Source: Maribacter aestuarii
Lineage (GTDB): Bacteria; Bacteroidota; Bacteroidia; Flavobacteriales; Flavobacteriaceae
Assembly: GCF_027474845.2 (NCBI RefSeq)
Contig: NZ_CP107031.2
Location: forward strand, 2,990,501-3,054,500
Length of the DNA: 64,000 bases
Direction of reading: 5' to 3'
In this document: piece after piece, positions 1 to 64,000 of the stretch
Layout: every line of letters begins with the position of its first letter
Position numbering within the stretch: the stretch's first letter is position 1
Notes under the pieces: generated by a model
Seen by the model: the letters and a program-made list of their open reading frames with translations, nothing else
What the model was told of the DNA's origin: nothing
Databases searched by the model: none
Made by a program: the position numbers and the translations under genes

Positions 1-570
1 TAATTCATCTCCCGCCCCGGCCAGTTTCAAGAGAAGAAAGAAATCTACCATGCTATGTACCGCTATTTCACTTTGACCAACACCAACAGTTTCCACAATA
101 ATAACATCATACCCGGCAGCTTCAAGTATAATAATACTCTCCCTTGTTTTTCGGGCAACACCACCCAGGGAGTCTCCTGACGGGGAAGGCCTGATAAAGA
201 CATTCTCGTTTTGAACCAATTCGTACATCCGGGTCTTATCACCTAAAATGCTACCTTTTGTCTGGCTGCTTGTTGGGTCTACGGTAAGTATGGCAACTTT
301 GTTTCCTGTAGTTGCTATGAGGCTACCAAAACTTTCAATGAATGTACTTTTGCCAACTCCGGGAACACCGGAAACCCCAATGCGAACGGTATTTGATTCT
401 TTTTTGAGGCAATTTTCAATAAGGGAGTTTGCTATCTTTTGATGGTCTGGATTGGTGCTCTCCACCATGGTGATAGCTTTGCTCAGCATCGCAATATCGT
501 TGGCCAGAATCCCTTTTGTAAGCTCTGCGACGGAATACTTTTGGCCCACGTTTTTTCCGGTAGTTTCCAA
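1..570 (-). CDS. meaB: Methylmalonyl-CoA mutase-associated GTPase MeaB/ArgK (3' part outside window)
   Basis: G3E-family P-loop GTPase that guards adenosylcobalamin loading of methylmalonyl-CoA mutase in the cytoplasm. Only the first 190 codons are present; about 150 residues lie beyond base 1. The Walker A motif GVPGVGKS is near residues 68-75, followed by the family segments LTVDPTSS and RPSPSGDSLGG and by ETVGVGQSE. The reading frame opens after a stop, and the best start is TTG at 570, two bases after the stop of the upstream DUF2911 gene, so translational coupling is likely; an internal ATG (AMLSKA) is the alternative. A cobalamin adenosyltransferase lies in the same window at 33.6-34.2 kb. 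Family call is firm; start is uncertain. Confidence 0.9.
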   Translation of the reverse strand, partial: METTGKNVGQKYSVAELTKGILANDIAMLSKAITMVESTNPDHQKIANSLIENCLKKESNTVRIGVSGVPGVGKSTFIESFGSLIATTGNKVAILTVDPTSSQTKGSILGDKTRMYELVQNENVFIRPSPSGDSLGGVARKTRESIIILEAAGYDVIIVETVGVGQSEIAVHSMVDFFLLLKLAGAGDEL

Positions 571-572
571 AT

Positions 573-1133
573 TTATTTATTGATAGGGATACTCACTTTT
601 TGTTTGTCCCAACTTAAGGTAAGGTACAACTGCTCCTCATTTTTAAAGTCGATGGTAAAATTTTCTACCGGCTCCGGCAGTGGTTTAACCGGCACCTCTA
701 CCTGTAAAACATCTTTGTCGAAATCCCTGGTGGTTTCCTTGCCGCCACTTAAAAGGGTTACACCCCATTCAGGAATTTCTTTGTTATAGATGATTTTCCA
801 ACTTTCCTTACCGGGAATCGTCCAAAGGGAATATTTTCCAGCAGGTAAGGACTTGTCAATAATCATAATTTCTGCAGAATTAGAGAAAGTGGTGGGTTCA
901 TTGGCCCCTGTTCGCCACACTTGGCCATAAGGAACCAGTTCGCCAAAAATAACTCGGTCTTTTTTAGATGGACTAGAATAGTTTACTGAAAGCTCAGCAC
1001 CCTCCAGTGTGTAGTTTGCAGTTTTCTCCGGACTGTTTTTCTTAGTCTGCTTTTTAAGGTAAGGCATACCGATAAAATAAAATAGTGCACCTAAGACAAT
1101 CACAACAATTCCAAAACGCTTTAAAAATTTCAT
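573..1133 (-). CDS. DUF2911 domain-containing protein
   Basis: Protein of 186 aa with one N-terminal membrane segment (about residues 7-24, rich in V, L, F), so it is probably anchored facing the periplasm. The remainder carries the DUF2911 signature: GELVPYGQVWRTGANEPT around residues 64-81, then PAGKYSLWTIPG and WGV. The family is common in Bacteroidota and has no established reaction. It sits 2 bp upstream of meaB and 32 bp downstream of the aldose epimerase gene on the same strand, so all three are probably co-transcribed; the functional link is unclear. Confidence 0.8.
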   Translation of the reverse strand: MKFLKRFGIVVIVLGALFYFIGMPYLKKQTKKNSPEKTANYTLEGAELSVNYSSPSKKDRVIFGELVPYGQVWRTGANEPTTFSNSAEIMIIDKSLPAGKYSLWTIPGKESWKIIYNKEIPEWGVTLLSGGKETTRDFDKDVLQVEVPVKPLPEPVENFTIDFKNEEQLYLTLSWDKQKVSIPINK

Positions 1134-1165
1134 AGGTACTATATTTATTTAAACCCTTAGTTATT

Positions 1166-2122
1166 CTAAGGTACTAAATCAAACTTAAAGATGGCAATGT
1201 TGTTATACGTTTCCCCTGGTCTTAAAACACTTGAGGGAAAGTCACTTTGGTTGGGAGCATCCGGATAATTCTGAGTCTCAAAACAAATCCCGGGAAAATC
1301 GGGAGGAGTATACACGATCACAGCAGGTTGGTTGGTATATACTTTCAATGAAATTCCCGACTTATTGGAATAGAGCTCTGCAATCTTCTCACTACCAATA
1401 TTCTTCACAAAAGGAGTGTCCAATCGTTTTACACCAATCTTTTTGGATAATAAAAAATTGTAGTCTGTATTCCTTACCGGTATCAAATTGCCCGTCGGTA
1501 ATAATTTTTCTGTTGTCTCCAAGTAGTAGGGACAATTTAATTGCAGTTCATAGTCATCAACATAAGGGCTGTCATCTAATTTGAAATACGAATGGTTGGT
1601 AAGATTAACCACGGTACTTCTGTCCGTTACTGCCTCATGTACGATCTGCAATGCATTACCTACCAATTTATAGGTAACGGTGACGGTAAGGTTTCCAGGA
1701 TAACCTTCTTCCAGGTGTTTACTTTTATAGGAAAGTTTTACGTAAGGATCATCTTCGTAGCGGACTTCCTCAATGTTCCAATATTTTTGGTTGAATCCTT
1801 CTTTACCACCATGTAAATGCACACCTTCCTCATGATACAAAAGAAACTTTTCCCTATCCAACTCAAAACCTCCATTTGAAATACGCCCTGCATAGCGTCC
1901 TACACAGGCACCCAAACAGTTCTCGTCCAAGCGATACCGACTGGGATGGTTAAACCCGACTACAACATTGGTGTATTTCCCGTCCGCCCCCTTTACCAGT
2001 AATTTCTGGACAATGGCACCATAATCCAGCACCATCAATGTCATAAAAGCGTTGGATATTGTAACTTGTTTCAATTGAAAATTTTTAAAGCGATGTGTAA
2101 AAATAGAAGTTTTTTGCAACAT
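1166..2122 (-). CDS. galM: Aldose 1-epimerase (galactose mutarotase)
   Basis: Interconverts alpha and beta anomers of aldoses. The 318-residue product has the mutarotase landmarks: the GACVGRYAGRI segment near residue 70, HLHGG (first catalytic His), TNHSYF (second catalytic His), and FETQNYPDAPN containing the catalytic Glu near the C-terminus. The open frame runs 38 codons further upstream, but that extension crosses the ATG of the divergent sigma factor gene and does not look like mutarotase; ATG at 2122 (MLQKTS) gives a normal family length. No signal peptide, so cytoplasmic. First gene of the probable galM-DUF2911-meaB transcript. Confidence 0.9.
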   Translation of the reverse strand: MLQKTSIFTHRFKNFQLKQVTISNAFMTLMVLDYGAIVQKLLVKGADGKYTNVVVGFNHPSRYRLDENCLGACVGRYAGRISNGGFELDREKFLLYHEEGVHLHGGKEGFNQKYWNIEEVRYEDDPYVKLSYKSKHLEEGYPGNLTVTVTYKLVGNALQIVHEAVTDRSTVVNLTNHSYFKLDDSPYVDDYELQLNCPYYLETTEKLLPTGNLIPVRNTDYNFLLSKKIGVKRLDTPFVKNIGSEKIAELYSNKSGISLKVYTNQPAVIVYTPPDFPGICFETQNYPDAPNQSDFPSSVLRPGETYNNIAIFKFDLVP

Positions 2123-2182
2123 CCATTTTTTTCTATCGTCCTTTAAATAACAACTACTAAAAACAAACACCCAACTAACCCA

Positions 2183-2725
2183 ATGTTGCAAATTGATGTT
2201 GTAGAAAAATGCAAAATCAACGATCGTAGCGCGCAACTAAAGTTGTACAGGCAATACTGTGATGGAATGTATGCGGTGGCCATGCGCTTTGTCAAGAATT
2301 CTGACGATGCGGAGGATGTGCTACAGGAATCGTTTATAAAGGCTTTTCAAAAAATTCATCAGTTTAAGGGCGAGGTAACGTTTGGAGCTTGGTTAAAAAG
2401 GATAGTTGTGAATAAGAGCATCGATTTTTTAAAATCGAAAAAACAAAATATGGTGCCCTTAGAAGAAAATTATATGCAGCCCGTTGAAAATGATGATTGG
2501 ACAGTTGATGAGGAAATTGGATTGGATCATGTAAAGGCAGCCATTGAAAAATTACCGGATAAATACAAATATGTGGTCATGATGTTTTTGGTAGAAGGGT
2601 TTGACCATAAGGAAATATCAGAGGTAATGCAAATCGAGGAAACAACGTGTAGAACTAGATTATTAAGAGGTAAACACCGACTAAAGGTACTATTAGAAAA
2701 AAAGCAATATGGGACAGGATCTTAG
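2183..2725 (+). CDS. ECF-type RNA polymerase sigma factor (sigma-70 family)
   Basis: 180-residue alternative sigma factor. Region 2 is seen at about residues 20-85 (YRQYCDGMYAVAMRF, DDAEDVLQESFIKAF, TFGAWLKRIVVNKSIDFL) and region 4 at about 115-165 (ALPDKY-like turn, then a helix-turn-helix around HKEISEVMQIEETTCRTRLLRGKHRL). Length is typical of ECF factors. It is divergent from galM with about 60 bp between start codons and overlaps the next gene by 17 bp. The downstream gene has the layout of an anti-sigma partner, so the trio probably forms one autoregulated envelope-response operon. Its target promoters cannot be read from the sequence. Confidence 0.93.
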   Translation: MLQIDVVEKCKINDRSAQLKLYRQYCDGMYAVAMRFVKNSDDAEDVLQESFIKAFQKIHQFKGEVTFGAWLKRIVVNKSIDFLKSKKQNMVPLEENYMQPVENDDWTVDEEIGLDHVKAAIEKLPDKYKYVVMMFLVEGFDHKEISEVMQIEETTCRTRLLRGKHRLKVLLEKKQYGTGS

Positions 2726-3296
2726 AAAATTGTTTGAAAAAGAGCGGGAAGAACGAAAGTATGAACTAAAGCCAGGCCATGAAGAGCGTTTTTTGCAACG
2801 GTTGGATAATACACTACCGCAGCGTAAAAAGTCTTCACTACCCTTATTAAAAATAGCGGCAAGTATTTTATTGGTAGCGACCCTCGGTTTTCTGGGGTAT
2901 CAAGGACTCACCAAGGAAGAAACGATACCTACGATTATTGTTGATACCCATAGAGAGTCATCTAAAGAGGAAAGTTTTTCTTTCGGAGATCTTTCACCCG
3001 ACTTGCGAAAGGTTGAAAATTTCTACGTTGCCAATATCAATATGGAATTGTCCCGTCTAGAGGTATCGGGAGAAAATAAGGACTTGGTGGACAGTTTTAT
3101 GGAGCGGTTATCCGAACTAAATCAAGAATATAAGGATTTAAATAAGGAGTTAAATGAATTAGGCCCCAATGACCAGACCATAGCGGCTTTGATACAGAAT
3201 TTACAATTACGATTAGAATTACTGCAGAAGTTAAAAAAGAAGTTAAATCAATTAAAATCATCAAAAAATGAACAGATCACGGAAAATAGCATCTAG
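2709..3296 (+). CDS. Single-span membrane protein, candidate anti-sigma factor
   Basis: 195 aa. A highly charged cytoplasmic N-terminus (about residues 1-42, with many K and E) precedes one membrane helix at about 46-64 (LLKIAASILLVATLGFLGYQ) and an outside domain. The outside part ends in a predicted coiled coil (about 115-190: repeated LNQEYKDLNKELNEL, LQNLQLRLELLQKLKKKL). No zinc HxxxCxxC motif is present, so it is not a classical zinc-containing anti-sigma factor. Position immediately behind an ECF sigma gene, with overlapping start, is the main reason for the anti-sigma suggestion. It overlaps the following gene by 29 bp. Confidence 0.6.
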   Translation: MGQDLRKLFEKEREERKYELKPGHEERFLQRLDNTLPQRKKSSLPLLKIAASILLVATLGFLGYQGLTKEETIPTIIVDTHRESSKEESFSFGDLSPDLRKVENFYVANINMELSRLEVSGENKDLVDSFMERLSELNQEYKDLNKELNELGPNDQTIAALIQNLQLRLELLQKLKKKLNQLKSSKNEQITENSI

Positions 3297-4722
3297 ACAA
3301 TTCATCATTGCGCTAGGATTTTTTATCGCAACGTTTGCAGCGTTGGGTCAGAAACAGACCAAAACATTCAAGGAGAGTTTTACGGTTGCCGAGGATGCAG
3401 TACTGGACATTAACACTAGTTATGCGGATATTGAATTTGAAACTTGGAACAAGGACGTAGTGGAAATTACGGCAACCGTTACTTTGGAGGGCGCTTCTGA
3501 AGAAGAGGCCAATTCCTATTTTAATAATGACCCTATTGAAATTTTAGGGAACAGCAAGAAGATTGAAATTACTTCCAGATCAAGGAGCAGGGGATTATTC
3601 AATCATGGCGATTTTGATTTCGATTTCGGGGATTATGATATTGAAATTCCTGAAGTTTCATCTTTCGTTATGGAAATGCCCGAAATAGCCCCTTTTCCCG
3701 AGATTGCTGAAATGCCACCTTTGCCAATGACCAAAGGGTTTCAATTTGATTATGAAGCTTATAAGAAGGATGGTGAAAAATATATGAAGAAGTGGCAAAA
3801 GGATTTTGAAAAAAGCTTCGATAAAGAGTATCAAAAGCGGTTGGAAGAGTGGGGCGAACGCATGGAGAAGCGTGCAGAGGAGCTTGAGAAACGTTTGGAA
3901 GAACGTGAACAAAAACAGGCTGAAATGATGGAGAAGCGTGAAGAAATGATGGAAAAGAGAGTTGCAGAAAGAGCCGAACAAAGAGCTAGGATGGCGGAAG
4001 TTAGAGCACGAGCGAGGGTAACTAGGGATTCGGCAAGAGCACTGTTCTATCAAAGGGATAGCTTACGCACAGCTCCAAACATTTTTTACTTTTCCACGGA
4101 CGGAGAAAGTAAAAACTACAAAATAAAAAAGATGATAAAGATAAAAATGCCCAAGTCCACCCGTCTTAAAATGAACGTGCGCCATGGCGAGGTAAAATTG
4201 GCGGAAAACACTAGAAACTTGAATGCGACCTTGTCGCATTCAAGCCTTTGGGCCACAACAATAGAAGGTAACCAAACTAACGTCTCTGCATCGTATTCCC
4301 CTGTAAAAGTCCAAAAATGGAATTACGGACAGTTGCAGACTAAATATTCTAAAGATGTATCGCTGGCCGAGGTCTTGGACCTCCAATTAAGGGCAACGTC
4401 ATCAGATGTAACCATTGATAAATTATTGAAAAAGGCGTTTATTAGGAACGATTTCGGACCACTGAAGATCAGTTCCATAGGAAACGATTTTGAGGAAATG
4501 GATGTCTCCTTGAAAAATGCCGAACTTACTTTTGAGCTACCTTCCGTAGCTACGGCAATATATGTAAAAGGGAATTCCTCCGAATTGAGCACCCCGGTCG
4601 GACTAAAATTAAACCAAACGAAAAATGGAAGTACAATGGTTCATAAGGGATTTCATCTAAAATCAGGCAGTAATCGTTCCATTGTCATCACGGCAGATTA
4701 TAGTGATGTAGTAGTACAATAA
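3268..4722 (+). CDS. Secreted DUF4097-like beta-helix protein with long charged coiled coil
   Basis: 484 aa with a signal peptide (about 1-27, ending FAALGQ). Residues 35-110 have the start typical of Flavobacteria DUF4097-type proteins (VAEDAVLDINTSYADIEFETW, then VTLEGASEEEAN). A very acidic stretch (DFDFDFGDYDIEIPE) and a strongly charged K/E/R heptad region (about 160-260, many EKREEMMEKR-type repeats) follow, which should be a long coiled coil. The C-terminal 200 residues return to short beta repeats. It is the last gene of the ECF operon, so it is a likely structural output or sensor of that regulon. Its stop abuts the stop of the convergent CBM9-like gene. Confidence 0.7.
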   Translation: MNRSRKIASRQFIIALGFFIATFAALGQKQTKTFKESFTVAEDAVLDINTSYADIEFETWNKDVVEITATVTLEGASEEEANSYFNNDPIEILGNSKKIEITSRSRSRGLFNHGDFDFDFGDYDIEIPEVSSFVMEMPEIAPFPEIAEMPPLPMTKGFQFDYEAYKKDGEKYMKKWQKDFEKSFDKEYQKRLEEWGERMEKRAEELEKRLEEREQKQAEMMEKREEMMEKRVAERAEQRARMAEVRARARVTRDSARALFYQRDSLRTAPNIFYFSTDGESKNYKIKKMIKIKMPKSTRLKMNVRHGEVKLAENTRNLNATLSHSSLWATTIEGNQTNVSASYSPVKVQKWNYGQLQTKYSKDVSLAEVLDLQLRATSSDVTIDKLLKKAFIRNDFGPLKISSIGNDFEEMDVSLKNAELTFELPSVATAIYVKGNSSELSTPVGLKLNQTKNGSTMVHKGFHLKSGSNRSIVITADYSDVVVQ

Positions 4723-5457
4723 TCATTTTTTCAGAACTAATGTCCCAAATATATCCGCATTTATCCAACCTTGATTTTTATCTTCACCTGGTACAAAAAC
4801 AGAACCAATAAAGTTTTCCCTTTCCGTACTCGTATCATTATCACAATACGCTAGGGCAAATCCGATTTTTTTATCAGGTACAAGGGTTACAGGTTCAACA
4901 TTGGTTCCCTCAACAAAATTTTCATCAAAAACCTTTATAGCAAGTTCCCACGTAGTAACGTTGTCCGTAGTCGTGTGAACGGATGTTACGTGATCGTTGT
5001 ATAATTTTGGAGTTTTATCAGGGGCCAGGTCAACCACATTCCCATCAAGCGCTACATGGTAAGCAAAGGCATTATGACTATATTGATGTAATCCCCCACT
5101 ATTATCCTCGTCCACAAAAACTTCGAGACAATCGTCGTTCCACCACAGTTTTAAAGGATCTTCGGTCTTATCCAGCAGGATATCATCGGTAATTTCGACC
5201 AAAAAATAGAGTCCCTCCTCGTTCCATGCAAGTTTATACCTTCCGTTAAAGTCATCGTAATCATATGGTCCCCCGATCCAATTTTGATCTAAGGGATTCC
5301 AATCTATCAAACTCCAAAAACTTTCAGAAGCCTTACCATCTAGATTGGGCGGTTTTTCAATGTAGGTAACCTCCAGGATTGAAGTATCTTCTTTCTTTTT
5401 TACAGAATTACAGCATAGGAATAGTAGAGCTACAAGCGTAGAAAAACCTTTTTTCAT
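4723..5457 (-). CDS. CBM9-like sugar-binding lipoprotein
   Basis: 244 aa. The N-terminus MKKGFSTLVALLFLCC has a lipobox-like end, so it is probably a lipoprotein. The body fits the CBM9-like/DOMON fold: PPNLDGKASESFWSLIDW near residue 37, YKLAWNEEGLYFLVEITDD, WWNDDCLEVFVDEDNSGG, and SHNAFAYHVALDGNVVDL. No catalytic residues are expected; the role would be sugar or heme-like ligand binding outside the inner membrane. It lies upstream, on the same strand, of nothing but its own terminator region, and follows the oxidoreductase/DUF1080 cluster by about 120 bp, so it may be part of that carbohydrate locus. Confidence 0.72.
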   Translation of the reverse strand: MKKGFSTLVALLFLCCNSVKKKEDTSILEVTYIEKPPNLDGKASESFWSLIDWNPLDQNWIGGPYDYDDFNGRYKLAWNEEGLYFLVEITDDILLDKTEDPLKLWWNDDCLEVFVDEDNSGGLHQYSHNAFAYHVALDGNVVDLAPDKTPKLYNDHVTSVHTTTDNVTTWELAIKVFDENFVEGTNVEPVTLVPDKKIGFALAYCDNDTSTERENFIGSVFVPGEDKNQGWINADIFGTLVLKK

Positions 5458-5579
5458 AAGTCACAAATTTGGGGTTTGCGCTATTAAATATAGTAATTTC
5501 CAATTTCATGTAGGTTTTTTATTACTTAAATCACAACTAAAATACACATGGGAAATTTCAAATTTTATATGGGGTTGTA
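5458..5579. other. Short AT-rich intergenic gap
   Basis: Gap of 122 bp between the CBM9-like gene and the upstream oxidoreductase gene on the minus strand. It is AT-rich and could hold the promoter of the CBM9-like gene. No clear hairpin terminator or exact -33/-7 pair was seen. Confidence 0.3.
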
Positions 5580-6770
5580 TTACACTATTAAATCTTTATT
5601 CCAATAAACTATCTTTTCCTGATGCATGGCATCCAAGCCCATTTGTACACAAGCCGCGGTTTTGGCACCTGTGCGTAGATTGGACAGGGGTTCCGTATTG
5701 TTAAGAACACTTGTCCTAAAGTCCAATAAGGCCTGTTTGCTAGGGTCGGAATGATTTACTTCTATGGGGATTCCTTTTCCCTGCTCCCAATTAACCGTGG
5801 CGCCAGAAACGCCATCTACCTCTCCCAGCTCCTTTTTATAACTACCTTCTGGATAGAACCAAGCTTTAACGTAATCCAAAATGATAGTGCCTTTATCTCC
5901 CATAACTTTAATCTTATAGTCGTCCAGTGCGTTACTGGTAAGGCAGGTGAATTTTGCTTTCACCCCATTGGAATAGGTATAGAGTAGGTGCACATTGTCA
6001 TAGGTTTCCCTACCGTCCTTCCAGTAGTCGATTCCTCCTACACCCATAACTTTTTCCGGGACTGAATCTAATACCCAGTTGGAAAAATCCAATTGGTGTG
6101 AACAGAGTTCAGCGACCAGGCCACCGGAAAATTCCCTGTACATTCTCCAGTTTATTGCTTTCTCCAATTCTGGACTAGGAACCGGTCTGCGCCAGTCCCC
6201 ATTTCGGTTCCATTGACATTCAATCGCCGTAATATTTCCGACTTTACCATCTTTTATAAGTTCTACCACATGGGTGTAAAGTCTAGAACTATGGTATTGA
6301 TGCCCCGTTTGAAATGTTTTATGGATGTTCTTGGCCGTGTCGACCAAATTCTGAATACCAAAAAAACCTTTGGCCAAAGTCTTTTCACAGTATACGTGCT
6401 TACCGGCATCCAAAGCGTCCATTGCAATTTTGGAATGGGTATTGAACGGTGTTGCTATCAATACCGCATCGATATCCTGATTTTCCAATAGTTTTCTATA
6501 ATCTCTATACCCTTCAGCCTTTCTCTCGGTTTTTTGAAGTCCGTTATCCAGTCTAAAGGGTAAACTGTCGCAACAAGCCACCACTTGTAGGTTTTCAATT
6601 TGATTGATAAACGGAATAAGTCCACCACCTCTATCTCCGGTACCTATGACACCAATATTTAAAGTCTCCAATGGACTTTTAGTACTAAATGTGCCGCCCA
6701 ATAGGGTGTTGGTGGAGACGGTAGCGACCGTAGCCAGACCCGTTTTAATCACAAAATTTCGCCTATTCAT
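5580..6770 (-). CDS. Tat-exported Gfo/Idh/MocA family oxidoreductase
   Basis: 396 aa NAD(P)-dependent sugar oxidoreductase type. N-terminus MNRRNFVIKTG is a twin-arginine signal followed by a hydrophobic stretch and a small-residue cleavage zone. The Rossmann start NIGVIGTGDRGG is near residue 39, the dinucleotide-domain segment DAVLIATPFNTH near 104 and the family motif GKHVYCEKTLAKG near 125. The C-terminal alpha/beta domain contains SHQLDFSNWVLD. Related periplasmic enzymes oxidise the C3 hydroxyl of glycosides. Placed 26 bp from a second Tat oxidoreductase and next to a double DUF1080 protein, which supports a shared 3-keto-sugar pathway. Export would use the Tat system, whose tatC is at 50.1-51.0 kb. 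Confidence 0.88.
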   Translation of the reverse strand: MNRRNFVIKTGLATVATVSTNTLLGGTFSTKSPLETLNIGVIGTGDRGGGLIPFINQIENLQVVACCDSLPFRLDNGLQKTERKAEGYRDYRKLLENQDIDAVLIATPFNTHSKIAMDALDAGKHVYCEKTLAKGFFGIQNLVDTAKNIHKTFQTGHQYHSSRLYTHVVELIKDGKVGNITAIECQWNRNGDWRRPVPSPELEKAINWRMYREFSGGLVAELCSHQLDFSNWVLDSVPEKVMGVGGIDYWKDGRETYDNVHLLYTYSNGVKAKFTCLTSNALDDYKIKVMGDKGTIILDYVKAWFYPEGSYKKELGEVDGVSGATVNWEQGKGIPIEVNHSDPSKQALLDFRTSVLNNTEPLSNLRTGAKTAACVQMGLDAMHQEKIVYWNKDLIV

Positions 6771-6796
6771 ATTTTATAGGGATTCTTATGTAGTTA

Positions 6797-8125
6797 TTAT
6801 AATTTTGGCTCCCATCCCGGTTCGTATTCGCGTTTCCATGACTGCATGGCTTCGTCGTTATTTAATACTTTTCCGGTTGCCGTATCCACAATTAACGTTT
6901 CACCGGCATCTTGGGCCATATTACATAAATGACATAACATAGTGGAGATACTTCCGTCGTTTATATCGGCGTGTAAACTGGTATCCCTTCTAATCGCATC
7001 AAAGAAATTGCCTACGTGATTTACATCCAAGCCACCTTCGCCACGCGTATTTGTGGTAGCGCTTTCCGCACCTTCCAATTCTTCTTTTAATAGATTTCCT
7101 TGCAGGTCAAAAAGCCTATAAAAATTCCTGTCCAATTGAATAGCGCCCCTGCTTCCATAGATAGTAGTTCCGCGCCCAGGTCTTTCTGGTTTCATCATAC
7201 CGCGGCTATGTCCCGTCCACGTAATGAACTTATCATCGGGAAAAGTATAAGTAACCTGTTGATTATCCACAAACTCCCAATCGTCGTCGTACGTATATTT
7301 GCCTCCAAAAGAGGTTACACTTTCAGGTAAATCTACGCCCAAGGCCCAACGGGCGATATCTATTTCATGAGTGCCGTTGTTGTGGACTTCTCCGGTTCCC
7401 CAATTTCGGAACCAATGCCAGTTGTAGGGATGTATGTTGTCCTTATACTGCTTTCTTGGTGCAGGTCCTTGCCATAACTCCCAATTCAAGGTACTTGGGA
7501 CTTCAATAGGATTTCCGATGCCAATGGAGCCCCTATTGTTGGAATAATAGGCTTCTCCTTTGTATACATCTCCGATAATCCCTTCCCTTATGTCCTTTAT
7601 GGCCATAATAGAGGTCTTCGCAGAACGTTGCTGATTACCCATTTGCACTTTTTTGCCATATTTTTTTTGTGCGGCAACCAACAAATCGTTTTCGTGAGGA
7701 TTATGACTGCACGGTTTTTCCACATACACATGTTTCCCCGCCTGTAGCCCTAAGATTGCCATGGGGGCATGCCAGTGCTCGGGAGTGGCAATGAATATGG
7801 CATCAACATCCTTATCCTCAAGAATTTTCCTAAAGTCTTTTTCCACTTTTGGGACATAACCTATATTTTCTTGGCACCAACTGTTATGCTCCTCAATGAT
7901 AGTGTCATCTACATCGCAGTTATAAAGTATTTTGGCATTGGCATCCTGATGAATTGCCATTACATGGGCTTTTGCCCTGCTTCGCACTCCAATAACGGCG
8001 CAATTGATTTGGTCATTGGACCCTAATATTCCTGCAAAGGATTTTTGTGGGAGCACTAAGCCTCCTAAGGTTACCACCGCTGTTCCTGCCGCTGTTTTTT
8101 TAATAAATTGCCTTCGTGTGTTCAT
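6797..8125 (-). CDS. Tat-exported Gfo/Idh/MocA family oxidoreductase
   Basis: 442 aa paralog of the downstream oxidoreductase. The twin-arginine signal is NTRRQFIKKTA followed by a hydrophobic stretch to about residue 32. The Rossmann segment INCAVIGVRSRAKAH starts near 40; the motif DAIFIATPEHWHAPMA is near 108 and GKHVYVEKPCSHNP near 128. The second half carries NWHWFRNWGTGEVHNNGTHEID-type residues usual for this subfamily. Probable substrate is a glycoside or sugar oxidised outside the cytoplasm. It starts 6 bp after the DUF1080 gene stop, so the two are translated from one message. Confidence 0.9.
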   Translation of the reverse strand: MNTRRQFIKKTAAGTAVVTLGGLVLPQKSFAGILGSNDQINCAVIGVRSRAKAHVMAIHQDANAKILYNCDVDDTIIEEHNSWCQENIGYVPKVEKDFRKILEDKDVDAIFIATPEHWHAPMAILGLQAGKHVYVEKPCSHNPHENDLLVAAQKKYGKKVQMGNQQRSAKTSIMAIKDIREGIIGDVYKGEAYYSNNRGSIGIGNPIEVPSTLNWELWQGPAPRKQYKDNIHPYNWHWFRNWGTGEVHNNGTHEIDIARWALGVDLPESVTSFGGKYTYDDDWEFVDNQQVTYTFPDDKFITWTGHSRGMMKPERPGRGTTIYGSRGAIQLDRNFYRLFDLQGNLLKEELEGAESATTNTRGEGGLDVNHVGNFFDAIRRDTSLHADINDGSISTMLCHLCNMAQDAGETLIVDTATGKVLNNDEAMQSWKREYEPGWEPKL

Positions 8126-8131
8126 GCCAGG

Positions 8132-9523
8132 TTATTTTGTAATAGGTTTTATTTTTATGTTTTTAAAAGATACACGGTCCCCATGATCTTGCAATAATAA
8201 ATGTCCTGTTTCGGACTCGCCAAAATTGGGCCATTTTTCATATTTGCTTTCGGAAACCAGCTTTTTAAAATCATCGCTTTTACGTTCATATTCCAAAACT
8301 TTCATCCCGTTCAGCCAGTGCTCCACGTGATTATCTTTTGATATGATATGGGCTGTGTTCCACTCCCCAATCGGATTCATGTGTTTGTTCTCATCCGCCT
8401 TTATGAGGTCATATAGGGAAGCCACAGTTCTACTACCTTCATGGTTTCCTAATTTGGCGTCGGGATGTCTGGCATCATCCAAAATCTGATACTCCAAGCC
8501 TATGGAGGAACCTGGTCCTTTGTTCAGATCTGTATCCACATAATACTTAATACCGCTATTGGCGCCCTCAGTAATCCTGAAATCCAATTTTAATTCAAAA
8601 TCACCATATTTCTCTTTTGTGACAATATCCCCGCCAGCTTCCGATTCACCTCCACCTGATGCCAATACGGTGAGAACCCCGTCATTTATTTCCCAACCCT
8701 TTTCCGGGAATTCATCCAATCTGGCACCCCTCCATCCTGCGGTAGTTTTTCCGTCCCAAAGCATTTCCCAGCCCTGCTCCAGCTCACTTGTGCCCAAGGA
8801 ATTCTTAGTAATTACCGGAGTCAAGGGGCTTTTACGTGAATATTTGGAAAGGCTATCGGTAAGAATTTTGATATCCCTCCAGATAATTTCAGTTCCTTCT
8901 TGTTGATTTTCGCCAATACTGTGAACTTGGAGGCCAATAAAACCCTCTGCAGTTTTATCATCGATGAGATAGGCTGCCGGCACATCGTTTATCCAAGTTT
9001 TAATGGTATCACCTATAGCCTCAATGCGGTAATGATTCCAATCATTCTGTTTAAAAGCTGCCTGCGCTTTGGGATTGTCCGTTAATGGATGTAGCCAACC
9101 TCGCCTGCCTTCATCATAAATTCCTGCACTCCAAGCACGATCCGATGGGTCTATCTCGATTTGATACCCGTGTACACGACCATCTTGGTAGTGCGGAAAA
9201 CTGTTACTCCTAATTTGTATCCCGGAATTCATGCTAGAATCAACTTTATACTCCAGTTCCAGTATAAAATCCCCGTATTTTTTTTCCGAGGTCATAAAAG
9301 AGTTGGGGGTGTTATGAACAGTGGTGCCAACGATACTATTATCTCTTACCGCATAATTTGCAATCCCACCCAGTTGCGTCCAACCGTTTAATGTCTTGCC
9401 GTCAAATAGGCTAATCCATGGCGTATCATCTTTTGGTTCTTGGTTGCAGCTCAAAAGGAGTAGCACGCTAGCACAAGCACCCAAGAGCAGTTTCAATTTT
9501 GGTTTTAATTGTTCGGTCATCAT
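8132..9523 (-). CDS. Lipoprotein with two DUF1080 (3-keto-disaccharide hydrolase) domains
   Basis: 463 aa from ATG 9523 (the frame is open 12 codons further, but those lie in the msrA terminator hairpin). Signal ends in a lipobox, LLLLSC, near residue 27. Two laminin-G-like DUF1080 domains follow: the first begins WISLFDGKTLNGW near residue 36 and ends with WRDIKI; the second begins EMLWDGKTTAGWRGA near 255 and ends SFKNIKIKP. DUF1080 (PF06439) is the 3-keto-disaccharide hydrolase family, which cleaves glycosides after C3 oxidation. It sits directly upstream of two Gfo/Idh oxidoreductases that could supply the 3-keto substrate. Two copies in one chain may mean one catalytic and one binding domain. 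Confidence 0.87.
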   Translation of the reverse strand: MMTEQLKPKLKLLLGACASVLLLLSCNQEPKDDTPWISLFDGKTLNGWTQLGGIANYAVRDNSIVGTTVHNTPNSFMTSEKKYGDFILELEYKVDSSMNSGIQIRSNSFPHYQDGRVHGYQIEIDPSDRAWSAGIYDEGRRGWLHPLTDNPKAQAAFKQNDWNHYRIEAIGDTIKTWINDVPAAYLIDDKTAEGFIGLQVHSIGENQQEGTEIIWRDIKILTDSLSKYSRKSPLTPVITKNSLGTSELEQGWEMLWDGKTTAGWRGARLDEFPEKGWEINDGVLTVLASGGGESEAGGDIVTKEKYGDFELKLDFRITEGANSGIKYYVDTDLNKGPGSSIGLEYQILDDARHPDAKLGNHEGSRTVASLYDLIKADENKHMNPIGEWNTAHIISKDNHVEHWLNGMKVLEYERKSDDFKKLVSESKYEKWPNFGESETGHLLLQDHGDRVSFKNIKIKPITK

Positions 9524-9544
9524 AAATTTTAAAAAATTGCACAA

Positions 9545-9570
9545 TAAAAAAGCGTCCATTACGGACGCTT
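9545..9570 (-). terminator. Intrinsic terminator behind msrA
   Basis: Perfect 8-bp stem (AAGCGTCC at 9550-9557 and GGACGCTT at 9563-9570) with a 5-base loop. Read on the minus strand it is followed by a T-run. It lies 28 bp past the msrA stop and just ahead of the DUF1080 gene, separating the two transcripts. Confidence 0.8.
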
Positions 9571-9597
9571 GAATATACTAATTTATGGCGAGACAAT

Positions 9598-10287
9598 TTA
9601 GTGGGCGTTTTCTTTTAAATAATCACCAAAGTTCTCCTTGAACCTGTTCAACCGTGGAATGGATACATTGCGGATGTAGGAATTGTTTGGATTCTTTTTC
9701 TCGTAATCCTGATGGTATTCCTCTGCTTTCCAAAACTTTTCAAATTTGGTCACTTCGGTGGTAATTGGCTCACCGTCATAAACGTTCTGATCTTTTAAAG
9801 CCTGAATATAATTTTCAATGATTTTCTTTTCTTCCTCGTTTTTATAAAAAGCTATGGACCTGTATTGTGTACCACGGTCAGGCCCCTGGCGATTTAACGT
9901 AGTAGGGTCATGGGAACCAAAAAATACTTGTACCAAGGCGGTGAAAGAAATCACTTCTGGATCATAATAGACTTCTACAGCTTCTGCATGTGATGTCTTT
10001 CCATAACCAATCATTTCATAAGTGGGATTTTCTTCCTCACCTCCGGAATAACCAGAAACAGCTTCTTTGACTCCTTTGACACTTTCAAAAATAGCTTCCA
10101 CGCACCAAAAACAACCACTTGCAAAATAAGCGGTCTCATATTTACTCAACTCCTGTGGACTAAGTTTTTCTACTTCCTCCACTTCCATATTGGTGGCTTC
10201 GGCAGTAGTACTTTTTTTAGGGGAGGATTGACAGCTGGCAACGAAAACGGTGACCATGGTCAAAACCGTTAATTTTATGTGTTTCAT
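9598..10287 (-). CDS. msrA: Peptide-methionine (S)-S-oxide reductase MsrA, lipoprotein form
   Basis: Reduces methionine S-sulfoxide in proteins. 229 aa from ATG 10287 (MKHIKLT); a TTG six codons upstream is less likely. The N-terminus is a lipoprotein signal with lipobox VFVASC near residue 19, so the enzyme acts in the envelope. The catalytic motif GCFWCVEA is near residues 59-66; further MsrA landmarks are GYSGGEEENPTYE, HAEAVEVYYDP, FFGSHDPTTLNRQGPDRGTQ-type residues and EYHQDYEKKNP. Followed by its own terminator. Single gene, divergent from the M23 peptidase gene. Confidence 0.94.
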   Translation of the reverse strand: MKHIKLTVLTMVTVFVASCQSSPKKSTTAEATNMEVEEVEKLSPQELSKYETAYFASGCFWCVEAIFESVKGVKEAVSGYSGGEEENPTYEMIGYGKTSHAEAVEVYYDPEVISFTALVQVFFGSHDPTTLNRQGPDRGTQYRSIAFYKNEEEKKIIENYIQALKDQNVYDGEPITTEVTKFEKFWKAEEYHQDYEKKNPNNSYIRNVSIPRLNRFKENFGDYLKENAH

Positions 10288-10387
10288 TATTTTCTCTTTT
10301 AGCAATTGGTAGGCAATTTACAAACTACTTACGGCAGAAAGGGTTAAAAAGTGTTAATGAAATGGATTCATGCCCTATTTTTACGGT

Positions 10388-11074
10388 ATGAAGACTTTTG
10401 AGGATAAAATAATGTCATACTCCAATGGACCAACTCCTATACTGGATGCCAACCTTCCTTTGAAAAGTTATGTTCCAATAGATTTATCCGTAAATAATCC
10501 AGACTTGGAACTTTTAAATATTGCGGACCCAGAGGTTTGCCAATCTTATGTTGAGAGGGTTCTTCAGTCGAAAGGTGGTAAGATTGCCTATGGCGGCTAT
10601 TTGGAAAAGCGCAATTTATATGGCGACAAAGCCAATTTTTCTGATGGAAATACGAGTCGTAGGGACATTCATTTGGGCATTGATTTCTGGTGCGCTGCCG
10701 GCACAAAAGTCATGGTCCCCGTTGATGGTGTAGTACATAGTTTTAAAAACAATGCTAATATTGGAGATTATGGTCCTACCATTATATTGAAGCATGAAAT
10801 CGATAATATCATCTTTTACACTTTGTATGGTCATCTATCCTTATCATCCTTGGAGGGGTTGACTATTGGTAGGGAATTTAAAAAGGGTGATGTATTGGCT
10901 ACTTTGGGCACTCCCGACATCAATGTCAACTATGCGCCTCATCTCCATTTTCAAATCATAAAGGACCTAGGGGATTTTTTTGGAGACTATCCCGGTGTTT
11001 GTTCTCATGAAAACTTGGATTTTTACCGTGAAAATTGTCCCGACCCAAATCTCCTACTCAAAATTGGGAGCTGA
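10388..11074 (+). CDS. M23 family metallopeptidase (LytM-type)
   Basis: 228 aa from ATG 10388; an ATG six codons upstream (10370) is possible. Zinc ligands of the LytM fold are visible: HLGIDFW (H-x3-D) near residue 98 and HLHFQI (HxH) near 188, with the usual LYGHLS between them. Peptidases of this family cut glycine- or meso-DAP-containing peptide cross-links of peptidoglycan. No signal peptide is seen; the first 90 residues (containing YVPIDLSVNNPDLE) match the Flavobacteria version of the family rather than a secretion signal. Its 3' end abuts the regulatory element of the small secreted gene at 11254. Confidence 0.85.
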   Translation: MKTFEDKIMSYSNGPTPILDANLPLKSYVPIDLSVNNPDLELLNIADPEVCQSYVERVLQSKGGKIAYGGYLEKRNLYGDKANFSDGNTSRRDIHLGIDFWCAAGTKVMVPVDGVVHSFKNNANIGDYGPTIILKHEIDNIIFYTLYGHLSLSSLEGLTIGREFKKGDVLATLGTPDINVNYAPHLHFQIIKDLGDFFGDYPGVCSHENLDFYRENCPDPNLLLKIGS

Positions 11075-11077
11075 TTT

Positions 11078-11236
11078 ACCGTTTATCCACACCTTTTTTC
11101 GGTAAGTGGTATTTAGGTGTCGTGTATTTAATCGATGGATTTTTGCACTTTATCCAAATTGATGCCGGATACCGAGTAATACGTGTTTTTCAGCGAATGA
11201 CCACCCCGTAAAATACACTTGTGCGAGTTATAATAG
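11078..11236 (+). promoter_or_regulatory. Phased box array upstream of small secreted protein (copy A)
   Basis: Six short boxes in fixed order: ACCG at 11078, TCGGT at 11099 (21 bp later), ATCGAT at 11131, a second ATC at 11152 (again 21 bp later), ACCGA at 11171, TTTCAGCG at 11188, then after 33 bp a -7-like TATAATAG at 11229. The same boxes at the same distances stand before the copies at 23442 and 35419 although most spacer bases differ. Tandem half-sites with 21-bp period are what LytTR-domain regulators bind; that assignment is inference. An RNA leader is the alternative. Confidence 0.7.
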
Positions 11237-11253
11237 TGTAACAAACGCAAGTC

Positions 11254-11490
11254 ATGAAAACAATAGCAACCATCTTCTTTATCTTCTTCATCGGAACTGC
11301 AGCCCAGGCTCAGAATAACACTACCGATGTTAAAGTGGAGACGGTTGAAATGACCATCGTTACCGAAACCGCTTACGAACTTAACTTGGAGAACAAGACG
11401 GAAGTTGCTAGGTTGTACAAGTTTAAAAATGCCAGAGTAAAAAAAGAGCTTTCTTTTTACACGAAGAGAAACGCCGCTAAAATGGCTTAA
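11254..11490 (+). CDS. Small secreted protein, KN[SA]RVKK family (copy A)
   Basis: 78 aa. Signal peptide MKTIATIFFIFFIGTAAQA with cleavage before QNN leaves about 59 residues. The mature part has a VKVETVEMTIV segment and a basic C-terminal module containing VARLYKFKNARVKK and ending KMA. Four paralogs in this window share signal and C-terminal module. Nearly identical at the N-terminus to the copy at 35183-35419. No known domain was recognised; function unknown. Controlled, I infer, by the box array just upstream. Confidence 0.75.
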   Translation: MKTIATIFFIFFIGTAAQAQNNTTDVKVETVEMTIVTETAYELNLENKTEVARLYKFKNARVKKELSFYTKRNAAKMA

Positions 11491-11513
11491 TACAAACCCA
11501 AAAATCAAAACCC

Positions 11514-11630
11514 ATGAGAAATTCTATCATTCACATCATAGCCACTAAAATTGAAACTGTTATTTTGTCTTTAGCCCCGCAGCCCACAAGAAAATATGCA
11601 TTGGTTTACGTTAGAAGTAATAAGAGATAA
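11514..11630 (+). CDS. Possible 38-aa peptide downstream of copy A
   Basis: ATG frame of 38 codons starting 23 bp after the copy A stop. The product is basic, with a hydrophobic start (SIIHIIATKIETVILSLA) and an end RKYALVYVRSNKR. It could be a co-transcribed peptide or a decayed paralog. The only support is position and an uninterrupted frame; no homology was recognised. Confidence 0.25.
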   Translation: MRNSIIHIIATKIETVILSLAPQPTRKYALVYVRSNKR

Positions 11631-11794
11631 TTAGACTAGTTGGTAGCTAGTTCCGACTTTCCTTTTCAGTTATCCATATACGTATGTAGGAAATAACTGA
11701 TTAAATCGATGAACTGCTTAAAATATCAGATTAAAAACAACTACACATGTAGGAAAATGAGTTTCAAAACGTGTAGCTCATCGAATATTTGGTA

Positions 11795-11825
11795 ATTCAT
11801 CGGTAAAACCATTCCACTTATCGAT
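11795..11825 (+). promoter_or_regulatory. 21-bp-phased ATCG repeat upstream of copy B
   Basis: TTCATCGG (ATC at 11799-11801) and CTTATCGAT (ATC at 11820-11822) are 21 bp apart, the same phase as in the other small-gene promoters. A further CTCATCGAA lies 19 bp upstream. The later ACCGA and TTTCAGCG boxes are not found here, and the distance to the ATG is shorter. Confidence 0.45.
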
Positions 11826-11881
11826 TCAAATCAAATGAAAAGCGCAAAGTGATAGTTATCATTATCCCAAATTAACCTACT

Positions 11882-12118
11882 ATGCGTGCCATTCTTTTTT
11901 TATTTCTAGTTATCTGTGCCGGATTCTTTGCCCAAGCACAGGATAGTGAACAACCCAAAGTGAAGACGATGACCATGCCCGTTGTCCAAAGTATTGATAC
12001 CACAAATGTGGCGAAGTCCGAATGTCCGACCCTAGCCGGAGTATTTGTACTTAAGAACTCCCGGGTAAAAAGGGCGTTAACCTTTAAAACAAGAAAAAGG
12101 GATGCGAAGTTGGTTTAA
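11882..12118 (+). CDS. Small secreted protein, KNSRVK family (copy B, divergent)
   Basis: 78 aa. Signal peptide MRAILFLFLVICAGFFAQA, cleavage before QDS. The mature chain has a VKTMTMPVV segment and the family C-terminus LKNSRVKRALTFKTRKR, ending KLV. It lacks the ARLY tetrad present in the other three and is the most diverged member. Its stop codon overlaps, tail to tail, the stop of the convergent esterase gene by 4 bp. Function unknown. Confidence 0.7.
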   Translation: MRAILFLFLVICAGFFAQAQDSEQPKVKTMTMPVVQSIDTTNVAKSECPTLAGVFVLKNSRVKRALTFKTRKRDAKLV

Positions 12119-12834
12119 TCAAGTGCCATCTCTGTTTCTTCAACAGGTAGCACGACTTCTTTTAGAACGTCCCAAACATTTTCAGCCACTATTTGTTGAC
12201 CTTCAGCCGTGGGATGAATTCCATCTTCCAGGTTCAGCTCCGGGTTCCCTGCAACCCCTTCCAGTAAGAACGGAATAAGATAAACATCATTCTTTTCCGC
12301 AAGACTAGGAAAGATATTCCTGAACTCGGTGGTGTAGGCTTGCCCCATGTTCGGAGGAATTTGCATTCCCGCCAAAACTATTTTGGTATACTCATTTTTT
12401 GACCGGACCAAGTCTATCATTTCCTGAAGATTATTTCTGGTTTCCTTTAAAGGGATTCCACGAAGACCATCATTGGCACCCAATTCCAGGACAAAAACAT
12501 CCACGTCCTGATTCAAGACCCAATCCAAACGGTTTAATCCACCAGAAGTGGTTTCCCCACTAAGGCCAGAGTTTATGACGGTATACTTCAGACCTAGGGA
12601 ATCCAAACGTTGTTGTATAAGGTTGGGAAAGCCATCCTCGGTATCCAATCCGTAAGCCGCGGTAAGGCTATTGCCAAAAAAGAGGATTACCTTATTATCG
12701 TCTACTATTTCCTCATCCGCTAAGGTCGTTCCTTGTTCCGTGGTTGTTTCTACTTCCTTTTCTTTCGGGTTTTCACCACAGCTTAATAAGAAGAATACTG
12801 CCAAAAAATAACTAAACTTTAATACTTTGTGCAT
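12115..12834 (-). CDS. tesA: SGNH-fold arylesterase/lysophospholipase (TesA-like), lipoprotein
   Basis: 239 aa with a lipoprotein signal (MHKVLKFSYFLAVFFLLSC, lipobox at about residue 19). SGNH blocks: FFGNSLTAAYGL near residue 51 (block I, nucleophile Ser, with N in place of the usual D of GDSL), LSGETTSGG (block II, Gly), LGANDGLRG (block III, Asn), DGIHPTAEG (block V, Asp and His). Hydrolyses esters or thioesters in the periplasm. Divergent from an ABC transporter pair of the YbbA-YbbP type; E. coli has tesA divergent from ybbA-ybbP in the same arrangement, which strengthens the symbol. Confidence 0.87.
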   Translation of the reverse strand: MHKVLKFSYFLAVFFLLSCGENPKEKEVETTTEQGTTLADEEIVDDNKVILFFGNSLTAAYGLDTEDGFPNLIQQRLDSLGLKYTVINSGLSGETTSGGLNRLDWVLNQDVDVFVLELGANDGLRGIPLKETRNNLQEMIDLVRSKNEYTKIVLAGMQIPPNMGQAYTTEFRNIFPSLAEKNDVYLIPFLLEGVAGNPELNLEDGIHPTAEGQQIVAENVWDVLKEVVLPVEETEMALD

Positions 12835-12895
12835 AGTGTAGGGTGCTAGAAATCAAAATCATTTCTTTATTTTGCCTGCTTGTAGCAAATGATTT

Positions 12896-13585
12896 ATGAC
12901 AAAGATATTAAACGTCCGCAACCTGAAGAAAACCTATACGAGCGGTTCCAAGAATTTAACGGTATTGGATGACATTTCATTCGATATAAATGCGGGGGAT
13001 ACCTTTGCCATTGTGGGGCCATCCGGTAGTGGAAAAACAACACTTTTAGGCCTGTGTGCGGGCCTTGACCGGTCCGATGAGGGTTCCGTTGAACTGTGTG
13101 GAAGGGAATTGAGCTCCCTGAACGAAGACCAACGGGCGCTGCTAAGAAATCAAAAAGTAGGTTTTATATTTCAGGATTTTCAATTGCTACCCACTTTAAC
13201 GGCCTTGGAGAACGTAAGTGTACCCTTGGAACTCCAAGGAGTTCCGAACGCACAAAAAGATGCGATGGAATTACTTGAGAAAGTAGGTTTGGGGGATAGG
13301 CACGACCATTATCCTTCCCAACTTTCCGGTGGGGAGCAGCAACGGGTGGCACTGGCAAGAGCATTTTCCAATAAACCCGCCATTCTGTTTGCGGACGAAC
13401 CTACGGGAAACCTGGACGAGGAAACGGGTGAAAAAGTAATCAAGCTGCTGTTTAACCTGAATAAGGAAATGGGGACGACCTTGGTCATCGTGACCCATGA
13501 TTTGGATCTTGCACGTTTAAACCAACATGTCTTGCGGTTAAAGGGAGGAAAAATTATTGCGAACGAAACAGCCCAAGCATCTTGA
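12896..13585 (+). CDS. ybbA: ABC transporter ATP-binding protein (YbbA-like)
   Basis: 229 aa MacB/LolD-type ATPase. Walker A GPSGSGKTT near residue 42, Q-loop FQDFQLLPTLTALENV, signature LSGGEQQRVALARAF near 144, Walker B ILFADEPTGNLD near 166, and H-loop VIVTHDLDLAR. Powers the FtsX-like permease encoded next, whose start overlaps its stop by 4 bp (ATP-binding gene ends at 13585, permease frame begins 13582). Such pairs move or extract envelope lipids or lipoproteins rather than import nutrients. Confidence 0.92.
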   Translation: MTKILNVRNLKKTYTSGSKNLTVLDDISFDINAGDTFAIVGPSGSGKTTLLGLCAGLDRSDEGSVELCGRELSSLNEDQRALLRNQKVGFIFQDFQLLPTLTALENVSVPLELQGVPNAQKDAMELLEKVGLGDRHDHYPSQLSGGEQQRVALARAFSNKPAILFADEPTGNLDEETGEKVIKLLFNLNKEMGTTLVIVTHDLDLARLNQHVLRLKGGKIIANETAQAS

Positions 13586-16131
13586 GCGATTTTATACATG
13601 TAGTAAAGACTCCTATTCGTTGGTTGTTTAAAATGGCGTGGAGAGATGGCAAGGCAAGTGGTAAGCGATTATTGCTATTTATGGCGTCCATCATCTTAGG
13701 TATCGCTGCCGTGGTATCCATACAATCCTTCAGCCAGAACCTACAAGAGAATATTGGCCTTCAGTCGAAGGCTTTAATGGGAGCCGATTATCTAATTGAT
13801 AGTAACCAGCCTGCCAATGAACGGGTTGTGGCTATTATGGATTCCCTTGGTGGGGCCAATGCTAAGGAGGTCAAATTTGCCTCAATGGCGGCCTTTTCCA
13901 AAAACAGGGCGACGAAGTTGGTACAGGTTAGGGGCGTGGAAGGTAATTTTCCGTTTTACGGTGAACTGGAAACAGAGCCTTTGGAAGCCGCCCAAAATTA
14001 CCAAAAGAAAGGTGGTGCTTTGGTAGACGCCACGGTAATGCTTCAATTCGATTTAAAACCGGGGGATAGTGTTAAATTGGGCAATCTGACTTTTCCGATT
14101 ATCGGTTCCTTGATTACCGCGCCAGGTAGTACGGGTATAGGTACATCCGTAGCACCTCCCGTTATGGTGCCCTTTGAGTTTATGGAGCCTAGCGGTCTGC
14201 TTCAAAAAGGGAGTCGGTTGGAATACAACTATTACTTTAAAGCTCCCGAGGCCGACTTACAAAAGCTGAATAAGGAGATAGACCCCTTATTGGATGAACA
14301 AAATGCCGACTTGGATACCCATACGGATACCAGCCAACGTTTGGGCAGGCGGTACGAAAACGTAGGCCGATTCCTGAACCTTGTAGCCTTTATAGCCCTT
14401 TTATTGGGTTGCGTGGGGATTGCAAGCTCCGTTCATATCTATATCAAAGAAAAACTAAGGGCGGTAGCGGTGCTTAAATGTCTAGGGGCAACTCGTAAGC
14501 AGACCTTCCTTATTTTTCTAATTCAAATTGTGGGAATGGGCTTGGTAGGCGGTATTATAGGGACGGCAGTGGGCTTAGTGTTACAGCAATCCTTTCCGTT
14601 CATCCTTCAGGAATTCTTACCCTTTCAAGTAGAGATAAGTACTTCTTTCCAGGCCATTTTCATGGGACTGGTATTGGGTGTTCTCATGTCGGTTCTTTTT
14701 GCTTTATCGCCATTGATCAATACCTGGTACGTATCGCCACTACAGGTGCTACGGGTACAGGAAAATCTGGGCACCAAGTCAAGGGCCGCACAAATTGTTG
14801 TCATCGTTAGCATTATCCTGTTTGTATTTCTCTTTGCCCTTTGGTTGTTAGGAAACCTAAAATACGCCCTGAGCTTTGTATTGGGAATTTTGGTCACATT
14901 TTCTATTCTAGCCGGGGTTGCAATTCTCTTTATGCGATTGATAAAACGTTATTTTCCTAAATCTTGGAGTTTTACGGCAAGGCAGAGCTTGTTGAACCTC
15001 TTTAGACCCAACAACCAGACCGCTGTCCTCATCCTGGCCATTGGTATTGGTACGTTTCTGATCAGCACGCTCTATTTTACGAAGGATTTCCTGCTCGCCA
15101 AGGCACAGATCGAATCGAACGAAAAAAGTCCGAACATCATCATGTTCGATATTCAGACCCAACAAAAGGAGGACGTGGCCAACACGATCACCCCAAAAGG
15201 TTTGCGCATACTCAATAACATACCCATTATTACGATGCGACTCCAAAAAATAAAGGATCGCAGCGTAAACGATATCCGATTGGACACTACCTCTAGAGTT
15301 AATAAATGGATCCTAAGTCACGAGTTTCGGGTAACTTATAGGGATTCTTTGATTGCTTCGGAGAAATTGGTTTCGGGCACTTGGAATCCTAAAGTGGATA
15401 AAACGAAACCCATTCCTATTTCCCTATCCGATAATGTGGCGGGAGATGCCAGGGTTGTAGTAGGGGATACCTTGTTGTTCAATGTGCAAGGTCAGTTAAT
15501 GGAAACCGTGGTCGGTAGCATCCGTGAAGTGGATTGGGGCAGGATGCAACTTAACTTCTCCGTGGTTTTCCCAACCGGGGTGTTGGAGAATGCACCACAA
15601 TTCCATGTCATGACCACCAACGCGCCCGATAAGGCTAGCTCGGCTAACTTACAACGGGAATTGGTACGGAAATTTCCCAATGTGTCCATTTTGGATTTGA
15701 GACAAGTGTTGACACTCGTAGAAAGTATTCTGGACAAGATTTCATGGGTGATTAGTTTTATGGCATTTTTTAGTATCCTTACGGGTATCATTGTCCTTAT
15801 TGGCTCGGTACGGAACAGCAAATATCAGCGCATAAAGGAGAGTGTGCTGCTTAGGACCTTGGGCGCCCATAGGAAGCAAATCCTGAGAATAACGGCTTTG
15901 GAGTATTTGTATCTTGGTATTTTGGGTAGCGGCGTGGGTATTTTATTATCCCTAGTAAGTAGCCAGTTACTGGCCTTTTTTGTCTTTGAAACGCCTTTTG
16001 TGCCCTCTTTGATTCCCTTTTTGGTGGTACTTCCCGGTATCACCTTGTTGGTATTGCTCATAGGTTTGTCCAATAGTAGGAGTGTTTTGAACAGTCCACC
16101 TTTACAGGTCTTACGGAAAGAGGGGAAGTGA
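13582..16131 (+). CDS. ybbP: FtsX-like ABC permease (YbbP-like), large form
   Basis: 849 aa inner-membrane permease of the FtsX/MacB type. A first membrane span lies at about residues 29-48, a periplasmic MacB-type core at 50-240, then a first three-span block near 265-390, two more spans near 405-450, a second soluble domain, and a final three-span FtsX block at about 715-835. It ends PPLQVLRKEGK. Duplicated FtsX halves and length near 800 match E. coli YbbP. The start codon is TTG overlapping ybbA. The last part of this gene is duplicated, in decayed form, at 17438-17532. Confidence 0.9.
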   Translation: MSDFIHVVKTPIRWLFKMAWRDGKASGKRLLLFMASIILGIAAVVSIQSFSQNLQENIGLQSKALMGADYLIDSNQPANERVVAIMDSLGGANAKEVKFASMAAFSKNRATKLVQVRGVEGNFPFYGELETEPLEAAQNYQKKGGALVDATVMLQFDLKPGDSVKLGNLTFPIIGSLITAPGSTGIGTSVAPPVMVPFEFMEPSGLLQKGSRLEYNYYFKAPEADLQKLNKEIDPLLDEQNADLDTHTDTSQRLGRRYENVGRFLNLVAFIALLLGCVGIASSVHIYIKEKLRAVAVLKCLGATRKQTFLIFLIQIVGMGLVGGIIGTAVGLVLQQSFPFILQEFLPFQVEISTSFQAIFMGLVLGVLMSVLFALSPLINTWYVSPLQVLRVQENLGTKSRAAQIVVIVSIILFVFLFALWLLGNLKYALSFVLGILVTFSILAGVAILFMRLIKRYFPKSWSFTARQSLLNLFRPNNQTAVLILAIGIGTFLISTLYFTKDFLLAKAQIESNEKSPNIIMFDIQTQQKEDVANTITPKGLRILNNIPIITMRLQKIKDRSVNDIRLDTTSRVNKWILSHEFRVTYRDSLIASEKLVSGTWNPKVDKTKPIPISLSDNVAGDARVVVGDTLLFNVQGQLMETVVGSIREVDWGRMQLNFSVVFPTGVLENAPQFHVMTTNAPDKASSANLQRELVRKFPNVSILDLRQVLTLVESILDKISWVISFMAFFSILTGIIVLIGSVRNSKYQRIKESVLLRTLGAHRKQILRITALEYLYLGILGSGVGILLSLVSSQLLAFFVFETPFVPSLIPFLVVLPGITLLVLLIGLSNSRSVLNSPPLQVLRKEGK

Positions 16132-16228
16132 TTTAGCTTTTTTCTTTTAGTATCTTAGTCGTATAATGGATATATGATCAATGATCATATACAATTGTTC
16201 TTTGTTATTAAAATAAACTACAGACCAA
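16132..16228 (+). repeat. Direct repeat flanking accessory region, copy 1 (with palindrome)
   Basis: The last ~95 bp of ybbP plus this spacer (about 16036-16200) recur at about 17438-17600. The spacer contains a 21-bp palindrome at 16171-16191 (TATATGATC, centre A, mirror-complement arm). The shared segment reads TTTTAGTATCTTAGTCG and onward in both copies. The repeat brackets the hydrolase gene at 16229. Confidence 0.8.
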
Positions 16229-17368
16229 ATGAGACATTTCTATTTAACTTTCTTAGTGATTTTCTGTTTATCCTTCTCGATGCGAGCTCAAAGTCAAGAT
16301 ACGCTAGTAGACGTTGGGGGTTATAAAATACATTTTAACATAATAAAAGGAACAGGAACTCCAATTCTTTTTGAAGCTGGTGCAGGTAATGATGGTTCTA
16401 TATGGGATAACATATTAGAAAAAATTTATAAAGTTACTGGCACAACATTAATCACCTATGACCGCTCAGGATTTGGACAAAGTGAAGTAAATCCAAATCT
16501 AACAAACGACTCGGATTTTGGAATATTAAATGGCATTAAAGAACTAGAGACTGGTCTTTCTAAGCTGGGTTTTGACAATGAAATTATACTTGTTCCGCAT
16601 TCCTACGGTGGATTTTATACAACGCTTTATGCATCACGTCATCCTGATAAAGTAAAATATGTAGTTCGTATTGATGCAAATTTAGTAGGAGTTTATACTG
16701 ATGAAGTACTGAAAATCATGGATGAAGAAGAATCTCCTCCCAAAACTCCTGAAACACTAGGCATCTATTATCTTGTAAAAAACTATCCGGAAACCGTTAA
16801 GGTATTACGTAAAATTGATTTTCCTAAAAATGTTCCTGCTATAGATATTATTTCACCTATTAACAGAGGTTATCCTGACAAATACTGGGCGTTAATAAAA
16901 AAAGTCCATAAAGATTTTGTTAATACTGAATCTAATCGAGTTGAAATTATCGCAGAAGGAAGTGGTCATTATATCTTTAAGGATAATCCTGGACTTATCA
17001 TAAATACCATTATTAAAGCCTACTCAGAAACACTAGACGAAGGGAAGCAAAATGCGATATTACAAAAGGCTCTAGATAACGCCATAAAATTATCTATTGA
17101 AGCTAAGAAGAACAATCGTTCAGAACAAGATTTGAATACACTGGGATATTCATTTTTGGGAAATGAAGAATTAGATAAGGCTTTAGAAGTTTTTAAATTA
17201 AGCACAATTTTATTTCCAGATAGTTTCAATGCATATGATAGTTATGGTGAAGCTTTATTAAAAGCAAATCGAAAAGCAGAAGCAATAGAAATGTATGAGA
17301 AATCAATCGAATTGAATCCAGAAAATGAAAATGGGAAAAAGGTTTTACTGCAATTGAAACAAGAATAA
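16229..17368 (+). CDS. Secreted alpha/beta hydrolase with C-terminal TPR repeats
   Basis: 379 aa with a signal peptide (about 1-20, ending SMRAQ). The hydrolase domain shows an oxyanion-hole region EAGAGNDGSIWD, TYDRSGFGQS, the nucleophile elbow PHSYGG near residue 128 and a C-terminal catalytic His in GSGHYIFKDNP near 252. Residues 285-379 are TPR-like helices (YDSYGEALLKANRKAEAIEMYEKS region). Substrate unknown. The gene is AT-richer than ybbP, is flanked by duplicated ybbP-end DNA, and its stop is followed by a cassette-like tail, so it looks acquired. A similar hydrolase-TPR design occurs at 19621. Confidence 0.83.
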   Translation: MRHFYLTFLVIFCLSFSMRAQSQDTLVDVGGYKIHFNIIKGTGTPILFEAGAGNDGSIWDNILEKIYKVTGTTLITYDRSGFGQSEVNPNLTNDSDFGILNGIKELETGLSKLGFDNEIILVPHSYGGFYTTLYASRHPDKVKYVVRIDANLVGVYTDEVLKIMDEEESPPKTPETLGIYYLVKNYPETVKVLRKIDFPKNVPAIDIISPINRGYPDKYWALIKKVHKDFVNTESNRVEIIAEGSGHYIFKDNPGLIINTIIKAYSETLDEGKQNAILQKALDNAIKLSIEAKKNNRSEQDLNTLGYSFLGNEELDKALEVFKLSTILFPDSFNAYDSYGEALLKANRKAEAIEMYEKSIELNPENENGKKVLLQLKQE

Positions 17369-17404
17369 CAACGTAACACGAAGGCTATAGCAAATAGGGG
17401 TCTG
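17369..17404 (+). repeat. Cassette-like 3' tail 1
   Basis: Immediately after the stop codon, CAACGTAACACGAAGGCTATA resembles the sequence after two other genes of this region (18581 and 19435): an AAC start, a CA-rich stretch, then GGCTA. Recombination-site-like, but this copy is short. Confidence 0.4.
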
Positions 17405-17437
17405 TATAATTTATTGGAATGGGTATATTTTTTAAGT

Positions 17438-17532
17438 CCGGTATTGTTGTGTTGGTTTTACTCATAAGTTTGTCCACTAACGGAGTGTCGAACAGTCCAC
17501 CCTTAGAGGTCTTGCGGAAAGAGGGGAAATAA
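17438..17532 (+). pseudogene. Fragment of ybbP 3' end
   Basis: Translates in frame as VLVLLISLSTNGVSN-SPPLEVLRKEGK and stop, matching the C-terminus of YbbP at 16050-16131 with substitutions and one residue missing. The downstream 70 bp also match the ybbP spacer. It has no start of its own, so it is a relict of a segmental duplication or of homologous insertion, old enough to have diverged. Confidence 0.85.
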
Positions 17533-17605
17533 TTTAGCTGATTTCTTTTAGTATCTTAGTCGTATAATGGATATATGATCAATGATCATAAACAATTGTT
17601 GTGCA
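17533..17605 (+). repeat. Direct repeat flanking accessory region, copy 2
   Basis: Second copy of the spacer that follows ybbP: TTTTAGTATCTTAGTCGTA and then the TATATGATC half-palindrome region (17572-17590), ending ACAATTGTT. Marks the other side of the hydrolase gene insertion. Confidence 0.75.
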
Positions 17606-17628
17606 ACATTTGACTAAAATTAGAATAG

Positions 17629-17829
17629 ATGACTAAATACCAGAAATACAAATTGATAATTCTAGCTGTTTTTTGCTTTTTCCTATTGTTGATACTTTGG
17701 AATTATTCCTCGAACGGCAGATATACTATCAGAGAAGAAAGCTTAATAATATTAGACACTAAAACTGGTACTATGTACATACCATCTGGGAAAAAATATT
17801 TAGAGTTAAAGGACTTCACAGAAAATTAG
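17629..17829 (+). CDS. Small single-span membrane protein
   Basis: 66 aa. A charged start (MTKYQKYK) precedes one membrane helix at about residues 9-26 (LIILAVFCFFLLLILW), followed by an outside part with a beta-like segment IREESLIILDTKTGTMYIP. The end LKDFTEN is acidic. No family recognised. It lies 11 bp before a lipoprotein gene on the same strand, so they are probably expressed together. Confidence 0.5.
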   Translation: MTKYQKYKLIILAVFCFFLLLILWNYSSNGRYTIREESLIILDTKTGTMYIPSGKKYLELKDFTEN

Positions 17830-17840
17830 ATTCATCCATT

Positions 17841-18269
17841 ATGAAAAAAATTATACTTCTTTCTCTAGTTGCATTATTTTATTGCTCTTGCAACAATTCG
17901 ACATCTACCGATAAAGAACCCGAAAAATCACAGACTGAATTGGATTACGAAATAGCAGATATGTTTTTGGAATTTGATGCGGAAAAAATTGGACTGATTT
18001 CTATTATCAAAGACATTCCACAAGAAAAAGCCAATTCAGTATTAAGAGATTATTTAGCAAAAACATTTCGTTCAACTATTCAAACAATGGAAGACCCAAG
18101 TTATGTTGTAAAAGTAATTGACACCATAGCTAATGAGAATGATTTACCGAAAAAATTAACTGCATCAATAATTTTCAGTTATCAGTACGAGATGATAACA
18201 AGAGATGAAATTATTGAGGACTATCAAGATGAAATGTTAGACTACCAAAATGAAGTAGACCAATATTAG
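17841..18269 (+). CDS. Lipoprotein of unknown function
   Basis: 142 aa with lipoprotein signal MKKIILLSLVALFYCSC (lipobox Cys at about 17). The mature part is helical and acidic (YEIADMFLEFDAEKIGLIS, YQDEMLDYQNEVDQY at the C-terminus). No recognised domain. Starts 11 bp after a small membrane protein gene and ends 2 bp before a DUF6804-like gene; all three are AT-rich and form one likely transcript inside the accessory region. Confidence 0.6.
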   Translation: MKKIILLSLVALFYCSCNNSTSTDKEPEKSQTELDYEIADMFLEFDAEKIGLISIIKDIPQEKANSVLRDYLAKTFRSTIQTMEDPSYVVKVIDTIANENDLPKKLTASIIFSYQYEMITRDEIIEDYQDEMLDYQNEVDQY

Positions 18270-18271
18270 TA

Positions 18272-18580
18272 ATGAGTAAGCTACAATTGACAATAAAGGT
18301 AATTTTAATAATCCTTTTTTTGGGTTGCTTACTAAATTGGGAATATGGCTATTACCAATTGGTTAGATTTTTAGGAATGGTAGGTTTTGGAGTTTTAGCA
18401 TATTACCATTATAAAATAAATCAAATCTGGTTTTTAATTTGGCTTTCATCTGCTGTTTTAATTAATCCGATTTTTAAAATCGCTCTTGGACGAGAACTAT
18501 GGAATTTAATTGACATTATTTGGGCGATTTTGCTATTAATTTCAATATTTACCGACAAACAAAAGGAATTAAAAACATAA
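18272..18580 (+). CDS. DUF6804-like membrane protein
   Basis: 102 aa with three to four membrane helices (about residues 6-20, 28-43, 51-68 and 79-95). Conserved stretches I associate with the DUF6804 family are YYQLVRFLGMVGFGVLAYY and SAVLINPIFKIALGRELWN. Function unknown. It ends directly at a cassette-like tail. Family name is from memory of sequence pattern; treat it as probable. Confidence 0.6.
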   Translation: MSKLQLTIKVILIILFLGCLLNWEYGYYQLVRFLGMVGFGVLAYYHYKINQIWFLIWLSSAVLINPIFKIALGRELWNLIDIIWAILLLISIFTDKQKELKT

Positions 18581-18720
18581 AAAACGTTGCACAACAATGG
18601 CTATAATTAATTGCTTGTTCTTGCCTACTTCTGAAAATCCTCGCGGACTTTCTATCGGTGATTTATTTGCTAACTTTATCGCTCAAACCACGCAACTAAC
18701 CATACACAAGACCATTGTGG
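18581..18720 (+). repeat. Cassette-like 3' tail 2 (attC-like)
   Basis: Starts right after the stop with AACGTTGCACAACAATGGCTA and ends CCATTGTGG at 18712-18720. ACAATGG near 18593 and CCATTGT near 18712 are inverted repeats about 120 bp apart. The interior is noncoding. Size, position behind a gene and terminal inverted core fit an attC-type recombination site; this is inference and no integrase is in the window. Confidence 0.45.
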
Positions 18721-18732
18721 TTAATTATAAAA

Positions 18733-19434
18733 ATGTTACTTAAAGAATCATCAGTACTCCGAAAAATACCTTCAGTGATAGAAGAGAAACAACTTCTAAT
18801 ATTGGATTCTTTACGGTTCACAATTGACATAGTCGATTATAATTATGAAAACATTGAAAACAGGATTTTAAAAATTTCGGAAGGTAAGGAAAACAAAAAA
18901 TTTCCTCAGCTTTTTAACTATACATGGTGTTTCTTAGATAGCATTAGAAGATTTATAATGCTTTTTCAGGTTCTTGCAACAGATGACAACTATGAGATGA
19001 TTGAACCTATAAAATATGTTAATGATTCTAGGAATACATATCAACATATGGAGGCAAGGATTGACGAGTCTCTAATTGACAATCGGCAACCCTTTTATGG
19101 AAAATTAAAATGGACTTATCACGATAAAATATCTAAAGAAGCATATCGATTCATAGCTATTAGCGGAATACTATATGGAGACCCTGGAAAGGTGGATTTC
19201 GTGAATTTTGATGAAAATCGGTTAATTGAGAATATTTACTTAGAAACGGTAGATAAAAAACAGAAGACTGAAATAAACATTTCTCAATTATACTTGGATT
19301 TCAAAGGAGTGGTAAAGGATTTGGAGACAGGACTAGAAAAGAAAATATCTGAACATAATTTGGAGTTAAATAATTGGGCTTCAACACAAGACATAATACT
19401 GAAAGTAAAAAGGACTATACCGCCTGAAAAATAA
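18733..19434 (+). CDS. Hypothetical cytoplasmic protein
   Basis: 233 aa from ATG 18733 (an upstream TTG lies in the repeat tail). No signal peptide or membrane helix. It looks all-helical in the first half (FTIDIVDYNYENIENRILKI, FNYTWCFLDSIRRFIMLFQ, then the NDSRNTYQHMEARIDE motif), with a mixed second half. The layout recalls HEPN-like or AbiV-like helical proteins, but I cannot show a catalytic RxxxxH motif with certainty. Flanked on both sides by cassette-like tails and transcribed alone, so probably a mobile cassette gene. Confidence 0.55.
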   Translation: MLLKESSVLRKIPSVIEEKQLLILDSLRFTIDIVDYNYENIENRILKISEGKENKKFPQLFNYTWCFLDSIRRFIMLFQVLATDDNYEMIEPIKYVNDSRNTYQHMEARIDESLIDNRQPFYGKLKWTYHDKISKEAYRFIAISGILYGDPGKVDFVNFDENRLIENIYLETVDKKQKTEINISQLYLDFKGVVKDLETGLEKKISEHNLELNNWASTQDIILKVKRTIPPEK

Positions 19435-19600
19435 CTAAGAACAACAAAGGCTAACATTCATTGCTTGCGGATTTCCTAAACGGAAATCATGCGCAAAAAG
19501 CTATCTTTAGGTTCAGCTGCCCCGATAGCTATCGGGGTTCGGACGAATTACATCAACGAACCTTAGCCCAACCGTTACCTGCAAGCTAAAAAAGGCCTCT
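19435..19600 (+). repeat. Cassette-like 3' tail 3 with perfect palindrome
   Basis: Begins after the stop with AACAACAAAGGCTAACATT, close to tail 2 (both continue to ATTGCTTG). The inverted partner TTAGCCCAACCGTTACC is near 19563-19580, so GGCTAA pairs with TTAGCC. Inside is a perfect 18-bp palindrome, CCCCGATAGCTATCGGGG, at 19520-19537. Confidence 0.5.
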
Positions 19601-19620
19601 TAAAATCATAAAACGGTCAT

Positions 19621-21174
19621 ATGCAAAATATGAATACTAAAACTATAATAATGCGGACAACGGCTTTAGTAATTTTTATCTTTTTTCAGATAGGTTCAAT
19701 TAAAGGACAGACATCTTTAGATAATATAAATCTAAAAAAAGGAGCGTATAACGTAGGTTTTAAGCATTATGTAGCTATTGACAGTACGAGGACTTATCAG
19801 GTGAAAAATGACTTTAATAATAAATTAGTTTTTAGGCCAATACCAATTAGCATATGGTATCCAGCTGTAATTAAAAATAAAAATTCCAAACAGTTAAAGG
19901 TTTTGGATTATTTGGAGATTTTAAAGGAAGAGGAAGAATCGAAAAATTTACCAAACGAGTTGTTGTTAGATTGGTTTCCTGAATTAGGGAATACCCCTCA
20001 AAATAGGAACCATCTGACCGAAAAAGTAAATGCTTTCACAAACACCAATTTTTTAGAAGGTAACTTCCCGGTCGTAGTTTATGCACCGAGCTATCAAGCT
20101 TCGTCCATTGAAAATTTTGTCTTGTTTGAATATTTGGCAAGTAATGGTTTTGTCGTGATTTCGAGTCCTTCAAGAGGAACGGAAACAAGATGGCTAGAAG
20201 GAGGAACCACTAAAGATATGGAAACACAATCTAGAGATGTGGAATTTCTTTTGAAAGAAATTCATAAGTACGAATATATAGACTCCGATAGCATAGCGCT
20301 TATGGGTTTTAGCTTTGGTGGGCTGGTAAACGCTATAACGGTCATGAAAAATCAGGGTATAAGCGCAATAGTGAGTTTGGATGGGACCGAAAGATACAAT
20401 TATCCTGTACTAGAAAAATCACCTTATTTCAATTTGGATAGGTTTGACATACCTTATATCCATTTTGCACAAAAAGATATTCCAGAAGAAGTTTTGACTA
20501 GCGATAAAATTCCTGCAGCGTTGAATTATAAATTTCAACTGTACGACTCTTTAAAATATAGCAATGTCTACAGTTATAAATTTCATGACCTTACACATTC
20601 CTATTTTGGAAGTATTGGCGTTTTATTTTCATACCGGGACCAAAGACAAGATAAAAGTGATGATAAAATCATGGCGTCCTACAAGCTACTTTCGGAACAC
20701 ACCTTAGGGTTCTTAAATGCCATTTTGAAAAATCAAGAGAACGCAAAAAAGTTCATTGAAAATAGCCCTGATAAAAATGGTATTTCGGAAAACTTGATTT
20801 CAAAAAAAATGAAAAAATCAGTAACAAAAGAACCTGATTTTTATGATTTAGCGCTCAATCAGGGATATCTAGATTTAATTCCATTATATCAAAAAGAAAT
20901 AGCAAGAAATCCAACGCTAAAGCTGGAAGAAGCTATGTTGAACAACCTTGGTCTTCGGTTATCATTTAACGCTGGAAAGATGGATAAGGGTATAAACGTC
21001 TTTTTATTGGCAGTACATATCTACCCGAACTCAGCAAATTTATATGATAGTTTGGCCTTAGCCTACTTTTACAACAAGGATACTGAAAACGCAATTGCTA
21101 ACTTCAAGAAGTCATTGGAATTGGACCCCAGTAACCAGCATGCAATTGACAGACTTAAAGAGCTGGAAAAGTAA
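19621..21174 (+). CDS. Secreted alpha/beta hydrolase (PAF-acetylhydrolase/dienelactone-hydrolase type) with TPR tail
   Basis: 517 aa with a signal peptide (about 12-30, ending IKGQT). Hydrolase features: PVVVYAPSYQAS near residue 148, the SPSRGTE segment, nucleophile elbow GFSFGG near 228, VSLDGTE, and His in HDLTHSYFGS near 322. The last ~110 residues are TPR-like (LYDSLALAYFYNKDTENAIANF). Substrate unknown; ester or lipid hydrolysis in the periplasm is the family expectation. It is the last gene of the AT-rich region and the second hydrolase-TPR chain in 5 kb, though the two hydrolase domains are not close relatives. Confidence 0.8.
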   Translation: MQNMNTKTIIMRTTALVIFIFFQIGSIKGQTSLDNINLKKGAYNVGFKHYVAIDSTRTYQVKNDFNNKLVFRPIPISIWYPAVIKNKNSKQLKVLDYLEILKEEEESKNLPNELLLDWFPELGNTPQNRNHLTEKVNAFTNTNFLEGNFPVVVYAPSYQASSIENFVLFEYLASNGFVVISSPSRGTETRWLEGGTTKDMETQSRDVEFLLKEIHKYEYIDSDSIALMGFSFGGLVNAITVMKNQGISAIVSLDGTERYNYPVLEKSPYFNLDRFDIPYIHFAQKDIPEEVLTSDKIPAALNYKFQLYDSLKYSNVYSYKFHDLTHSYFGSIGVLFSYRDQRQDKSDDKIMASYKLLSEHTLGFLNAILKNQENAKKFIENSPDKNGISENLISKKMKKSVTKEPDFYDLALNQGYLDLIPLYQKEIARNPTLKLEEAMLNNLGLRLSFNAGKMDKGINVFLLAVHIYPNSANLYDSLALAYFYNKDTENAIANFKKSLELDPSNQHAIDRLKELEK

Positions 21175-21296
21175 AACAGCGATTAACAACGACCATTCTG
21201 AAAAGCTGCAGTCCAATTTTCTCAATACAATAAACTTAACACTTTCCGTCACTTCCCAATTAATCCCCTAGCTTTGCGGTATTAAAAGTCAACTTC

Positions 21297-22646
21297 ATGT
21301 CCTTATTTACTGATTTTAAGATTTCTACCCCGTTACGCAATGCTTTGGAGGATTTAGGTCTGGAAAATCCCACCCCGGTACAAGAACAGGCATTTCCAGT
21401 GGTGATGAGCGGAAAGGATGTGGTGGGGATTGCCCAAACCGGTACCGGAAAGACCTTTGCTTATCTTTTACCCATTTTAAACTCCTTGCCCTTCTCTAAA
21501 GAAAAACATCCTAGGGTATTGATTATGGTGCCTACAAGGGAGTTGGTCGTGCAGGTGGTAGAAGAGACGGAAAAGCTGGGGAAATATGCTTCCGTTAGAG
21601 TGCTGGGCGTTTACGGTGGTACGAACATGAACCGCCAAAAGGAAGCCTTGGCAGAAGGAACGGATATCGTAGTTTCTACCCCTGCGCGGTTATACGATTT
21701 GGTATTGGCCAGGGCACTACAATTAAAATCCGTTAAGAAATTGGTTATTGATGAGGTGGACGTAATGCTAGATTTGGGCTTTCGGTTTCAGTTGACCAAT
21801 ATCTTTGAATTGCTGCCGACACGCCGGCAGAACATTATGTTCTCCGCCACCATGACCGATGATGTAGATACGCTTATCCACGATTTTTTCACTGGTGTGG
21901 AAAAGATTTCCATTGCGGTGAGTGGAACTCCTTTGGAGAATATAAAACAATTGAGCTATGCCGTTCCTAATTTTTATACCAAGGTTAATTTATTGGTCCA
22001 TTTACTTCAAGATTCAGAGGCCTATCATAAAGTATTGATTTTTGTTTCGAACAAACGAAGTGCCGATTTGCTTTTTCGGGAATTGTCCGAATTTTTTAGT
22101 GAGGAACTATGTATCATCCATTCCAATAAGACCCAGAATTATAGGCTGCGCTCCATACAACAGTTCGATTCCGGTAAAAACCGCATATTGGTCACCACTG
22201 ATGTTATGGCACGTGGCTTGGACCTTACGGAAATTTCCCATGTTATCAATTTTGATGTGCCCCGATACCCCGAAAATTATATGCACCGGATAGGTAGAAC
22301 CGGTAGGGCGGAGAAGGAGGGAACCTCAATTTTATTATTCTCTGACAAAGAGAAAGAGGACAAAGACGCTATTGAACAATTAATGTCGTATCAAATTGAA
22401 GTACTAAATCTTCCTGAAGAGGTTAAAGTTGTCACGCAGTTAACCTATGACGAGCAACCCAAGCATATAGAACACGATAACCCTCTTAAAATTAACGAAG
22501 AGGAACGTGGCGCCGGTTTCCATGAAAAGTCTGAAAAAAACAGAAAGGTAAATCAAGGCGGGTCTTACAGGCGTATTATTGAAAAAAAATATAAGAAACC
22601 CAAAACACGGGGCGATAAGAATTTCGGAAAACGAGGAAAAAAATAA
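21297..22646 (+). CDS. DEAD-box-family RNA helicase (RhlE-like) with DEVD motif
   Basis: 449 aa ATP-dependent RNA helicase. Q motif around PTPVQEQAF, motif I AQTGTGKT near residue 48, motif Ia PTRELVVQ, motif Ib TPARL, motif II VIDEVD near 151, motif III SAT near 183, motif IV VLIFVSN, motif V TTDVMARGLDL and motif VI HRIGRTGR near 325. Motif II reads DEVD, not DEAD. The C-terminal tail is basic (YKKPKTRGDKNFGKRGKK), which is usual for RNA contact. Likely role is ribosome assembly or cold-related RNA remodelling. Confidence 0.92.
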   Translation: MSLFTDFKISTPLRNALEDLGLENPTPVQEQAFPVVMSGKDVVGIAQTGTGKTFAYLLPILNSLPFSKEKHPRVLIMVPTRELVVQVVEETEKLGKYASVRVLGVYGGTNMNRQKEALAEGTDIVVSTPARLYDLVLARALQLKSVKKLVIDEVDVMLDLGFRFQLTNIFELLPTRRQNIMFSATMTDDVDTLIHDFFTGVEKISIAVSGTPLENIKQLSYAVPNFYTKVNLLVHLLQDSEAYHKVLIFVSNKRSADLLFRELSEFFSEELCIIHSNKTQNYRLRSIQQFDSGKNRILVTTDVMARGLDLTEISHVINFDVPRYPENYMHRIGRTGRAEKEGTSILLFSDKEKEDKDAIEQLMSYQIEVLNLPEEVKVVTQLTYDEQPKHIEHDNPLKINEEERGAGFHEKSEKNRKVNQGGSYRRIIEKKYKKPKTRGDKNFGKRGKK

Positions 22647-22663
22647 GCTTACAAGATTGGTCT

Positions 22664-23095
22664 TTATTGGCGCTCTTCAAAAGGAACAATTATGCCTTTC
22701 TCCACATAGCTTTTTAGGCCCAATAGTAGTATGGCCCAACAATAGGAAGATCTTTTAAAATGTTCATTGCATTGGGGCCATCCCCTGTGGGAAAAATTGA
22801 GTTGCGTCCCATCGCTTATTGCCTTAAGGTCAAAACCAAAAGTGGTGCTGTCCCAATCTGCATCGGATTCAGTCATCGAAATATAAAATTGCTCATTGGT
22901 TTTGCATTTCACGACTTCGCTATACCAATCGTACTCCGCCGTAAAAAAGAAATTATAGATTTCACCTTCGCGAGGTATTCCCGAACATTTTTTGGTCCAC
23001 CAATGATTTAGATGCTCCGGATGCGTTATGGCCTCAAAAACTTTTTGAGGTGCGGAGAGGATCGTCAGATTGTGATATATGGAAAAGGAATCCAT
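22664..23095 (-). CDS. SRPBCC (START-like, AHSA1-type) protein
   Basis: 143 aa hydrophobic-cavity protein. Typical elements: ILSAPQKVFEAITHPEHLNHWWTKKCSG at the N-terminus, then EYDWYSEVVKCKTNEQFYISM and a C-terminal helix with SSYCWAILLLGLKSYVEKG. No membrane segment. Ligand or partner unknown; AHSA1-type members bind small hydrophobic molecules or act as co-chaperone-like folds. Convergent with the helicase gene, 17 bp between stops. Confidence 0.85.
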   Translation of the reverse strand: MDSFSIYHNLTILSAPQKVFEAITHPEHLNHWWTKKCSGIPREGEIYNFFFTAEYDWYSEVVKCKTNEQFYISMTESDADWDSTTFGFDLKAISDGTQLNFSHRGWPQCNEHFKRSSYCWAILLLGLKSYVEKGIIVPFEERQ

Positions 23096-23265
23096 AAATG
23101 TGCTCTAGTTGTATTCTTTACTTTAAAGATAGTAAATCATCCAATCGGTTAAAATTCATCTCCAAGTAAGCGGTTTGAAGAGTTGGATTTAAGGTCATTT
23201 CTAATAAGATCAATATTAAGACAACTTAAGCTTCTCTTTTAAAAGCTCACTTTGATTCCCAAACA
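23096..23265. other. Intergenic region upstream of the copy C box array
   Basis: About 170 bp between the SRPBCC gene start and the phased array of the third small secreted gene. It contains the AGCTTCTCTTTTAAAAGCT near-palindrome at about 23229-23247 and nothing else recognisable. Confidence 0.3.
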
Positions 23266-23422
23266 ACCGATAAATTACCAATTCTTTCGGTGTGTTGATT
23301 TCGAGGTCCATTTCATTTATCGATACTTTTTTGCACTTTATCTAGATTTTCTACGGTAACCGAAAAAGCCTGTATTTCAGCGTCATAGGAAGTATGTAAG
23401 GCCATTTCTACGGTTATATTTA
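23266..23422 (+). promoter_or_regulatory. Phased box array upstream of small secreted protein (copy C)
   Basis: Same order and spacing as copy A: ACCG 23266, TCGGT 23287 (+21), ATCGAT 23319, ATC 23340 (+21), ACCGA 23359 (16 bp after ATC, as in the others), TTTCAGCG 23375, and TATATTTA at 23415 after 32 bp. Two spacers are one base shorter than in copies A and D. Spacer sequences differ freely, which argues for protein binding sites and not for a shared coding sequence. Confidence 0.7.
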
Positions 23423-23441
23423 TAAGACCCAAATGCTTATA

Positions 23442-23699
23442 ATGAAATCTTTATTAACCTTAGTAGTAGTTCTCTTTTTTGGCACTGTTGCTTTAGCCCA
23501 AAATTCAAATAGCAATGATAAAGTGGACATTCTTAAAATGGATATTGTTTTGGTTGCTAGCGATGTTGGCGATTTCAGTTTTCCGAAAACTTCGGATCAT
23601 ACTGAAAAAAGCGTAGCTCGTTTATACCGACACAAAAACTCCCGAGTTAAAAAAGCGTTGACTTTTAGTACCAAGAAGAGCCGACCAAAATTGGCATAA
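23442..23699 (+). CDS. Small secreted protein, KNSRVKK family (copy C)
   Basis: 85 aa from ATG 23442 (MKSLLTL); an ATG three codons earlier exists. Signal peptide to about residue 19, ending VALAQ. The mature part has VDILKMDIVLV and the C-terminal module VARLYRHKNSRVKKALTF with a basic end (STKKSRPKLA). It has an insertion (about FSFPKTSDHTEKS) relative to copies A and D. Function unknown; expression probably from the box array upstream. Confidence 0.73.
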   Translation: MKSLLTLVVVLFFGTVALAQNSNSNDKVDILKMDIVLVASDVGDFSFPKTSDHTEKSVARLYRHKNSRVKKALTFSTKKSRPKLA

Positions 23700-23755
23700 T
23701 CCTTGAACTATAAATACCGAAAGTGAATCGAATCACTTTTGTAAATACAAATGCT

Positions 23756-23875
23756 ATGTTATTATTTTCAATTTTAGTACCCGTTGCTTTAATAGTCACC
23801 TATCTCGTAACTTTTCCGAAAACGAAAGGTGTAGTTCGTCCATTAAAGGTTCCCGTGGATAAAAGAAAGTTTTAA
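23756..23875 (+). CDS. Possible 39-aa membrane peptide downstream of copy C
   Basis: Frame of 39 codons, 56 bp after the copy C stop: a hydrophobic helix (LLFSILVPVALIVTYLV) then a basic tail (FPKTKGVVRPLKVPVDKRKF). Could be a real small membrane protein co-transcribed with copy C. Support is limited to the hydrophobic/basic design and an open frame. Confidence 0.35.
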   Translation: MLLFSILVPVALIVTYLVTFPKTKGVVRPLKVPVDKRKF

Positions 23876-23910
23876 GTAAGACTGAGTTCGTTTAGATTTG
23901 CACTGAAATA

Positions 23911-25497
23911 CTAGTCTTTTATTCCCGGCTGTTTTATCGAATAATTTTCTTTTTGTTTGGCCTCATCTACCTGCAGTTTTACATCTGCTAGTAGTGCTTT
24001 GGCATCGTAAACAATCCCGTCCTTAATGGTGTATTTCACACCGCCAACACGTACTACTTCATTATCCTCCGTAAGTTTAATGGCTCCGGTTCCATAAAGG
24101 ACTTTAAGGTTTGCCAGCGGATTTTCTTCTACCACAACAAAGTCTGCCAATTTCCCAATAGCAACGGAACCTATCTTATCGTCCATGCCCAGGGCTTCAG
24201 CTCCGTTCAAAGTGGCCGAACGAATAATTTCTAAGGGATGAAAACCGGCTTCGCGCAAAAGTTCCAGTTCCCGTATATAGGCAAATCCGTATAACTGAAA
24301 TATAAAACCGGAATCCGACCCCGTAGTTACACGTCCGCCCCTATTTTTATATTCGTTGATGAAGGTCATCCATAAATCATAATTATTTTTCCACGCAACT
24401 TCTTGTTCCGTACCCCAATCATGCCAATAGGAGCCATGGGATATCTTGCTAGGCTGATAAAATTCCCAAAGGGAAGGTAAGGTATAATCTTCATGCCATT
24501 CGGCTCTTCTTGCTCGCTGTAAATCCCTACTGGCCTCGTAAATATTAAATGTTGGGTCTAGGGTAAAATCCAGTTCCAGTAGTTCGTCCATCACGGCATT
24601 CCAATGGTCGGAATAGGGTTTAGCCGCTTGTGCCCATAGTTTACCCGCATTTTCAAAGCGATGTTGTTCGTTTTGATAGTTGTAATCCAAAGGATAATCC
24701 TGGACGGTGGTATTGTCGAATAACGCTTCTGGTAACCCGTACCAATGCTCCATGGAGGTGAGTCCGGCTCTTGCGGAATGTAACACGTTCCATCTGGCCA
24801 CACTTAGTTGAGCGTGATGACACGCCGAGCCTAACCCCAATTTTTTATTTTCATCCAATGCTGCGGCCATAATTGCGGGTTCGGCTCCAAAGAACTTAAT
24901 GCCGTCAGCTCCTTTTTTAGCATTCGCACGGACCCATTCGCGTGCCTGTTCGGGCGTTGAAATTGGAATATCGTTTAAGGGATTAAAAGTCTTACTGGTT
25001 TGCCCAAATCCGGTGTAGGCCATAATGCGGGGTGCAATAATCTCGTTCTTGGCGCTTTTACGTTTTAAGTCCATCGTAAAATCGACGCCTCGGCCGCTGG
25101 GTTCACGAACCGTAGTAACCCCGTGTGCCATCCATAATTTGAATACGTAATCTGGTTCAGCACCTTGTGCCGTGCCACCGATGTGGCCATGCATGTCTAT
25201 AAAACCCGGAAGTAAGTACATTCCGTTACAATCCAGCTCCTTGCCACCCGCCATCAATTTTGGTCTTTTGGTTTCATCGATTGCGACCCCAGGATAGCCA
25301 ACTACTTGAATCTGTTTGATGATGTTGTCCTCCACAACAATATCAATGGGTCCCTGTGGTGGCGCTCCGTTTCCGTTAATGAGCATCACGCCTCTTATAA
25401 TTAATTGTGAATGCGGCCCGTCTCCTTGTAGGGACTGGGACTGGGTGATGTTGATTAAGAGCAATGTTATTAATAGTAAGAAAGGCGATTTTTTCAT
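23911..25497 (-). CDS. Secreted amidohydrolase family protein
   Basis: 528 aa with a signal peptide (about 1-20, ending ITQSQ). Metal-dependent hydrolase fold: LLPGFIDMHGHIGG (HxH metal ligands near residue 104), KKGADGIKFFG (Lys region), ACHHAQLS (His ligand region), and TTGSDSGF (Asp) near 395, with the composite beta domain at both ends (SVAIGKLADFVVVEENPLANL). Substrate cannot be named; imidazolonepropionase- and dipeptidase-like members share this layout. A 7-bp tandem repeat lies 18 bp upstream of the start, and the M14 peptidase gene precedes it on the same strand. Confidence 0.85.
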   Translation of the reverse strand: MKKSPFLLLITLLLINITQSQSLQGDGPHSQLIIRGVMLINGNGAPPQGPIDIVVEDNIIKQIQVVGYPGVAIDETKRPKLMAGGKELDCNGMYLLPGFIDMHGHIGGTAQGAEPDYVFKLWMAHGVTTVREPSGRGVDFTMDLKRKSAKNEIIAPRIMAYTGFGQTSKTFNPLNDIPISTPEQAREWVRANAKKGADGIKFFGAEPAIMAAALDENKKLGLGSACHHAQLSVARWNVLHSARAGLTSMEHWYGLPEALFDNTTVQDYPLDYNYQNEQHRFENAGKLWAQAAKPYSDHWNAVMDELLELDFTLDPTFNIYEASRDLQRARRAEWHEDYTLPSLWEFYQPSKISHGSYWHDWGTEQEVAWKNNYDLWMTFINEYKNRGGRVTTGSDSGFIFQLYGFAYIRELELLREAGFHPLEIIRSATLNGAEALGMDDKIGSVAIGKLADFVVVEENPLANLKVLYGTGAIKLTEDNEVVRVGGVKYTIKDGIVYDAKALLADVKLQVDEAKQKENYSIKQPGIKD

Positions 25498-25514
25498 GGT
25501 CGGTTATTTTATTT

Positions 25515-25549
25515 CAGTAATCAGTAATCAGTAATCAGTAATCAGTATT
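25515..25549 (-). repeat. 7-bp tandem repeat (CAGTAAT, five units)
   Basis: Four exact CAGTAAT units and a fifth CAGTATT in the leader of the amidohydrolase gene, ending 18 bp before its ATG. A repeat in this position can change promoter or leader spacing by slippage. Confidence 0.85.
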
Positions 25550-25641
25550 AAGAGTGTTGATAGATTAGAATTTTAGTTTTGTGATTTTTCTTTAGCAAGT
25601 TTAGGTTACCACTAACCAGTATCAACATTAATAAACTATCT

Positions 25642-28155
25642 CTATTCAGGAACCTCAATTTTATCCCCTAAAAACAACGCGTTTAAAAATAACCGGTTCG
25701 TACCATACCAAGAACCTCGGAAATTTGGATTATCGGCGAACATTACAACACGACCACTTCCCAATTTGCTTACGATAAGTGAGGCAGATGGTTTTAGGTA
25801 TTCTTCCATGTTCTTTTCCGTAATAAATCCATCAATATGTGGGTCGCTGGCGTATTTGGCCACGGTTGCATATTCATTTGTACTTGGAGCCAACCATACG
25901 GTATTATTCTTGTAAATCGGAATGCTAGCGTCACGATAACCAAAGGCTAGGGGATGCGTAACATCTATATCGGCCTTTAAAATAACCCCACCAACACTTT
26001 CTTTTCCAATATTTTCCCCGGCATCTACATAAGGTTTGCGCTCGGTTGTTTTTGTAGAGTCCTTCTCGACCTTGGTCAGCTTTTCTTTTACCAATTCTTT
26101 GTCTATGACCCATTTGCTAGCCGTTCCAATAGTTATCAAAGTATTGCCTTTACTGGTCCAATCCTTAATTTTTTCTTGTTGTTTCTTGGTCAAGTCATAC
26201 CTTCCGGAGACCATTACCAATGTATTGTACTTGTCCAAATTTGCCCGGTCAAAATTGCGCACGGGAATCTTGGTAATGGGCATGCCCACCCTTGTATCCA
26301 GTAAATGCCAAATTTCTCCGGCCTCATAGGAACGCACGCCATCACCAATTAACATGGCGGCTTTTGTTTTTTTCATAGGAGTTACATATCTACTTCCCAT
26401 ATCAACTCCGCCTAAATTCAGCCCTGTTTCCACTGCGTAGATAGGAACATCATATTTATCCTGCACTTCCTTTATAATTTCAAAGACCTTATCAGCTTCC
26501 TTCTTTTGAAGGCTTACGGGTATGAGCACGGTACCATAATTAAACTTTTTAGTTCCGCTTCCTATTTTTACGGTGAAAGGCTTGGCTGCGGAGGAGGCTA
26601 CAATGTCGTTTTTTTGCAAATGATAAACGGCGGCAGGCGCATTATAATCGTCCCAGTCCATCACATAGGCATAGTCCGATTTTTGCACTGGGGTTACTTT
26701 AACCAGGTTCTCCGTAGTCGTAATTTTCTCCCCTAAATTGAGCCCGTTTACAGCCTTATACTTCATATTGTAGAAGTTGGCCACGGACCATGCCGATGCG
26801 TCATAATAAACACTATCCCTATATTTATCGTATGTTTCGAACATCGTTTGTACCATCCTGTACTGTGGCTGTTGCGTTGGCACAACAAACTTGCCTCCAG
26901 ATTTATAAACATCTATTTTATGTAATAAGAGTTTGTCTATAAAGGCTTTATTTCTGTTTTGGTCATAGGCATCTCCAAATGTATAGCCACGTATTTTACT
27001 TTTTGCAGCATTAGTTAGGGCACTCTTAAAGAAATCTTGTTGATACTTTCGCATATAGCCTTTATTCGCCACCGCTGTTTTAACCGTCGTCATGCTAGAG
27101 GTATATTGATTTCTTATGGTAAAAGGGAACGTAATTTCTCCAAAGGGTGTTGTTTGCCGATGACCTCTAGAACTTGCCTGTTCAAACAGTAGCCCTAAGC
27201 CACCTTGAAGATCAGGGTAAGAAGATCCGTACCCGGGGTAAGTTCCGTCAAAAACCTCTTTGGTAAAATACAGTGAACCAATGCTATCCAAAGCTTTGGC
27301 AAATTCGTTACCAAAAAGTGTATTCAAATCCTCATAGTTCTCCTTAGGCATAATCGGGTTTAAGGAGCCGTTGGTTTTCATGGGTTCAAAGAAATAGGTG
27401 CTTTGTGAGCCCATTTCATGAAAATCGGTCACTACATTGGGATACCACTGGTGGTACCAATTCAATTTTCCACGACTCTCCGGATTTATAGCCAGTAACC
27501 AATCGCGATTCAAGTCGAACCAATAGTGATTAGTCCTACCGCCGGGCCAATATTCATTATGCTCGGCATCTTGTGGGTCTGCCACTTCCGGCGAACCTTG
27601 GTAGGTATTTGCCCATTGGGTATGTCGGTCGCGGCCATCAGGATTAATCGTCGGGTCTATGAAAATGACCGCATTATCAATATAGTTGAGGATTTCGGGA
27701 TTCTCTGAAGCCACAAACGTATAGGCTGTTAAAAGTGCGGCTTCCGAGCTAGACGGCTCGTTACCATGAACGTTATAGGCAAGATTGATGAAAATTGGTA
27801 CTTCCCCATAATTAGAAACCGATTTAGAGGGGTCTGTGAATGCCAAATGCGATTGTTTTATTTCTTCAAGATTAGTAAGGTTCTGTTGACTTGTAATAGT
27901 TAAGATTACCAATTTTCGTCCTTCATGTGTTTTACCATAATAGTGAATGGAAGCCCTATCGGAAACTTCGGCTAATTTTTCCAGGTAGGCCACAATCAAA
28001 TCATGACGCGTATGGTGTTCCCCGATACCATAACCCAGAAAAGCTTCTGGAGATGGAATCTCGGCATTAAAGGGTTTATATTTTTGAAAGAAGTAATCTT
28101 GTCCGTATGTTGTACTTAGCGAAATAAAAAAGAGAAAGAGTAATTTTTTTAGCAT
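25642..28155 (-). CDS. Secreted M14-family zinc carboxypeptidase
   Basis: 837 aa with a signal peptide (1-18, ending TYGQ). Zinc carboxypeptidase domain at about 50-370: HTRHDLIVAYLEKLAEVSD opening, GKTHEGRKLVILTIT, the zinc motif NVHGNEPSSSEAAL (H-x2-E) near residue 131, DPTINPDGRDR, LNRDWLLA, and DFHEMGS (third zinc His) near 236. The remaining ~450 residues include a glutamine-amidotransferase-like segment (AMLIGDGVRSYEAGEIWHLLD and GKGNTLIT-type strands). A large exported exopeptidase, probably for peptide scavenging. Confidence 0.88.
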   Translation of the reverse strand: MLKKLLFLFFISLSTTYGQDYFFQKYKPFNAEIPSPEAFLGYGIGEHHTRHDLIVAYLEKLAEVSDRASIHYYGKTHEGRKLVILTITSQQNLTNLEEIKQSHLAFTDPSKSVSNYGEVPIFINLAYNVHGNEPSSSEAALLTAYTFVASENPEILNYIDNAVIFIDPTINPDGRDRHTQWANTYQGSPEVADPQDAEHNEYWPGGRTNHYWFDLNRDWLLAINPESRGKLNWYHQWYPNVVTDFHEMGSQSTYFFEPMKTNGSLNPIMPKENYEDLNTLFGNEFAKALDSIGSLYFTKEVFDGTYPGYGSSYPDLQGGLGLLFEQASSRGHRQTTPFGEITFPFTIRNQYTSSMTTVKTAVANKGYMRKYQQDFFKSALTNAAKSKIRGYTFGDAYDQNRNKAFIDKLLLHKIDVYKSGGKFVVPTQQPQYRMVQTMFETYDKYRDSVYYDASAWSVANFYNMKYKAVNGLNLGEKITTTENLVKVTPVQKSDYAYVMDWDDYNAPAAVYHLQKNDIVASSAAKPFTVKIGSGTKKFNYGTVLIPVSLQKKEADKVFEIIKEVQDKYDVPIYAVETGLNLGGVDMGSRYVTPMKKTKAAMLIGDGVRSYEAGEIWHLLDTRVGMPITKIPVRNFDRANLDKYNTLVMVSGRYDLTKKQQEKIKDWTSKGNTLITIGTASKWVIDKELVKEKLTKVEKDSTKTTERKPYVDAGENIGKESVGGVILKADIDVTHPLAFGYRDASIPIYKNNTVWLAPSTNEYATVAKYASDPHIDGFITEKNMEEYLKPSASLIVSKLGSGRVVMFADNPNFRGSWYGTNRLFLNALFLGDKIEVPE

Positions 28156-28268
28156 GAAACGGGTTTTTGAATTAGCCGCTTAAATATAAGTATTATCCCA
28201 AGAAAAAGAACCCGGAATAATGACTTTATATACCCGATTGCGAAGTTGCTGGAAAGTGTATGCTACGA

Positions 28269-29483
28269 TTAAGAAACAGGTGATAATTGCTGTTTTACCT
28301 CTCTAAACTTGATGATATAGTTCGTGCCCTTTTTATTATTATCTCTTTGGATGGTGCCCTTCAATTGCCTTGTAAGATTATAGATAAGTTTTAGGCCAAG
28401 GGATTTGGTATTCTTATAGGTGACATTTTCTGGATAACCAACACCATTATCACCGATGTTCAAGGTGTATTGTTTGTCTATTTCTTTTTTAAGGGCGATG
28501 TATATTTCACCTTCCTCTTCATCCGCAAAGCCATATTTTAGGGCATTGGTGACGGCTTCATTGATAAGAAGCCCTAACGGAATTGCCGTATCTATGCCCA
28601 ACTTAATTTCTGGAATATCGATGTTTAACTGCACCTTACTATCCAATCCTTTAATTGAACGGATTAAATATTCACTTAATTCTTGTACATAGGATTTGTA
28701 CTCAATATGAGCAATGTCTTTTCTCATATATAGCATTTCATGGACCATTGCCATGGAAATTACTCTATTCTGCGTACTTTTTAACAATGCTTTCATTCTA
28801 GCCTCCTCCACATTTCTGGATTGAAGACTAAGTAAGCTGGAAACCGTTTGTAGATTGTTTTTCACTCTATGATGGACTTCTTTCAAGAGGGTTTCCTTTT
28901 CATCCATTTGTAGCATCAAGGCCTTTTTGGATTTATATAGGGCATTGTGGGTTTTCAATAAGGTTTTTCCAAAGATGTTTCCCAATAGATATACGGAAAA
29001 GAGTACTGAGAAAAGGTTGAAAAGGTTCTGTGACGACGCCGGGACAACATTGTATGTAAAAGAAAAATCTGGAAGACTCTGTGAAAATATTAAAATGACC
29101 AAAAAGAAAATAAGGTTCAAGTAAATCTGACCGTATTTTTTAGTGGTTACGTATCCTGCAAAGACAATCAAGGCCAAAGTAAAAATAAATGGGCTGCTTA
29201 TACCACCACTGTAAAGCGTGATGATCAAGGCACTTACCAATGCCATTATAGAAGAAATATTGTATGTAGAAGTTAGGCTACTATGTTTTTTAAAGATTAC
29301 GGTATTCAAAAGATTTAAAATTCCGAATGCAACAAACACATAGGGGATTATTCGTGTAATGTCCAATACGAAAAAACAGACTAGTCCAAATAAGATGGCC
29401 AGGAAACTTGCTACATAGTTAACCTTTAATACCAGCTGAATCCTATCCTTAAGTCGCTCTTGGTCGATATTGAAATCGTTCAT
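28269..29483 (-). CDS. Membrane sensor histidine kinase (HisKA_2/HATPase type)
   Basis: 404 aa. Six hydrophobic segments at about residues 24-175 form the membrane sensor. The phosphoacceptor box DEKETLLKEVHHRVKNNLQTV is near 200, typical of HisKA_2/HWE-like kinases in Bacteroidota. The ATPase part has the N box INEAVTNALKYGF near 315 and G1 DNGVGYP near 350, with a degenerate G2 region SLGLKLIYNLT. No response regulator gene is adjacent. Such kinases often work with LytTR-type regulators in this phylum. Confidence 0.88.
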   Translation of the reverse strand: MNDFNIDQERLKDRIQLVLKVNYVASFLAILFGLVCFFVLDITRIIPYVFVAFGILNLLNTVIFKKHSSLTSTYNISSIMALVSALIITLYSGGISSPFIFTLALIVFAGYVTTKKYGQIYLNLIFFLVILIFSQSLPDFSFTYNVVPASSQNLFNLFSVLFSVYLLGNIFGKTLLKTHNALYKSKKALMLQMDEKETLLKEVHHRVKNNLQTVSSLLSLQSRNVEEARMKALLKSTQNRVISMAMVHEMLYMRKDIAHIEYKSYVQELSEYLIRSIKGLDSKVQLNIDIPEIKLGIDTAIPLGLLINEAVTNALKYGFADEEEGEIYIALKKEIDKQYTLNIGDNGVGYPENVTYKNTKSLGLKLIYNLTRQLKGTIQRDNNKKGTNYIIKFREVKQQLSPVS

Positions 29484-29616
29484 AAAATTAGATTAGTTAC
29501 CGGGTTTAAGGAACGTTTAGTTCTGTAAAGCTAATTATGTTTTAAATATAAATCCAAATACTTTATAAAAAGTTAAAAATAAATAGAGTACGGGCAAAAT
29601 TGAAACTCTTCACAAC

Positions 29617-29650
29617 AAAAAAAGCATCCGATTATGGATGCCTTTTTTTT
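29617..29650 (-). terminator. Intrinsic terminator behind secA (bidirectional)
   Basis: 6-bp stem GCATCC (29624-29629) and GGATGC (29636-29641), 6-base loop, with an A-run on one side and a T-run on the other. It lies 20 bp past the secA stop and would work in both directions. Confidence 0.85.
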
Positions 29651-29669
29651 AAGATTTAAATATTTTCGC

Positions 29670-32600
29670 TTAATCGTTGGTCAATACCCACTCTCCCTTA
29701 GTAATAAGAGGTTCTGCTTGTTTGTATTTGACCGTCTTGCTTTCACCGGACATTACATTTTTGATGGTAACTCGCTCGTTTCTACCAATTTTTGGCTGTT
29801 CCCTAACTATGGTCTCGGTCACAGACGGACGCTGTCCTTGTGTTTGACCGGCCGCCCTGTTCCGTGCAGCAAGTTCGTCACTGTTCGGAATTTCTTCCTT
29901 GGAGGTTTGCAGGTTCTCCTTTCTACGTTTTTCATTCCGTGCCTCTTGGATTTCATTTGAATTCCCAGAGGGTAGTTCCCCTTTAAAAAGAAAGGATACG
30001 ATTTCCTTGTTCACCTTCTCTATCATACCCTTAAAAAGTTCAAAGGCCTCAAACTTGTAAATAAGTAATGGGTCTTTTTGCTCATGCACTGCCAATTGAA
30101 CGGACTGTTTAAGCTCATCCATTTTTCTCAAATGGGTCTTCCATGAGTCGTCTATGATGGCAAGGGAAATATTCTTTTCAAAATCGGTTACCAATTGCTT
30201 ACCGTCACTGTCATAGGCCTCCTGTAGATTGGTCACCACATTAAGACTTTTTATACCGTCCGTAAACGGTACCACAATGCGTTCAAACTTATTGGCTTTG
30301 TCCTCGTAAACTTGTTTAATGACAGGAAAAGCAGTTGCTGCATTCCGCTCCATTTTTTCTTTGTAATGCTCATAACCGGCTTTGTAAACTCTTCCGGTAA
30401 TCTCTTGAGCACTCAATTTTCCAAACTCTTCCTCGGTCACGGGGGAGGTCATGGAAAAGTATTTGATCAGTTCAAACTCAAAGTTCTTATAGTCGTTTGC
30501 GCCTTTATTGCTTTCTACGATTACTTCGCAGGTATCGTAGACCATATTTGCAATATCCACTTTAAGACGCTCTCCTTGGAGGGCATGACGTCTTCGCTTG
30601 TAGACTACTTCCCGTTGAGCATTCATGACATCATCATATTCCAGTAGACGCTTTCTAACCCCAAAGTTGTTCTCTTCTACTTTTTTCTGGGCACGCTCAA
30701 TAGATTTGGTCATCATACTATGCTGAATAACCTCACCTTCTTCAAGCCCCATTTTATCCATCATCTTGGCAACACGATCGGATCCGAACAAACGCATCAG
30801 GTTGTCTTCCAAGGAAACATAGAATTGTGAACTTCCCGGGTCTCCCTGACGTCCCGAACGACCTCTTAATTGCCTATCCACACGACGGGAATCGTGACGC
30901 TCCGTACCTACAATGGCTAGACCACCGGCTTTCTTTACCTCTTCCGTTAATTTAATATCCGTACCACGACCGGCCATGTTAGTGGCAATGGTCACCACAC
31001 CTGGTTTTCCAGCTTCCGCAACTACATCCGCTTCTTTCTTATGTAACTTAGCATTTAACACGTTGTGCGGTACTTTACGTATGTTCAACATACGGGATAG
31101 CAACTCAGAAATCTCCACCGATGTCGTACCGATAAGTACAGGTCTTCCAGATTGGCTCAATTTGGTCACCTCATCAATGATGGCGTTGTACTTTTCCCTC
31201 TTGGTCTTATAAATTAAATCGTTGCGATCATCACGGGCAATGGGTCTGTTGGTCGGGATTTCCATCACGTCCAACTTATAAATTTCCCAAAACTCTCCAG
31301 CTTCTGTAATGGCGGTACCTGTCATACCCGCCAATTTGCTGTACATCCTAAAGTAGTTCTGTAACGTAACGGTAGCGAAAGTTTGGGTTAAAGCTTCAAT
31401 TTTTACGTTCTCCTTGGCTTCTATAGCTTGGTGAAGACCATCTGAGTAGCGACGCCCGTCCATGATACGGCCGGTTTGCTCATCTACGATCATCACCTTG
31501 TTGTCCATTACCACATATTCCACATCTTTTTCAAAAAGTGTATACGCCTTTAATAATTGACTCATGGTATGAATACGCTCACTCTTTACCGTAAAGTCCT
31601 TGAACAATTCTTCTTTAAGCTCAGCTTCTTTCTCAATTTCAAGGTTCTGCTCTTCTATTTTGGCGATTTCGCCACCTATGTCTGGCATTACGAAGAAATC
31701 CCTGTTCTGTTCTCCTGAGATATAATCAACGCCTTTATCGGTCAATTCTATCTGGTTATTTTTTTCATCGATTACGAATAACAAATCCTCATCCACTTTG
31801 GGCATTTCCCGATTGTTATCCTGCATGTAATAATTCTCTGTTTTTTGAAGTAGCTGTTTTACACCTTCTTCACTCAAGAACTTGATCAATGCCTTATTCT
31901 TTGGAAGTCCCCTAAAAACACGTAGCAATAGAAAACCGCCTTCTTTGGTATCACCCTCCGCAATAAGTTTTTTGGCTTCTGCCAAAACCCCAGTAAGGTG
32001 TTGCCGTTGTTTTTGGACAATCTCGTTCACCTTTGGCTTTAGCTCGTTGAACTCATGACGATCTCCCTCAGGAACTGGACCTGAGATAATTAGTGGTGTA
32101 CGGGCATCGTCCACCAATACGGAATCCACCTCATCCACTATGGCGTAATTATGGGGACGCTGTACTAAGTCTTTTGGCGTGTGCGCCATATTGTCCCTTA
32201 GGTAATCAAAACCAAATTCATTATTGGTGCCATAGGTGATATCGGCATTATAGGCCGCTCTTCTACCGTCCGAGTTTGGTCTGTGATGGTCTATACAATC
32301 TACAGAAAGTCCGTGAAACTCAAAAATAGGGGCCATCCAGGCACTATCCCTTTTAGCAAGGTAATCGTTCACCGTAACCAAGTGAGCACCGTTCCCCGTT
32401 AATGCATTAAGATATAGGGGTAGGGTAGCGACCAAAGTTTTTCCCTCACCGGTTTGCATCTCTGCAATTTTTCCTTGGTGAAGTGCAATACCTCCAATGA
32501 GCTGCACATCGTAATGCACCATATCCCAAGTAACTTCCTTTCCGGCGGCATCCCATGAATTTCTCCATATCGCATTGTCACCATCCAGAATAACGTAATC

Positions 32601-33032
32601 CTTATCTCCAGAAAGTTTACGGTCATATTCCGATGCCGTAACCGTAATGCTCTCGTTATTTACAAAACGCTTGGCAGTTTCTTTTACTACTGCAAAAGCC
32701 TCTGGGAGCAAAGTGTTTAAGGTTTCTTCCGATATTTTGTAGGACTCTTCCTTTAGCTTATCTATCTCAGCATAAATGTCCTCGTTCTTGTCGATGTTGG
32801 TAGATTCCTCGACTTCTTTTTCCAGGGCCGTTATTTGATCTGTAATGTCCTTGTACGAATCTTGAATAGTCTGTTTAAAATCGATGGTTTTTTGCCGAAT
32901 TTCATCATGACTCAATTTTTCCAGCTCGGCTTCAAAGGATTTTATTTGGTCTACTAAAGGCTGAAGTTCTTTTACGTCTTTTTTGGATTTATCACCCACA
33001 AAGGCCTTTAGGATTGAATTTATAAAACTCAT
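29670..33032 (-). CDS. secA: Preprotein translocase ATPase SecA
   Basis: 1120-residue motor of the Sec pathway. Nucleotide-binding fold: GIALHQGKIAEMQTGEGKTLVATLP near residue 175 (Walker A), IVDEVDSVLVDDARTPLIISGP near 290; preprotein cross-linking region, then helical scaffold with the second ATPase half (TNMAGRGTDIKL, RRVDRQLRGRSGRQGDPGSSQFY-type residues) near 690-760. It is longer than E. coli SecA (901) because of insertions between NBD1 and NBD2, as in other Bacteroidota. The C-terminus ends EPLITKGEWVLTND: the cysteine-rich zinc motif that binds SecB is absent. Followed by a strong terminator. Confidence 0.97.
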   Translation of the reverse strand: MSFINSILKAFVGDKSKKDVKELQPLVDQIKSFEAELEKLSHDEIRQKTIDFKQTIQDSYKDITDQITALEKEVEESTNIDKNEDIYAEIDKLKEESYKISEETLNTLLPEAFAVVKETAKRFVNNESITVTASEYDRKLSGDKDYVILDGDNAIWRNSWDAAGKEVTWDMVHYDVQLIGGIALHQGKIAEMQTGEGKTLVATLPLYLNALTGNGAHLVTVNDYLAKRDSAWMAPIFEFHGLSVDCIDHHRPNSDGRRAAYNADITYGTNNEFGFDYLRDNMAHTPKDLVQRPHNYAIVDEVDSVLVDDARTPLIISGPVPEGDRHEFNELKPKVNEIVQKQRQHLTGVLAEAKKLIAEGDTKEGGFLLLRVFRGLPKNKALIKFLSEEGVKQLLQKTENYYMQDNNREMPKVDEDLLFVIDEKNNQIELTDKGVDYISGEQNRDFFVMPDIGGEIAKIEEQNLEIEKEAELKEELFKDFTVKSERIHTMSQLLKAYTLFEKDVEYVVMDNKVMIVDEQTGRIMDGRRYSDGLHQAIEAKENVKIEALTQTFATVTLQNYFRMYSKLAGMTGTAITEAGEFWEIYKLDVMEIPTNRPIARDDRNDLIYKTKREKYNAIIDEVTKLSQSGRPVLIGTTSVEISELLSRMLNIRKVPHNVLNAKLHKKEADVVAEAGKPGVVTIATNMAGRGTDIKLTEEVKKAGGLAIVGTERHDSRRVDRQLRGRSGRQGDPGSSQFYVSLEDNLMRLFGSDRVAKMMDKMGLEEGEVIQHSMMTKSIERAQKKVEENNFGVRKRLLEYDDVMNAQREVVYKRRRHALQGERLKVDIANMVYDTCEVIVESNKGANDYKNFEFELIKYFSMTSPVTEEEFGKLSAQEITGRVYKAGYEHYKEKMERNAATAFPVIKQVYEDKANKFERIVVPFTDGIKSLNVVTNLQEAYDSDGKQLVTDFEKNISLAIIDDSWKTHLRKMDELKQSVQLAVHEQKDPLLIYKFEAFELFKGMIEKVNKEIVSFLFKGELPSGNSNEIQEARNEKRRKENLQTSKEEIPNSDELAARNRAAGQTQGQRPSVTETIVREQPKIGRNERVTIKNVMSGESKTVKYKQAEPLITKGEWVLTND

Positions 33033-33193
33033 AGGTATTTTCTATTACAATTGAAAAATCTGGGACTTGTTTTCCCAGCCAATTTTCAATAAATTATTTG
33101 ACATCGGTAAATAAAACCGACGACCTCTATTGAACAAAAGGTATTCCAGACTTTAATTTAGAGCAGAAATCGTCAATAGACTGCCAAAATTAC

Positions 33194-33223
33194 ATAAAAA
33201 AAAAGCCTCCAAGGAGACTTTTT
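33194..33223 (-). terminator. Intrinsic terminator behind the DUF2795 gene
   Basis: Minus-strand AAGTCTCC/GGAGGCTT stem with a short loop, preceded by A and followed by nine T residues. Lies 24 bp past the stop of the DUF2795 gene. Confidence 0.75.
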
Positions 33224-33246
33224 AGTAGTAATTATGATATCATATA

Positions 33247-33471
33247 TTAATATTCATCCTCGTTCCAGAGGTAGTCTTCTTCCGTAGGATAGTCAGGCCA
33301 AATTTCTTCGATAGACTCATAAATTTCGCCTCCTTCTTCCTCCATGGACTGTAGGTTCTCTACAACCTCCAAAGGCGCACCGGTTCTAATTGAGTAGTCG
33401 ATTAACTCATCCTTACTTGCCGGCCAAGGTGCATCACTTAAATAAGATGCCAGTTCTAATGTCCAATACAT
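33247..33471 (-). CDS. DUF2795 domain-containing protein
   Basis: 74 aa, very acidic. The sequence WTLELASYLSDAPWPASKDELIDYSIRTG matches the DUF2795 pattern (a small winged-helix-like domain), followed by PLEVVENLQSM and an acidic tail (EEIWPDYPTEEDYLW). No signal peptide. Common next to secA or stand-alone in Flavobacteria; function unknown. Own transcript with a terminator. Confidence 0.85.
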   Translation of the reverse strand: MYWTLELASYLSDAPWPASKDELIDYSIRTGAPLEVVENLQSMEEEGGEIYESIEEIWPDYPTEEDYLWNEDEY

Positions 33472-33607
33472 GGTAATAGTGTGATTTTAAATTTTTGCAA
33501 AAGTAATTTTTAAATGTAAACAGCCAAGATATTTTGCAATTATTTCGACCTAATTATAAACATAATTTTTACATTGATAATTTGATAACGAAGAATTTAC
33601 GGATTTA

Positions 33608-34183
33608 TTAGTTCTTTTTCTCCGGAATCCATTTCACCTCCGCTACCTGTAGTTCTTTCGACAATTTTCGTGCCAACATGAAGAGATAATCAGAGAGTCT
33701 ATTCAGATAGGATAAAACCAACTCATCAAAAGGTTCCGCTTCGTAAAGCAACGTCGCCATACGTTCTGCACGTCTGCAGACGGTACGGGCAATATGACAG
33801 TATGACACGGTGGTATGGCCTCCAGGTAGTATGAAATGAGTCATTTGTGGTAAATCACCATCCATACTATCGATGGCGTTTTCTAAAATTTCAATATCCC
33901 CTATACTTATTCTAGGTATATTCAACCGCTCGCGTCCATCCTTAAGCAAAGCTTTTTCAGGATCTGTGGCTAAAATAGCCCCTACGGTAAATAATTTTTC
34001 TTGAACCTGTATTAACTCATTTTTACTACTTTCCGAAATATTTTGATCACGGATTAGCCCCAACCAAGAATTCAATTCGTCAACCGTACCGTAACTTTCT
34101 ATACGGATATGGTGCTTAGGAACTCGGGTACCCCCAAAAAGAGCGGTAGTACCCTTATCTCCTGTTTTGGTATATATTTTCAT
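33608..34183 (-). CDS. Cob(I)yrinic acid a,c-diamide adenosyltransferase (PduO type)
   Basis: 191 aa. Transfers adenosyl from ATP to cob(I)alamin, giving adenosylcobalamin. Motifs: IYTKTGDKGTTALFGGTRVPK near residue 3 (ATP site), YGTVDELNSWLG near 31, and CRRAERMATLLYEAE near 135 (second conserved Arg/Glu block). Length is normal for the family. Adenosylcobalamin is the cofactor of methylmalonyl-CoA mutase, and meaB at the left edge serves the same enzyme. Standing alone upstream of a small membrane protein gene on the same strand. Confidence 0.93.
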   Translation of the reverse strand: MKIYTKTGDKGTTALFGGTRVPKHHIRIESYGTVDELNSWLGLIRDQNISESSKNELIQVQEKLFTVGAILATDPEKALLKDGRERLNIPRISIGDIEILENAIDSMDGDLPQMTHFILPGGHTTVSYCHIARTVCRRAERMATLLYEAEPFDELVLSYLNRLSDYLFMLARKLSKELQVAEVKWIPEKKN

Positions 34184-34271
34184 AATTAAAGTTCAAGTCC
34201 AAGCTCAAATACAAGTACCAAGCTCAGAAAAAGGTATGAATTGTAATTGGTAGTTGTGGATTTGATTTCGC

Positions 34272-34412
34272 CTATTTCTTATCTTCTTTTCTCTTGTAAT
34301 CTGACATAAACTTACGCGACCTCCGCTCCTTAGACCGACCTCTATTTCTAAAGACTATCCATAAGTATAAAACAGCTAAAATTCCAAAAACTATGTAAAT
34401 AGTATTATTCAT
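34272..34412 (-). CDS. 46-aa membrane protein
   Basis: Too short for usual ORF calls. ATG 34412 opens a frame of 46 codons: MNNTIYIVFGILAVLYLWIV is a membrane helix and the rest is strongly basic (FRNRGRSKERRSRKFMSDYKRKEDKK). One-span proteins with a basic cytoplasmic tail of this exact design recur in Flavobacteria beside cobalamin adenosyltransferase and ABC-F genes, from memory. Not verified by search. Function unknown. Confidence 0.6.
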   Translation of the reverse strand: MNNTIYIVFGILAVLYLWIVFRNRGRSKERRSRKFMSDYKRKEDKK

Positions 34413-34444
34413 AACATAATTATGCGTTATCTAAAATTAGTAGT

Positions 34445-34939
34445 TTATATCCGTATTCTAAAATGTTCCTTCGCTTGCTCTTTCCTAAAAAAAACAATCC
34501 CGCAATAAAAGAGGTCTACTGTTATCCTTACCTGTTCCATCTTTTTTATACCCTTCCAATTCTCCACGTTTTCTTTAGAATTGTAAATGCCCTTGATTAA
34601 AAGCATGCTATTGTTATGAATTTGATCTTTGGCCACATTTTTGAAATGGGCACTACTTTCATCGGCATAAATCATGTCAAATGGCATTTGGGTAAATGAG
34701 ATGCCATTACATAACGTACTTATCTGATTTTTAAGAGTGTCGGAATCATTTACCAGTCCGATGTTCTTATAATCAAAATAAGTAATGCTTTTGAAGAGTA
34801 CTTCTTCGGTAACCGGAAGTTTTCTTTCTGTCCTCTGATACAAACATTTGGTGACAAAATCATAAATAAAAGGGGAATGTACCCCATGTTGATTAGTGGC
34901 CGAAAACAGGAATTTGATATACCGAATAAAGCGAAACAC
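34445..34939 (-). CDS. Internally deleted SAM-methyltransferase-like protein
   Basis: 164 aa. The first 35 residues (IRYIKFLFSATNQHGVHSPFIYDFVTKCLY) and the last 75 (FDMIYADESSAHFKN, then NSMLLIKGIYNSKENVENWKGIK and FYCGIVFFRKEQAKEHFRIRI) match a Flavobacteria class I methyltransferase that is normally about 240 aa. Between them only about 50 residues remain, and the SAM-binding core with the E/DxGxGxG motif is missing. The frame is intact and conserved ends are well preserved, so it is either a recent decay product or a non-catalytic derivative. Confidence 0.7.
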   Translation of the reverse strand: MFRFIRYIKFLFSATNQHGVHSPFIYDFVTKCLYQRTERKLPVTEEVLFKSITYFDYKNIGLVNDSDTLKNQISTLCNGISFTQMPFDMIYADESSAHFKNVAKDQIHNNSMLLIKGIYNSKENVENWKGIKKMEQVRITVDLFYCGIVFFRKEQAKEHFRIRI

Positions 34940-35182
34940 AGTAGCAATTCAATTTCCGCCAAAAGTACTAATATCGAACAGTACTATTTATTATATCGAA
35001 ACAGTTTTTTAAAGGGTGACATGCCCAAGGTCTCTCATCGAAACTGCAGAGTGAATAAACAATTATTATATGATGGATAAAAGGTATTGAAGAGGCGCTA
35101 AAAAAATGATGTAAGTTTGAAATGGATAGCCCTAAACCTGCCTTTCGGCAGGTAGGGTCCACCCGAGGGGATAATATTTTAA
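34940..35182. other. Intergenic region with a 7-bp-stem palindrome
   Basis: About 240 bp holding an ACCTGCC/GGCAGGT hairpin (35136-35153, 4-base loop TTTC) and scattered ATCGA half-sites (for example CTCATCGAAACTGCAG at 35033-35048). No gene-like frame. Confidence 0.4.
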
Positions 35183-35419
35183 TTATGCCATTTTGGCCTT
35201 GTTTCTTTTCGTAGTAAAGGATAATGCCTTTTTAACTCTGGAGTTTTTAAACTTGTACAATCTTGCAACCTCCGTTTTGGTGTCCAAATTAAGTTCGTAA
35301 GCAGTTTCGTTAACGATGGTCATTTCAACAGTCTCCACTTTAACATCAGTAATATTGTTCTGAGCCTGGGCTGCAGTTCCGATAAAAAAGATAAAGAAGA
35401 TAGTTGCTATTGTTTTCAT
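35183..35419 (-). CDS. Small secreted protein, KNSRVKK family (copy D)
   Basis: 78 aa, almost the same protein as copy A: identical MKTIATIFFIFFIGTAAQA signal, then VKVETVEMTIVNETAYELNL and the C-terminal module VARLYKFKNSRVKKALSF with an end TTKRNKAKMA. It lies 24 kb away on the opposite strand, so this is a dispersed duplication. Its promoter region has the full box array in matching spacing. Function unknown. Confidence 0.75.
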   Translation of the reverse strand: MKTIATIFFIFFIGTAAQAQNNITDVKVETVEMTIVNETAYELNLDTKTEVARLYKFKNSRVKKALSFTTKRNKAKMA

Positions 35420-35436
35420 GACTTGCTTTGGTTACA

Positions 35437-35595
35437 CTATTATAACGGTAGCAAGGGTACTTTTGGGGGTGGTGTTTCGCTGAAAACCCTATATTTTTCG
35501 GTGTCTTACAAATGAAGGGATGAAGTGTAGAAATCAATCGATGAACTGCAATCACCTTCCAAACAGCTTATCGAAAAAAGATGCGGATAAACGGT
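35437..35595 (-). promoter_or_regulatory. Phased box array upstream of small secreted protein (copy D)
   Basis: Read on the minus strand: ACCG at 35595, TCGAT at 35574 (21 bp later), ATCGAT at 35542, ATC at 35521 (21 bp later), ACCGA at 35502, TTTCAGCG at 35485, and TATAATAG at 35444 after 33 bp. The whole element is 159 bp, the same as copy A. Outside the boxes the two differ, apart from ACCGTTTATCC and CTTTTTTCG near the start. Confidence 0.7.
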
Positions 35596-35630
35596 AGAAT
35601 ATGTGTCTTGAAAAGTTACATGCGCAGTAT

Positions 35631-37511
35631 TTAATCTTCCATTTGGGCAGAAAGCTCAAACCAGCGCTCGGTTTTTTCATCAATAGTGTTGGACAAGTCA
35701 CCCAATTCAATAGAGAGCGCGGCAATTTCTTCTCCCGATAACGAGGTGTCCGTAAATTTTTCTTGTAGCTCCACTTTCTTACGCTCCAATTTTTGGATTT
35801 CGCGCTCCAGCTGTTTGTATTCTTTTTGCTCTAGATAGGATAATTTGGGAGAGTCATCCGTTTTTTTCCATTCGTTCTTTTCATTTTTGGACGTTTGCGT
35901 CTGTACTTTTTCCTCCCGTTGCTCAATTACTTTACTATCCTCGTAAGCCCTATAATCGGAATAGTTACCTGGGAAATCTTCAATGACACCATCACCCCTG
36001 AAGACAAAAAGGTGATCTACGATTTTATCCATGAAATAACGATCATGCGATACGACCAAAAGGCAGCCTTGAAAATCTAAAAGAAAACTTTCTAAGACGT
36101 TTAGCGTAACAATATCCAAATCATTAGTAGGTTCATCCAAAATCAAGAAATTCGGATTCTGAATGAGCACGGTACAGAGGTAAAGTCGTTTACGTTCGCC
36201 GCCACTTAACTTGTCTACAAAATCATATTGTTTTTTACGGTCAAAAAGAAAACGCTCCAGTAATTGCTGTGCCGAAATCTGTTTTCCTTTCATTAAGGGA
36301 ATATAGTCTCCAAACTCACGGATCACATCAATGACTTTCTGTCCTTCTTTTATATTAATGCCTTTTTGGGTGTAATAGCCAAATTTAATGGTCTCCCCAA
36401 CAATGACTTTTCCGCTATCCGGCTGGTCACGACCGGAAAGGATATTCAAAAAGGTGGATTTTCCAGTTCCGTTCTTGCCAATGATACCTATGCGCTCCCC
36501 TCGGGTGAAATTGTAGTCAAACTTGTCCAGGATTGGCTTGTTGGGATAGGATTTGGAAACTTTTACGAACTCTAGGATTTTACTCCCCATCCGCTCCATA
36601 TTCAACTCCAATTGTACCTGATGTTCTTTTCTCCGTTGGCTTGCTTTCTCTTTTATGGAATTAAAATCATCTATTCTAGATTTGGATTTTGTGGTTCTTG
36701 CCTTGGGTTGACGACGCATCCAGGTCAATTCTTTCTTAAATAGCAGTTCCGTTTTATGCTGTTCTACCGATTCTTGCTCAATCCTTGCCTCCTTCTTTTC
36801 CAAATAGTAGGTGTAGTTTCCTTTGTAAGGATACAATACCCCATTGTCCAGTTCTAAAATTTCGTTACAGACTCGTTCTAGAAAATAACGGTCATGCGTT
36901 ACCATAAAAAGCGTCAGGTTTTCCTTGGCAAAGTATTCTTCCAGCCACTCTATCATTTCTAAATCCAAATGGTTGGTAGGTTCGTCCAATACCAACAAGT
37001 CCGGCCTATTGATGAGTGCGTTGGCTAGAGCTAGCCGTTTTTTTTGCCCACCGGAAAGTTTACCGACCTTGGCATTGAGGTCCTCCAGTTTTAATTTAAA
37101 AAGTATCTGTTTGTACTGCGTTTCAAAATCCCAAGCCTCAAAACGGTCCATGGCCTCAAAGGCTTTTTGGTAAGCATCGGCATCTTCAGGATTTTCCAAG
37201 GCCTTTTCATAATTGGAAATTACCTGCAATACCTCATTGTCCGAGGCAAAAATGGTTTCCTCCACCGTCAAATCAGGATTCATAACCGGTTCTTGTGCCA
37301 GAAAGGAAACCCGAGTGCTCTTGCGGTAGTTTACCTGACCGGTGTCCGGGCTATCTGCTCCGGAGAGAATATTCAGTATAGAGGTTTTTCCACTTCCGTT
37401 TTTGGCGATCAGGGCTATTTTCTGGTCTTTATTGATGCCAAAAGAAAGATTTTCAAAAAGCACCAATTCTCCATAAGACTTGGAAATATTTTCAACGGTC
37501 AATAAATTCAT
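35631..37511 (-). CDS. ABC-F family ATPase (Uup-like)
   Basis: 626 aa soluble protein with two ATP-binding cassettes. Cassette 1: Walker A AKNGSGKTS near residue 36, signature LSGGQKKR near 153, Walker B LLVLDEPTNHLD. Linker with a basic arm region (KKEARIEQESVEQHK, MRRQPKARTTKSKSRID). Cassette 2: GKNGTGKST near 348, LSGGERKR near 440, FLILDEPTNDLD. A C-terminal coiled coil of K/E/Q-rich residues follows. No membrane domain. The family works on ribosomes (Uup/EttA-like) or in DNA repair. Confidence 0.93.
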   Translation of the reverse strand: MNLLTVENISKSYGELVLFENLSFGINKDQKIALIAKNGSGKTSILNILSGADSPDTGQVNYRKSTRVSFLAQEPVMNPDLTVEETIFASDNEVLQVISNYEKALENPEDADAYQKAFEAMDRFEAWDFETQYKQILFKLKLEDLNAKVGKLSGGQKKRLALANALINRPDLLVLDEPTNHLDLEMIEWLEEYFAKENLTLFMVTHDRYFLERVCNEILELDNGVLYPYKGNYTYYLEKKEARIEQESVEQHKTELLFKKELTWMRRQPKARTTKSKSRIDDFNSIKEKASQRRKEHQVQLELNMERMGSKILEFVKVSKSYPNKPILDKFDYNFTRGERIGIIGKNGTGKSTFLNILSGRDQPDSGKVIVGETIKFGYYTQKGINIKEGQKVIDVIREFGDYIPLMKGKQISAQQLLERFLFDRKKQYDFVDKLSGGERKRLYLCTVLIQNPNFLILDEPTNDLDIVTLNVLESFLLDFQGCLLVVSHDRYFMDKIVDHLFVFRGDGVIEDFPGNYSDYRAYEDSKVIEQREEKVQTQTSKNEKNEWKKTDDSPKLSYLEQKEYKQLEREIQKLERKKVELQEKFTDTSLSGEEIAALSIELGDLSNTIDEKTERWFELSAQMED

Positions 37512-37573
37512 TCTTCTGTAAGTTCATTTGCAAGTATCAAGTTCAAATTCAATACTTTTTTAATAATAAAGGG

Positions 37574-38746
37574 CTAGAGAGTTTTTCTAAAGTGATATAC
37601 TAAAAACAGATACCTTATGGCCAATGCAATCAAAATAAAAACCATTAAGATTGAAAATACTTGAATTTTAAGCAGCCATAGTATAACAACCAAAATCAAT
37701 AAAACAAACAATAGCAATATATAGGTCCTAACCCATAAAGCAAGCTGTTTTTTTGATAAATAAAAAGCTATTATGATATTCGGTGCGAAAGCCCACAAAA
37801 TATTAAAATTCATTTTCGTAGCATTATGGTCCGTTAAAAACCATAAAAACAAAATGAGCAGGCCCGCCAGGCCCGTCACTGAAGCAAGCAAAACATCCAA
37901 CCATCGTGTTCTACTATTTTTTGTAAAATCTTTATAAGTGATGAAAAGCACGAAAAACATAAAGAGCCCCAACCAAAATACAGGGGTTAGAAAAAATAAT
38001 GTTTGATCTTTTCTTGGTGGTATATCCAATAAAACCGATTCACTTTGGACTATCGGTTTTCCATTGAGAGAAGTATGTTTCATTTGCTCGTATACATAAA
38101 GTGGCAGGAACAAATGCTCGTAAGGGGTGGCCTTTCTATCTATTATAGAACCAAGGGCCAAATCGATACCAAAATTGGACCAGGAGTTAACCTCTAAATT
38201 TTGATGGATGAGTTGCCGGAAGGTATATCGGTTCTCCAAATAGGAATAGTCAAATTGCAATGCGGAACCTAAAGATTCTTCAAAGACTTGAGGAATTTTG
38301 GTGGCGCAATTTTCAAAAAGGAAATCATATTTATAAAATCTGTTCTGTGGCAGTAGATTGGTTTCTAGAAAGGAAATAATTTCCTTTTTCTGCTCCAAGT
38401 TCACATCCAGCATTTGTTCTTTTATCCAACGTTGTTCGGCAATGTAACTTCGTTCAAAATAAATATATGGGTAGCGAGAAATGGTATAGTCCAACTTGCC
38501 ACGAACAAAATTCAAATAGAAATTAGGATCTTCAAAATTATAGGTGCCGTATCCGTAAACCTGATCGATACCCAACGTAGGGTCTTGTATGCGAATGGCG
38601 CTATGCCCAAACTTTGCCGCTAAATCTTCACCTGTCCCTACTGTAAGCAAGCTGAGTTTGGAAACCGGGGACAGATCAGGGCCTTGGGAAAAGGCCAAGG
38701 TAAATTGTAAAAGCAAGAGAATTAGAAAGAGACTATTCTTTATCAT
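37574..38746 (-). CDS. DUF4105 / Lnb-like lipoprotein N-acyltransferase candidate
   Basis: 390 aa from ATG 38746; an ATG nine codons upstream gives a longer signal. Signal peptide ends LAFSQ near residue 20. The DUF4105 domain covers about 25-230, with LTVGTGEDLAAKFGHSAIRI, YGYGTYNFEDPNFYLNFVRG and FLFENCATKIPQVFEE; the His and the Cys of these motifs form the conserved pair. The C-terminal half has four to five membrane helices. From memory, this domain is now named Lnb and acts in lipoprotein N-acylation in Bacteroidota; that assignment is not tested here. Many lipoproteins lie in this window. Confidence 0.75.
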   Translation of the reverse strand: MIKNSLFLILLLLQFTLAFSQGPDLSPVSKLSLLTVGTGEDLAAKFGHSAIRIQDPTLGIDQVYGYGTYNFEDPNFYLNFVRGKLDYTISRYPYIYFERSYIAEQRWIKEQMLDVNLEQKKEIISFLETNLLPQNRFYKYDFLFENCATKIPQVFEESLGSALQFDYSYLENRYTFRQLIHQNLEVNSWSNFGIDLALGSIIDRKATPYEHLFLPLYVYEQMKHTSLNGKPIVQSESVLLDIPPRKDQTLFFLTPVFWLGLFMFFVLFITYKDFTKNSRTRWLDVLLASVTGLAGLLILFLWFLTDHNATKMNFNILWAFAPNIIIAFYLSKKQLALWVRTYILLLFVLLILVVILWLLKIQVFSILMVFILIALAIRYLFLVYHFRKTL

Positions 38747-38850
38747 GGTTCCGAGTACACTATCGGAGAACAAAGATGCGAATAATAAGAGATTTAACCG
38801 ATAACCAAATGAATTGTATTATTTTTAGGATACATTTAAATAAGCCAACC

Positions 38851-39600
38851 ATGCGCAAACATATACCCAATTTCATTACCCTTTTAAACCTTTTTAGTGG
38901 TTGTGTTGCAACGGTCTATGCGGTATTGAATCAGTTGGAAATGGCTGCGCTATTTGTGGCATTGGGAATTTTCTTTGATTTTTTCGACGGACTTGCAGCG
39001 CGGATGCTCAACGTAAAAAGTGATTTAGGTCTGCAATTGGATTCCCTTGCCGATATGGTGACCAGTGGTTTGGTTCCTGGGATAGTGATGTTTCAATTGT
39101 TGGCCATGTCACAAACCGGAGGATGGGGTCTGGAAACGGGATCACTTTTGCATCCAAATGGCTTTGGGGCTGATTCCTTGATTCCCTTCACAGGTTTTAT
39201 AATCACATTGGCCTCAGCCTACCGCCTGGCAAAATTTAACTTGGACGAAAATCAAGTCTCCTCTTTTATCGGTTTGCCTACTCCGGCTAACGCACTATTG
39301 ATTCTCTCTTTACCACTCATTTTATTTTATCACAGCAATAGCATTTTGAACGAGTTTATTTTGAATCAATGGTTTTTGATAGGATTGACCTTATTAAGTG
39401 CATTTCTGCTCAATTGTAACTTGCCCTTATTCGCCCTTAAATTTAAAAATTGGAGTTTTAAGGATAACGCGTTACGTTATATATTCCTGATTATTTCCTT
39501 GGTGCTTTTGGTCACCATGCAATTTCTTGCAATACCTTTCATTATTCTTTTCTACGTGTTGAGTTCTTTGGGAAGTCAATTAACCACAGCTAAAGAATAG
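38851..39600 (+). CDS. pssA: CDP-diacylglycerol-serine O-phosphatidyltransferase
   Basis: 249 aa membrane enzyme making phosphatidylserine from CDP-diacylglycerol and serine. The CDP-alcohol transferase motif D-G-x2-A-R-x8-G-x3-D-x3-D is present (FFDGLAARMLNV, then SDLGLQLDSLADM) near residues 45-71. About eight membrane segments. The frame is open 25 codons upstream, but ATG 38851 (MRKHIPNFIT) gives the usual pssA N-terminus. Followed by the GNAT gene after 15 bp. Confidence 0.93.
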   Translation: MRKHIPNFITLLNLFSGCVATVYAVLNQLEMAALFVALGIFFDFFDGLAARMLNVKSDLGLQLDSLADMVTSGLVPGIVMFQLLAMSQTGGWGLETGSLLHPNGFGADSLIPFTGFIITLASAYRLAKFNLDENQVSSFIGLPTPANALLILSLPLILFYHSNSILNEFILNQWFLIGLTLLSAFLLNCNLPLFALKFKNWSFKDNALRYIFLIISLVLLVTMQFLAIPFIILFYVLSSLGSQLTTAKE

Positions 39601-39615
39601 GGAAATTTGAAAACT

Positions 39616-40146
39616 ATGGTTTCTCCATCTATAAGCATCACTAACTCCCGCCTAGAAGATATTGACGAAATCTTTCGTTTGTACGGCATCGCATCGGAAT
39701 ATCAAAAAACCAAGAAAACGGTAGTGGTTTGGCCAAAATTTAAAAGGGAACTTGTGGAAACAGAAATTTGGGAAAAGCGTCAGTTTAAGTTGTTGCTTGG
39801 TGGTGCTGTGGCCTGCGTTTGGGCCATCACGTTTAGCGATGAGCAGATTTGGGAAGAACGCAATGCTGATTCGGCAATATACATCCATCGCATCGCCACG
39901 AATCCAGATTTTAGAGGAAAGAACTTTGTGAGTAAGATTGTGGCTTGGGCAAAAGCGTATGCCGAGGAGAAGGAAATAAGATTTATACGGCTAGATACTT
40001 TAGGAAACAACTCTAAACTTATTCAACACTATACGAATTCAGGATTTGATTTTTTGGGTATGTTCAATCTAAAAAATACGGATACCTTACCCGAGCATTA
40101 TAAGGAAGCCCCGGTATGCTTATTTCAAATTGATACAAAGGCTTAG
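39616..40146 (+). CDS. GNAT family N-acetyltransferase
   Basis: 176 aa from ATG 39616 (TTG three codons earlier is less likely). Acetyl-CoA-binding motif A is visible as IHRIATNPDFRGKNFVSKIVAW near residues 94-115, followed by IRFIRLDTLGNNSKLIQHYTNSGF. Acceptor unknown. It begins 15 bp after pssA and ends 3 bp before a GyrI-like gene, so all are on one transcript. Confidence 0.85.
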   Translation: MVSPSISITNSRLEDIDEIFRLYGIASEYQKTKKTVVVWPKFKRELVETEIWEKRQFKLLLGGAVACVWAITFSDEQIWEERNADSAIYIHRIATNPDFRGKNFVSKIVAWAKAYAEEKEIRFIRLDTLGNNSKLIQHYTNSGFDFLGMFNLKNTDTLPEHYKEAPVCLFQIDTKA

Positions 40147-40149
40147 GAG

Positions 40150-40626
40150 ATGACACCTAGAATAATTCGTTTAGAAGAAAAGAAACTTATTGGTCAAAAG
40201 ATGAAGATGAGTTTGGTGAATAATCTGACTGCAATTCTATGGAGTAATTTTATGCCTAGAAGGAAGGAAATCCAAAACAGGATAGGCTCGGATTTTATTT
40301 CTATGCAAATCTATCCGCAATCGTATCATACCATTTTTAATCCTAAACGTGAATTTCAAAAATGGGCCGCTGTTGAGGTGTCTAATTTTGCTGCCGTGCC
40401 TGGAAATATGGAAACCTTCACCTTATTAGGTGGGACATATGCAGTTTTTGATTATAAAGGTTCTAGTGCTGACCCAACTATTTTTCAATATATTTATGAC
40501 CAGTGGCTACCTTCTTCAACATATGAATTGGATGACCGTCCCCATTTTGAAGTTTTAGGCAAGAAATACAAGAACGATGACCCTAATTCTGAAGAAGAAA
40601 TTTGGATTCCCATAAAACAAGTATGA
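40150..40626 (+). CDS. GyrI-like (AraC effector-binding fold) protein
   Basis: 158 aa, stand-alone small-molecule binding domain without a helix-turn-helix. Features: IIRLEEKKLIGQKMKMSL at the start, EVSNFAAVPGNMETFTLLGGTYAVFDYKG-type beta-hairpin core and IYDQWLPSSTYELDDRPHFEVLG near the end. Ends with an ATGA overlap with the MFS gene. May bind the drug or metabolite moved by that transporter. Confidence 0.82.
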   Translation: MTPRIIRLEEKKLIGQKMKMSLVNNLTAILWSNFMPRRKEIQNRIGSDFISMQIYPQSYHTIFNPKREFQKWAAVEVSNFAAVPGNMETFTLLGGTYAVFDYKGSSADPTIFQYIYDQWLPSSTYELDDRPHFEVLGKKYKNDDPNSEEEIWIPIKQV

Positions 40627-41885
40627 GCGAAAATCAAAAAGCACCATGGTATTATCTCTTTTTACTCATTTTGGCAGGCGAGAGTGTTTTTATACTTCCC
40701 TTTGTACTCGCCAGAGTCTTCAGGCCAACGGTGCTAGAAGTTTTTGGACTGGACAACGTGCAGTTAGGCTTTTGTTTCTCGGTATACGGTATCGTGGCTT
40801 TGGTATCCTATCTTTTTGGCGGTCCCTTAGCGGATAAATTCCCCCCAAGAAAACTGATAGCGGTAGCGCTATGGATGACAGCTTTGGGTGGTTTGGTATA
40901 TGCTACTTTCCCGAGCTATTTAGTTCTAAAAGTGCTATATGGTTATTGGGGTTTTACTACCATATTTTTATTCTGGGCGGCCATGATAAAGGCGACCAGG
41001 GTTTGGGGAGGTGAAAGCTCACAAGGCAAGGCGTTCGGTTTTTTGGATGGAGGTCGTGGTTTGGTAGGTGCTTTGTTCGGCGCAATGGGTGTGCTTATTT
41101 TTTCCATTTTTATCACTGCTGAAATCGCCGAAGCTACAATCGCGGAAAGTCGGGAGGCGTTCCGCTATGTCATTCTTATTTCTTCCGCAATAGTGGTCTT
41201 GGTCGGTATTTTTGTATGGTCATTTATGCGGTTGGATAAAACAGTAGAGGAATCCATTATTTTAGATAGAATCACGGTTTCACAACTTAGGGAAGTACTG
41301 CGGCTACCCGCTGTTGGATTATTGATGGTAATAATACTCTGTGCTTACGTAGGCTATAAAATAACCGATGTTTTTTCCCTTTATGCCCAGGACGTCATGT
41401 TGTACGATCAGGTAAAATCCGCCCAAGTGGGTACGTTCTTGTTATTTATTAGACCGGTAATTGGGGTAGGAATCGGAATTTTGGCGGACCGTTCTCAAAC
41501 GACCTATTGGTTGGTGGTAAGTTTTACAATTTCATTTTTTGGGGCATTACTTTTTGCAACGGGCATCATTTCATCATCTGCAACCGCACTATTCTTCCTT
41601 TCAATTTTAGTGGTAGCAACGGGCGTATATGCAGCACGATCGCTCTATTTTGCGGTTATGGAACGCGGACGAATCCCTCTCGTGCTCACAGGAACGGCAG
41701 TTGGTCTTATTTCTCTCGTTGGGTATACGCCAGATATTTTTGCTGGTCCTGCCATGGGATATTTGTTAGAGAATTCTCCTGGGGCGGTTGGACACCAGCA
41801 TGTATTTTGGATGTTGGCCGTATTTTCCTTTATCGGGGGTATAGCGGCTTGGTTTTACTTCCGTTTGTATCGCAAAAAAGCATAA
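40623..41885 (+). CDS. MFS transporter
   Basis: 420 aa from ATG 40623, overlapping the GyrI-like stop by 4 bp. About twelve membrane helices. Segment FGGPLADKFPPRKLIAVALW between helices 2 and 3 is the MFS loop motif; IGILADRSQ is its second-half counterpart. Substrate unknown; Nucleoside- or sugar-type MFS proteins share this shape. Co-transcribed with GNAT, GyrI-like and DUF4345 genes. Confidence 0.85.
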   Translation: MSENQKAPWYYLFLLILAGESVFILPFVLARVFRPTVLEVFGLDNVQLGFCFSVYGIVALVSYLFGGPLADKFPPRKLIAVALWMTALGGLVYATFPSYLVLKVLYGYWGFTTIFLFWAAMIKATRVWGGESSQGKAFGFLDGGRGLVGALFGAMGVLIFSIFITAEIAEATIAESREAFRYVILISSAIVVLVGIFVWSFMRLDKTVEESIILDRITVSQLREVLRLPAVGLLMVIILCAYVGYKITDVFSLYAQDVMLYDQVKSAQVGTFLLFIRPVIGVGIGILADRSQTTYWLVVSFTISFFGALLFATGIISSSATALFFLSILVVATGVYAARSLYFAVMERGRIPLVLTGTAVGLISLVGYTPDIFAGPAMGYLLENSPGAVGHQHVFWMLAVFSFIGGIAAWFYFRLYRKKA

Positions 41886-41890
41886 TCGAT

Positions 41891-42262
41891 TTGAGCAAAA
41901 ACCTTCATCTTCTATTATCGGGCTTCATAGTTATTTTGGCAGGATTAGTATATGGCGGCTATCCTTCGTATTTAATGCCTTTGATTTTTGACTTTGAAGC
42001 GAACGCCTTGGAGTTGAAAAATATTCTAAGGGCGGTAATGGGCATATATATCGGAATTGGTGTTTTTTGGTTGATAGGGGCAACAAAGCAGGATTTTTGG
42101 AAAGCCGCTACGCTTTGTAATATCCTTTTTATGGGAGGAATCGCATTTGGACGAATGGTGAGTACCGTTTTTGACGGGATATTATCCTTGTTTACCCCAG
42201 CTTTGATATTAGAGCTTTTGTTTTTTGCTTGGGGATTGTACAATCTAAAAAAGTACAATTGA
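41891..42262 (+). CDS. DUF4345-like membrane protein
   Basis: 123 aa from TTG 41891; the frame is open much further upstream but only as a shadow of the MFS gene. Four membrane helices (LLLSGFIVILAGLVYGGYP, MGIYIGIGVFWLIGA, TLCNILFMGGIAFGRM and FTPALILELLFFAWGLY regions). The pattern matches the DUF4345 family. It begins 6 bp after the MFS stop. Function unknown. Confidence 0.72.
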   Translation: MSKNLHLLLSGFIVILAGLVYGGYPSYLMPLIFDFEANALELKNILRAVMGIYIGIGVFWLIGATKQDFWKAATLCNILFMGGIAFGRMVSTVFDGILSLFTPALILELLFFAWGLYNLKKYN

Positions 42263-42333
42263 TATTATTTGGCTCAAAATAAAACCTTACGTAATTTATC
42301 GTCGTAAATAGAATAAACCTAAACACAGAAATC

Positions 42334-43140
42334 ATGAAGAGACTTGGCGCATTATTTTCCTTAGTTGCAATAGCCCATATTTCCATGTCGCACGAATTGT
42401 TCCTAAAAACGGACTCACATTTTTTACAGCCAAACGCGGCCTCCCAGCTTTATCTGTTCAACGGTACTTTCGATACCAGTGAAAATGAAATCACTCGGGA
42501 TCGTATCGTGAATGCCAAAATTGTAGGGCCTAATTTTCTTTTTGAACCTAGCGAAAAACATTACACGGATAAGGATAAGGTTACTTATTTAAACATAAAT
42601 ACCGGGGGTACTGGTACGTACGTTGCCGGAATCTCCACACTTCCCAGAGTACTTGAAATGGATGCAAAGGCGTTTAACGAATATTTAGATCATGAAGGTT
42701 TAGAAACCACAATTGCGGACAGAAAAGCAATGAAACTAATGGATAAAGGTGCAAAAGAAAGATATTCTAAACACGTGAAGGCACTATTACAAGTAGGAGA
42801 CGTAAGGTCAATAGATTTTATGAAGCCTTTAAATTATCCAATAGAATTCGTGCCTTTGAACAATCCATATGAAATTAAATTAGGGGATGCAGTTGCTTTT
42901 AAATTACTCCGTGATGGAAAGCCCTTGGCCAATCACATTGTACATTACAGTACTAGTATGCCAGGACAGGATGCACATGACAGTGAAAATTCTACGCAAA
43001 CCAATGAAAATGGGTTCTTAAGCATTAGGCCAACGGCGAAAGGGAAATGGTATATAGCGACAATACATATGGAAAAAAAATCTGGCGACACGGTAGACTA
43101 TGAATCTAATTGGGCTACATTAACATTTGAAATTAAATAA
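42334..43140 (+). CDS. Exported DUF4198 domain-containing protein
   Basis: 268 aa with a signal peptide (about 1-19, ending ISMSH). DUF4198 features: HELFLKTDSHFLQPNAASQLYLFNGTF at the N-terminus, ITRDRIVNAKIVGPN, and a second Ig-like half with GDAVAFKLLRDGKPLANHIVHY and TNENGFLSIRPTAKGKWYIATIHMEK. The family is tied to metal (nickel/cobalt) handling in some bacteria. Two conserved His near the cleavage site (HELFLKTDSH) could be metal ligands; inference only. Confidence 0.8.
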   Translation: MKRLGALFSLVAIAHISMSHELFLKTDSHFLQPNAASQLYLFNGTFDTSENEITRDRIVNAKIVGPNFLFEPSEKHYTDKDKVTYLNINTGGTGTYVAGISTLPRVLEMDAKAFNEYLDHEGLETTIADRKAMKLMDKGAKERYSKHVKALLQVGDVRSIDFMKPLNYPIEFVPLNNPYEIKLGDAVAFKLLRDGKPLANHIVHYSTSMPGQDAHDSENSTQTNENGFLSIRPTAKGKWYIATIHMEKKSGDTVDYESNWATLTFEIK

Positions 43141-43197
43141 TCGTTAGCCTTTTTTTAGAAGTTTTAGTCCAAGCCATGCAAATTGTATTTTTATGGC

Positions 43198-43827
43198 ATG
43201 GGAAAACAAAACAGTCAGTTATTTGAAGCTGTCAAGCTTCAAATAGAACAATTGGATACAAGCACGATAGCCGACAGTCGATTACCTGTCCTTCAAGCAT
43301 TAATTGAATTTATTCAAGAAAAACGGGATGCTAAGAAGATCATAAATTTAAACTTTATTTGTACCCACAATTCCAGAAGAAGTCATTTGTCCCAAATTTG
43401 GGCTCAAACCTTGGCGTTTCATTTTGGTATTAAGGGGGTCAATTGTTATTCCGGCGGCACTGAGGCTACCGCCGTATTTCCCACGGTGAAAGAAATTTTG
43501 ACAACAACAGGTTTTGAGATTACGAACTTATCGGTAGGAGACAATCCTGTTTATAGCATCAAATATGCGCCCAATATCCATCCCAGCATTGGTTTTTCAA
43601 AAACTTATGACCATTCTTTTAATCCTTCCGGAAATTTCGCTGCAGTAATGACTTGCTCCCATGCTGACGAAAATTGTCCTTTTATTACAGGTGCTGAAAA
43701 AAGAATACCCTTCACATTTGATGATCCTAAGGCATTTGATGGTACTCCCTCTCAGATAAAAAAATATGAAGAACGGAGTTTAGAAATTGCCACTCAGTTG
43801 TACTATGTTTTTTCGAGGATAAGATGA
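43198..43827 (+). CDS. Low-molecular-weight phosphatase / arsenate-reductase-like protein
   Basis: 209 aa from ATG 43198. The phosphatase P-loop is FICTHNSRRSHLS (C-x5-R) near residue 54, preceded by a ~50-residue helical N-terminus (IEQLDTSTIADSRLPVLQALIEFI). YSGGTEATAVFPTV and a C-terminal Asp region FTFDDPKAFDGTP (general acid) fit the LMW-PTP/ArsC fold. Similar proteins are annotated as protein-tyrosine-phosphatases in Flavobacteria. Substrate is not determined. Confidence 0.85.
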   Translation: MGKQNSQLFEAVKLQIEQLDTSTIADSRLPVLQALIEFIQEKRDAKKIINLNFICTHNSRRSHLSQIWAQTLAFHFGIKGVNCYSGGTEATAVFPTVKEILTTTGFEITNLSVGDNPVYSIKYAPNIHPSIGFSKTYDHSFNPSGNFAAVMTCSHADENCPFITGAEKRIPFTFDDPKAFDGTPSQIKKYEERSLEIATQLYYVFSRIR

Positions 43828-44023
43828 TTGGGCCAATTCAAGGAACTCATATTTTAGGATTAACTATTTAGGCCAGCATTAAGCTGCGGCTTGAATTAAT
43901 TATTTTAATTCCTCATTAGTCTGATTTGAGTTGGTTTATATCAAAGAATGCTTTTTGTCCGATAGTAGATTGAACGGTAGAATTATTAAAGTTACTTATA
44001 CTTAAAGGTCTAAGGCTCGCTGT

Positions 44024-44053
44024 TTGGTTTTCGAGTTGTAGTTCTTATCTTTA
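44024..44053 (+). promoter_or_regulatory. Candidate promoter of the first MG2 gene
   Basis: TTG at 44024, exactly 19 bp spacer, TATCTTTA at 44046. This fits the Bacteroidota primary promoter (TTG, 19-20 bp, TAnnTTTG) except for the last base. It lies 36 bp upstream of the ATG at 44089. Confidence 0.45.
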
Positions 44054-44088
44054 GTAAGGTTTGCGTATTTTACCTGAAGACTGATTAT

Positions 44089-46512
44089 ATGGAAGGACAT
44101 TGTTTTTTTAAGAAATCGTTATTTTTTCTCTTGGTAACTATTGTTTGCTACTCTACATCTGTGGATGCCCAGAACATGAGTGTAGAGAATAAGGTAAAAC
44201 CAGCGTTTAAGGATTATTTCGGTTTGCCCAGAGCCTCAGTATTTCTTCATTTGAACAAGAGTGCTTATGTGAAAGGTGAAGAGATTTGGTTCAAGGGCTA
44301 TCTATATAATCGCTTGAAAGGCATCCCCTTTAAGGAGCCTTTGAACCTTTATGTCGGTGTCTATGATTCCAATGGTAATCAAATTAAAAAGGAGCTTTTC
44401 ATCAGTGAAAACGGAATTTCCCAGGGACAGATCATAATAGACTCAACTTTCACCGGTGGACTTTATTATTTAAAGGCAACAACCAGTTGGATGCGAAACT
44501 TCAAGGAGGACGATTCCTATGTGCAACAGTTCAAGGTTATAGAAGGGGCTGAATCCGTTGTGGAAAATGGTAAAGGTGATATTGACGTTCAGTTCTTGCC
44601 AGAAGGGGGGCATTTGGTAGCTGGGGTCCAAGGCACCGTTGGTGTCAAAGTTCTGAATGAATTGGGGTACGGTATCAATGGCATGGAGGGACATGTAAAA
44701 AACAAATTTGGTGATAGCATTGCCAGTTTTACAACAAATCGTTTTGGTCTTGCCAAGTTTGATTTACTTCCGAAGAGAAATATGCGCTACACGGCATATA
44801 TAAAAAATGGGAACGGCAATGAAGAAAGAATTCTACTTCCTAGTACGAAGGAAAAGGGTATAGGAATGTTAATCAAAAGAATTTCTTCTAGTCGTATTAT
44901 GATATTATTGGGTACAAATCCGGTGACGAGGAGCGAAATTGGTAATAAATCTTATTCCCTGCTGATACATAGGGACGGACTCCTAAAAAATATGGAAGTA
45001 AATTTTCCGCCAAAAGAACATTATGTTTCTTATATTTTGGATAACAGCGAGTTACACAAGGGAATGAATATTGTAACCTTGATCGATAATAGGGGCAATC
45101 CCGTTGCAGAACGGTTAGTTTTTAATTCTAATGGTTTTGAAAATGGTAAATTAAGCAGTTCCTTAAAAATTTTAGAAAAGGACTCCGTTCAATTTACTCT
45201 TTTCAACAACAAAAATTCGGATAGTCTGCAATTTCTAAGCGCTTCGATTTTGCCATTGGGCACACAAGCTTATCAGCACAAAAAGAATATTTTAAGTGCC
45301 TTTTCATTGAGTCCCTATGTACGTGGATTTATTGAGCATCCTTCTTATTATTTCACGGAAACTTCAACAGAAAAGGAAAATGCTTTGGACCTACTTTTAC
45401 TGACCCAAGGATGGTCTCGCTTTGATTGGAAAAACATATTTGATAATCCTCCGGTAAAGACCTATGATTTTAAGACGGGGGTAGATTTATATGGCAAGCT
45501 AAATTTTAAGTTACCTAAAAATCATGAATTAATACTGTATCCTGGAGATATCATGGAGCCTAAGAAGATTGATATTAAACACGCACAGGATTATTTTAAA
45601 TTGGACAATTATTATTTTGAGAAGGGCACCGAGCTCAAAATGACGGTGGTAGATGCCAATGGAAGGTTGTCCAGACCAAATCTCTATATGAGGATAAACG
45701 ATGGTGTTTCTGCTGATAAGGTTTATGAAACTCGTAGGGAAAATCATAGAATAGATATTATTGGAGGAATCGGGAGGTATAGTTTAAAGGATTTTATTCT
45801 GCCAAAAAATACGATTGAGTTAGAAGAGGTAATTGTGACAGAAAAGAAAGAAAAGAGACGTTTTACGAGCCCCATAATTGATGAAAGCAGATTGACTCTG
45901 GTCACTAAGGAAACTGTTGGTAATTATCCACAATTGCTTGATTTGATACGATCCAGCGGTTTTAATATATGGGAAATGCCCAATACTGGATATGATAGAA
46001 TTAGGATTACTTCCAAAAGGCCTTCCAGGTTTTCCCTTACACCTCCATCGCCACGCTTGTATGTAAACGATATTCCTTATGCAGATTTTAACATTTTACA
46101 AGATTTTCCTACTGAAAGTATTGTAAGTTATTTCATAGATAGGTCAGGAAACGGTGAGCCTGGAGCTGCTGGTGGCGTAATTCGGGTCTATACTGGAGAA
46201 AGAGGGGAATCTGGAATAGGTTCCTATAGCGATGCCACCCCGGACCCCAATTTTTTCACCTATACTTTAAAAAGCGGTTTTACCCCCATTAAGGAGTTCT
46301 ATGTTCCCAAATACAGAAGTTATTCAGACGAAGCTTTTATCAATTTCGGAACGATTCATTGGGAACCTAATATGGTAATAGATAACCGTAAGGCTGCTAT
46401 TGTTTTTGATGCTAAGGGTTGGACTGAATTTGAAATATTTATTGAGGGCATGGGCAACGATGGCACCTTATTTTCAACAAGGAAAACAATACGGTTGGAC
46501 TCCAGTCAGTAA
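44089..46512 (+). CDS. Secreted MG2/TonB-plug domain surface protein, tandem copy 1
   Basis: 807 aa with a signal peptide (about 1-28, ending SVDAQ). The N-terminal half has macroglobulin-like (MG2) domains: VFLHLNKSAYVKGEEIWFKGYLY near residue 50, LYVGVYDSNGNQIKKELF, then DVQFLPEGGHLVAGVQGTVG near 165. The C-terminal half ends with a TonB-dependent receptor plug-like domain (LEEVIVTEKKEKRR, then IRSSGFNI, YVNDIPYADFNIL and GGVIRVYTG). Role probably at the outer membrane surface. Very similar to the next gene. Confidence 0.8.
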   Translation: MEGHCFFKKSLFFLLVTIVCYSTSVDAQNMSVENKVKPAFKDYFGLPRASVFLHLNKSAYVKGEEIWFKGYLYNRLKGIPFKEPLNLYVGVYDSNGNQIKKELFISENGISQGQIIIDSTFTGGLYYLKATTSWMRNFKEDDSYVQQFKVIEGAESVVENGKGDIDVQFLPEGGHLVAGVQGTVGVKVLNELGYGINGMEGHVKNKFGDSIASFTTNRFGLAKFDLLPKRNMRYTAYIKNGNGNEERILLPSTKEKGIGMLIKRISSSRIMILLGTNPVTRSEIGNKSYSLLIHRDGLLKNMEVNFPPKEHYVSYILDNSELHKGMNIVTLIDNRGNPVAERLVFNSNGFENGKLSSSLKILEKDSVQFTLFNNKNSDSLQFLSASILPLGTQAYQHKKNILSAFSLSPYVRGFIEHPSYYFTETSTEKENALDLLLLTQGWSRFDWKNIFDNPPVKTYDFKTGVDLYGKLNFKLPKNHELILYPGDIMEPKKIDIKHAQDYFKLDNYYFEKGTELKMTVVDANGRLSRPNLYMRINDGVSADKVYETRRENHRIDIIGGIGRYSLKDFILPKNTIELEEVIVTEKKEKRRFTSPIIDESRLTLVTKETVGNYPQLLDLIRSSGFNIWEMPNTGYDRIRITSKRPSRFSLTPPSPRLYVNDIPYADFNILQDFPTESIVSYFIDRSGNGEPGAAGGVIRVYTGERGESGIGSYSDATPDPNFFTYTLKSGFTPIKEFYVPKYRSYSDEAFINFGTIHWEPNMVIDNRKAAIVFDAKGWTEFEIFIEGMGNDGTLFSTRKTIRLDSSQ

Positions 46513-46562
46513 GAATGTCGCTCAAAAAAGCTTAAAAAAGGGTAAACACCTAAACAGATGAA

Positions 46563-48965
46563 ATGAGAAGATTTTGGTTTTTAAAGAAAATGTTTATCCT
46601 CCTCTTCGCGAGTACCCTTTGTTCAGGAATTTACGTGTATTCCCAGAACGTAAGTGTGAAACAAAAGATAAAACCTGCGTTCGAAGATTATTTCGGTTTG
46701 CCAAGAACCTCCGTATTCATGCACTTAAATAAAAGTGTATATGTAAAAGGTGAAGAAATTTGGTTTAAAGGTTATCTGTACAATCGATCGAAGGGTACTC
46801 CATTTAATGAACCTACGAACCTCTATGTAGGTGTATATGATTCCAGTGGCAATCAGATTAAAAAGGAGCTCTTCATCAGTCAAAGCGGAATTTTCCAAGG
46901 ACAAATCATGGTGGATTCAACATTTAATCCAGGGCTCTATTTTATAAGAGCCGCTACTAGTTGGATGCGAAACTTCAAAGAGGACGATTCCTATGTGCAA
47001 CAGTTCAAAGTTATAGAAGGGGCTGAATCCGTTGTGGAAAGTGGCAAGGGCGACCTTGACGTTCAGTTCTTACCGGAAGGGGGACATTTGATAGACGGTG
47101 TCCCGGCAACTGTTGGGGTAAAGGTGCTAGATCAATCAGGTAAAGGGATTCAAGGTTTCAAAGGTTATTTAGTGAAAGTTTCGGGGGATACGGTCGCTAG
47201 TTTTAAGACCAACAAATTTGGTCTAGCTAAGTTTAATTTTTTACCGAAAAAGGAAGAAAACTATCAATCTAGTTTAATTGATGATGCGGGCAATAAAGTA
47301 CGCTTTCTGCTACCGGAAATAGAGGATAGGGGAATAGGGATGATTATCAAAAAGCTTACCGGTAACAGAATACTTATTTCCTTAGGTACGAATGACTTAA
47401 CCAGAAATGAAATTGGGAATAAACCATTTTCACTATTATTTCATAGGGATGGGCTACTTAAACATAGGGATATAACTTTTCCGCCAGATGAGTCATTTGT
47501 ATCTTATATTTTGCATGCTAAGGACTTGCATCCGAGGATGAATATAGTAACCTTGGTCAATGATGAGGGCAACCCTGTTACGGAGCGGCTGGTCTTTAAT
47601 TCCAACGGCTTTGAAAAAGATGTTCTTAGTACGACCTTAAAAATGGTACAAGAGGACTCCGTTCAACTAACACTTTTTAAAAAGCAAAAATCTGATAGTT
47701 TACAGTTTCTAAGTGTTTCCATTCTACCCTTGGGTACGCTAGCATACCAGCACAAAAAGAATATTCTGAGCACATTTTTATTTAGCCCTTATGTAAAGGG
47801 ATATATTGAACATCCTTCTTATTATTTCACTGAAATGTCAACTGAGAAGGAAAATGATTTGGATTTATTGCTGCTTACTCAGGGATGGTCCAGATATGAT
47901 TGGAGCAATGTGTTCGCTGAGCCACCTTCTGAAAAGTATAGCTCTAGGTCAGGCGTGGAAATATATGGCAAGCTGAATTTTGAATTAGGAAGAAAGGAAA
48001 ATCTATTGTTGTATGTTGGTGATAGGCCAGACCCTAAAATGATTGAAATTGACCAAGGGTCTGACGAGTTTGTTGTAAAGGACTATTATTTGGAAAAAGG
48101 TGATGAATTACAATTCACTACTTTCAATTCAAAAGGAAATCTGTCAAGACCAAATTTATATGTAAAGTTAGATAATGGACTGACGACCGATAAAATATAT
48201 AATCCTAAAAGAGATAATTTCAAAATTATTACTTCTGAGAGTAGTGAACCGTATAATCTGGATAACTTTATATTGCCACCCAAAACTATAGCGTTGGACG
48301 AAGCAGTCATTGTTGAGGAGAAAAAGAAAGATAAATACATAACCAGCCCACTTGTCAGTGAACGTCGGATGACCAAAGTAACCGAACAGATAAAGAATAT
48401 GTATCCGTCGGTAATAGATATTATTCGCTCAAATGGTTTCAGGGTTGTAATTACTCCCAACGTAGGCTATGATAGAATTCAAATTACCAGTAATAGAAAT
48501 CGAACAAGTCCAGCATTATATATAGATGATTTTTATCAGCCTGACTTTAATATGTTAGAGGATATTTTTACCACGGAAATAAGCAGCTACTTTATTGATA
48601 GATCTGGAAATGCTGAACCTGGGGCCGGCGGTGGGGTTATAAGATTATATCGAAGGATTTGGAGCGATGAGGACAGTGTTTATGATAAAAAAGATTCTAA
48701 GTTTTTTAGACACACCGTTGTAAAAGGGTTTAGCGCGATTAAGGAATTTTATGTTCCTAATTACAGCAGTTTTACGGACGATACTTTTGTTAATTTTGGG
48801 ACCGTTCATTGGGAACCCAATATTATCTTAGATAAAAATGGTAAGGCTAATTTTGATTTTGATAGTAAGGGACGGACTGAATTTGAAATATTTATTGAGG
48901 GTATGGGCAACGATGGCAGTTTGTTTTCAACAAGGAAAACAATACGGTTGAACTCCAGTCAGTAA
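46563..48965 (+). CDS. Secreted MG2/TonB-plug domain surface protein, tandem copy 2
   Basis: 800 aa, same domain order as copy 1: signal peptide (1-27), MG2 region from VFMHLNKSVYVKGEEIWFKGYLYN, DVQFLPEGGHLIDGVPATVG, plug-like C-terminus (LDEAVIVEEKKKDKYI, IIRSNGFRV, YIDDFYQPDFNML, GGGVIRLYRR) and identical terminal segment STRKTIRL. The two copies are 50 bp apart. Stretches such as the WMRNFKEDDSYVQQFKVIEGAESVVE region are nearly identical at DNA level while others differ freely, which suggests partial gene conversion after duplication. Confidence 0.8.
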   Translation: MRRFWFLKKMFILLFASTLCSGIYVYSQNVSVKQKIKPAFEDYFGLPRTSVFMHLNKSVYVKGEEIWFKGYLYNRSKGTPFNEPTNLYVGVYDSSGNQIKKELFISQSGIFQGQIMVDSTFNPGLYFIRAATSWMRNFKEDDSYVQQFKVIEGAESVVESGKGDLDVQFLPEGGHLIDGVPATVGVKVLDQSGKGIQGFKGYLVKVSGDTVASFKTNKFGLAKFNFLPKKEENYQSSLIDDAGNKVRFLLPEIEDRGIGMIIKKLTGNRILISLGTNDLTRNEIGNKPFSLLFHRDGLLKHRDITFPPDESFVSYILHAKDLHPRMNIVTLVNDEGNPVTERLVFNSNGFEKDVLSTTLKMVQEDSVQLTLFKKQKSDSLQFLSVSILPLGTLAYQHKKNILSTFLFSPYVKGYIEHPSYYFTEMSTEKENDLDLLLLTQGWSRYDWSNVFAEPPSEKYSSRSGVEIYGKLNFELGRKENLLLYVGDRPDPKMIEIDQGSDEFVVKDYYLEKGDELQFTTFNSKGNLSRPNLYVKLDNGLTTDKIYNPKRDNFKIITSESSEPYNLDNFILPPKTIALDEAVIVEEKKKDKYITSPLVSERRMTKVTEQIKNMYPSVIDIIRSNGFRVVITPNVGYDRIQITSNRNRTSPALYIDDFYQPDFNMLEDIFTTEISSYFIDRSGNAEPGAGGGVIRLYRRIWSDEDSVYDKKDSKFFRHTVVKGFSAIKEFYVPNYSSFTDDTFVNFGTVHWEPNIILDKNGKANFDFDSKGRTEFEIFIEGMGNDGSLFSTRKTIRLNSSQ

Positions 48966-48984
48966 AAGTGTTGCCTGAAAAAGA

Positions 48985-49725
48985 TTAAAAATCCAATTTC
49001 TTCTTTCTCAGCTCAAAATTCTGCCCCAGATATACCTTTCGTACCATTTCGTCTGCTGCCAAATCCTCGGGAATACCGGATTTGAGGATACCCCCTTCGA
49101 ACATCAAGTAGGAGCGTTCCGTTATGGCTAAGGTTTCCTGTACGTTATGATCGGTAATCAAAATACCAATATTTTTGTTCTTGAGTTGCGCAACGATACG
49201 TTGAATGTCCTCCACGGCCACCGGATCTACCCCTGCAAATGGTTCGTCTAACAATATAAATTTTGGGTCGGTCGCAAGAGCCCTGGCAATCTCCGTTCGC
49301 CTTCGTTCTCCACCGGAAAGTAAATCGCCCCTGTTCTTACGGATATGGCCAAGACCAAATTCCTCTATGAGCGATTCCATCTTCATGAGCTGCTCTTTCT
49401 TGCTCAATTTTGTTAATTGTAGCACGCTTAAAATATTCTTTTCAATGCTTAGCTTTCTAAAAACGGATGCTTCCTGTGCCAAGTACCCGATTCCGTTTTG
49501 AGCTCTTTTGTACATGGGAAAATTGGTGATTTCCATGTCATCAAGATAAATGTTTCCGCCATTGGGCTTAATTAACCCAACAATCATGTAGAACGAGGTG
49601 GTCTTACCGGCACCATTTGGCCCTAAAAGCCCTACAATCTCCCCTTGGTTCACTTCCAGAGAAATACCCTTCACCACGCGGCGACCGCGGTAGGATTTCA
49701 TTATGTTCTCAGCACGTAGCTTCAT
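48985..49725 (-). CDS. lptB: LPS export ABC transporter ATP-binding protein LptB
   Basis: 246 aa ATPase for lipopolysaccharide export. Walker [12 protein letters not shown] near residue 35, Q-loop [13 protein letters not shown], signature [15 protein letters not shown] near 138, Walker [13 protein letters not shown] and switch [12 protein letters not shown]. Last gene of a minus-strand series kdsD, tatC, carboxymuconolactone decarboxylase, lptB. kdsD makes the Kdo precursor, so LPS biogenesis links the ends. Confidence 0.96.
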
Positions 49726-49776
49726 CTTTTCAAATCTAACCTTATTTCAGTGGTCCAAAAAGGTTTTATAACTTAT

Positions 49777-50127
49777 TTAACCTTCGTTAGTTTCCAATGC
49801 TTCCCAGTACTCGTAGGCCCGCCTTAAGTGTGGCACTACAATGGTACCCCCTACAAGAGTGGCAATGCCCAGGGTCTCCATAACCTCTTCCTTGGTTGCG
49901 CCTTCTTTATGCGAGCTCTCCAAATGATACTTTACACAATCATCGCAACGCAGTACCGCAGAGGCTACTAGACCAAGTAGTTCCTTGGTCTTTACATCCA
50001 ATGCGCCGGGAGCGTAGGCATTGGTGTCTAGGTTGAAAATCCGTTTGATGAGCTTGTTATTGTCCGATAATAATTTATCGTTCATCCGAGAACGATAGGC
50101 GTTAAATTCCTCAACTGGGTTTGACAT
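49777..50127 (-). CDS. Carboxymuconolactone decarboxylase (AhpD-like) family protein
   Basis: 116 aa. The active-site pair CDDC (C-x2-C) and following His in RCDDCVKYHLESSHKEGATKEEVMETLG near residue 65 match AhpD-like CMD proteins. The gene overlaps tatC by 17 bp and precedes lptB by about 50 bp. Probably a peroxiredoxin-like thiol-disulfide protein of the cytoplasm. Confidence 0.88.
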   Translation of the reverse strand: MSNPVEEFNAYRSRMNDKLLSDNNKLIKRIFNLDTNAYAPGALDVKTKELLGLVASAVLRCDDCVKYHLESSHKEGATKEEVMETLGIATLVGGTIVVPHLRRAYEYWEALETNEG

Positions 50128-50965
50128 TCTTCTTGGCTTTTTTGGCTTCTCTTTTTGCTTCGCTTTTCAAAACACGCTTAGAGATAAATATACTCACTTG
50201 GTAAAGTATCAATACAGGAATCGCTACTATCACTTGACTAGCGACATCGGGAGGTGTAATTACCGCAGATAGTATTAAGACAATAACAAGAGCGATTTTA
50301 CGGTATTTTTTCATGATTTCCGGGGTGACCAGACCGACCTTGGTCAAAAAGTAAATAATTATAGGAAGTTCAAAAAGTATTCCACAAGCTAGTACTGCAG
50401 ACCTTACAGTTCCTATATAGGAATCTAAGTCAAACTCGTTTAGCACTATCTCACTGACCTGATACGTACCTAAAAAGTTGATGGATAATGGGGCAACAAC
50501 GTAATATCCAAACAAGACGCCCATGAAGAACAGGATCGACGCTATTAAAATGAACCCACGGGAATGCTTCCTTTCGTTGGGATGTAGACCTGGACTGATG
50601 AATTTCCATAATTCCCATAGAACATAGGGAAAACCGACTATAATGCCAACCCAAATAGCGGTCCAGATATCTGCAGAGAACTGACCGGACATCATTCTAC
50701 TTTGAATCGTGAAGGGTAATTTGTCCTTACAAAAGTCCGATTCTATATTAATATAAGTCGCTGCCTTGCAGAAAAATTCATACGTCGGAAAATTCATTCG
50801 TGAAGGACCAAAAATGATAACATCAAAAATAAAGCCGCTAAATACAAAGGCCACTATACCGATGATGACTACTGCCAGTACGGAGCGTATAAGATGCCAT
50901 CGAAGTTCTTCCAAATGGTCAAGAAAAGACATTTCGTTGTGTGGTACGCTGGTTTTTTTAGCCAT
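50111..50965 (-). CDS. tatC: Twin-arginine translocase subunit TatC
   Basis: 284 aa membrane protein of the Tat pathway. The family start EMSFLDHLEELRWHLIRSVLAV is near residue 11 and includes the signal-binding Glu; six membrane spans follow, with FISPGLHPNERKHSRGFI in between. tatA is not adjacent. Its start overlaps the kdsD stop by one base (TAATG). Clients in this window are the Tat-signal oxidoreductases at 5.6-8.1 kb. Confidence 0.96.
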   Translation of the reverse strand: MAKKTSVPHNEMSFLDHLEELRWHLIRSVLAVVIIGIVAFVFSGFIFDVIIFGPSRMNFPTYEFFCKAATYINIESDFCKDKLPFTIQSRMMSGQFSADIWTAIWVGIIVGFPYVLWELWKFISPGLHPNERKHSRGFILIASILFFMGVLFGYYVVAPLSINFLGTYQVSEIVLNEFDLDSYIGTVRSAVLACGILFELPIIIYFLTKVGLVTPEIMKKYRKIALVIVLILSAVITPPDVASQVIVAIPVLILYQVSIFISKRVLKSEAKREAKKAKKNVKPS

Positions 50966-51942
50966 TATAAAATACCTTCGTTAATTAAGTTGTGTAGATG
51001 AATTACGCCAACATATTGGTCTTTGTCCATTGCCAATAATTGGGAAATTCCTTTTGCTTGCATCAATTCTAATGCGGTTATGGCAAGCGTATCCACCAAA
51101 ATGGTTTTGGGATTGGATGTCATAATATCCTTTGCGGTTAGCCCCTTAATATTATCATGGTCGTTCAGCATACGTCTTATATCGCCGTCGGTAACGATCC
51201 CAACCACTTTCTCTCCATCCAGAACGGCAGTAACACCGAGCATCTTTTCCGAAATCTCTACAATAACCTTTTTCACTTCCGTCTGTAGTTGCACCTTCGG
51301 CACTTGGTTGTTCTGAACGATATCGGAAACCCTTAGGTATAACCTTTTTCCCAAAGCTCCACCCGGGTGGTATTTTGCAAAATCTGATTTGCTGAACCCT
51401 CTAAGCTCCAAAAGAACAATGGCAAGGGCATCTCCCATGACCAATTGGGCCGTAGTGCTCGTAGTTGGCGCCAAATCGTTAGGGCAAGCTTCTCTATCCA
51501 CATAAGTGCTAATAATAAAATTTGCTTGTTTTGCCAGGAATGATTCTGCACTACCGGTCATGCCAATAAGCTTGTTCCTACCTCTTTTGATCAATGGAAC
51601 GAGCATTTTTATCTCCGGAGTACTACCACTTTTGGAAATACAAATAACGACATCGTCTTCTTGAATGGTACCCAAGTCTCCATGAATGGCGTCTCCGGCG
51701 TGCATGAATATGGCAGGGGTTCCGGTAGAGTTCAGTGTTGCGACGATTTTTGCGGCGATTATGGCACTTTTCCCAATACCGGATATAACAACTCTTCCCT
51801 TTGATTTTAGGATACAGTTTACAGATTCCGCAAAATCGTTGTCCAAAAGACTTGCTAGGTGGCCAATGGCATCGCGTTCGGTTTCAATAGTTTTTTTAGC
51901 AAGATCAAGAATCGTGCTCGCAGCTGTCAATGTATTATTCAA
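50965..51942 (-). CDS. kdsD: Arabinose-5-phosphate isomerase (KpsF/GutQ family)
   Basis: 325 aa. SIS isomerase domain at about 25-200 (GRVVISGIGKSAIIAAKIVATLNSTG, EDDVVICISKSGSTPEIK, DLAPTTSTTAQLVMGDALA, FAKYHPGGALGKRL) and two CBS repeats at the C-terminus (TDGDIRRML, DTLAITALELMQAKGISQLLA). Converts ribulose-5-P to arabinose-5-P for Kdo of LPS. First gene of the envelope series; divergent from recQ. Confidence 0.93.
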   Translation of the reverse strand: MNNTLTAASTILDLAKKTIETERDAIGHLASLLDNDFAESVNCILKSKGRVVISGIGKSAIIAAKIVATLNSTGTPAIFMHAGDAIHGDLGTIQEDDVVICISKSGSTPEIKMLVPLIKRGRNKLIGMTGSAESFLAKQANFIISTYVDREACPNDLAPTTSTTAQLVMGDALAIVLLELRGFSKSDFAKYHPGGALGKRLYLRVSDIVQNNQVPKVQLQTEVKKVIVEISEKMLGVTAVLDGEKVVGIVTDGDIRRMLNDHDNIKGLTAKDIMTSNPKTILVDTLAITALELMQAKGISQLLAMDKDQYVGVIHLHNLINEGIL

Positions 51943-52112
51943 TTTATGGATTGTATTCCTAAAAGATTGTCTTATCTTTAAGATAACAAAATTACATAAA
52001 CTTAATTTTATAGCATGTTTCTGGTATAAGAATTTAGAATGCTCTTAAGCAACCAAATGTTAGTTCATTCAAAGTACGACAAACAAAATGCTTCTTCACA
52101 AAATTAGAAAAC

Positions 52113-54323
52113 GTGACACACGAAAAGGATTTAGATGTTATTGATCTACATGTCTATCTTAAAAAGTTTTTTGGGTTCTCCAAGTTCAAAGGTCTTCAGG
52201 AAGAGGTCATAAAAAGTATACTCAAAGGAAATAATACTTTTGTGATTATGCCAACTGGAGGTGGCAAATCCCTATGTTATCAACTTCCGGCATTAATGCA
52301 GGAAGGTACAGCCATTATAGTTTCCCCCTTGATAGCTTTGATGAAGAATCAGGTAGACGCTATTAGAGGGGTATCTTCTGAAGTCGGCATTGCCCATGTT
52401 TTAAATTCGTCTTTGAATAAGACAGAGGTAAAGCAGGTTAAAGAAGATATTACCAACGGCATAACCAAATTACTATACGTTGCCCCGGAATCCTTGACAA
52501 AGGAAGAAAATGTGGAATTTTTACGTTCCGTTACAATCTCTTTTGTAGCGGTTGACGAAGCGCATTGTATTTCCGAATGGGGACATGATTTTAGACCGGA
52601 GTATCGCAATTTAAAATCCATTGTTGGGCGCTTGGGGGATAATATTCCAATTATTGGTCTAACCGCTACTGCCACACCAAAAGTTCAAGAAGATATTATT
52701 AAAAATTTAGGAATTAATGATGCGGTTCTATTTAAGGCATCGTTTAATCGACCAAATTTATTTTATGAGGTCCGTACAAAAACGGAGAACGTGGAGGCCG
52801 ATATCATTCGTTTTGTAAAACAAAATTCGGGTAAATCCGGAATCATATATTGTCTAAGTCGTAAAAAGGTAGAAGAATTAGCCCAGGTGCTTCAGGTAAA
52901 TGGTATAAGTGCGGTTCCATACCATGCAGGATTTGACGCAAAAACTAGATCCAAATATCAAGATATGTTCTTGATGGAGGATGTGGATGTGGTCGTCGCC
53001 ACCATTGCTTTTGGGATGGGTATAGACAAACCAGATGTTCGCTTTGTGATACATCACGACATTCCTAAAAGTATAGAGAGTTATTATCAAGAAACGGGAC
53101 GAGCTGGTAGGGACGGAGGCGAAGGACACTGCCTGGCATTTTATTCCTATAAAGATATAGAGAAGTTGGAAAAGTTTATGTCCGGTAAACCCGTAGCGGA
53201 GCAGGAGATAGGTAATGCCCTCCTACAAGAGGTGGTAGCCTATGCTGAAACCTCTATGTCTCGTCGAAAGTTTATGCTACATTATTTTGGTGAGCAGTTT
53301 GACGAAGTAAACGGGGATGGGGCGGATATGGACGATAATACCAGAAACCCAAAGGAAAAGGAAGAAGCAAAAGACAATGTCCTTAAACTGCTAAAAGTGG
53401 TTAAGGGTACTAGTGAGAAGTTCAAATCCAAGGAAATTGTGAATACTATCCGTGGTAAAAGCAATGCAATCATAGCATCCCATAAAACTAATGAGAAGGA
53501 CTTTTTTGGTATAGGCTCAGATCGAGACAAAAGTTACTGGATGGCGTTGGTGAGACAAGTACTGGTAGCTGGATTGCTTAAAAAAGAAATAGAGCAGTAC
53601 GGTGTACTTCATTTAACGGAGGCTGGGGAAAACTTTATGAAGAAGCCAGAATCCTTTATGATGACCAAGGACCATGTTTACAATGCGGAAAATGATAATG
53701 CCATCGTTGGTGCTGCGAAATCTGGTGGTATCGCTGACGAGAAGCTTTTAAAACAGCTTAAAGACCTAAGAAAAGCACAGGCCAACAAACTAAAAGTGCC
53801 TCCATTTGTAGTATTTCAAGACCCATCTTTAGAAGATATGGCACTTAAATATCCGGTCTCCATGGAAGAACTACTTAATATTCACGGGGTAGGGGAAGGT
53901 AAGGCAAGAAAGTACGGTAGGCCTTTTATTGACTTCATAAGTTCCTACGTGGAGGAAAATGATATTATAAGACCGGATGATTTGGTGGTTAAGAGTACGG
54001 GAGCCAATTCAGGACTTAAACTGTACATCATTCAAAATGTAGATCGGAAACTACCTCTAAGTGATATTGCATCTGCCAAGGGATTGGAAATTCCCGAACT
54101 GATTAAAGAAATGGAACAGATCGTGTTTAGCGGTACAAAATTAAACCTTGGGTATTGGATCGATGAGGTTTTGGATGATGAGCAGCAGGAAGAGATTCAC
54201 GATTATTTTTTAGAGGCAGAGACGGACGATTTGGAAGAGGCAATGAAAGAATTTGATGGAGAGTACGAAGATGAGGAACTACGCTTGTATCGCCTTAAAT
54301 TCATAAGCGAAGTCGCTAACTAA
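52113..54323 (+). CDS. recQ: ATP-dependent DNA helicase RecQ
   Basis: 736 aa 3'-5' helicase of the RecF pathway. GTG start (no in-frame ATG before it). Motif I MPTGGGKS near residue 46, motif II VDEAHCISEWGHDFRPEY near 144, motif III GLTATAT, motif V VVVATIAFGMGIDKPDVRFVIHH, motif VI SYYQETGRAGRDG near 325. RQC and HRDC-type parts follow, with MEELLNIHGVGEGKARKYG near 590. C-terminal ~100 residues are acidic. Convergent with a pseudogene whose last codon abuts its stop. Confidence 0.95.
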   Translation: MTHEKDLDVIDLHVYLKKFFGFSKFKGLQEEVIKSILKGNNTFVIMPTGGGKSLCYQLPALMQEGTAIIVSPLIALMKNQVDAIRGVSSEVGIAHVLNSSLNKTEVKQVKEDITNGITKLLYVAPESLTKEENVEFLRSVTISFVAVDEAHCISEWGHDFRPEYRNLKSIVGRLGDNIPIIGLTATATPKVQEDIIKNLGINDAVLFKASFNRPNLFYEVRTKTENVEADIIRFVKQNSGKSGIIYCLSRKKVEELAQVLQVNGISAVPYHAGFDAKTRSKYQDMFLMEDVDVVVATIAFGMGIDKPDVRFVIHHDIPKSIESYYQETGRAGRDGGEGHCLAFYSYKDIEKLEKFMSGKPVAEQEIGNALLQEVVAYAETSMSRRKFMLHYFGEQFDEVNGDGADMDDNTRNPKEKEEAKDNVLKLLKVVKGTSEKFKSKEIVNTIRGKSNAIIASHKTNEKDFFGIGSDRDKSYWMALVRQVLVAGLLKKEIEQYGVLHLTEAGENFMKKPESFMMTKDHVYNAENDNAIVGAAKSGGIADEKLLKQLKDLRKAQANKLKVPPFVVFQDPSLEDMALKYPVSMEELLNIHGVGEGKARKYGRPFIDFISSYVEENDIIRPDDLVVKSTGANSGLKLYIIQNVDRKLPLSDIASAKGLEIPELIKEMEQIVFSGTKLNLGYWIDEVLDDEQQEEIHDYFLEAETDDLEEAMKEFDGEYEDEELRLYRLKFISEVAN

Positions 54324-54709
54324 TTATTTACTATTTTTCAAGAAATCGGATAGTTGTTCTACAGGACGACTTTCTGCGTTGATGTCCTTAGGGTACATCA
54401 CTAAAAACAATCAAGACCTTGGGGTTATTTTTAATGAGTTCATAATTTGTTTTATGAAGAACACGAGTACATCCCAGACCTCTTCTTGAACAAAGAATTC
54501 CTTCTATTAATTGATTTGCGTACATATGGTTTAAATCTGCCATACATTCTTTATCTGTATTACTAAAATATCCATAGCCCTTGTCGATCGTAGAAGTATG
54601 TGACGGTATATGCGCCGTATTTTTAAGTGTTTCTAGCGTTCCTCTAATCTTCAGGAATAAAAATATTACCAAGTGAACTAAGTCCTATAATATCATGCTT
54701 TTTTAGGCT
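54324..54709 (-). pseudogene. Broken LD-carboxypeptidase (peptidase S66) gene
   Basis: Three minus-strand frames together resemble an S66 LD-carboxypeptidase N-half. Frame 1 (from 54709): LKKHDIIGLSSLGNIF then a stop, like the N-terminal KKGDxIGIV start. Frame 2 (54672-54388): GYGYFSNTD, ADLNHMYANQLIEGILCSRRG, LGCTRVLHKTNYELIKNNPK and VFSDV, matching the ADLN, GYGxxR and nucleophile GxSD regions. Frame 3 ends in a different-looking tail (MYPKDINAESRPVEQLSDF). The C-terminal catalytic Glu and His are missing. A remnant, not functional. Confidence 0.65.
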
Positions 54710-54974
54710 CTAGATAGAATGCGTTATTTCAATAATGTACAGGCACAAATTGAAGGAGGAAGAAAGGTACTCAATGAAAATCCCAAATCGCTTTTAGTAA
54801 AATGAGGTCTGGACTGCTTAAAAAAGATAATAAGTTCATCTAAAGGACTATTTATTGAAGAATTATATTTTGTTTAACAAAATAATAAAAATATTAAACA
54901 AATTTTGTGATAGTTAGGACTCCTTCTCGTTTACCTTTATGAAAATAAATAATTATTAATTTAAAAGACTAAAG
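54710..54974. other. AT-rich intergenic region upstream of the fasciclin gene
   Basis: About 265 bp. Contains only a 28-codon frame on the plus strand (from about 54719, MRYFNNVQAQIEGG) of doubtful status, and very AT-rich DNA near 54860-54905. It should hold the fasciclin promoter, but no exact -33/-7 pair was found. Confidence 0.3.
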
Positions 54975-55487
54975 ATGAAAATGATTAAAACAATTACTGC
55001 AAGTGCGATGCTTTTATTCGGTGCGACTGCTTTTGCACAGTCCGAAACCATTGTAGGTGTTGCAGCTGGAAATGATAATTTTTCAACATTGGTAGCTGCC
55101 GTAAAAGCTGCTGATTTAGTAGGAACATTAAGTAGCGACGGACCGTTCACTGTTTTTGCTCCAACAAATGATGCCTTTTCTGCACTTCCTGCAGGTACTG
55201 TAGATGGTTTATTGAAGCCTGAAAGTAAGGATGCCCTAACTGGGATTTTGACCTATCACGTAGTTGCCGGAAAGTATGAAGCAGCTGCTGTAATAGAGGC
55301 GATTAATGGAAATAACGGTGCTTTTCCCGTGACTACAGTACAAGGCGGTAATATCACATTATCCTTGAAAGACGGAAAGGTAATGTTAGAGGATGAGAAA
55401 GGTAATATGTCTACTGTGGTTATGGCTGATGTAGGCGCATCTAACGGAGTTATACATGCAATTGATGCAGTGGTAATGCCGGAATAA
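54975..55487 (+). CDS. Secreted fasciclin (FAS1) domain protein
   Basis: 170 aa with a signal peptide (about 1-21, ending TAFAQ). One FAS1 domain: DNFSTLVAAVKAADLVGTLS, the H1 motif GPFTVFAPTNDAFSALP near residue 57, LTYHVVAGKY near 95 and the H2-like end SNGVIHAIDAVVMP. Probably a cell-surface adhesion protein. Monocistronic; followed by a strong terminator. Confidence 0.94.
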   Translation: MKMIKTITASAMLLFGATAFAQSETIVGVAAGNDNFSTLVAAVKAADLVGTLSSDGPFTVFAPTNDAFSALPAGTVDGLLKPESKDALTGILTYHVVAGKYEAAAVIEAINGNNGAFPVTTVQGGNITLSLKDGKVMLEDEKGNMSTVVMADVGASNGVIHAIDAVVMPE

Positions 55488-55510
55488 GTATAAATAGTTC
55501 CCTATAAAGA

Positions 55511-55548
55511 AATCCCGCTGAAGAAATTTAGCGGGATTTTATTTTTTA
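55511..55548 (+). terminator. Intrinsic terminator behind the fasciclin gene
   Basis: Perfect 9-bp stem AATCCCGCT (55511-55519) and AGCGGGATT (55530-55538), 10-base loop, then a T-rich tail. 23 bp after the stop codon. Confidence 0.9.
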
Positions 55549-55564
55549 AACGATTATCTAACTT

Positions 55565-56878
55565 TTAAGGAATAGAAGTGCCACTGTTGTCATCCTTTGC
55601 ACGTCTCAATTGACGCTGTATTTTTCTAATAGCAGATTCAATTGATTTTTCTGGTTCTATGATATTGTAAGCTCCCCAAAAATCCGGATCGGCAAAACCA
55701 ATGGCCTCATCGCTAAGGATAATATCAGATTTCATACGGTCTTTGGATTTTAAATTGGAGTTTGTCACATTTTCTTCCCAGTCGGTAACGGCCATTTCAC
55801 AGTTCATACTGTAAACCGAATTAAACAATCGCTTATCCCAATCCACCTTAAATTCTAAAAGCACATTACTGTAGCCATAGTACCATTTACCATCCTTTTC
55901 CCTATAATCGACCCTGTAGGCTACCTCTGTAGGCCATACGTCAGCGTTTCTTGGCTTTTTACGGACGAACATCCTAGAAGCCAAATCCCTATTGGTAATG
56001 TTCAATGAATAAATGGCGCTCGTTAATATTTTCTTCTCAGCATCTATATATAATTTCCCAGTGAAAAGCGGATCGAGAATCTCTGGCTTTTGGTCAAATT
56101 TAACCACGTAAATAAGTTTATCGTTCACTCGTGTAGACCCGTCAAAAGAGAAATTATAGTAGCCGATGGATTCGTCGGTAAAAATATAGTCTGGGTATTT
56201 TACCATATCCACAAAAAGAGTGTTGAAGGGACCTCCTTGTAACTTTAGCGCTACAGTATCTAACTTGCTGTAATCGGTACTTTTTCTGGCCTTATACAAT
56301 TTTACTGCATCAGTTTTGTTTGAAGTGTAGGGAGCTTTATAAATATTTACCACCGCCTCAGAGAGACTTACATTTTTTCTACGTTTTTTAATGGTTTCCC
56401 GGTAAAATGCTGTCATGACCGTAGGTCTATCTATATAATTATCACCTCTTTTCTTAAGTGTTTCACGTACCAATGCTTCAGCGTTTTTAGGGACACTCAG
56501 GTTAACTTCTGAGAGCTCCATTACCGATTCCGACATTAAAATTTTATTGTTGTTGGAACTTAATTGCGCTATCGGCATAGTTTTAGTACTATAGCCCAAA
56601 AAAGAAACGACAAGGTTCTCTCCCAAGTTAGGCTGGGGCACCTTTAGGGAAAATTCTCCCTCCGTATTGGTAATTGTACTTACATTGGAACCTTCTAAGG
56701 TTAAGGTTGCAAATACCAAAGGCTTTTTCGTTTTATCATCTAAGACTTCGCCGCTATATTCCTTATAGTCGACATCTTGTGCCGTTGCTGTAGTACAAAG
56801 AGTAACCACGAACAAGGCCGATAGAATAAGCGACCTGATCATGGATTTGTTTAAGGGTATTGTTAAATTCTGTATCAT
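55565..56878 (-). CDS. Secreted carboxypeptidase-like regulatory domain protein
   Basis: 437 aa. A hydrophobic signal at about 14-33 (IRSLILSALFVVTLCTTATAQ); an alternative ATG at 56842 would shorten the start. The CarbopepD_reg_2 domain follows (YSGEVLDDKTKKPLVFATLTLEGSN, TNTEGEFSLKVP, VVSFLGYSTK) at about 40-110, then a ~300-residue region with outer-membrane-associated beta features. This layout is common in Bacteroidota (DUF5686-related). Function unknown. Monocistronic, upstream of the AraC-type gene region. Confidence 0.8.
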   Translation of the reverse strand: MIQNLTIPLNKSMIRSLILSALFVVTLCTTATAQDVDYKEYSGEVLDDKTKKPLVFATLTLEGSNVSTITNTEGEFSLKVPQPNLGENLVVSFLGYSTKTMPIAQLSSNNNKILMSESVMELSEVNLSVPKNAEALVRETLKKRGDNYIDRPTVMTAFYRETIKKRRKNVSLSEAVVNIYKAPYTSNKTDAVKLYKARKSTDYSKLDTVALKLQGGPFNTLFVDMVKYPDYIFTDESIGYYNFSFDGSTRVNDKLIYVVKFDQKPEILDPLFTGKLYIDAEKKILTSAIYSLNITNRDLASRMFVRKKPRNADVWPTEVAYRVDYREKDGKWYYGYSNVLLEFKVDWDKRLFNSVYSMNCEMAVTDWEENVTNSNLKSKDRMKSDIILSDEAIGFADPDFWGAYNIIEPEKSIESAIRKIQRQLRRAKDDNSGTSIP

Positions 56879-57133
56879 GGTATATTGTTTTAAAATGAGA
56901 TTTTTTGTTTATTATCTAAGTTAATGATTTTAAGGTGGATAACCTTGAAAATTTTCTTAAATTATGATGAATTTTGTATCCATATTTTAATGTGATTATC
57001 TATTGTTTTTAAGAGGTTAGTCATTTAATTCATTAGAATTTGTCAGCTATATTTTGCCTGTGTTAAGACTTCTTTCATTTGGTTTCGTTTTCTTCAATGT
57101 TTTTAAGTTTTCAAGTTTTTTTATTGTAATAAG
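56879..57133. other. AT-rich intergenic region between two minus-strand genes
   Basis: 255 bp without a gene-like frame. It should hold the promoter of the CarbopepD gene. Poly-T and TTAAG runs are seen, no clear hairpin. Confidence 0.35.
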
Positions 57134-58240
57134 TTATGAGGCTCGTGATTGTTCCAAATACGCTGAGGGGTTATAACCAGTGAATTTTTTGAAGGCTTTG
57201 TAAAAGGAAGCCCTATTATTAAATCCAACCTCATATGCGAGTTGTGACATGGTCAACCCTTGATTTTCAAAATCCATAAGCATATTCTTTGCTTCCATGA
57301 CCCTGTAACGATTCAAAAAATCAAAAAAAGAAAGATTAAAATGCTCATTGATGATTTGAGAGGTTTGGTTTCTAGATAGATGTAATAATAGACTTAAATC
57401 ATCCAACCGCAGTCCCGGGTCCAAATAGGGCTTGTTATCTAACATTATGGCCAAAAGTTTTTCTTTCATCTGCAACGAAAGTGCATCTGAAAGACCGGTC
57501 TTTCTATATTTTATAAAGGGAAGTATTTCCCTAATATTCTTACCCTCAAAGACCTCTGGTTGCACAAAACCAAAAAAGGTCAAAAGTCCAATAAAAAATA
57601 CGATAACAATATCAACGAAGTAGTCGTATTTGGGGTCCATGAGATTGAACCAGATCAGAAAAATATAAAGCGAAAACATAAAGACAAATCCCGTATAAGA
57701 CCCGACAAACCACTTGAGCCACACATTTTCTCGATACCCCGTCTGTCTGTTTTTTCTAAAACTGAAATAGGAAAGACAGGAATAGAAAAACATAAGTAGA
57801 ATCACCAACCAAATACCATAGGAAGGCCATGGAATATGAGCAAATTCTGCGCCAGCATTTACAAGTCCAAGTTTTTTGGTCGTATCAAGCAAATAGAAAG
57901 GAGAGATAGTCCCTGCTATAAGGAGTACTGGGACTAGGAATAGAATATCGGTATATTTAAAACTGATTTTTTTGGTAACCCTGCGTACATATAAATAAAC
58001 CAAAGGACCATAAATGGCCCACAGCGGAAAATGGACTAAATTAAAATGAACAAAGGTTTCCGTACGCAGGGCCCCAGACCAGCGTAATACATTATTTAAC
58101 AGTTCAAAGGCAAAGAGAAAAGTATACAAGGCAAGAAGACTATTCGCGTATTTGTCCCCTTTCTTTTTATTAAGAAAAATTAGGGACAGCAATACGCCAA
58201 ATACAACGAATGCTAAAAAAAGACCAATAATAAAATCCAT
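57134..58240 (-). CDS. AraC-family regulator with membrane N-terminus
   Basis: 368 aa from ATG 58240 (a TTG two codons before is less likely). Seven to eight membrane helices at about residues 3-225 form the sensor part. The C-terminal AraC DNA-binding domain is at about 265-368: LRLDDLSLLLHLSRNQTSQIINEHFNLSFFDFLNRYRVMEA, then YEVGFNNRASFYKAFKKFTGYNPSAYL. Membrane-bound AraC regulators are common in this phylum. Target genes unknown. Confidence 0.92.
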   Translation of the reverse strand: MDFIIGLFLAFVVFGVLLSLIFLNKKKGDKYANSLLALYTFLFAFELLNNVLRWSGALRTETFVHFNLVHFPLWAIYGPLVYLYVRRVTKKISFKYTDILFLVPVLLIAGTISPFYLLDTTKKLGLVNAGAEFAHIPWPSYGIWLVILLMFFYSCLSYFSFRKNRQTGYRENVWLKWFVGSYTGFVFMFSLYIFLIWFNLMDPKYDYFVDIVIVFFIGLLTFFGFVQPEVFEGKNIREILPFIKYRKTGLSDALSLQMKEKLLAIMLDNKPYLDPGLRLDDLSLLLHLSRNQTSQIINEHFNLSFFDFLNRYRVMEAKNMLMDFENQGLTMSQLAYEVGFNNRASFYKAFKKFTGYNPSAYLEQSRAS

Positions 58241-58356
58241 GTTCAAAAGTTACTCCTACTAATGTAGCAAATGACCTTCAAAACCTTGTCTCTTAGTATA
58301 GGGATTTGTCCTTGGTGACCTAAAATATAGTCTTTTAGGATACAGGATTAGTCTAG

Positions 58357-59091
58357 TCAATCATGGGTTTTAGACGATTTTCCCACTAGTCGGTTAATTT
58401 CATCCAATTCCTCTTGGGTTAGATTTCTCCACTGGCCAACAGGAAGGTCTAGATGTACGTTCATTATACGGATTCGTTTTAATTTTTTTACCCTGTAGTC
58501 CAAATATTCACACATCCGGCGTATCTGCCTGTTCAAGCCTTGGGTTAGAATAATACGAAATTGATAAGTGCTTACTAGGTGTACTTCACATTTTCTGGTA
58601 ATCGTATCCAGGATAGGTACCCCATTTCTCATTTTTACTAGAAAATCAGTAGTTATAGGTTTATCTACCGTAACTAAATACTCCTTCTCATGATTATTTC
58701 TGGCCCGTAGAATCTTATTAACGATATCGCCATCGTTCGTTAAAAATATAAGGCCTTCACTAGGTTTGTCCAACCTTCCTATGGGAAATATACGAGTAGG
58801 GTAATTGATGTAATCAATAATATTATCCTTTTCAACACCTGTATCCGTAGTACACACTATTCCAATAGGTTTGTTAAAGGCCAAATAAACAGGCTTCTCC
58901 TTAGGTTCGGAAATAAGTTCTCCGTCCACATGCACCGTATCGTTCTCCGAAATCTTCGTTCCCATCTCCGGAACCTTACCGTTTATAGTAACCCGGCCTT
59001 GATCTATAAGCTTATCGGCTGCTCTACGGGAACAATAACCTACTTCACTAAGGTATTTGTTTATTCGGGTTTGTTTAGGCGTAGCTTCCAT
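58357..59091 (-). CDS. rluF: 23S rRNA pseudouridine synthase RluF
   Basis: 244 aa. N-terminal S4 RNA-binding domain ([29 protein letters not shown] near residue 9). Catalytic domain with [17 protein letters not shown] near residue 100 (catalytic Asp in RLD), YLVTVDKPI and [13 protein letters not shown]. Modifies U2604 (and U2605 neighbourhood) of 23S rRNA. Length agrees with the RluB/E/F group; RluF assignment rests on the S4 domain and short length. Confidence 0.88.
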
Positions 59092-59110
59092 AAATCTAAG
59101 GTCTTTGCGA

Positions 59111-60247
59111 CTATTTTTTTCTTTGTATTTCTAACCGGTGGATTTCCCTGCCTAGTTCTGCTAGAAAAGGTATGCCTACTTCGTCATATTCATAAACATT
59201 ATCATTAAAAATCCTGTTATTGTTCACTAGTATGGTTGCGGTAAGAAGAAAATCAACCTCATTTTTTCTATCCGTTATATAAGCACAGTCGGTTAGGGTC
59301 CCATACGCAAAGCCCACTTTATTGTAGATTTTTATATGGTCCGGGATTGCTTCCTTGGTATCGCCGTAGATAAAGAATTTACAATAGCCGTCGTAGTAAG
59401 TCTCAACATCGTAACCAGCATTTCTAGGGAGTGTCTGCATAGCGTTCAATAAGAAAGAGTGTTGGTCCTTTGATAGATTAAAACGTTCGTCGGCCTCAAA
59501 TTTACCCGGAAAAATTACCCTTTTCAGCACTCCATGTTGGGATGCTAAGGGATAATAATTTTTTAAACTAAAATTGAAAGGAGTACTTATTAAACTATCA
59601 TCCTCAACGTAACCGACACCTTTTTTTATTTTTTGAATTTCCAAAGGTTCTGGAGCAGTATTGGCCGTTGGTTTGGTGGGTGAGGTCGTGCTATCGTTTA
59701 AATAGACAATCAAAGGTTTTGTGGTTAGATCCTCGCTATGGTAACCCAATCTATGAGAAATACGTATTTTCTCAATCCCTTTTTTCTTCAGATTAGTATT
59801 GATGGCATCCTGTCCTAAAAGTTCAAACAATCTATTATTGGCACCATTGTCACTGACTGCAAAAATTTGTGATATATCCTTGGCGAAAGTAGACTCTAAA
59901 GAATCACCTTCGATATAATATCTGGTATTTCTATTTAAGGTATCGGTTTCGTTAAGGCGCTCTAGGGCCAAAATGGCAATAGGAAATTTAACCGTACTCG
60001 CTGGATAAAAATAGGCCTCGGAATCTACCTGAAAATCATAATCCGTAAAGATTATGCTATCGTTTCTCCTATCTATTTTTGTATACCGTATTTGCACCTC
60101 AAATTTTTCCAAACTGTCCATAACCCTTTTTATTTTGGGGCTATGAGAGGAGAGTGCTTGCTCCAACAGGTTCTCGTTTTGTGTAGTTTTTTGGCACGAA
60201 GCAAAAAATAGTACGGTGAGTAAAAATAACGGTATTGTGTTTTTCAT
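59111..60247 (-). CDS. Class A beta-lactamase-fold serine hydrolase, lipoprotein
   Basis: 378 aa. Lipobox [10 protein letters not shown] near residue 18. SxxK motif STVK near residue 84, SDN near 131 ([15 protein letters not shown]), and KVG in place of K[TS]G in KVGFAYG near 320. A ~60-residue insertion with a T/P-rich segment ([18 protein letters not shown]) splits the fold. The variant third motif makes beta-lactam hydrolysis uncertain; a peptidase or esterase role is equally possible. Confidence 0.78.
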
Positions 60248-60337
60248 TGAATTTTAATAATTCGGTTTTATAATGAGTGGACCGGATTCATCTTGTGGTA
60301 TATTTGTACCAAAGGAATTTATAAAGGGCTTGTTTTA

Positions 60338-60577
60338 TTATTCATTATAAACTTCTCCACGATGTGGTTTTAGGGCATCTCTAACCGCAATCATATTTTC
60401 TTCTTCCACAACCATAAAAGCTATACCGTGTAACTCGTTTATTTCTTTATGCCCTGTTATATTAAGGGAGATGTTTTCAGATATAATATATTCCTTCAAA
60501 TGTTTTTCGTGATGTTCCGCAGTTCTAAATGCCGTTGGTCCTCTAAAATCCCAAATCAATTTTATTTTTCTAGCCAA
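60338..60577 (-). CDS. Conserved small cytoplasmic protein
   Basis: 79 aa. A basic start (MARKIKLIWDFRGPTAFRTAEHHEKHLKEYI) and an ACT-like second half with HGIAFMVVEEENMIAVRDALKPHRGEVYN. Pattern known to me from Flavobacteria as an unannotated protein. No clear function. Same strand as the next gene, 21 bp apart. Confidence 0.55.
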   Translation of the reverse strand: MARKIKLIWDFRGPTAFRTAEHHEKHLKEYIISENISLNITGHKEINELHGIAFMVVEEENMIAVRDALKPHRGEVYNE

Positions 60578-60598
60578 TTTTGTCCTTTTTCTACAAAA

Positions 60599-61054
60599 TT
60601 AAGACTTAGTCACTGAAGTTCCGTCCTCGGCGAAGGCTTTAAAATCCTTCATATATTTCATAGACTGCTTTTTAAAGGCACCGGGCATTAAAAATCCCAT
60701 AGTCTTCATCATAAATCCTTCAAACTGAAATTCGCTCTCAGAAATCCATTTTGTTGAATGCCCGTCAATAGATTTGAAATAGTTCTTTTGGATGTTATGA
60801 ACGTTTTTAGCATCATAGGTAGCATGGAACTCATGTGGTAAATTGCGTTTGATAATCGTCTCAATCAATACCATGTTCCTATTACCCATTTTATAGGATA
60901 ATTCCATTTTGGCACCTTCCGTTCCGGGAATACCATCTAATTCTTTGTAGCCTATCAGCCCTTGCTGCCAATGCTTCATGTTCTCAGGATTGTCCATTTT
61001 TTTAATGAAGGTGTCGAGAGGAACGTTTACCACAATCTCGCTCGTATATTTCAT
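60599..61054 (-). CDS. SRPBCC family protein
   Basis: 151 aa, no signal. START/Bet v1-like cavity fold: YTSEIVVNVPLDTFIKKMDNPENMKHWQQGL near the start, AKMELSYKMGNRNMVLIETI, SEFQFEGFMMKTMGFLMPG and a final helix with QSMKYMKDFKAFAED. Distantly similar in fold to the SRPBCC protein at 22.7 kb, but not a close paralog. Likely binds a lipid or hydrophobic ligand. Confidence 0.82.
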   Translation of the reverse strand: MKYTSEIVVNVPLDTFIKKMDNPENMKHWQQGLIGYKELDGIPGTEGAKMELSYKMGNRNMVLIETIIKRNLPHEFHATYDAKNVHNIQKNYFKSIDGHSTKWISESEFQFEGFMMKTMGFLMPGAFKKQSMKYMKDFKAFAEDGTSVTKS

Positions 61055-61149
61055 AATATTTCGTTTTACTAATTAATTCCAATCCAACTTCTAAAGTAAT
61101 CAATTCTAATATGCTCCCCTAAAATTGTGTTAAGGAAAGCTGTTAACGC

Positions 61150-61179
61150 TTGCAAGGGATTATGTAATTGCTATTTTTG
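61150..61179 (+). promoter_or_regulatory. Consensus Bacteroidota promoter before the first SurA-like gene
   Basis: TTG at 61150-61152, exactly 19 bp, TATTTTTG at 61172-61179 (consensus TAnnTTTG). The predicted transcription start is about 61184-61186, i.e. at the ATG at 61184. Either that ATG is leaderless or translation begins at the later ATG 61238. Confidence 0.65.
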
Positions 61180-61183
61180 CAGG

Positions 61184-62080
61184 ATGTTTTCTGCAAAACA
61201 AAAGACAGTACAACAACATTTTAAGAAAGGTTTTGCCATGTGCTTGTGTGGCCTACTCCTATTTTCTTGTGACTCTTTTTTCAAGAAAAAAGAAGAGCAA
61301 GGGGCCTTGGCCAGAGTGGGTGAATCCTATCTGTACGATGAGGATATAAGACCCTTCATGACGGATGGAATGTCTAAATCCGATAGTGCATCTTTTGTAA
61401 CCAACTACATTAATAATTGGGCTTCTAAACAGTTGTTATTATCCAAAGCGAAAATTAATCTACCCGAAGAGAAACTGGCAGAGTTTGATAATTTGGTCAG
61501 TGAGTATCGTGTAGATTTATATACTAGGGCCTATAAAGAGGCATTGGTATCGCAAGGGGCAGATTCCCTAATTTCTACAAATCAATTGGAGGAATTTTAC
61601 GAAAGGGAAAAGGAAAATTTTAGGCTGAAGGAAAGAATAGCGCAATTGAGGTTTATAGAAATTCCTAACAACTTCTTAGATAAGAATGAGGTAATCAAAA
61701 GACTTAAGAGTTTTAAGGAAGCGGATGTGGCCTATTTGGATTCTATAGGCGTACAATTTAAAAAGTTACATTTTAATGATTCTCTTTGGGTCAAGTCCTC
61801 TAGGATATTTGAGGAAATCCCGCCTATAACCCCTGAAAATCAGAACAAGTACTTAAAAAAATCACAATTTTTTGAATTGGAGGATGCTAACGGGGTATAT
61901 TTGGTGAAAATAGAGGATGTTAAGGATTTGAACGAAATTGCACCGCTATCTTTTGTAACACCTACCATAAAGCAAGTCTTATTAAGTCGCAGAAAAATTG
62001 ACTACCTGCGTAAACTCGAAACCGAAATCATAGATGAAGCAATCAAGGATAAAGAATTTGAAGTTTATACCAAAGATTAA
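61184..62080 (+). CDS. SurA-like chaperone lipoprotein with degenerate PPIase domain
   Basis: 298 aa from ATG 61184 (279 if ATG 61238 is used). Lipobox LLLFSC after KKGFAMCLCG. SurA-type N-terminal helices (LARVGESYLYDEDIRPFM, then QLLLSKAKINLPEEKLAEFDN), with FYEREKENFRLKERIAQLRFIEIP at the junction to a shortened C-terminal part. The parvulin catalytic core is not convincing. Upstream ATG codons (61127) lie before the predicted transcription start. It overlaps the next gene by 47 bp and so is translationally coupled. Confidence 0.78.
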   Translation: MFSAKQKTVQQHFKKGFAMCLCGLLLFSCDSFFKKKEEQGALARVGESYLYDEDIRPFMTDGMSKSDSASFVTNYINNWASKQLLLSKAKINLPEEKLAEFDNLVSEYRVDLYTRAYKEALVSQGADSLISTNQLEEFYEREKENFRLKERIAQLRFIEIPNNFLDKNEVIKRLKSFKEADVAYLDSIGVQFKKLHFNDSLWVKSSRIFEEIPPITPENQNKYLKKSQFFELEDANGVYLVKIEDVKDLNEIAPLSFVTPTIKQVLLSRRKIDYLRKLETEIIDEAIKDKEFEVYTKD

Positions 62081-63515
62081 AGGAGCAGTTTTGGCAGCTA
62101 TATGGTGTGCCGGACTCGCAATATCCGCTCAAGATTCTATACCGGAAGTTCCGGATAATCAGGTTGAGCCCATGGAAAATATTGCTGAGGCTACACCTAA
62201 GAAAAAAGATTCAACCAATAATTTCAAAAGAATCAAACTCGATGGCATCGCAGCAGTGGTAGGCGATTATGTAATATTGGATTCTGATATTGAGAAAACG
62301 TTGATAGATCTAAAAAGTCAGGGTGCGAATACGGCAGATATTACACGATGCGGTCTTTTAGGTAAGTTAATGGAGGATCGTCTGTACGCACACCAAGCGG
62401 TGCAGGACAGTATTTTGGTTTCCGATGACGAAGTAAATGCTACGGGAGACCGTCAACTCCAGTCTTTGGTACAACAGATTGGCTCTATGGACAAGGTGCT
62501 TAAATATTATAAAAAAACAGATGAGGCCAGTTTTAGGGAGGAGCTTTATAAAATTAACAAACTGCGTATGCTTTCTGAACGCATGCAACAGGATATCATT
62601 AAAGAGATAGAGATAACCCCGGAAGAAGTACGTCAATTCTTTAATAAGATACCAGAGGACGAACGTCCTGTTTTTGGGGCAGAATTGGAGATTGCACAGA
62701 TTGTAAAGTCTCCTGAGCCTTCCGAGGAAGAAAAGCAAAAGGTGGTTGATAAGCTAAATCAGATAAAAGCTGATGTTGAGGATAATGATGCTAGTTTTAG
62801 CGTAAAGGCTATTCTATACTCACAGGATCCAGGGTCTAAATCCAAAGGAGGATTTTATAGTATTACGAAGCAAACTGGATTTGACAAAACATTCAAGGAT
62901 GTGGCTTTTAGTCTACAGGAAGGTGAAATTTCAGAACCTTTTGAGACTGCTTTTGGATACCACATCATTTTTATTGAGAAGATAAGAGGTCAAGAATTGG
63001 ATTTAAGGCATATTTTGATTCAACCCGAAATATCTGAAAATGCTTTAGAGGAAGCTAAGACGGAATTGGATAGTATCCGTTTAAAAGTAATGAACGGGGA
63101 ATTTACATTTGCTGAAGCGGCACTTAATTTTTCCGATGAAAAAGAGACAAAGTTTGATGGTGGACTTTTGAGGAATCCACAAGATTTTAGTTCCCGTTTT
63201 GAGTTGACAAAAATGGACCCTGCCTTATATAATCAAGTCAGGAATCTGAAGGATAACGAACTTTCCTATCCTATTTTAGAGCAGGATCCCCGAGGTGGAC
63301 CTCCAAAATATAAAATTTTGAAGGTGACCAATAGGTTTGATGAACACGTAGCGGACTTCGCCAAGGATTATACTAAAATACAGCAGCTTGCACTGACCGA
63401 AAAACAGTTCAACGCCATTAAAGAATGGATGGATGAGCATATTGAGGATACTTATATTAGTGTGAACGAGGCGAACACGGATTGCGACTTTGCCAATAAT
63501 TGGATAAAGGAATAA
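62034..63515 (+). CDS. surA: Periplasmic peptidyl-prolyl isomerase/chaperone SurA
   Basis: 493 aa with a signal peptide (about 1-33, ending LAISAQ). SurA N-domain ([24 protein letters not shown] near residue 70, [17 protein letters not shown]) and parvulin domains: [22 protein letters not shown] region (core 1), [41 protein letters not shown] (core 2). Assists outer-membrane protein folding. Sits between a SurA-like lipoprotein and moxR; this trio is a common Flavobacteria arrangement. Confidence 0.9.
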
Positions 63516-63519
63516 CTGT

Positions 63520-64000
63520 ATGTCAGATGTTGCCGCTATTAAGCTCCTTGTTGAAAAACATATTGCGCTTAAAAAGGAAATTGCAAAAATAATTGTCGGC
63601 CAGGAAGTCGTAATCGACCAAATACTACTGTCCATATATACCGGTGGCCATTCCCTATTGATAGGTGTTCCCGGGCTTGCAAAAACCCTTATGGTCAATA
63701 CCATTGCCCAAGCATTAGGGTTGGATTTTAAGCGTATCCAGTTTACCCCAGATTTGATGCCCAGCGATATTCTAGGAAGCGAAGTCCTTGATCAGGCTAG
63801 AAACTTCAAGTTTATCAAGGGACCTATATTCGCCAATATTATTCTGGCTGATGAGATTAATAGAACGCCTCCAAAAACTCAGGCCGCTTTATTGGAGGCA
63901 ATGCAGGAGCGCGCGGTGACTATTGCCGGCGTTCAACACAAACTAGAATTGCCGTATTTTGTTCTCGCCACTCAAAATCCAATAGAACAAGAAGGAACTT
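63520..64000 (+). CDS. MoxR-type AAA ATPase (3' part outside window)
   Basis: First 160 codons of a MoxR AAA chaperone. [42 protein letters not shown] (Walker A GVPGLAKT near residue 49), then [38 protein letters not shown] (Walker B and sensor) near 110-133, and [13 protein letters not shown] 63520 is 4 bp after the surA stop. MoxR proteins usually partner with DUF58 and von Willebrand genes, which would lie beyond the window. Confidence 0.95.

Follow-up and report, generated by a model that had tools for sequence, protein, structure and literature searches.

Four genes encoding small proteins of 78, 78, 85 and 78 amino acids (aa) were found in the 64-kb stretch of Maribacter aestuarii DNA analysed here (the window), and their positions, together with those of associated features, are given in Table 1. 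The original prediction, made from the letters alone, described four dispersed genes for 78-85 aa proteins of a common design, and the design was borne out, as each protein has a hydrophobic N-terminus ending in AQA or ALA and carries KN[SA]RVK[KR]. However, the set is only partly dispersed, because genes 1 and 2 form a tandem pair, 628 bp apart. The M23 peptidase gene found 5' of gene 1 belongs to a cluster seen again in 22 of 76 related loci (matched by eye). A whole-genome profile search of the 3.86 Mb genome identified full-length matches only at the four window genes, and the next match (E 0.005), within a frame of 582 aa, was confined to positions 1-59 of the 85 in the profile. A further partial match at 3346454 (locus L005; E 0.013) lay opposite a longer reading frame and was rejected as a family member.

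Table 1. Small-protein genes and associated sequence features in the window
Feature	Coordinates	Strand	Details
M23 peptidase gene	10370-11074	+	Immediately 5' of gene 1
Six-site array of gene 1	11078-11200	+	Anchor C of sites 1-6: 11080, 11100, 11133, 11154, 11173, 11194
Conserved dyad GTTATAATAGTGTAAC next to gene 1 start codon	11227-11242	+	Probable -10 region; position conserved
Small, predicted secreted protein gene 1	11254-11490	+	78 aa; signal-like start MKTIATIFFIFFIGTAAQA, acidic linker; basic C-terminal 28-mer 11404-11487
Degenerate array 5' of gene 2	11706-11871	+	Weak match, E 0.0028 (window and 76 loci)
Small, predicted secreted protein gene 2	11882-12118	+	78 aa, divergent paralogue; C-terminal module about 12032-12115
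Six-site array of gene 3	23266-23387	+	Anchors 23268, 23288, 23321, 23342, 23361, 23381
Corresponding region at gene 3	23413-23428	+	Probable -10 region
Small, predicted secreted protein gene 3	23442-23699	+	85 aa; C-terminal module 23613-23696
Small, predicted secreted protein gene 4	35183-35419	-	78 aa, 90% identical to gene 1; C-terminal module 35186-35269
Dyad of gene 4, as at gene 1	35431-35446	-	Probable -10 region
Six-site array of gene 4	35473-35595	-	Anchors 35593, 35573, 35540, 35519, 35500, 35479

An upstream array of ~180 bp is common to genes 1, 3 and 4. When 150 of 1803 first-look candidates in the genome were scored, three strong copies were found, directly 5' of genes 1, 4 and 3 (E 2e-32, 2e-27 and 1e-21, respectively), and the next best match among those scored had E 0.014. 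The degenerate array 5' of gene 2 was absent from this whole-genome listing. The long array had been predicted at three genes, as these matches confirm, and a genome-wide count of loci with both the C-terminal module and the array had been proposed; at this depth of scoring the count is four full-length proteins and three strong arrays, each 5' of a family gene. Within the window, the arrays begin at 11078, 23266 and 35595, the first and last of which are the exact limits of the region that the original prediction covered.

The repeat unit of the array approximates CANTTYAYCGA with a 21-bp period. Sites 1 and 2 are oriented away from the gene and sites 3-6 towards it, the latter at intervals of 21, 19 and 21 bp. 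Anchor spacings of 20/33/21/19/21 bp varied little among 141 distinct arrays (matches with E <1e-8 only, the cut-off also used for anchor conservation), though picking the anchors on an alignment biases the result towards constant spacing. The interval between sites 1 and 2 was 20 bp in 97 of 101 distinct arrays and that between sites 2 and 3 was 33 bp in 131 of 136, followed by 21 bp (137 of 138), 19 bp (138 of 139) and 21 bp (117 of 139) for the remaining intervals, and the description of the array as phase-locked was therefore correct. The match to the motif was poor at sites 5 and 6, where only 55% and 40% of cases, respectively, had three or fewer mismatches.

Two other roles for the array were considered. 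A structured RNA leader (riboswitch or thermometer) was not supported, as no stable consensus fold of the upstream region was obtained from 41 sequences (-0.98 kcal/mol, 5 pairs). An RNA role is weakened rather than eliminated, because three of the five predicted pairs show a compensatory change in some sequence. The array of gene 1 also includes TTATCCACA, which we take to be a DnaA box motif, but this exact box was present in only 1 of 141 arrays and an origin-related reading was rejected.

The array and the protein were found in the identical 32 of 199 genomes of the family Flavobacteriaceae, and the combination of gene and array was present in 31 of 198 sampled genera. The protein figure was reduced from 41 to 32 genomes when 12 rows were dropped, namely nine N-terminal-only matches in frames of 151-1152 aa from genomes with no other match, one N-terminal-only match in G164, and C-terminal fragments G075 C10 and G152 C2; a weaker row (G050 C29, a frame with stops) was retained. 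Among at least 93 array matches in the 199 genomes, 86 have a family gene directly 3'. Seven have no listed family gene, and as three of these are at contig ends, only four matches (in G080, G102, G106 and G086) are neither at a family gene nor at a contig end. Occurrence at many genes without the small protein, named in the original prediction as the result that would speak against a regulon, was thus not seen for the full array. All array counts are lower bounds, because a limited number of candidates was scored (150 in the own genome and 13 per genome in the family scan). In a scan of the genus, a strong array was found in 35 of 36 genomes and the protein in 36 of 36, the two lists being counted separately.

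In the window and 76 related loci, a strong array (E <1e-4) precedes 147 of 164 genes, and an array match up to E 10 precedes 159. Four of the 17 genes with no strong array, which include gene 2, start 34 bases or less from the edge of the locus. Family genes number 1-9 per genome in Maribacter-like marine bacteria, and same-strand neighbours are often 446-778 bp apart with an array mostly at each. Genes 1 and 4 share similarity of 0.85 in the coding sequence, 0.80 in the promoter and 0.65 in the array, with 0.29 further upstream and 0.42 downstream, and their codon differences comprise 21 synonymous and 8 non-synonymous changes. These data support gene and array being one conserved unit, and increases in copy number seem to come from duplication of the two as a single cassette.

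The products are predicted to be secreted. They begin with MK or MR followed by a hydrophobic stretch, and an AxA motif was present in 122 of 147 distinct proteins. Mean net charge in this set, which excluded proteins of <66 aa, was +8.7 for the C-terminal module and -2.9 for the linker of 20-50 aa. The last 30 residues were taken as the module where the start motif was not found (15 of 147), so the range of module lengths is partly set by this rule. AlphaFold2 modelled a helix at residues 2-19 and gave no confident fold (pLDDT 62, pTM 0.23). Acidic polymers of the cell surface or extracellular matrix are the probable ligands of the cationic module, a role suggested by its charge, as the predicted structure is of low confidence. 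No Pfam family scored above the gathering cut-off for the window proteins (best DUF3316, 17.3 bits against 24.4) and no NCBIfam family was above cut-off for any of the four, the sole NCBIfam listings being for a beta-lactamase model that two of the proteins matched weakly at the N-terminus (12.5 and 13.2 bits, compared with 460). One related protein cluster, P0097, bears the name GLPGLI family from a source, but this identity was not supported for the window proteins because they have no NCBIfam match above cut-off. The view that the system is undescribed is consistent with the open-access literature, in which no description was found among the matches listed.

According to PMC4847170, E. coli YpdB occupies two copies of GGCATTTCAT lying 21 bp apart, and the repeat unit CANTTYAYCGA is compatible with the core of this site, CATTTCAT. 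The same paper describes LytTR-controlled promoters as having direct or inverse repeats of 9-11 nt with 11-13 nt between them; sites 3-4 and 5-6, at 21 bp, conform to this and sites 4-5, at 19 bp, are slightly short. As no consensus common to LytTR regulators is reported (PMC4847170), the match to YpdB is suggestive only.

The genome encodes 17 LytTR domains above the cut-off. A BLAST search using 16 of the genome's 17 LytTR proteins (L196, a short frame, was left out) found no LytTR gene in the window and a clear full-length LytTR neighbour in only 3 of 76 related loci, and an adjacent regulator was rejected. A cognate LytTR regulator is usually encoded beside its target, though this is not essential. 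Of the LytTR proteins in the own genome, L186 shows the greatest full-length similarity to YpdB, and it is equalled by L187 and L185 when only the DNA-binding domain is compared. However, close orthologues of L186 were found in 20 of 199 genomes when 14 candidates were scored in each, and only 11 of these are among the 32 with the array; L186 is therefore not the general regulator. Self-regulated LytTR genes were also sought, and no pair at ~21 bp was present among the single sites listed for 18 LytTR loci.

We see about an even chance that a LytTR-type response regulator binds the six-site array cooperatively and thereby switches on the copies of these genes together. It is possible, though we think it unlikely, that the array is a genuine activator or repressor array serving a transcription factor from outside the LytTR family, one that forms multimers with a repeat of two helical turns. 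The units are short, direct repeats every ~20 bp would suit any cooperative factor, the spacing alternates and sites 5-6 deviate from the motif; a MerR-like protein, for instance, is reported in the title of PMC5859096 to bind direct repeats as cooperative multimers. Nevertheless, the site of YpdB, a known LytTR site, is matched in both motif and period, and the genome is rich in LytTR proteins. That the genes are an ordinary clade-restricted duplicated family, in which the upstream similarity reflects only recent duplication of gene plus promoter, is very improbable. Several tandem copies with near-identical upstream regions do occur in one genome, but conservation between genera extends to the array and not to sequence further upstream, the anchors vary less than the spacers, and arrays are still present where the protein shares as little as 31-50% identity with gene 1. 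This reading was already disfavoured, as constant spacing across genera is not expected from neutral decay.

The function of the products was also weighed. The proteins could be autoinducers, from which the cationic module is released and sensed by a kinase of the same LytTR system, as in Agr, Com and plantaricin, and their predicted secretion, short length, near-constant module and variable linker would accord with this, as would LytTR-like sites at most copies. We nonetheless regard this as distinctly doubtful, since no LytTR regulator gene adjoins in the window, no processing site or dedicated transporter was identified (by a search that was not systematic), and the module is conserved across genera with none of the strain-specific variation usual for pheromones. 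LytTR regulators of peptide systems include ComE and the plantaricin regulators, and PMC4227749 places a peptide system under the LytTR regulator AgrA. There is also only a small chance that the proteins are secreted cationic antimicrobials, bacteriocin-like and directed against competitors. Although they are small, cationic and tandemly amplified, the commonest recurring neighbours among those of at least 90 aa appear general (MsrA, GDSL esterase, M23 peptidase, ABC transporter) with no immunity gene among them, matches above cut-off in Pfam or NCBIfam are lacking, and the module is conserved rather than diversifying.

For the LytTR-type system, we infer that the regulator binds cooperatively and acts as an activator, turning the duplicated genes on together. 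Because sites 3-6 share one direction and are spaced 21/19/21 bp, a regulator bound there would sit on one face of the helix, ending ~35 bp 5' of the probable -10 region. The products would leave by the general export pathway, giving a predicted mature protein of roughly 50-78 aa comprising the acidic linker and the cationic C-terminal module of about 28 aa, and would act at the cell surface. If gene and array are duplicated as one cassette, copy number should tune the output. More speculatively, and with low probability, this may be a clade-wide LytTR circuit of the Flavobacteriaceae that parallels Agr/Com-type peptide systems in a Gram-negative setting. Its output, and conceivably its signal too, would be a set of amplified secreted cationic miniproteins borne on gene-plus-six-site-array cassettes, dosage setting the group response.

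The array resembles LytTR promoters such as E. coli YpdB/yhjX and AgrA P2/P3 in its short direct repeats with a period of about 21 bp 5' of the promoter. However, it has six sites instead of two, in opposed groups of two and four, and one array type is found at many copies of one gene family, with no regulator gene adjoining in the window. LytTR-regulated secreted peptide systems (AgrA, ComE, plantaricin regulators) likewise have a small exported peptide or protein as the regulated product, here predicted, whereas the N-terminus in this case resembles a general signal peptide, the host is a member of the Flavobacteriaceae, and no LytTR regulator lies beside the gene in the window. The six sites, with their nearly fixed spacing, provide a precise and testable candidate operator for a single orphan family whose products are predicted to be secreted. 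Identifying the array-binding protein would assign targets to one of 17 LytTR regulators and reveal when the miniproteins are made, making a role at the cell surface directly testable.

The original prediction of a regulon with its own cis-element holds in that the gene/array unit is conserved in the same 32 of 199 genomes. However, the element is not wholly private to the family, because two- or three-site versions of the repeat unit are found 5' of a small number of other genes, most of which encode proteins predicted to be secreted. In the genus scan, a weak array match in G214 (E 8e-6) was 5' of a different predicted secreted protein. The paired unit (period 21, three or fewer mismatches) occurs 14 times in the own genome compared with once for the reversed control, and at 5 of 10 loci outside the family it is located 36-151 bp 5' of a gene whose product is predicted to be a secreted protein or a lipoprotein.

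The four small genes that the original prediction described were confirmed in the window (see table). Genes 1 and 2 are arranged in tandem, 628 bp apart; gene 4 shares 90% identity with gene 1, from which it is separated by 24 kb, and is oppositely oriented. When the M. aestuarii genome (one contig, 3.86 Mb) was searched with a family profile, no full-length members other than these four were found. With their arrays, genes 1 and 4 form similar inverted copies bounding the 24 kb, and a like opposed gene-plus-array layout, ~16 kb apart, was seen in three sampled genomes (G199, G206 and G210).

Coordinates of the features in the window
Feature	Position	Strand	Remark
Small gene 1	11254	+	78 aa; array starts at 11078
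Small gene 2	11882	+	78 aa; degenerate array only
Small gene 3	23442	+	85 aa; array starts at 23266
Small gene 4	35419	-	78 aa; array starts at 35595
Gene 1 with array	11078-11490	+	Inverted copy
Gene 4 with array	35183-35595	-	Inverted copy
Histidine kinase	28269-29483	-	HisKA_2 type
Gene row	2183-4722	+	Three consecutive genes

The 147 distinct family proteins compared have three successive parts: a signal-like start of 17-21 aa, an acidic linker (20-50 aa; mean net charge -2.9) and a basic module (28-30 aa; mean net charge +8.7), the start of the module being fixed by rule in 15 of them. The module pattern was matched by 131 and AxA was present where expected in 122, and the proteins are predicted from their sequences to be exported. 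No Pfam or NCBIfam model scored above cut-off for the window proteins, and the AlphaFold2 model (pLDDT 62, pTM 0.23) contained the signal helix and one short helix but no fold.

A search of 5.8 billion proteins returned 1799 proteins at E <=0.01 among 1846 candidates, and in the 120 matches listed the organism, where named, was mostly Maribacter. All 36 genomes of the genus encode a family protein. Protein matches at E 0.001 were present in 41 of 199 Flavobacteriaceae genomes, reduced to 32 when nine with solely N-terminal matches inside longer frames were dropped, and these 32 carry 1 to 9 copies each. Across the order, 5 of 196 sampled genomes were positive at E 1e-6, all in the same family; as all 25 genomes listed belong to it too, the sample is hardly informative on other families. 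Scanning named genomes and keeping the best 80 of 286 gave 76 related loci, from Maribacter, Arenibacter, Pricia, Ulvibacterium, Pseudozobellia, Kriegella, Euzebyella, Eudoraea, Muriicola, Saonia and others. At one locus (L239, in G050 C29) the family gene is interrupted by stops and the array is retained. Neither family nor array was found described in the open-access literature searched, among the matches listed.

The ~180-bp region upstream of family genes is conserved between genera, and the DNA farther upstream is not. It comprises six units, centred on CG in five and on ATCC in the fourth, with units 1-2 on the opposite strand and 3-6 on the gene strand. In 141 distinct arrays, the spacings were 20 bp between units 1 and 2 (97/101), 33 bp between 2 and 3 (131/136), 21 bp between 3 and 4 (137/138), 19 bp between 4 and 5 (138/139) and 21 bp between 5 and 6 (117/139). 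The common unit approximates CANTTYAYCGA. Mean mismatches to it lie between 1.9 and 3.7 at the six sites, compared with 6.9 over all array positions; sites 5 and 6 fit most poorly. Beside the start codon, a dyad-like element that contains a TATA-like core is probably the -10 region.

As to whether the array is specific to the small-protein genes, the full array occurs three times in the M. aestuarii genome among 150 candidates scored (a lower bound), each at a family gene; a few arrays in other genomes lie elsewhere. The 199 genomes yielded 93 matches, likewise a lower bound with stricter filters and 13 candidates per genome, confined to exactly the 32 protein-bearing genomes, and a family gene follows in 86. 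Of the remaining seven, three are at contig ends, and those in G080, G102, G106 and G086 are not, and no family frame lies downstream of them; the gene behind the G086 array presumably encodes a PorP/SprF-like protein. A weak match in G214 (E 8e-6, genus search) precedes a different predicted secreted protein. In the 76 loci and the window, a strong array (E below 1e-4) was found at 147 of 164 genes and any match at 159, and 71 of 231 matches were away from family genes, the sole strong one among them (L097) running towards a contig end. In a family sample of 96 genes, gene 2 and nine others had no array match.

That the array acts as folded RNA was unsupported by consensus RNA folding. The best reading is that a LytTR-type activator would bind it cooperatively along one DNA face. 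LytTR regulators are described in PMC4847170 as mostly binding two 9-11 nt repeats with 11-13 nt between them, the E. coli YpdB target being two copies of GGCATTTCAT, 21 bp apart, and the array unit and period agree with those of such LytTR-bound promoters. Gene-plus-array cassettes would then give a common response of all copies, with output set by copy number, and the products would probably work through their cationic module, either at the cell surface or within the matrix. Seventeen LytTR domains scored over cut-off in the M. aestuarii genome. L186, which in a full-length comparison is the one most like YpdB, was ruled out as the general array regulator, as its orthologue distribution does not follow the array: close orthologues (E below 1e-90) occur in 20 of the 199 genomes, only 11 of them among the 32 array genomes.

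Unit pairs with a period of 21 numbered 14 in the M. aestuarii genome versus 1 for a reversed control (10 versus 2 with an earlier, simpler pattern); the 14 include the three small-gene arrays and one locus counted on both strands, leaving ten other loci. At five of the ten (L209/L215, L213, L216, L217 and L225), the pair is upstream of a predicted secreted protein or lipoprotein gene, and the genes there include some that we take to encode YceI-like and CAP-like proteins. At L212 the pair overlaps the start of what is presumably a sugar acyltransferase gene, and at four loci (L218-L221) pairs are inside genes or not upstream of any listed gene. The minus-strand gene at L213 (genome position 3587034; from locus position 1405) encodes a 54-aa signal-bearing protein unrelated to the family, with a three-site version of the array repeat ~100 bp upstream. 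The lipoprotein-like products of L205 and L209 (one 70 aa long, the other at least 480 aa) share the N-terminal pattern SCxKDxDLxSxYVI, and their paired repeats lie 57-58 bp upstream.

Recurring neighbour clusters in the 76 loci, matched to window genes by eye, were MsrA (41/76), a GDSL esterase (30/76) and an M23 peptidase (22/76). The HisKA_2-type kinase between small genes 3 and 4, with no response regulator adjoining, possibly serves as the partner of a LytTR regulator; its cluster, also matched by eye, recurred in 21 of the 76. The gene row ~6.5-9 kb ahead of the first small gene encodes what we take to be an ECF sigma factor, an anti-sigma factor and a larger third protein, and similar clusters were found again in 23-24 of the 76 loci.
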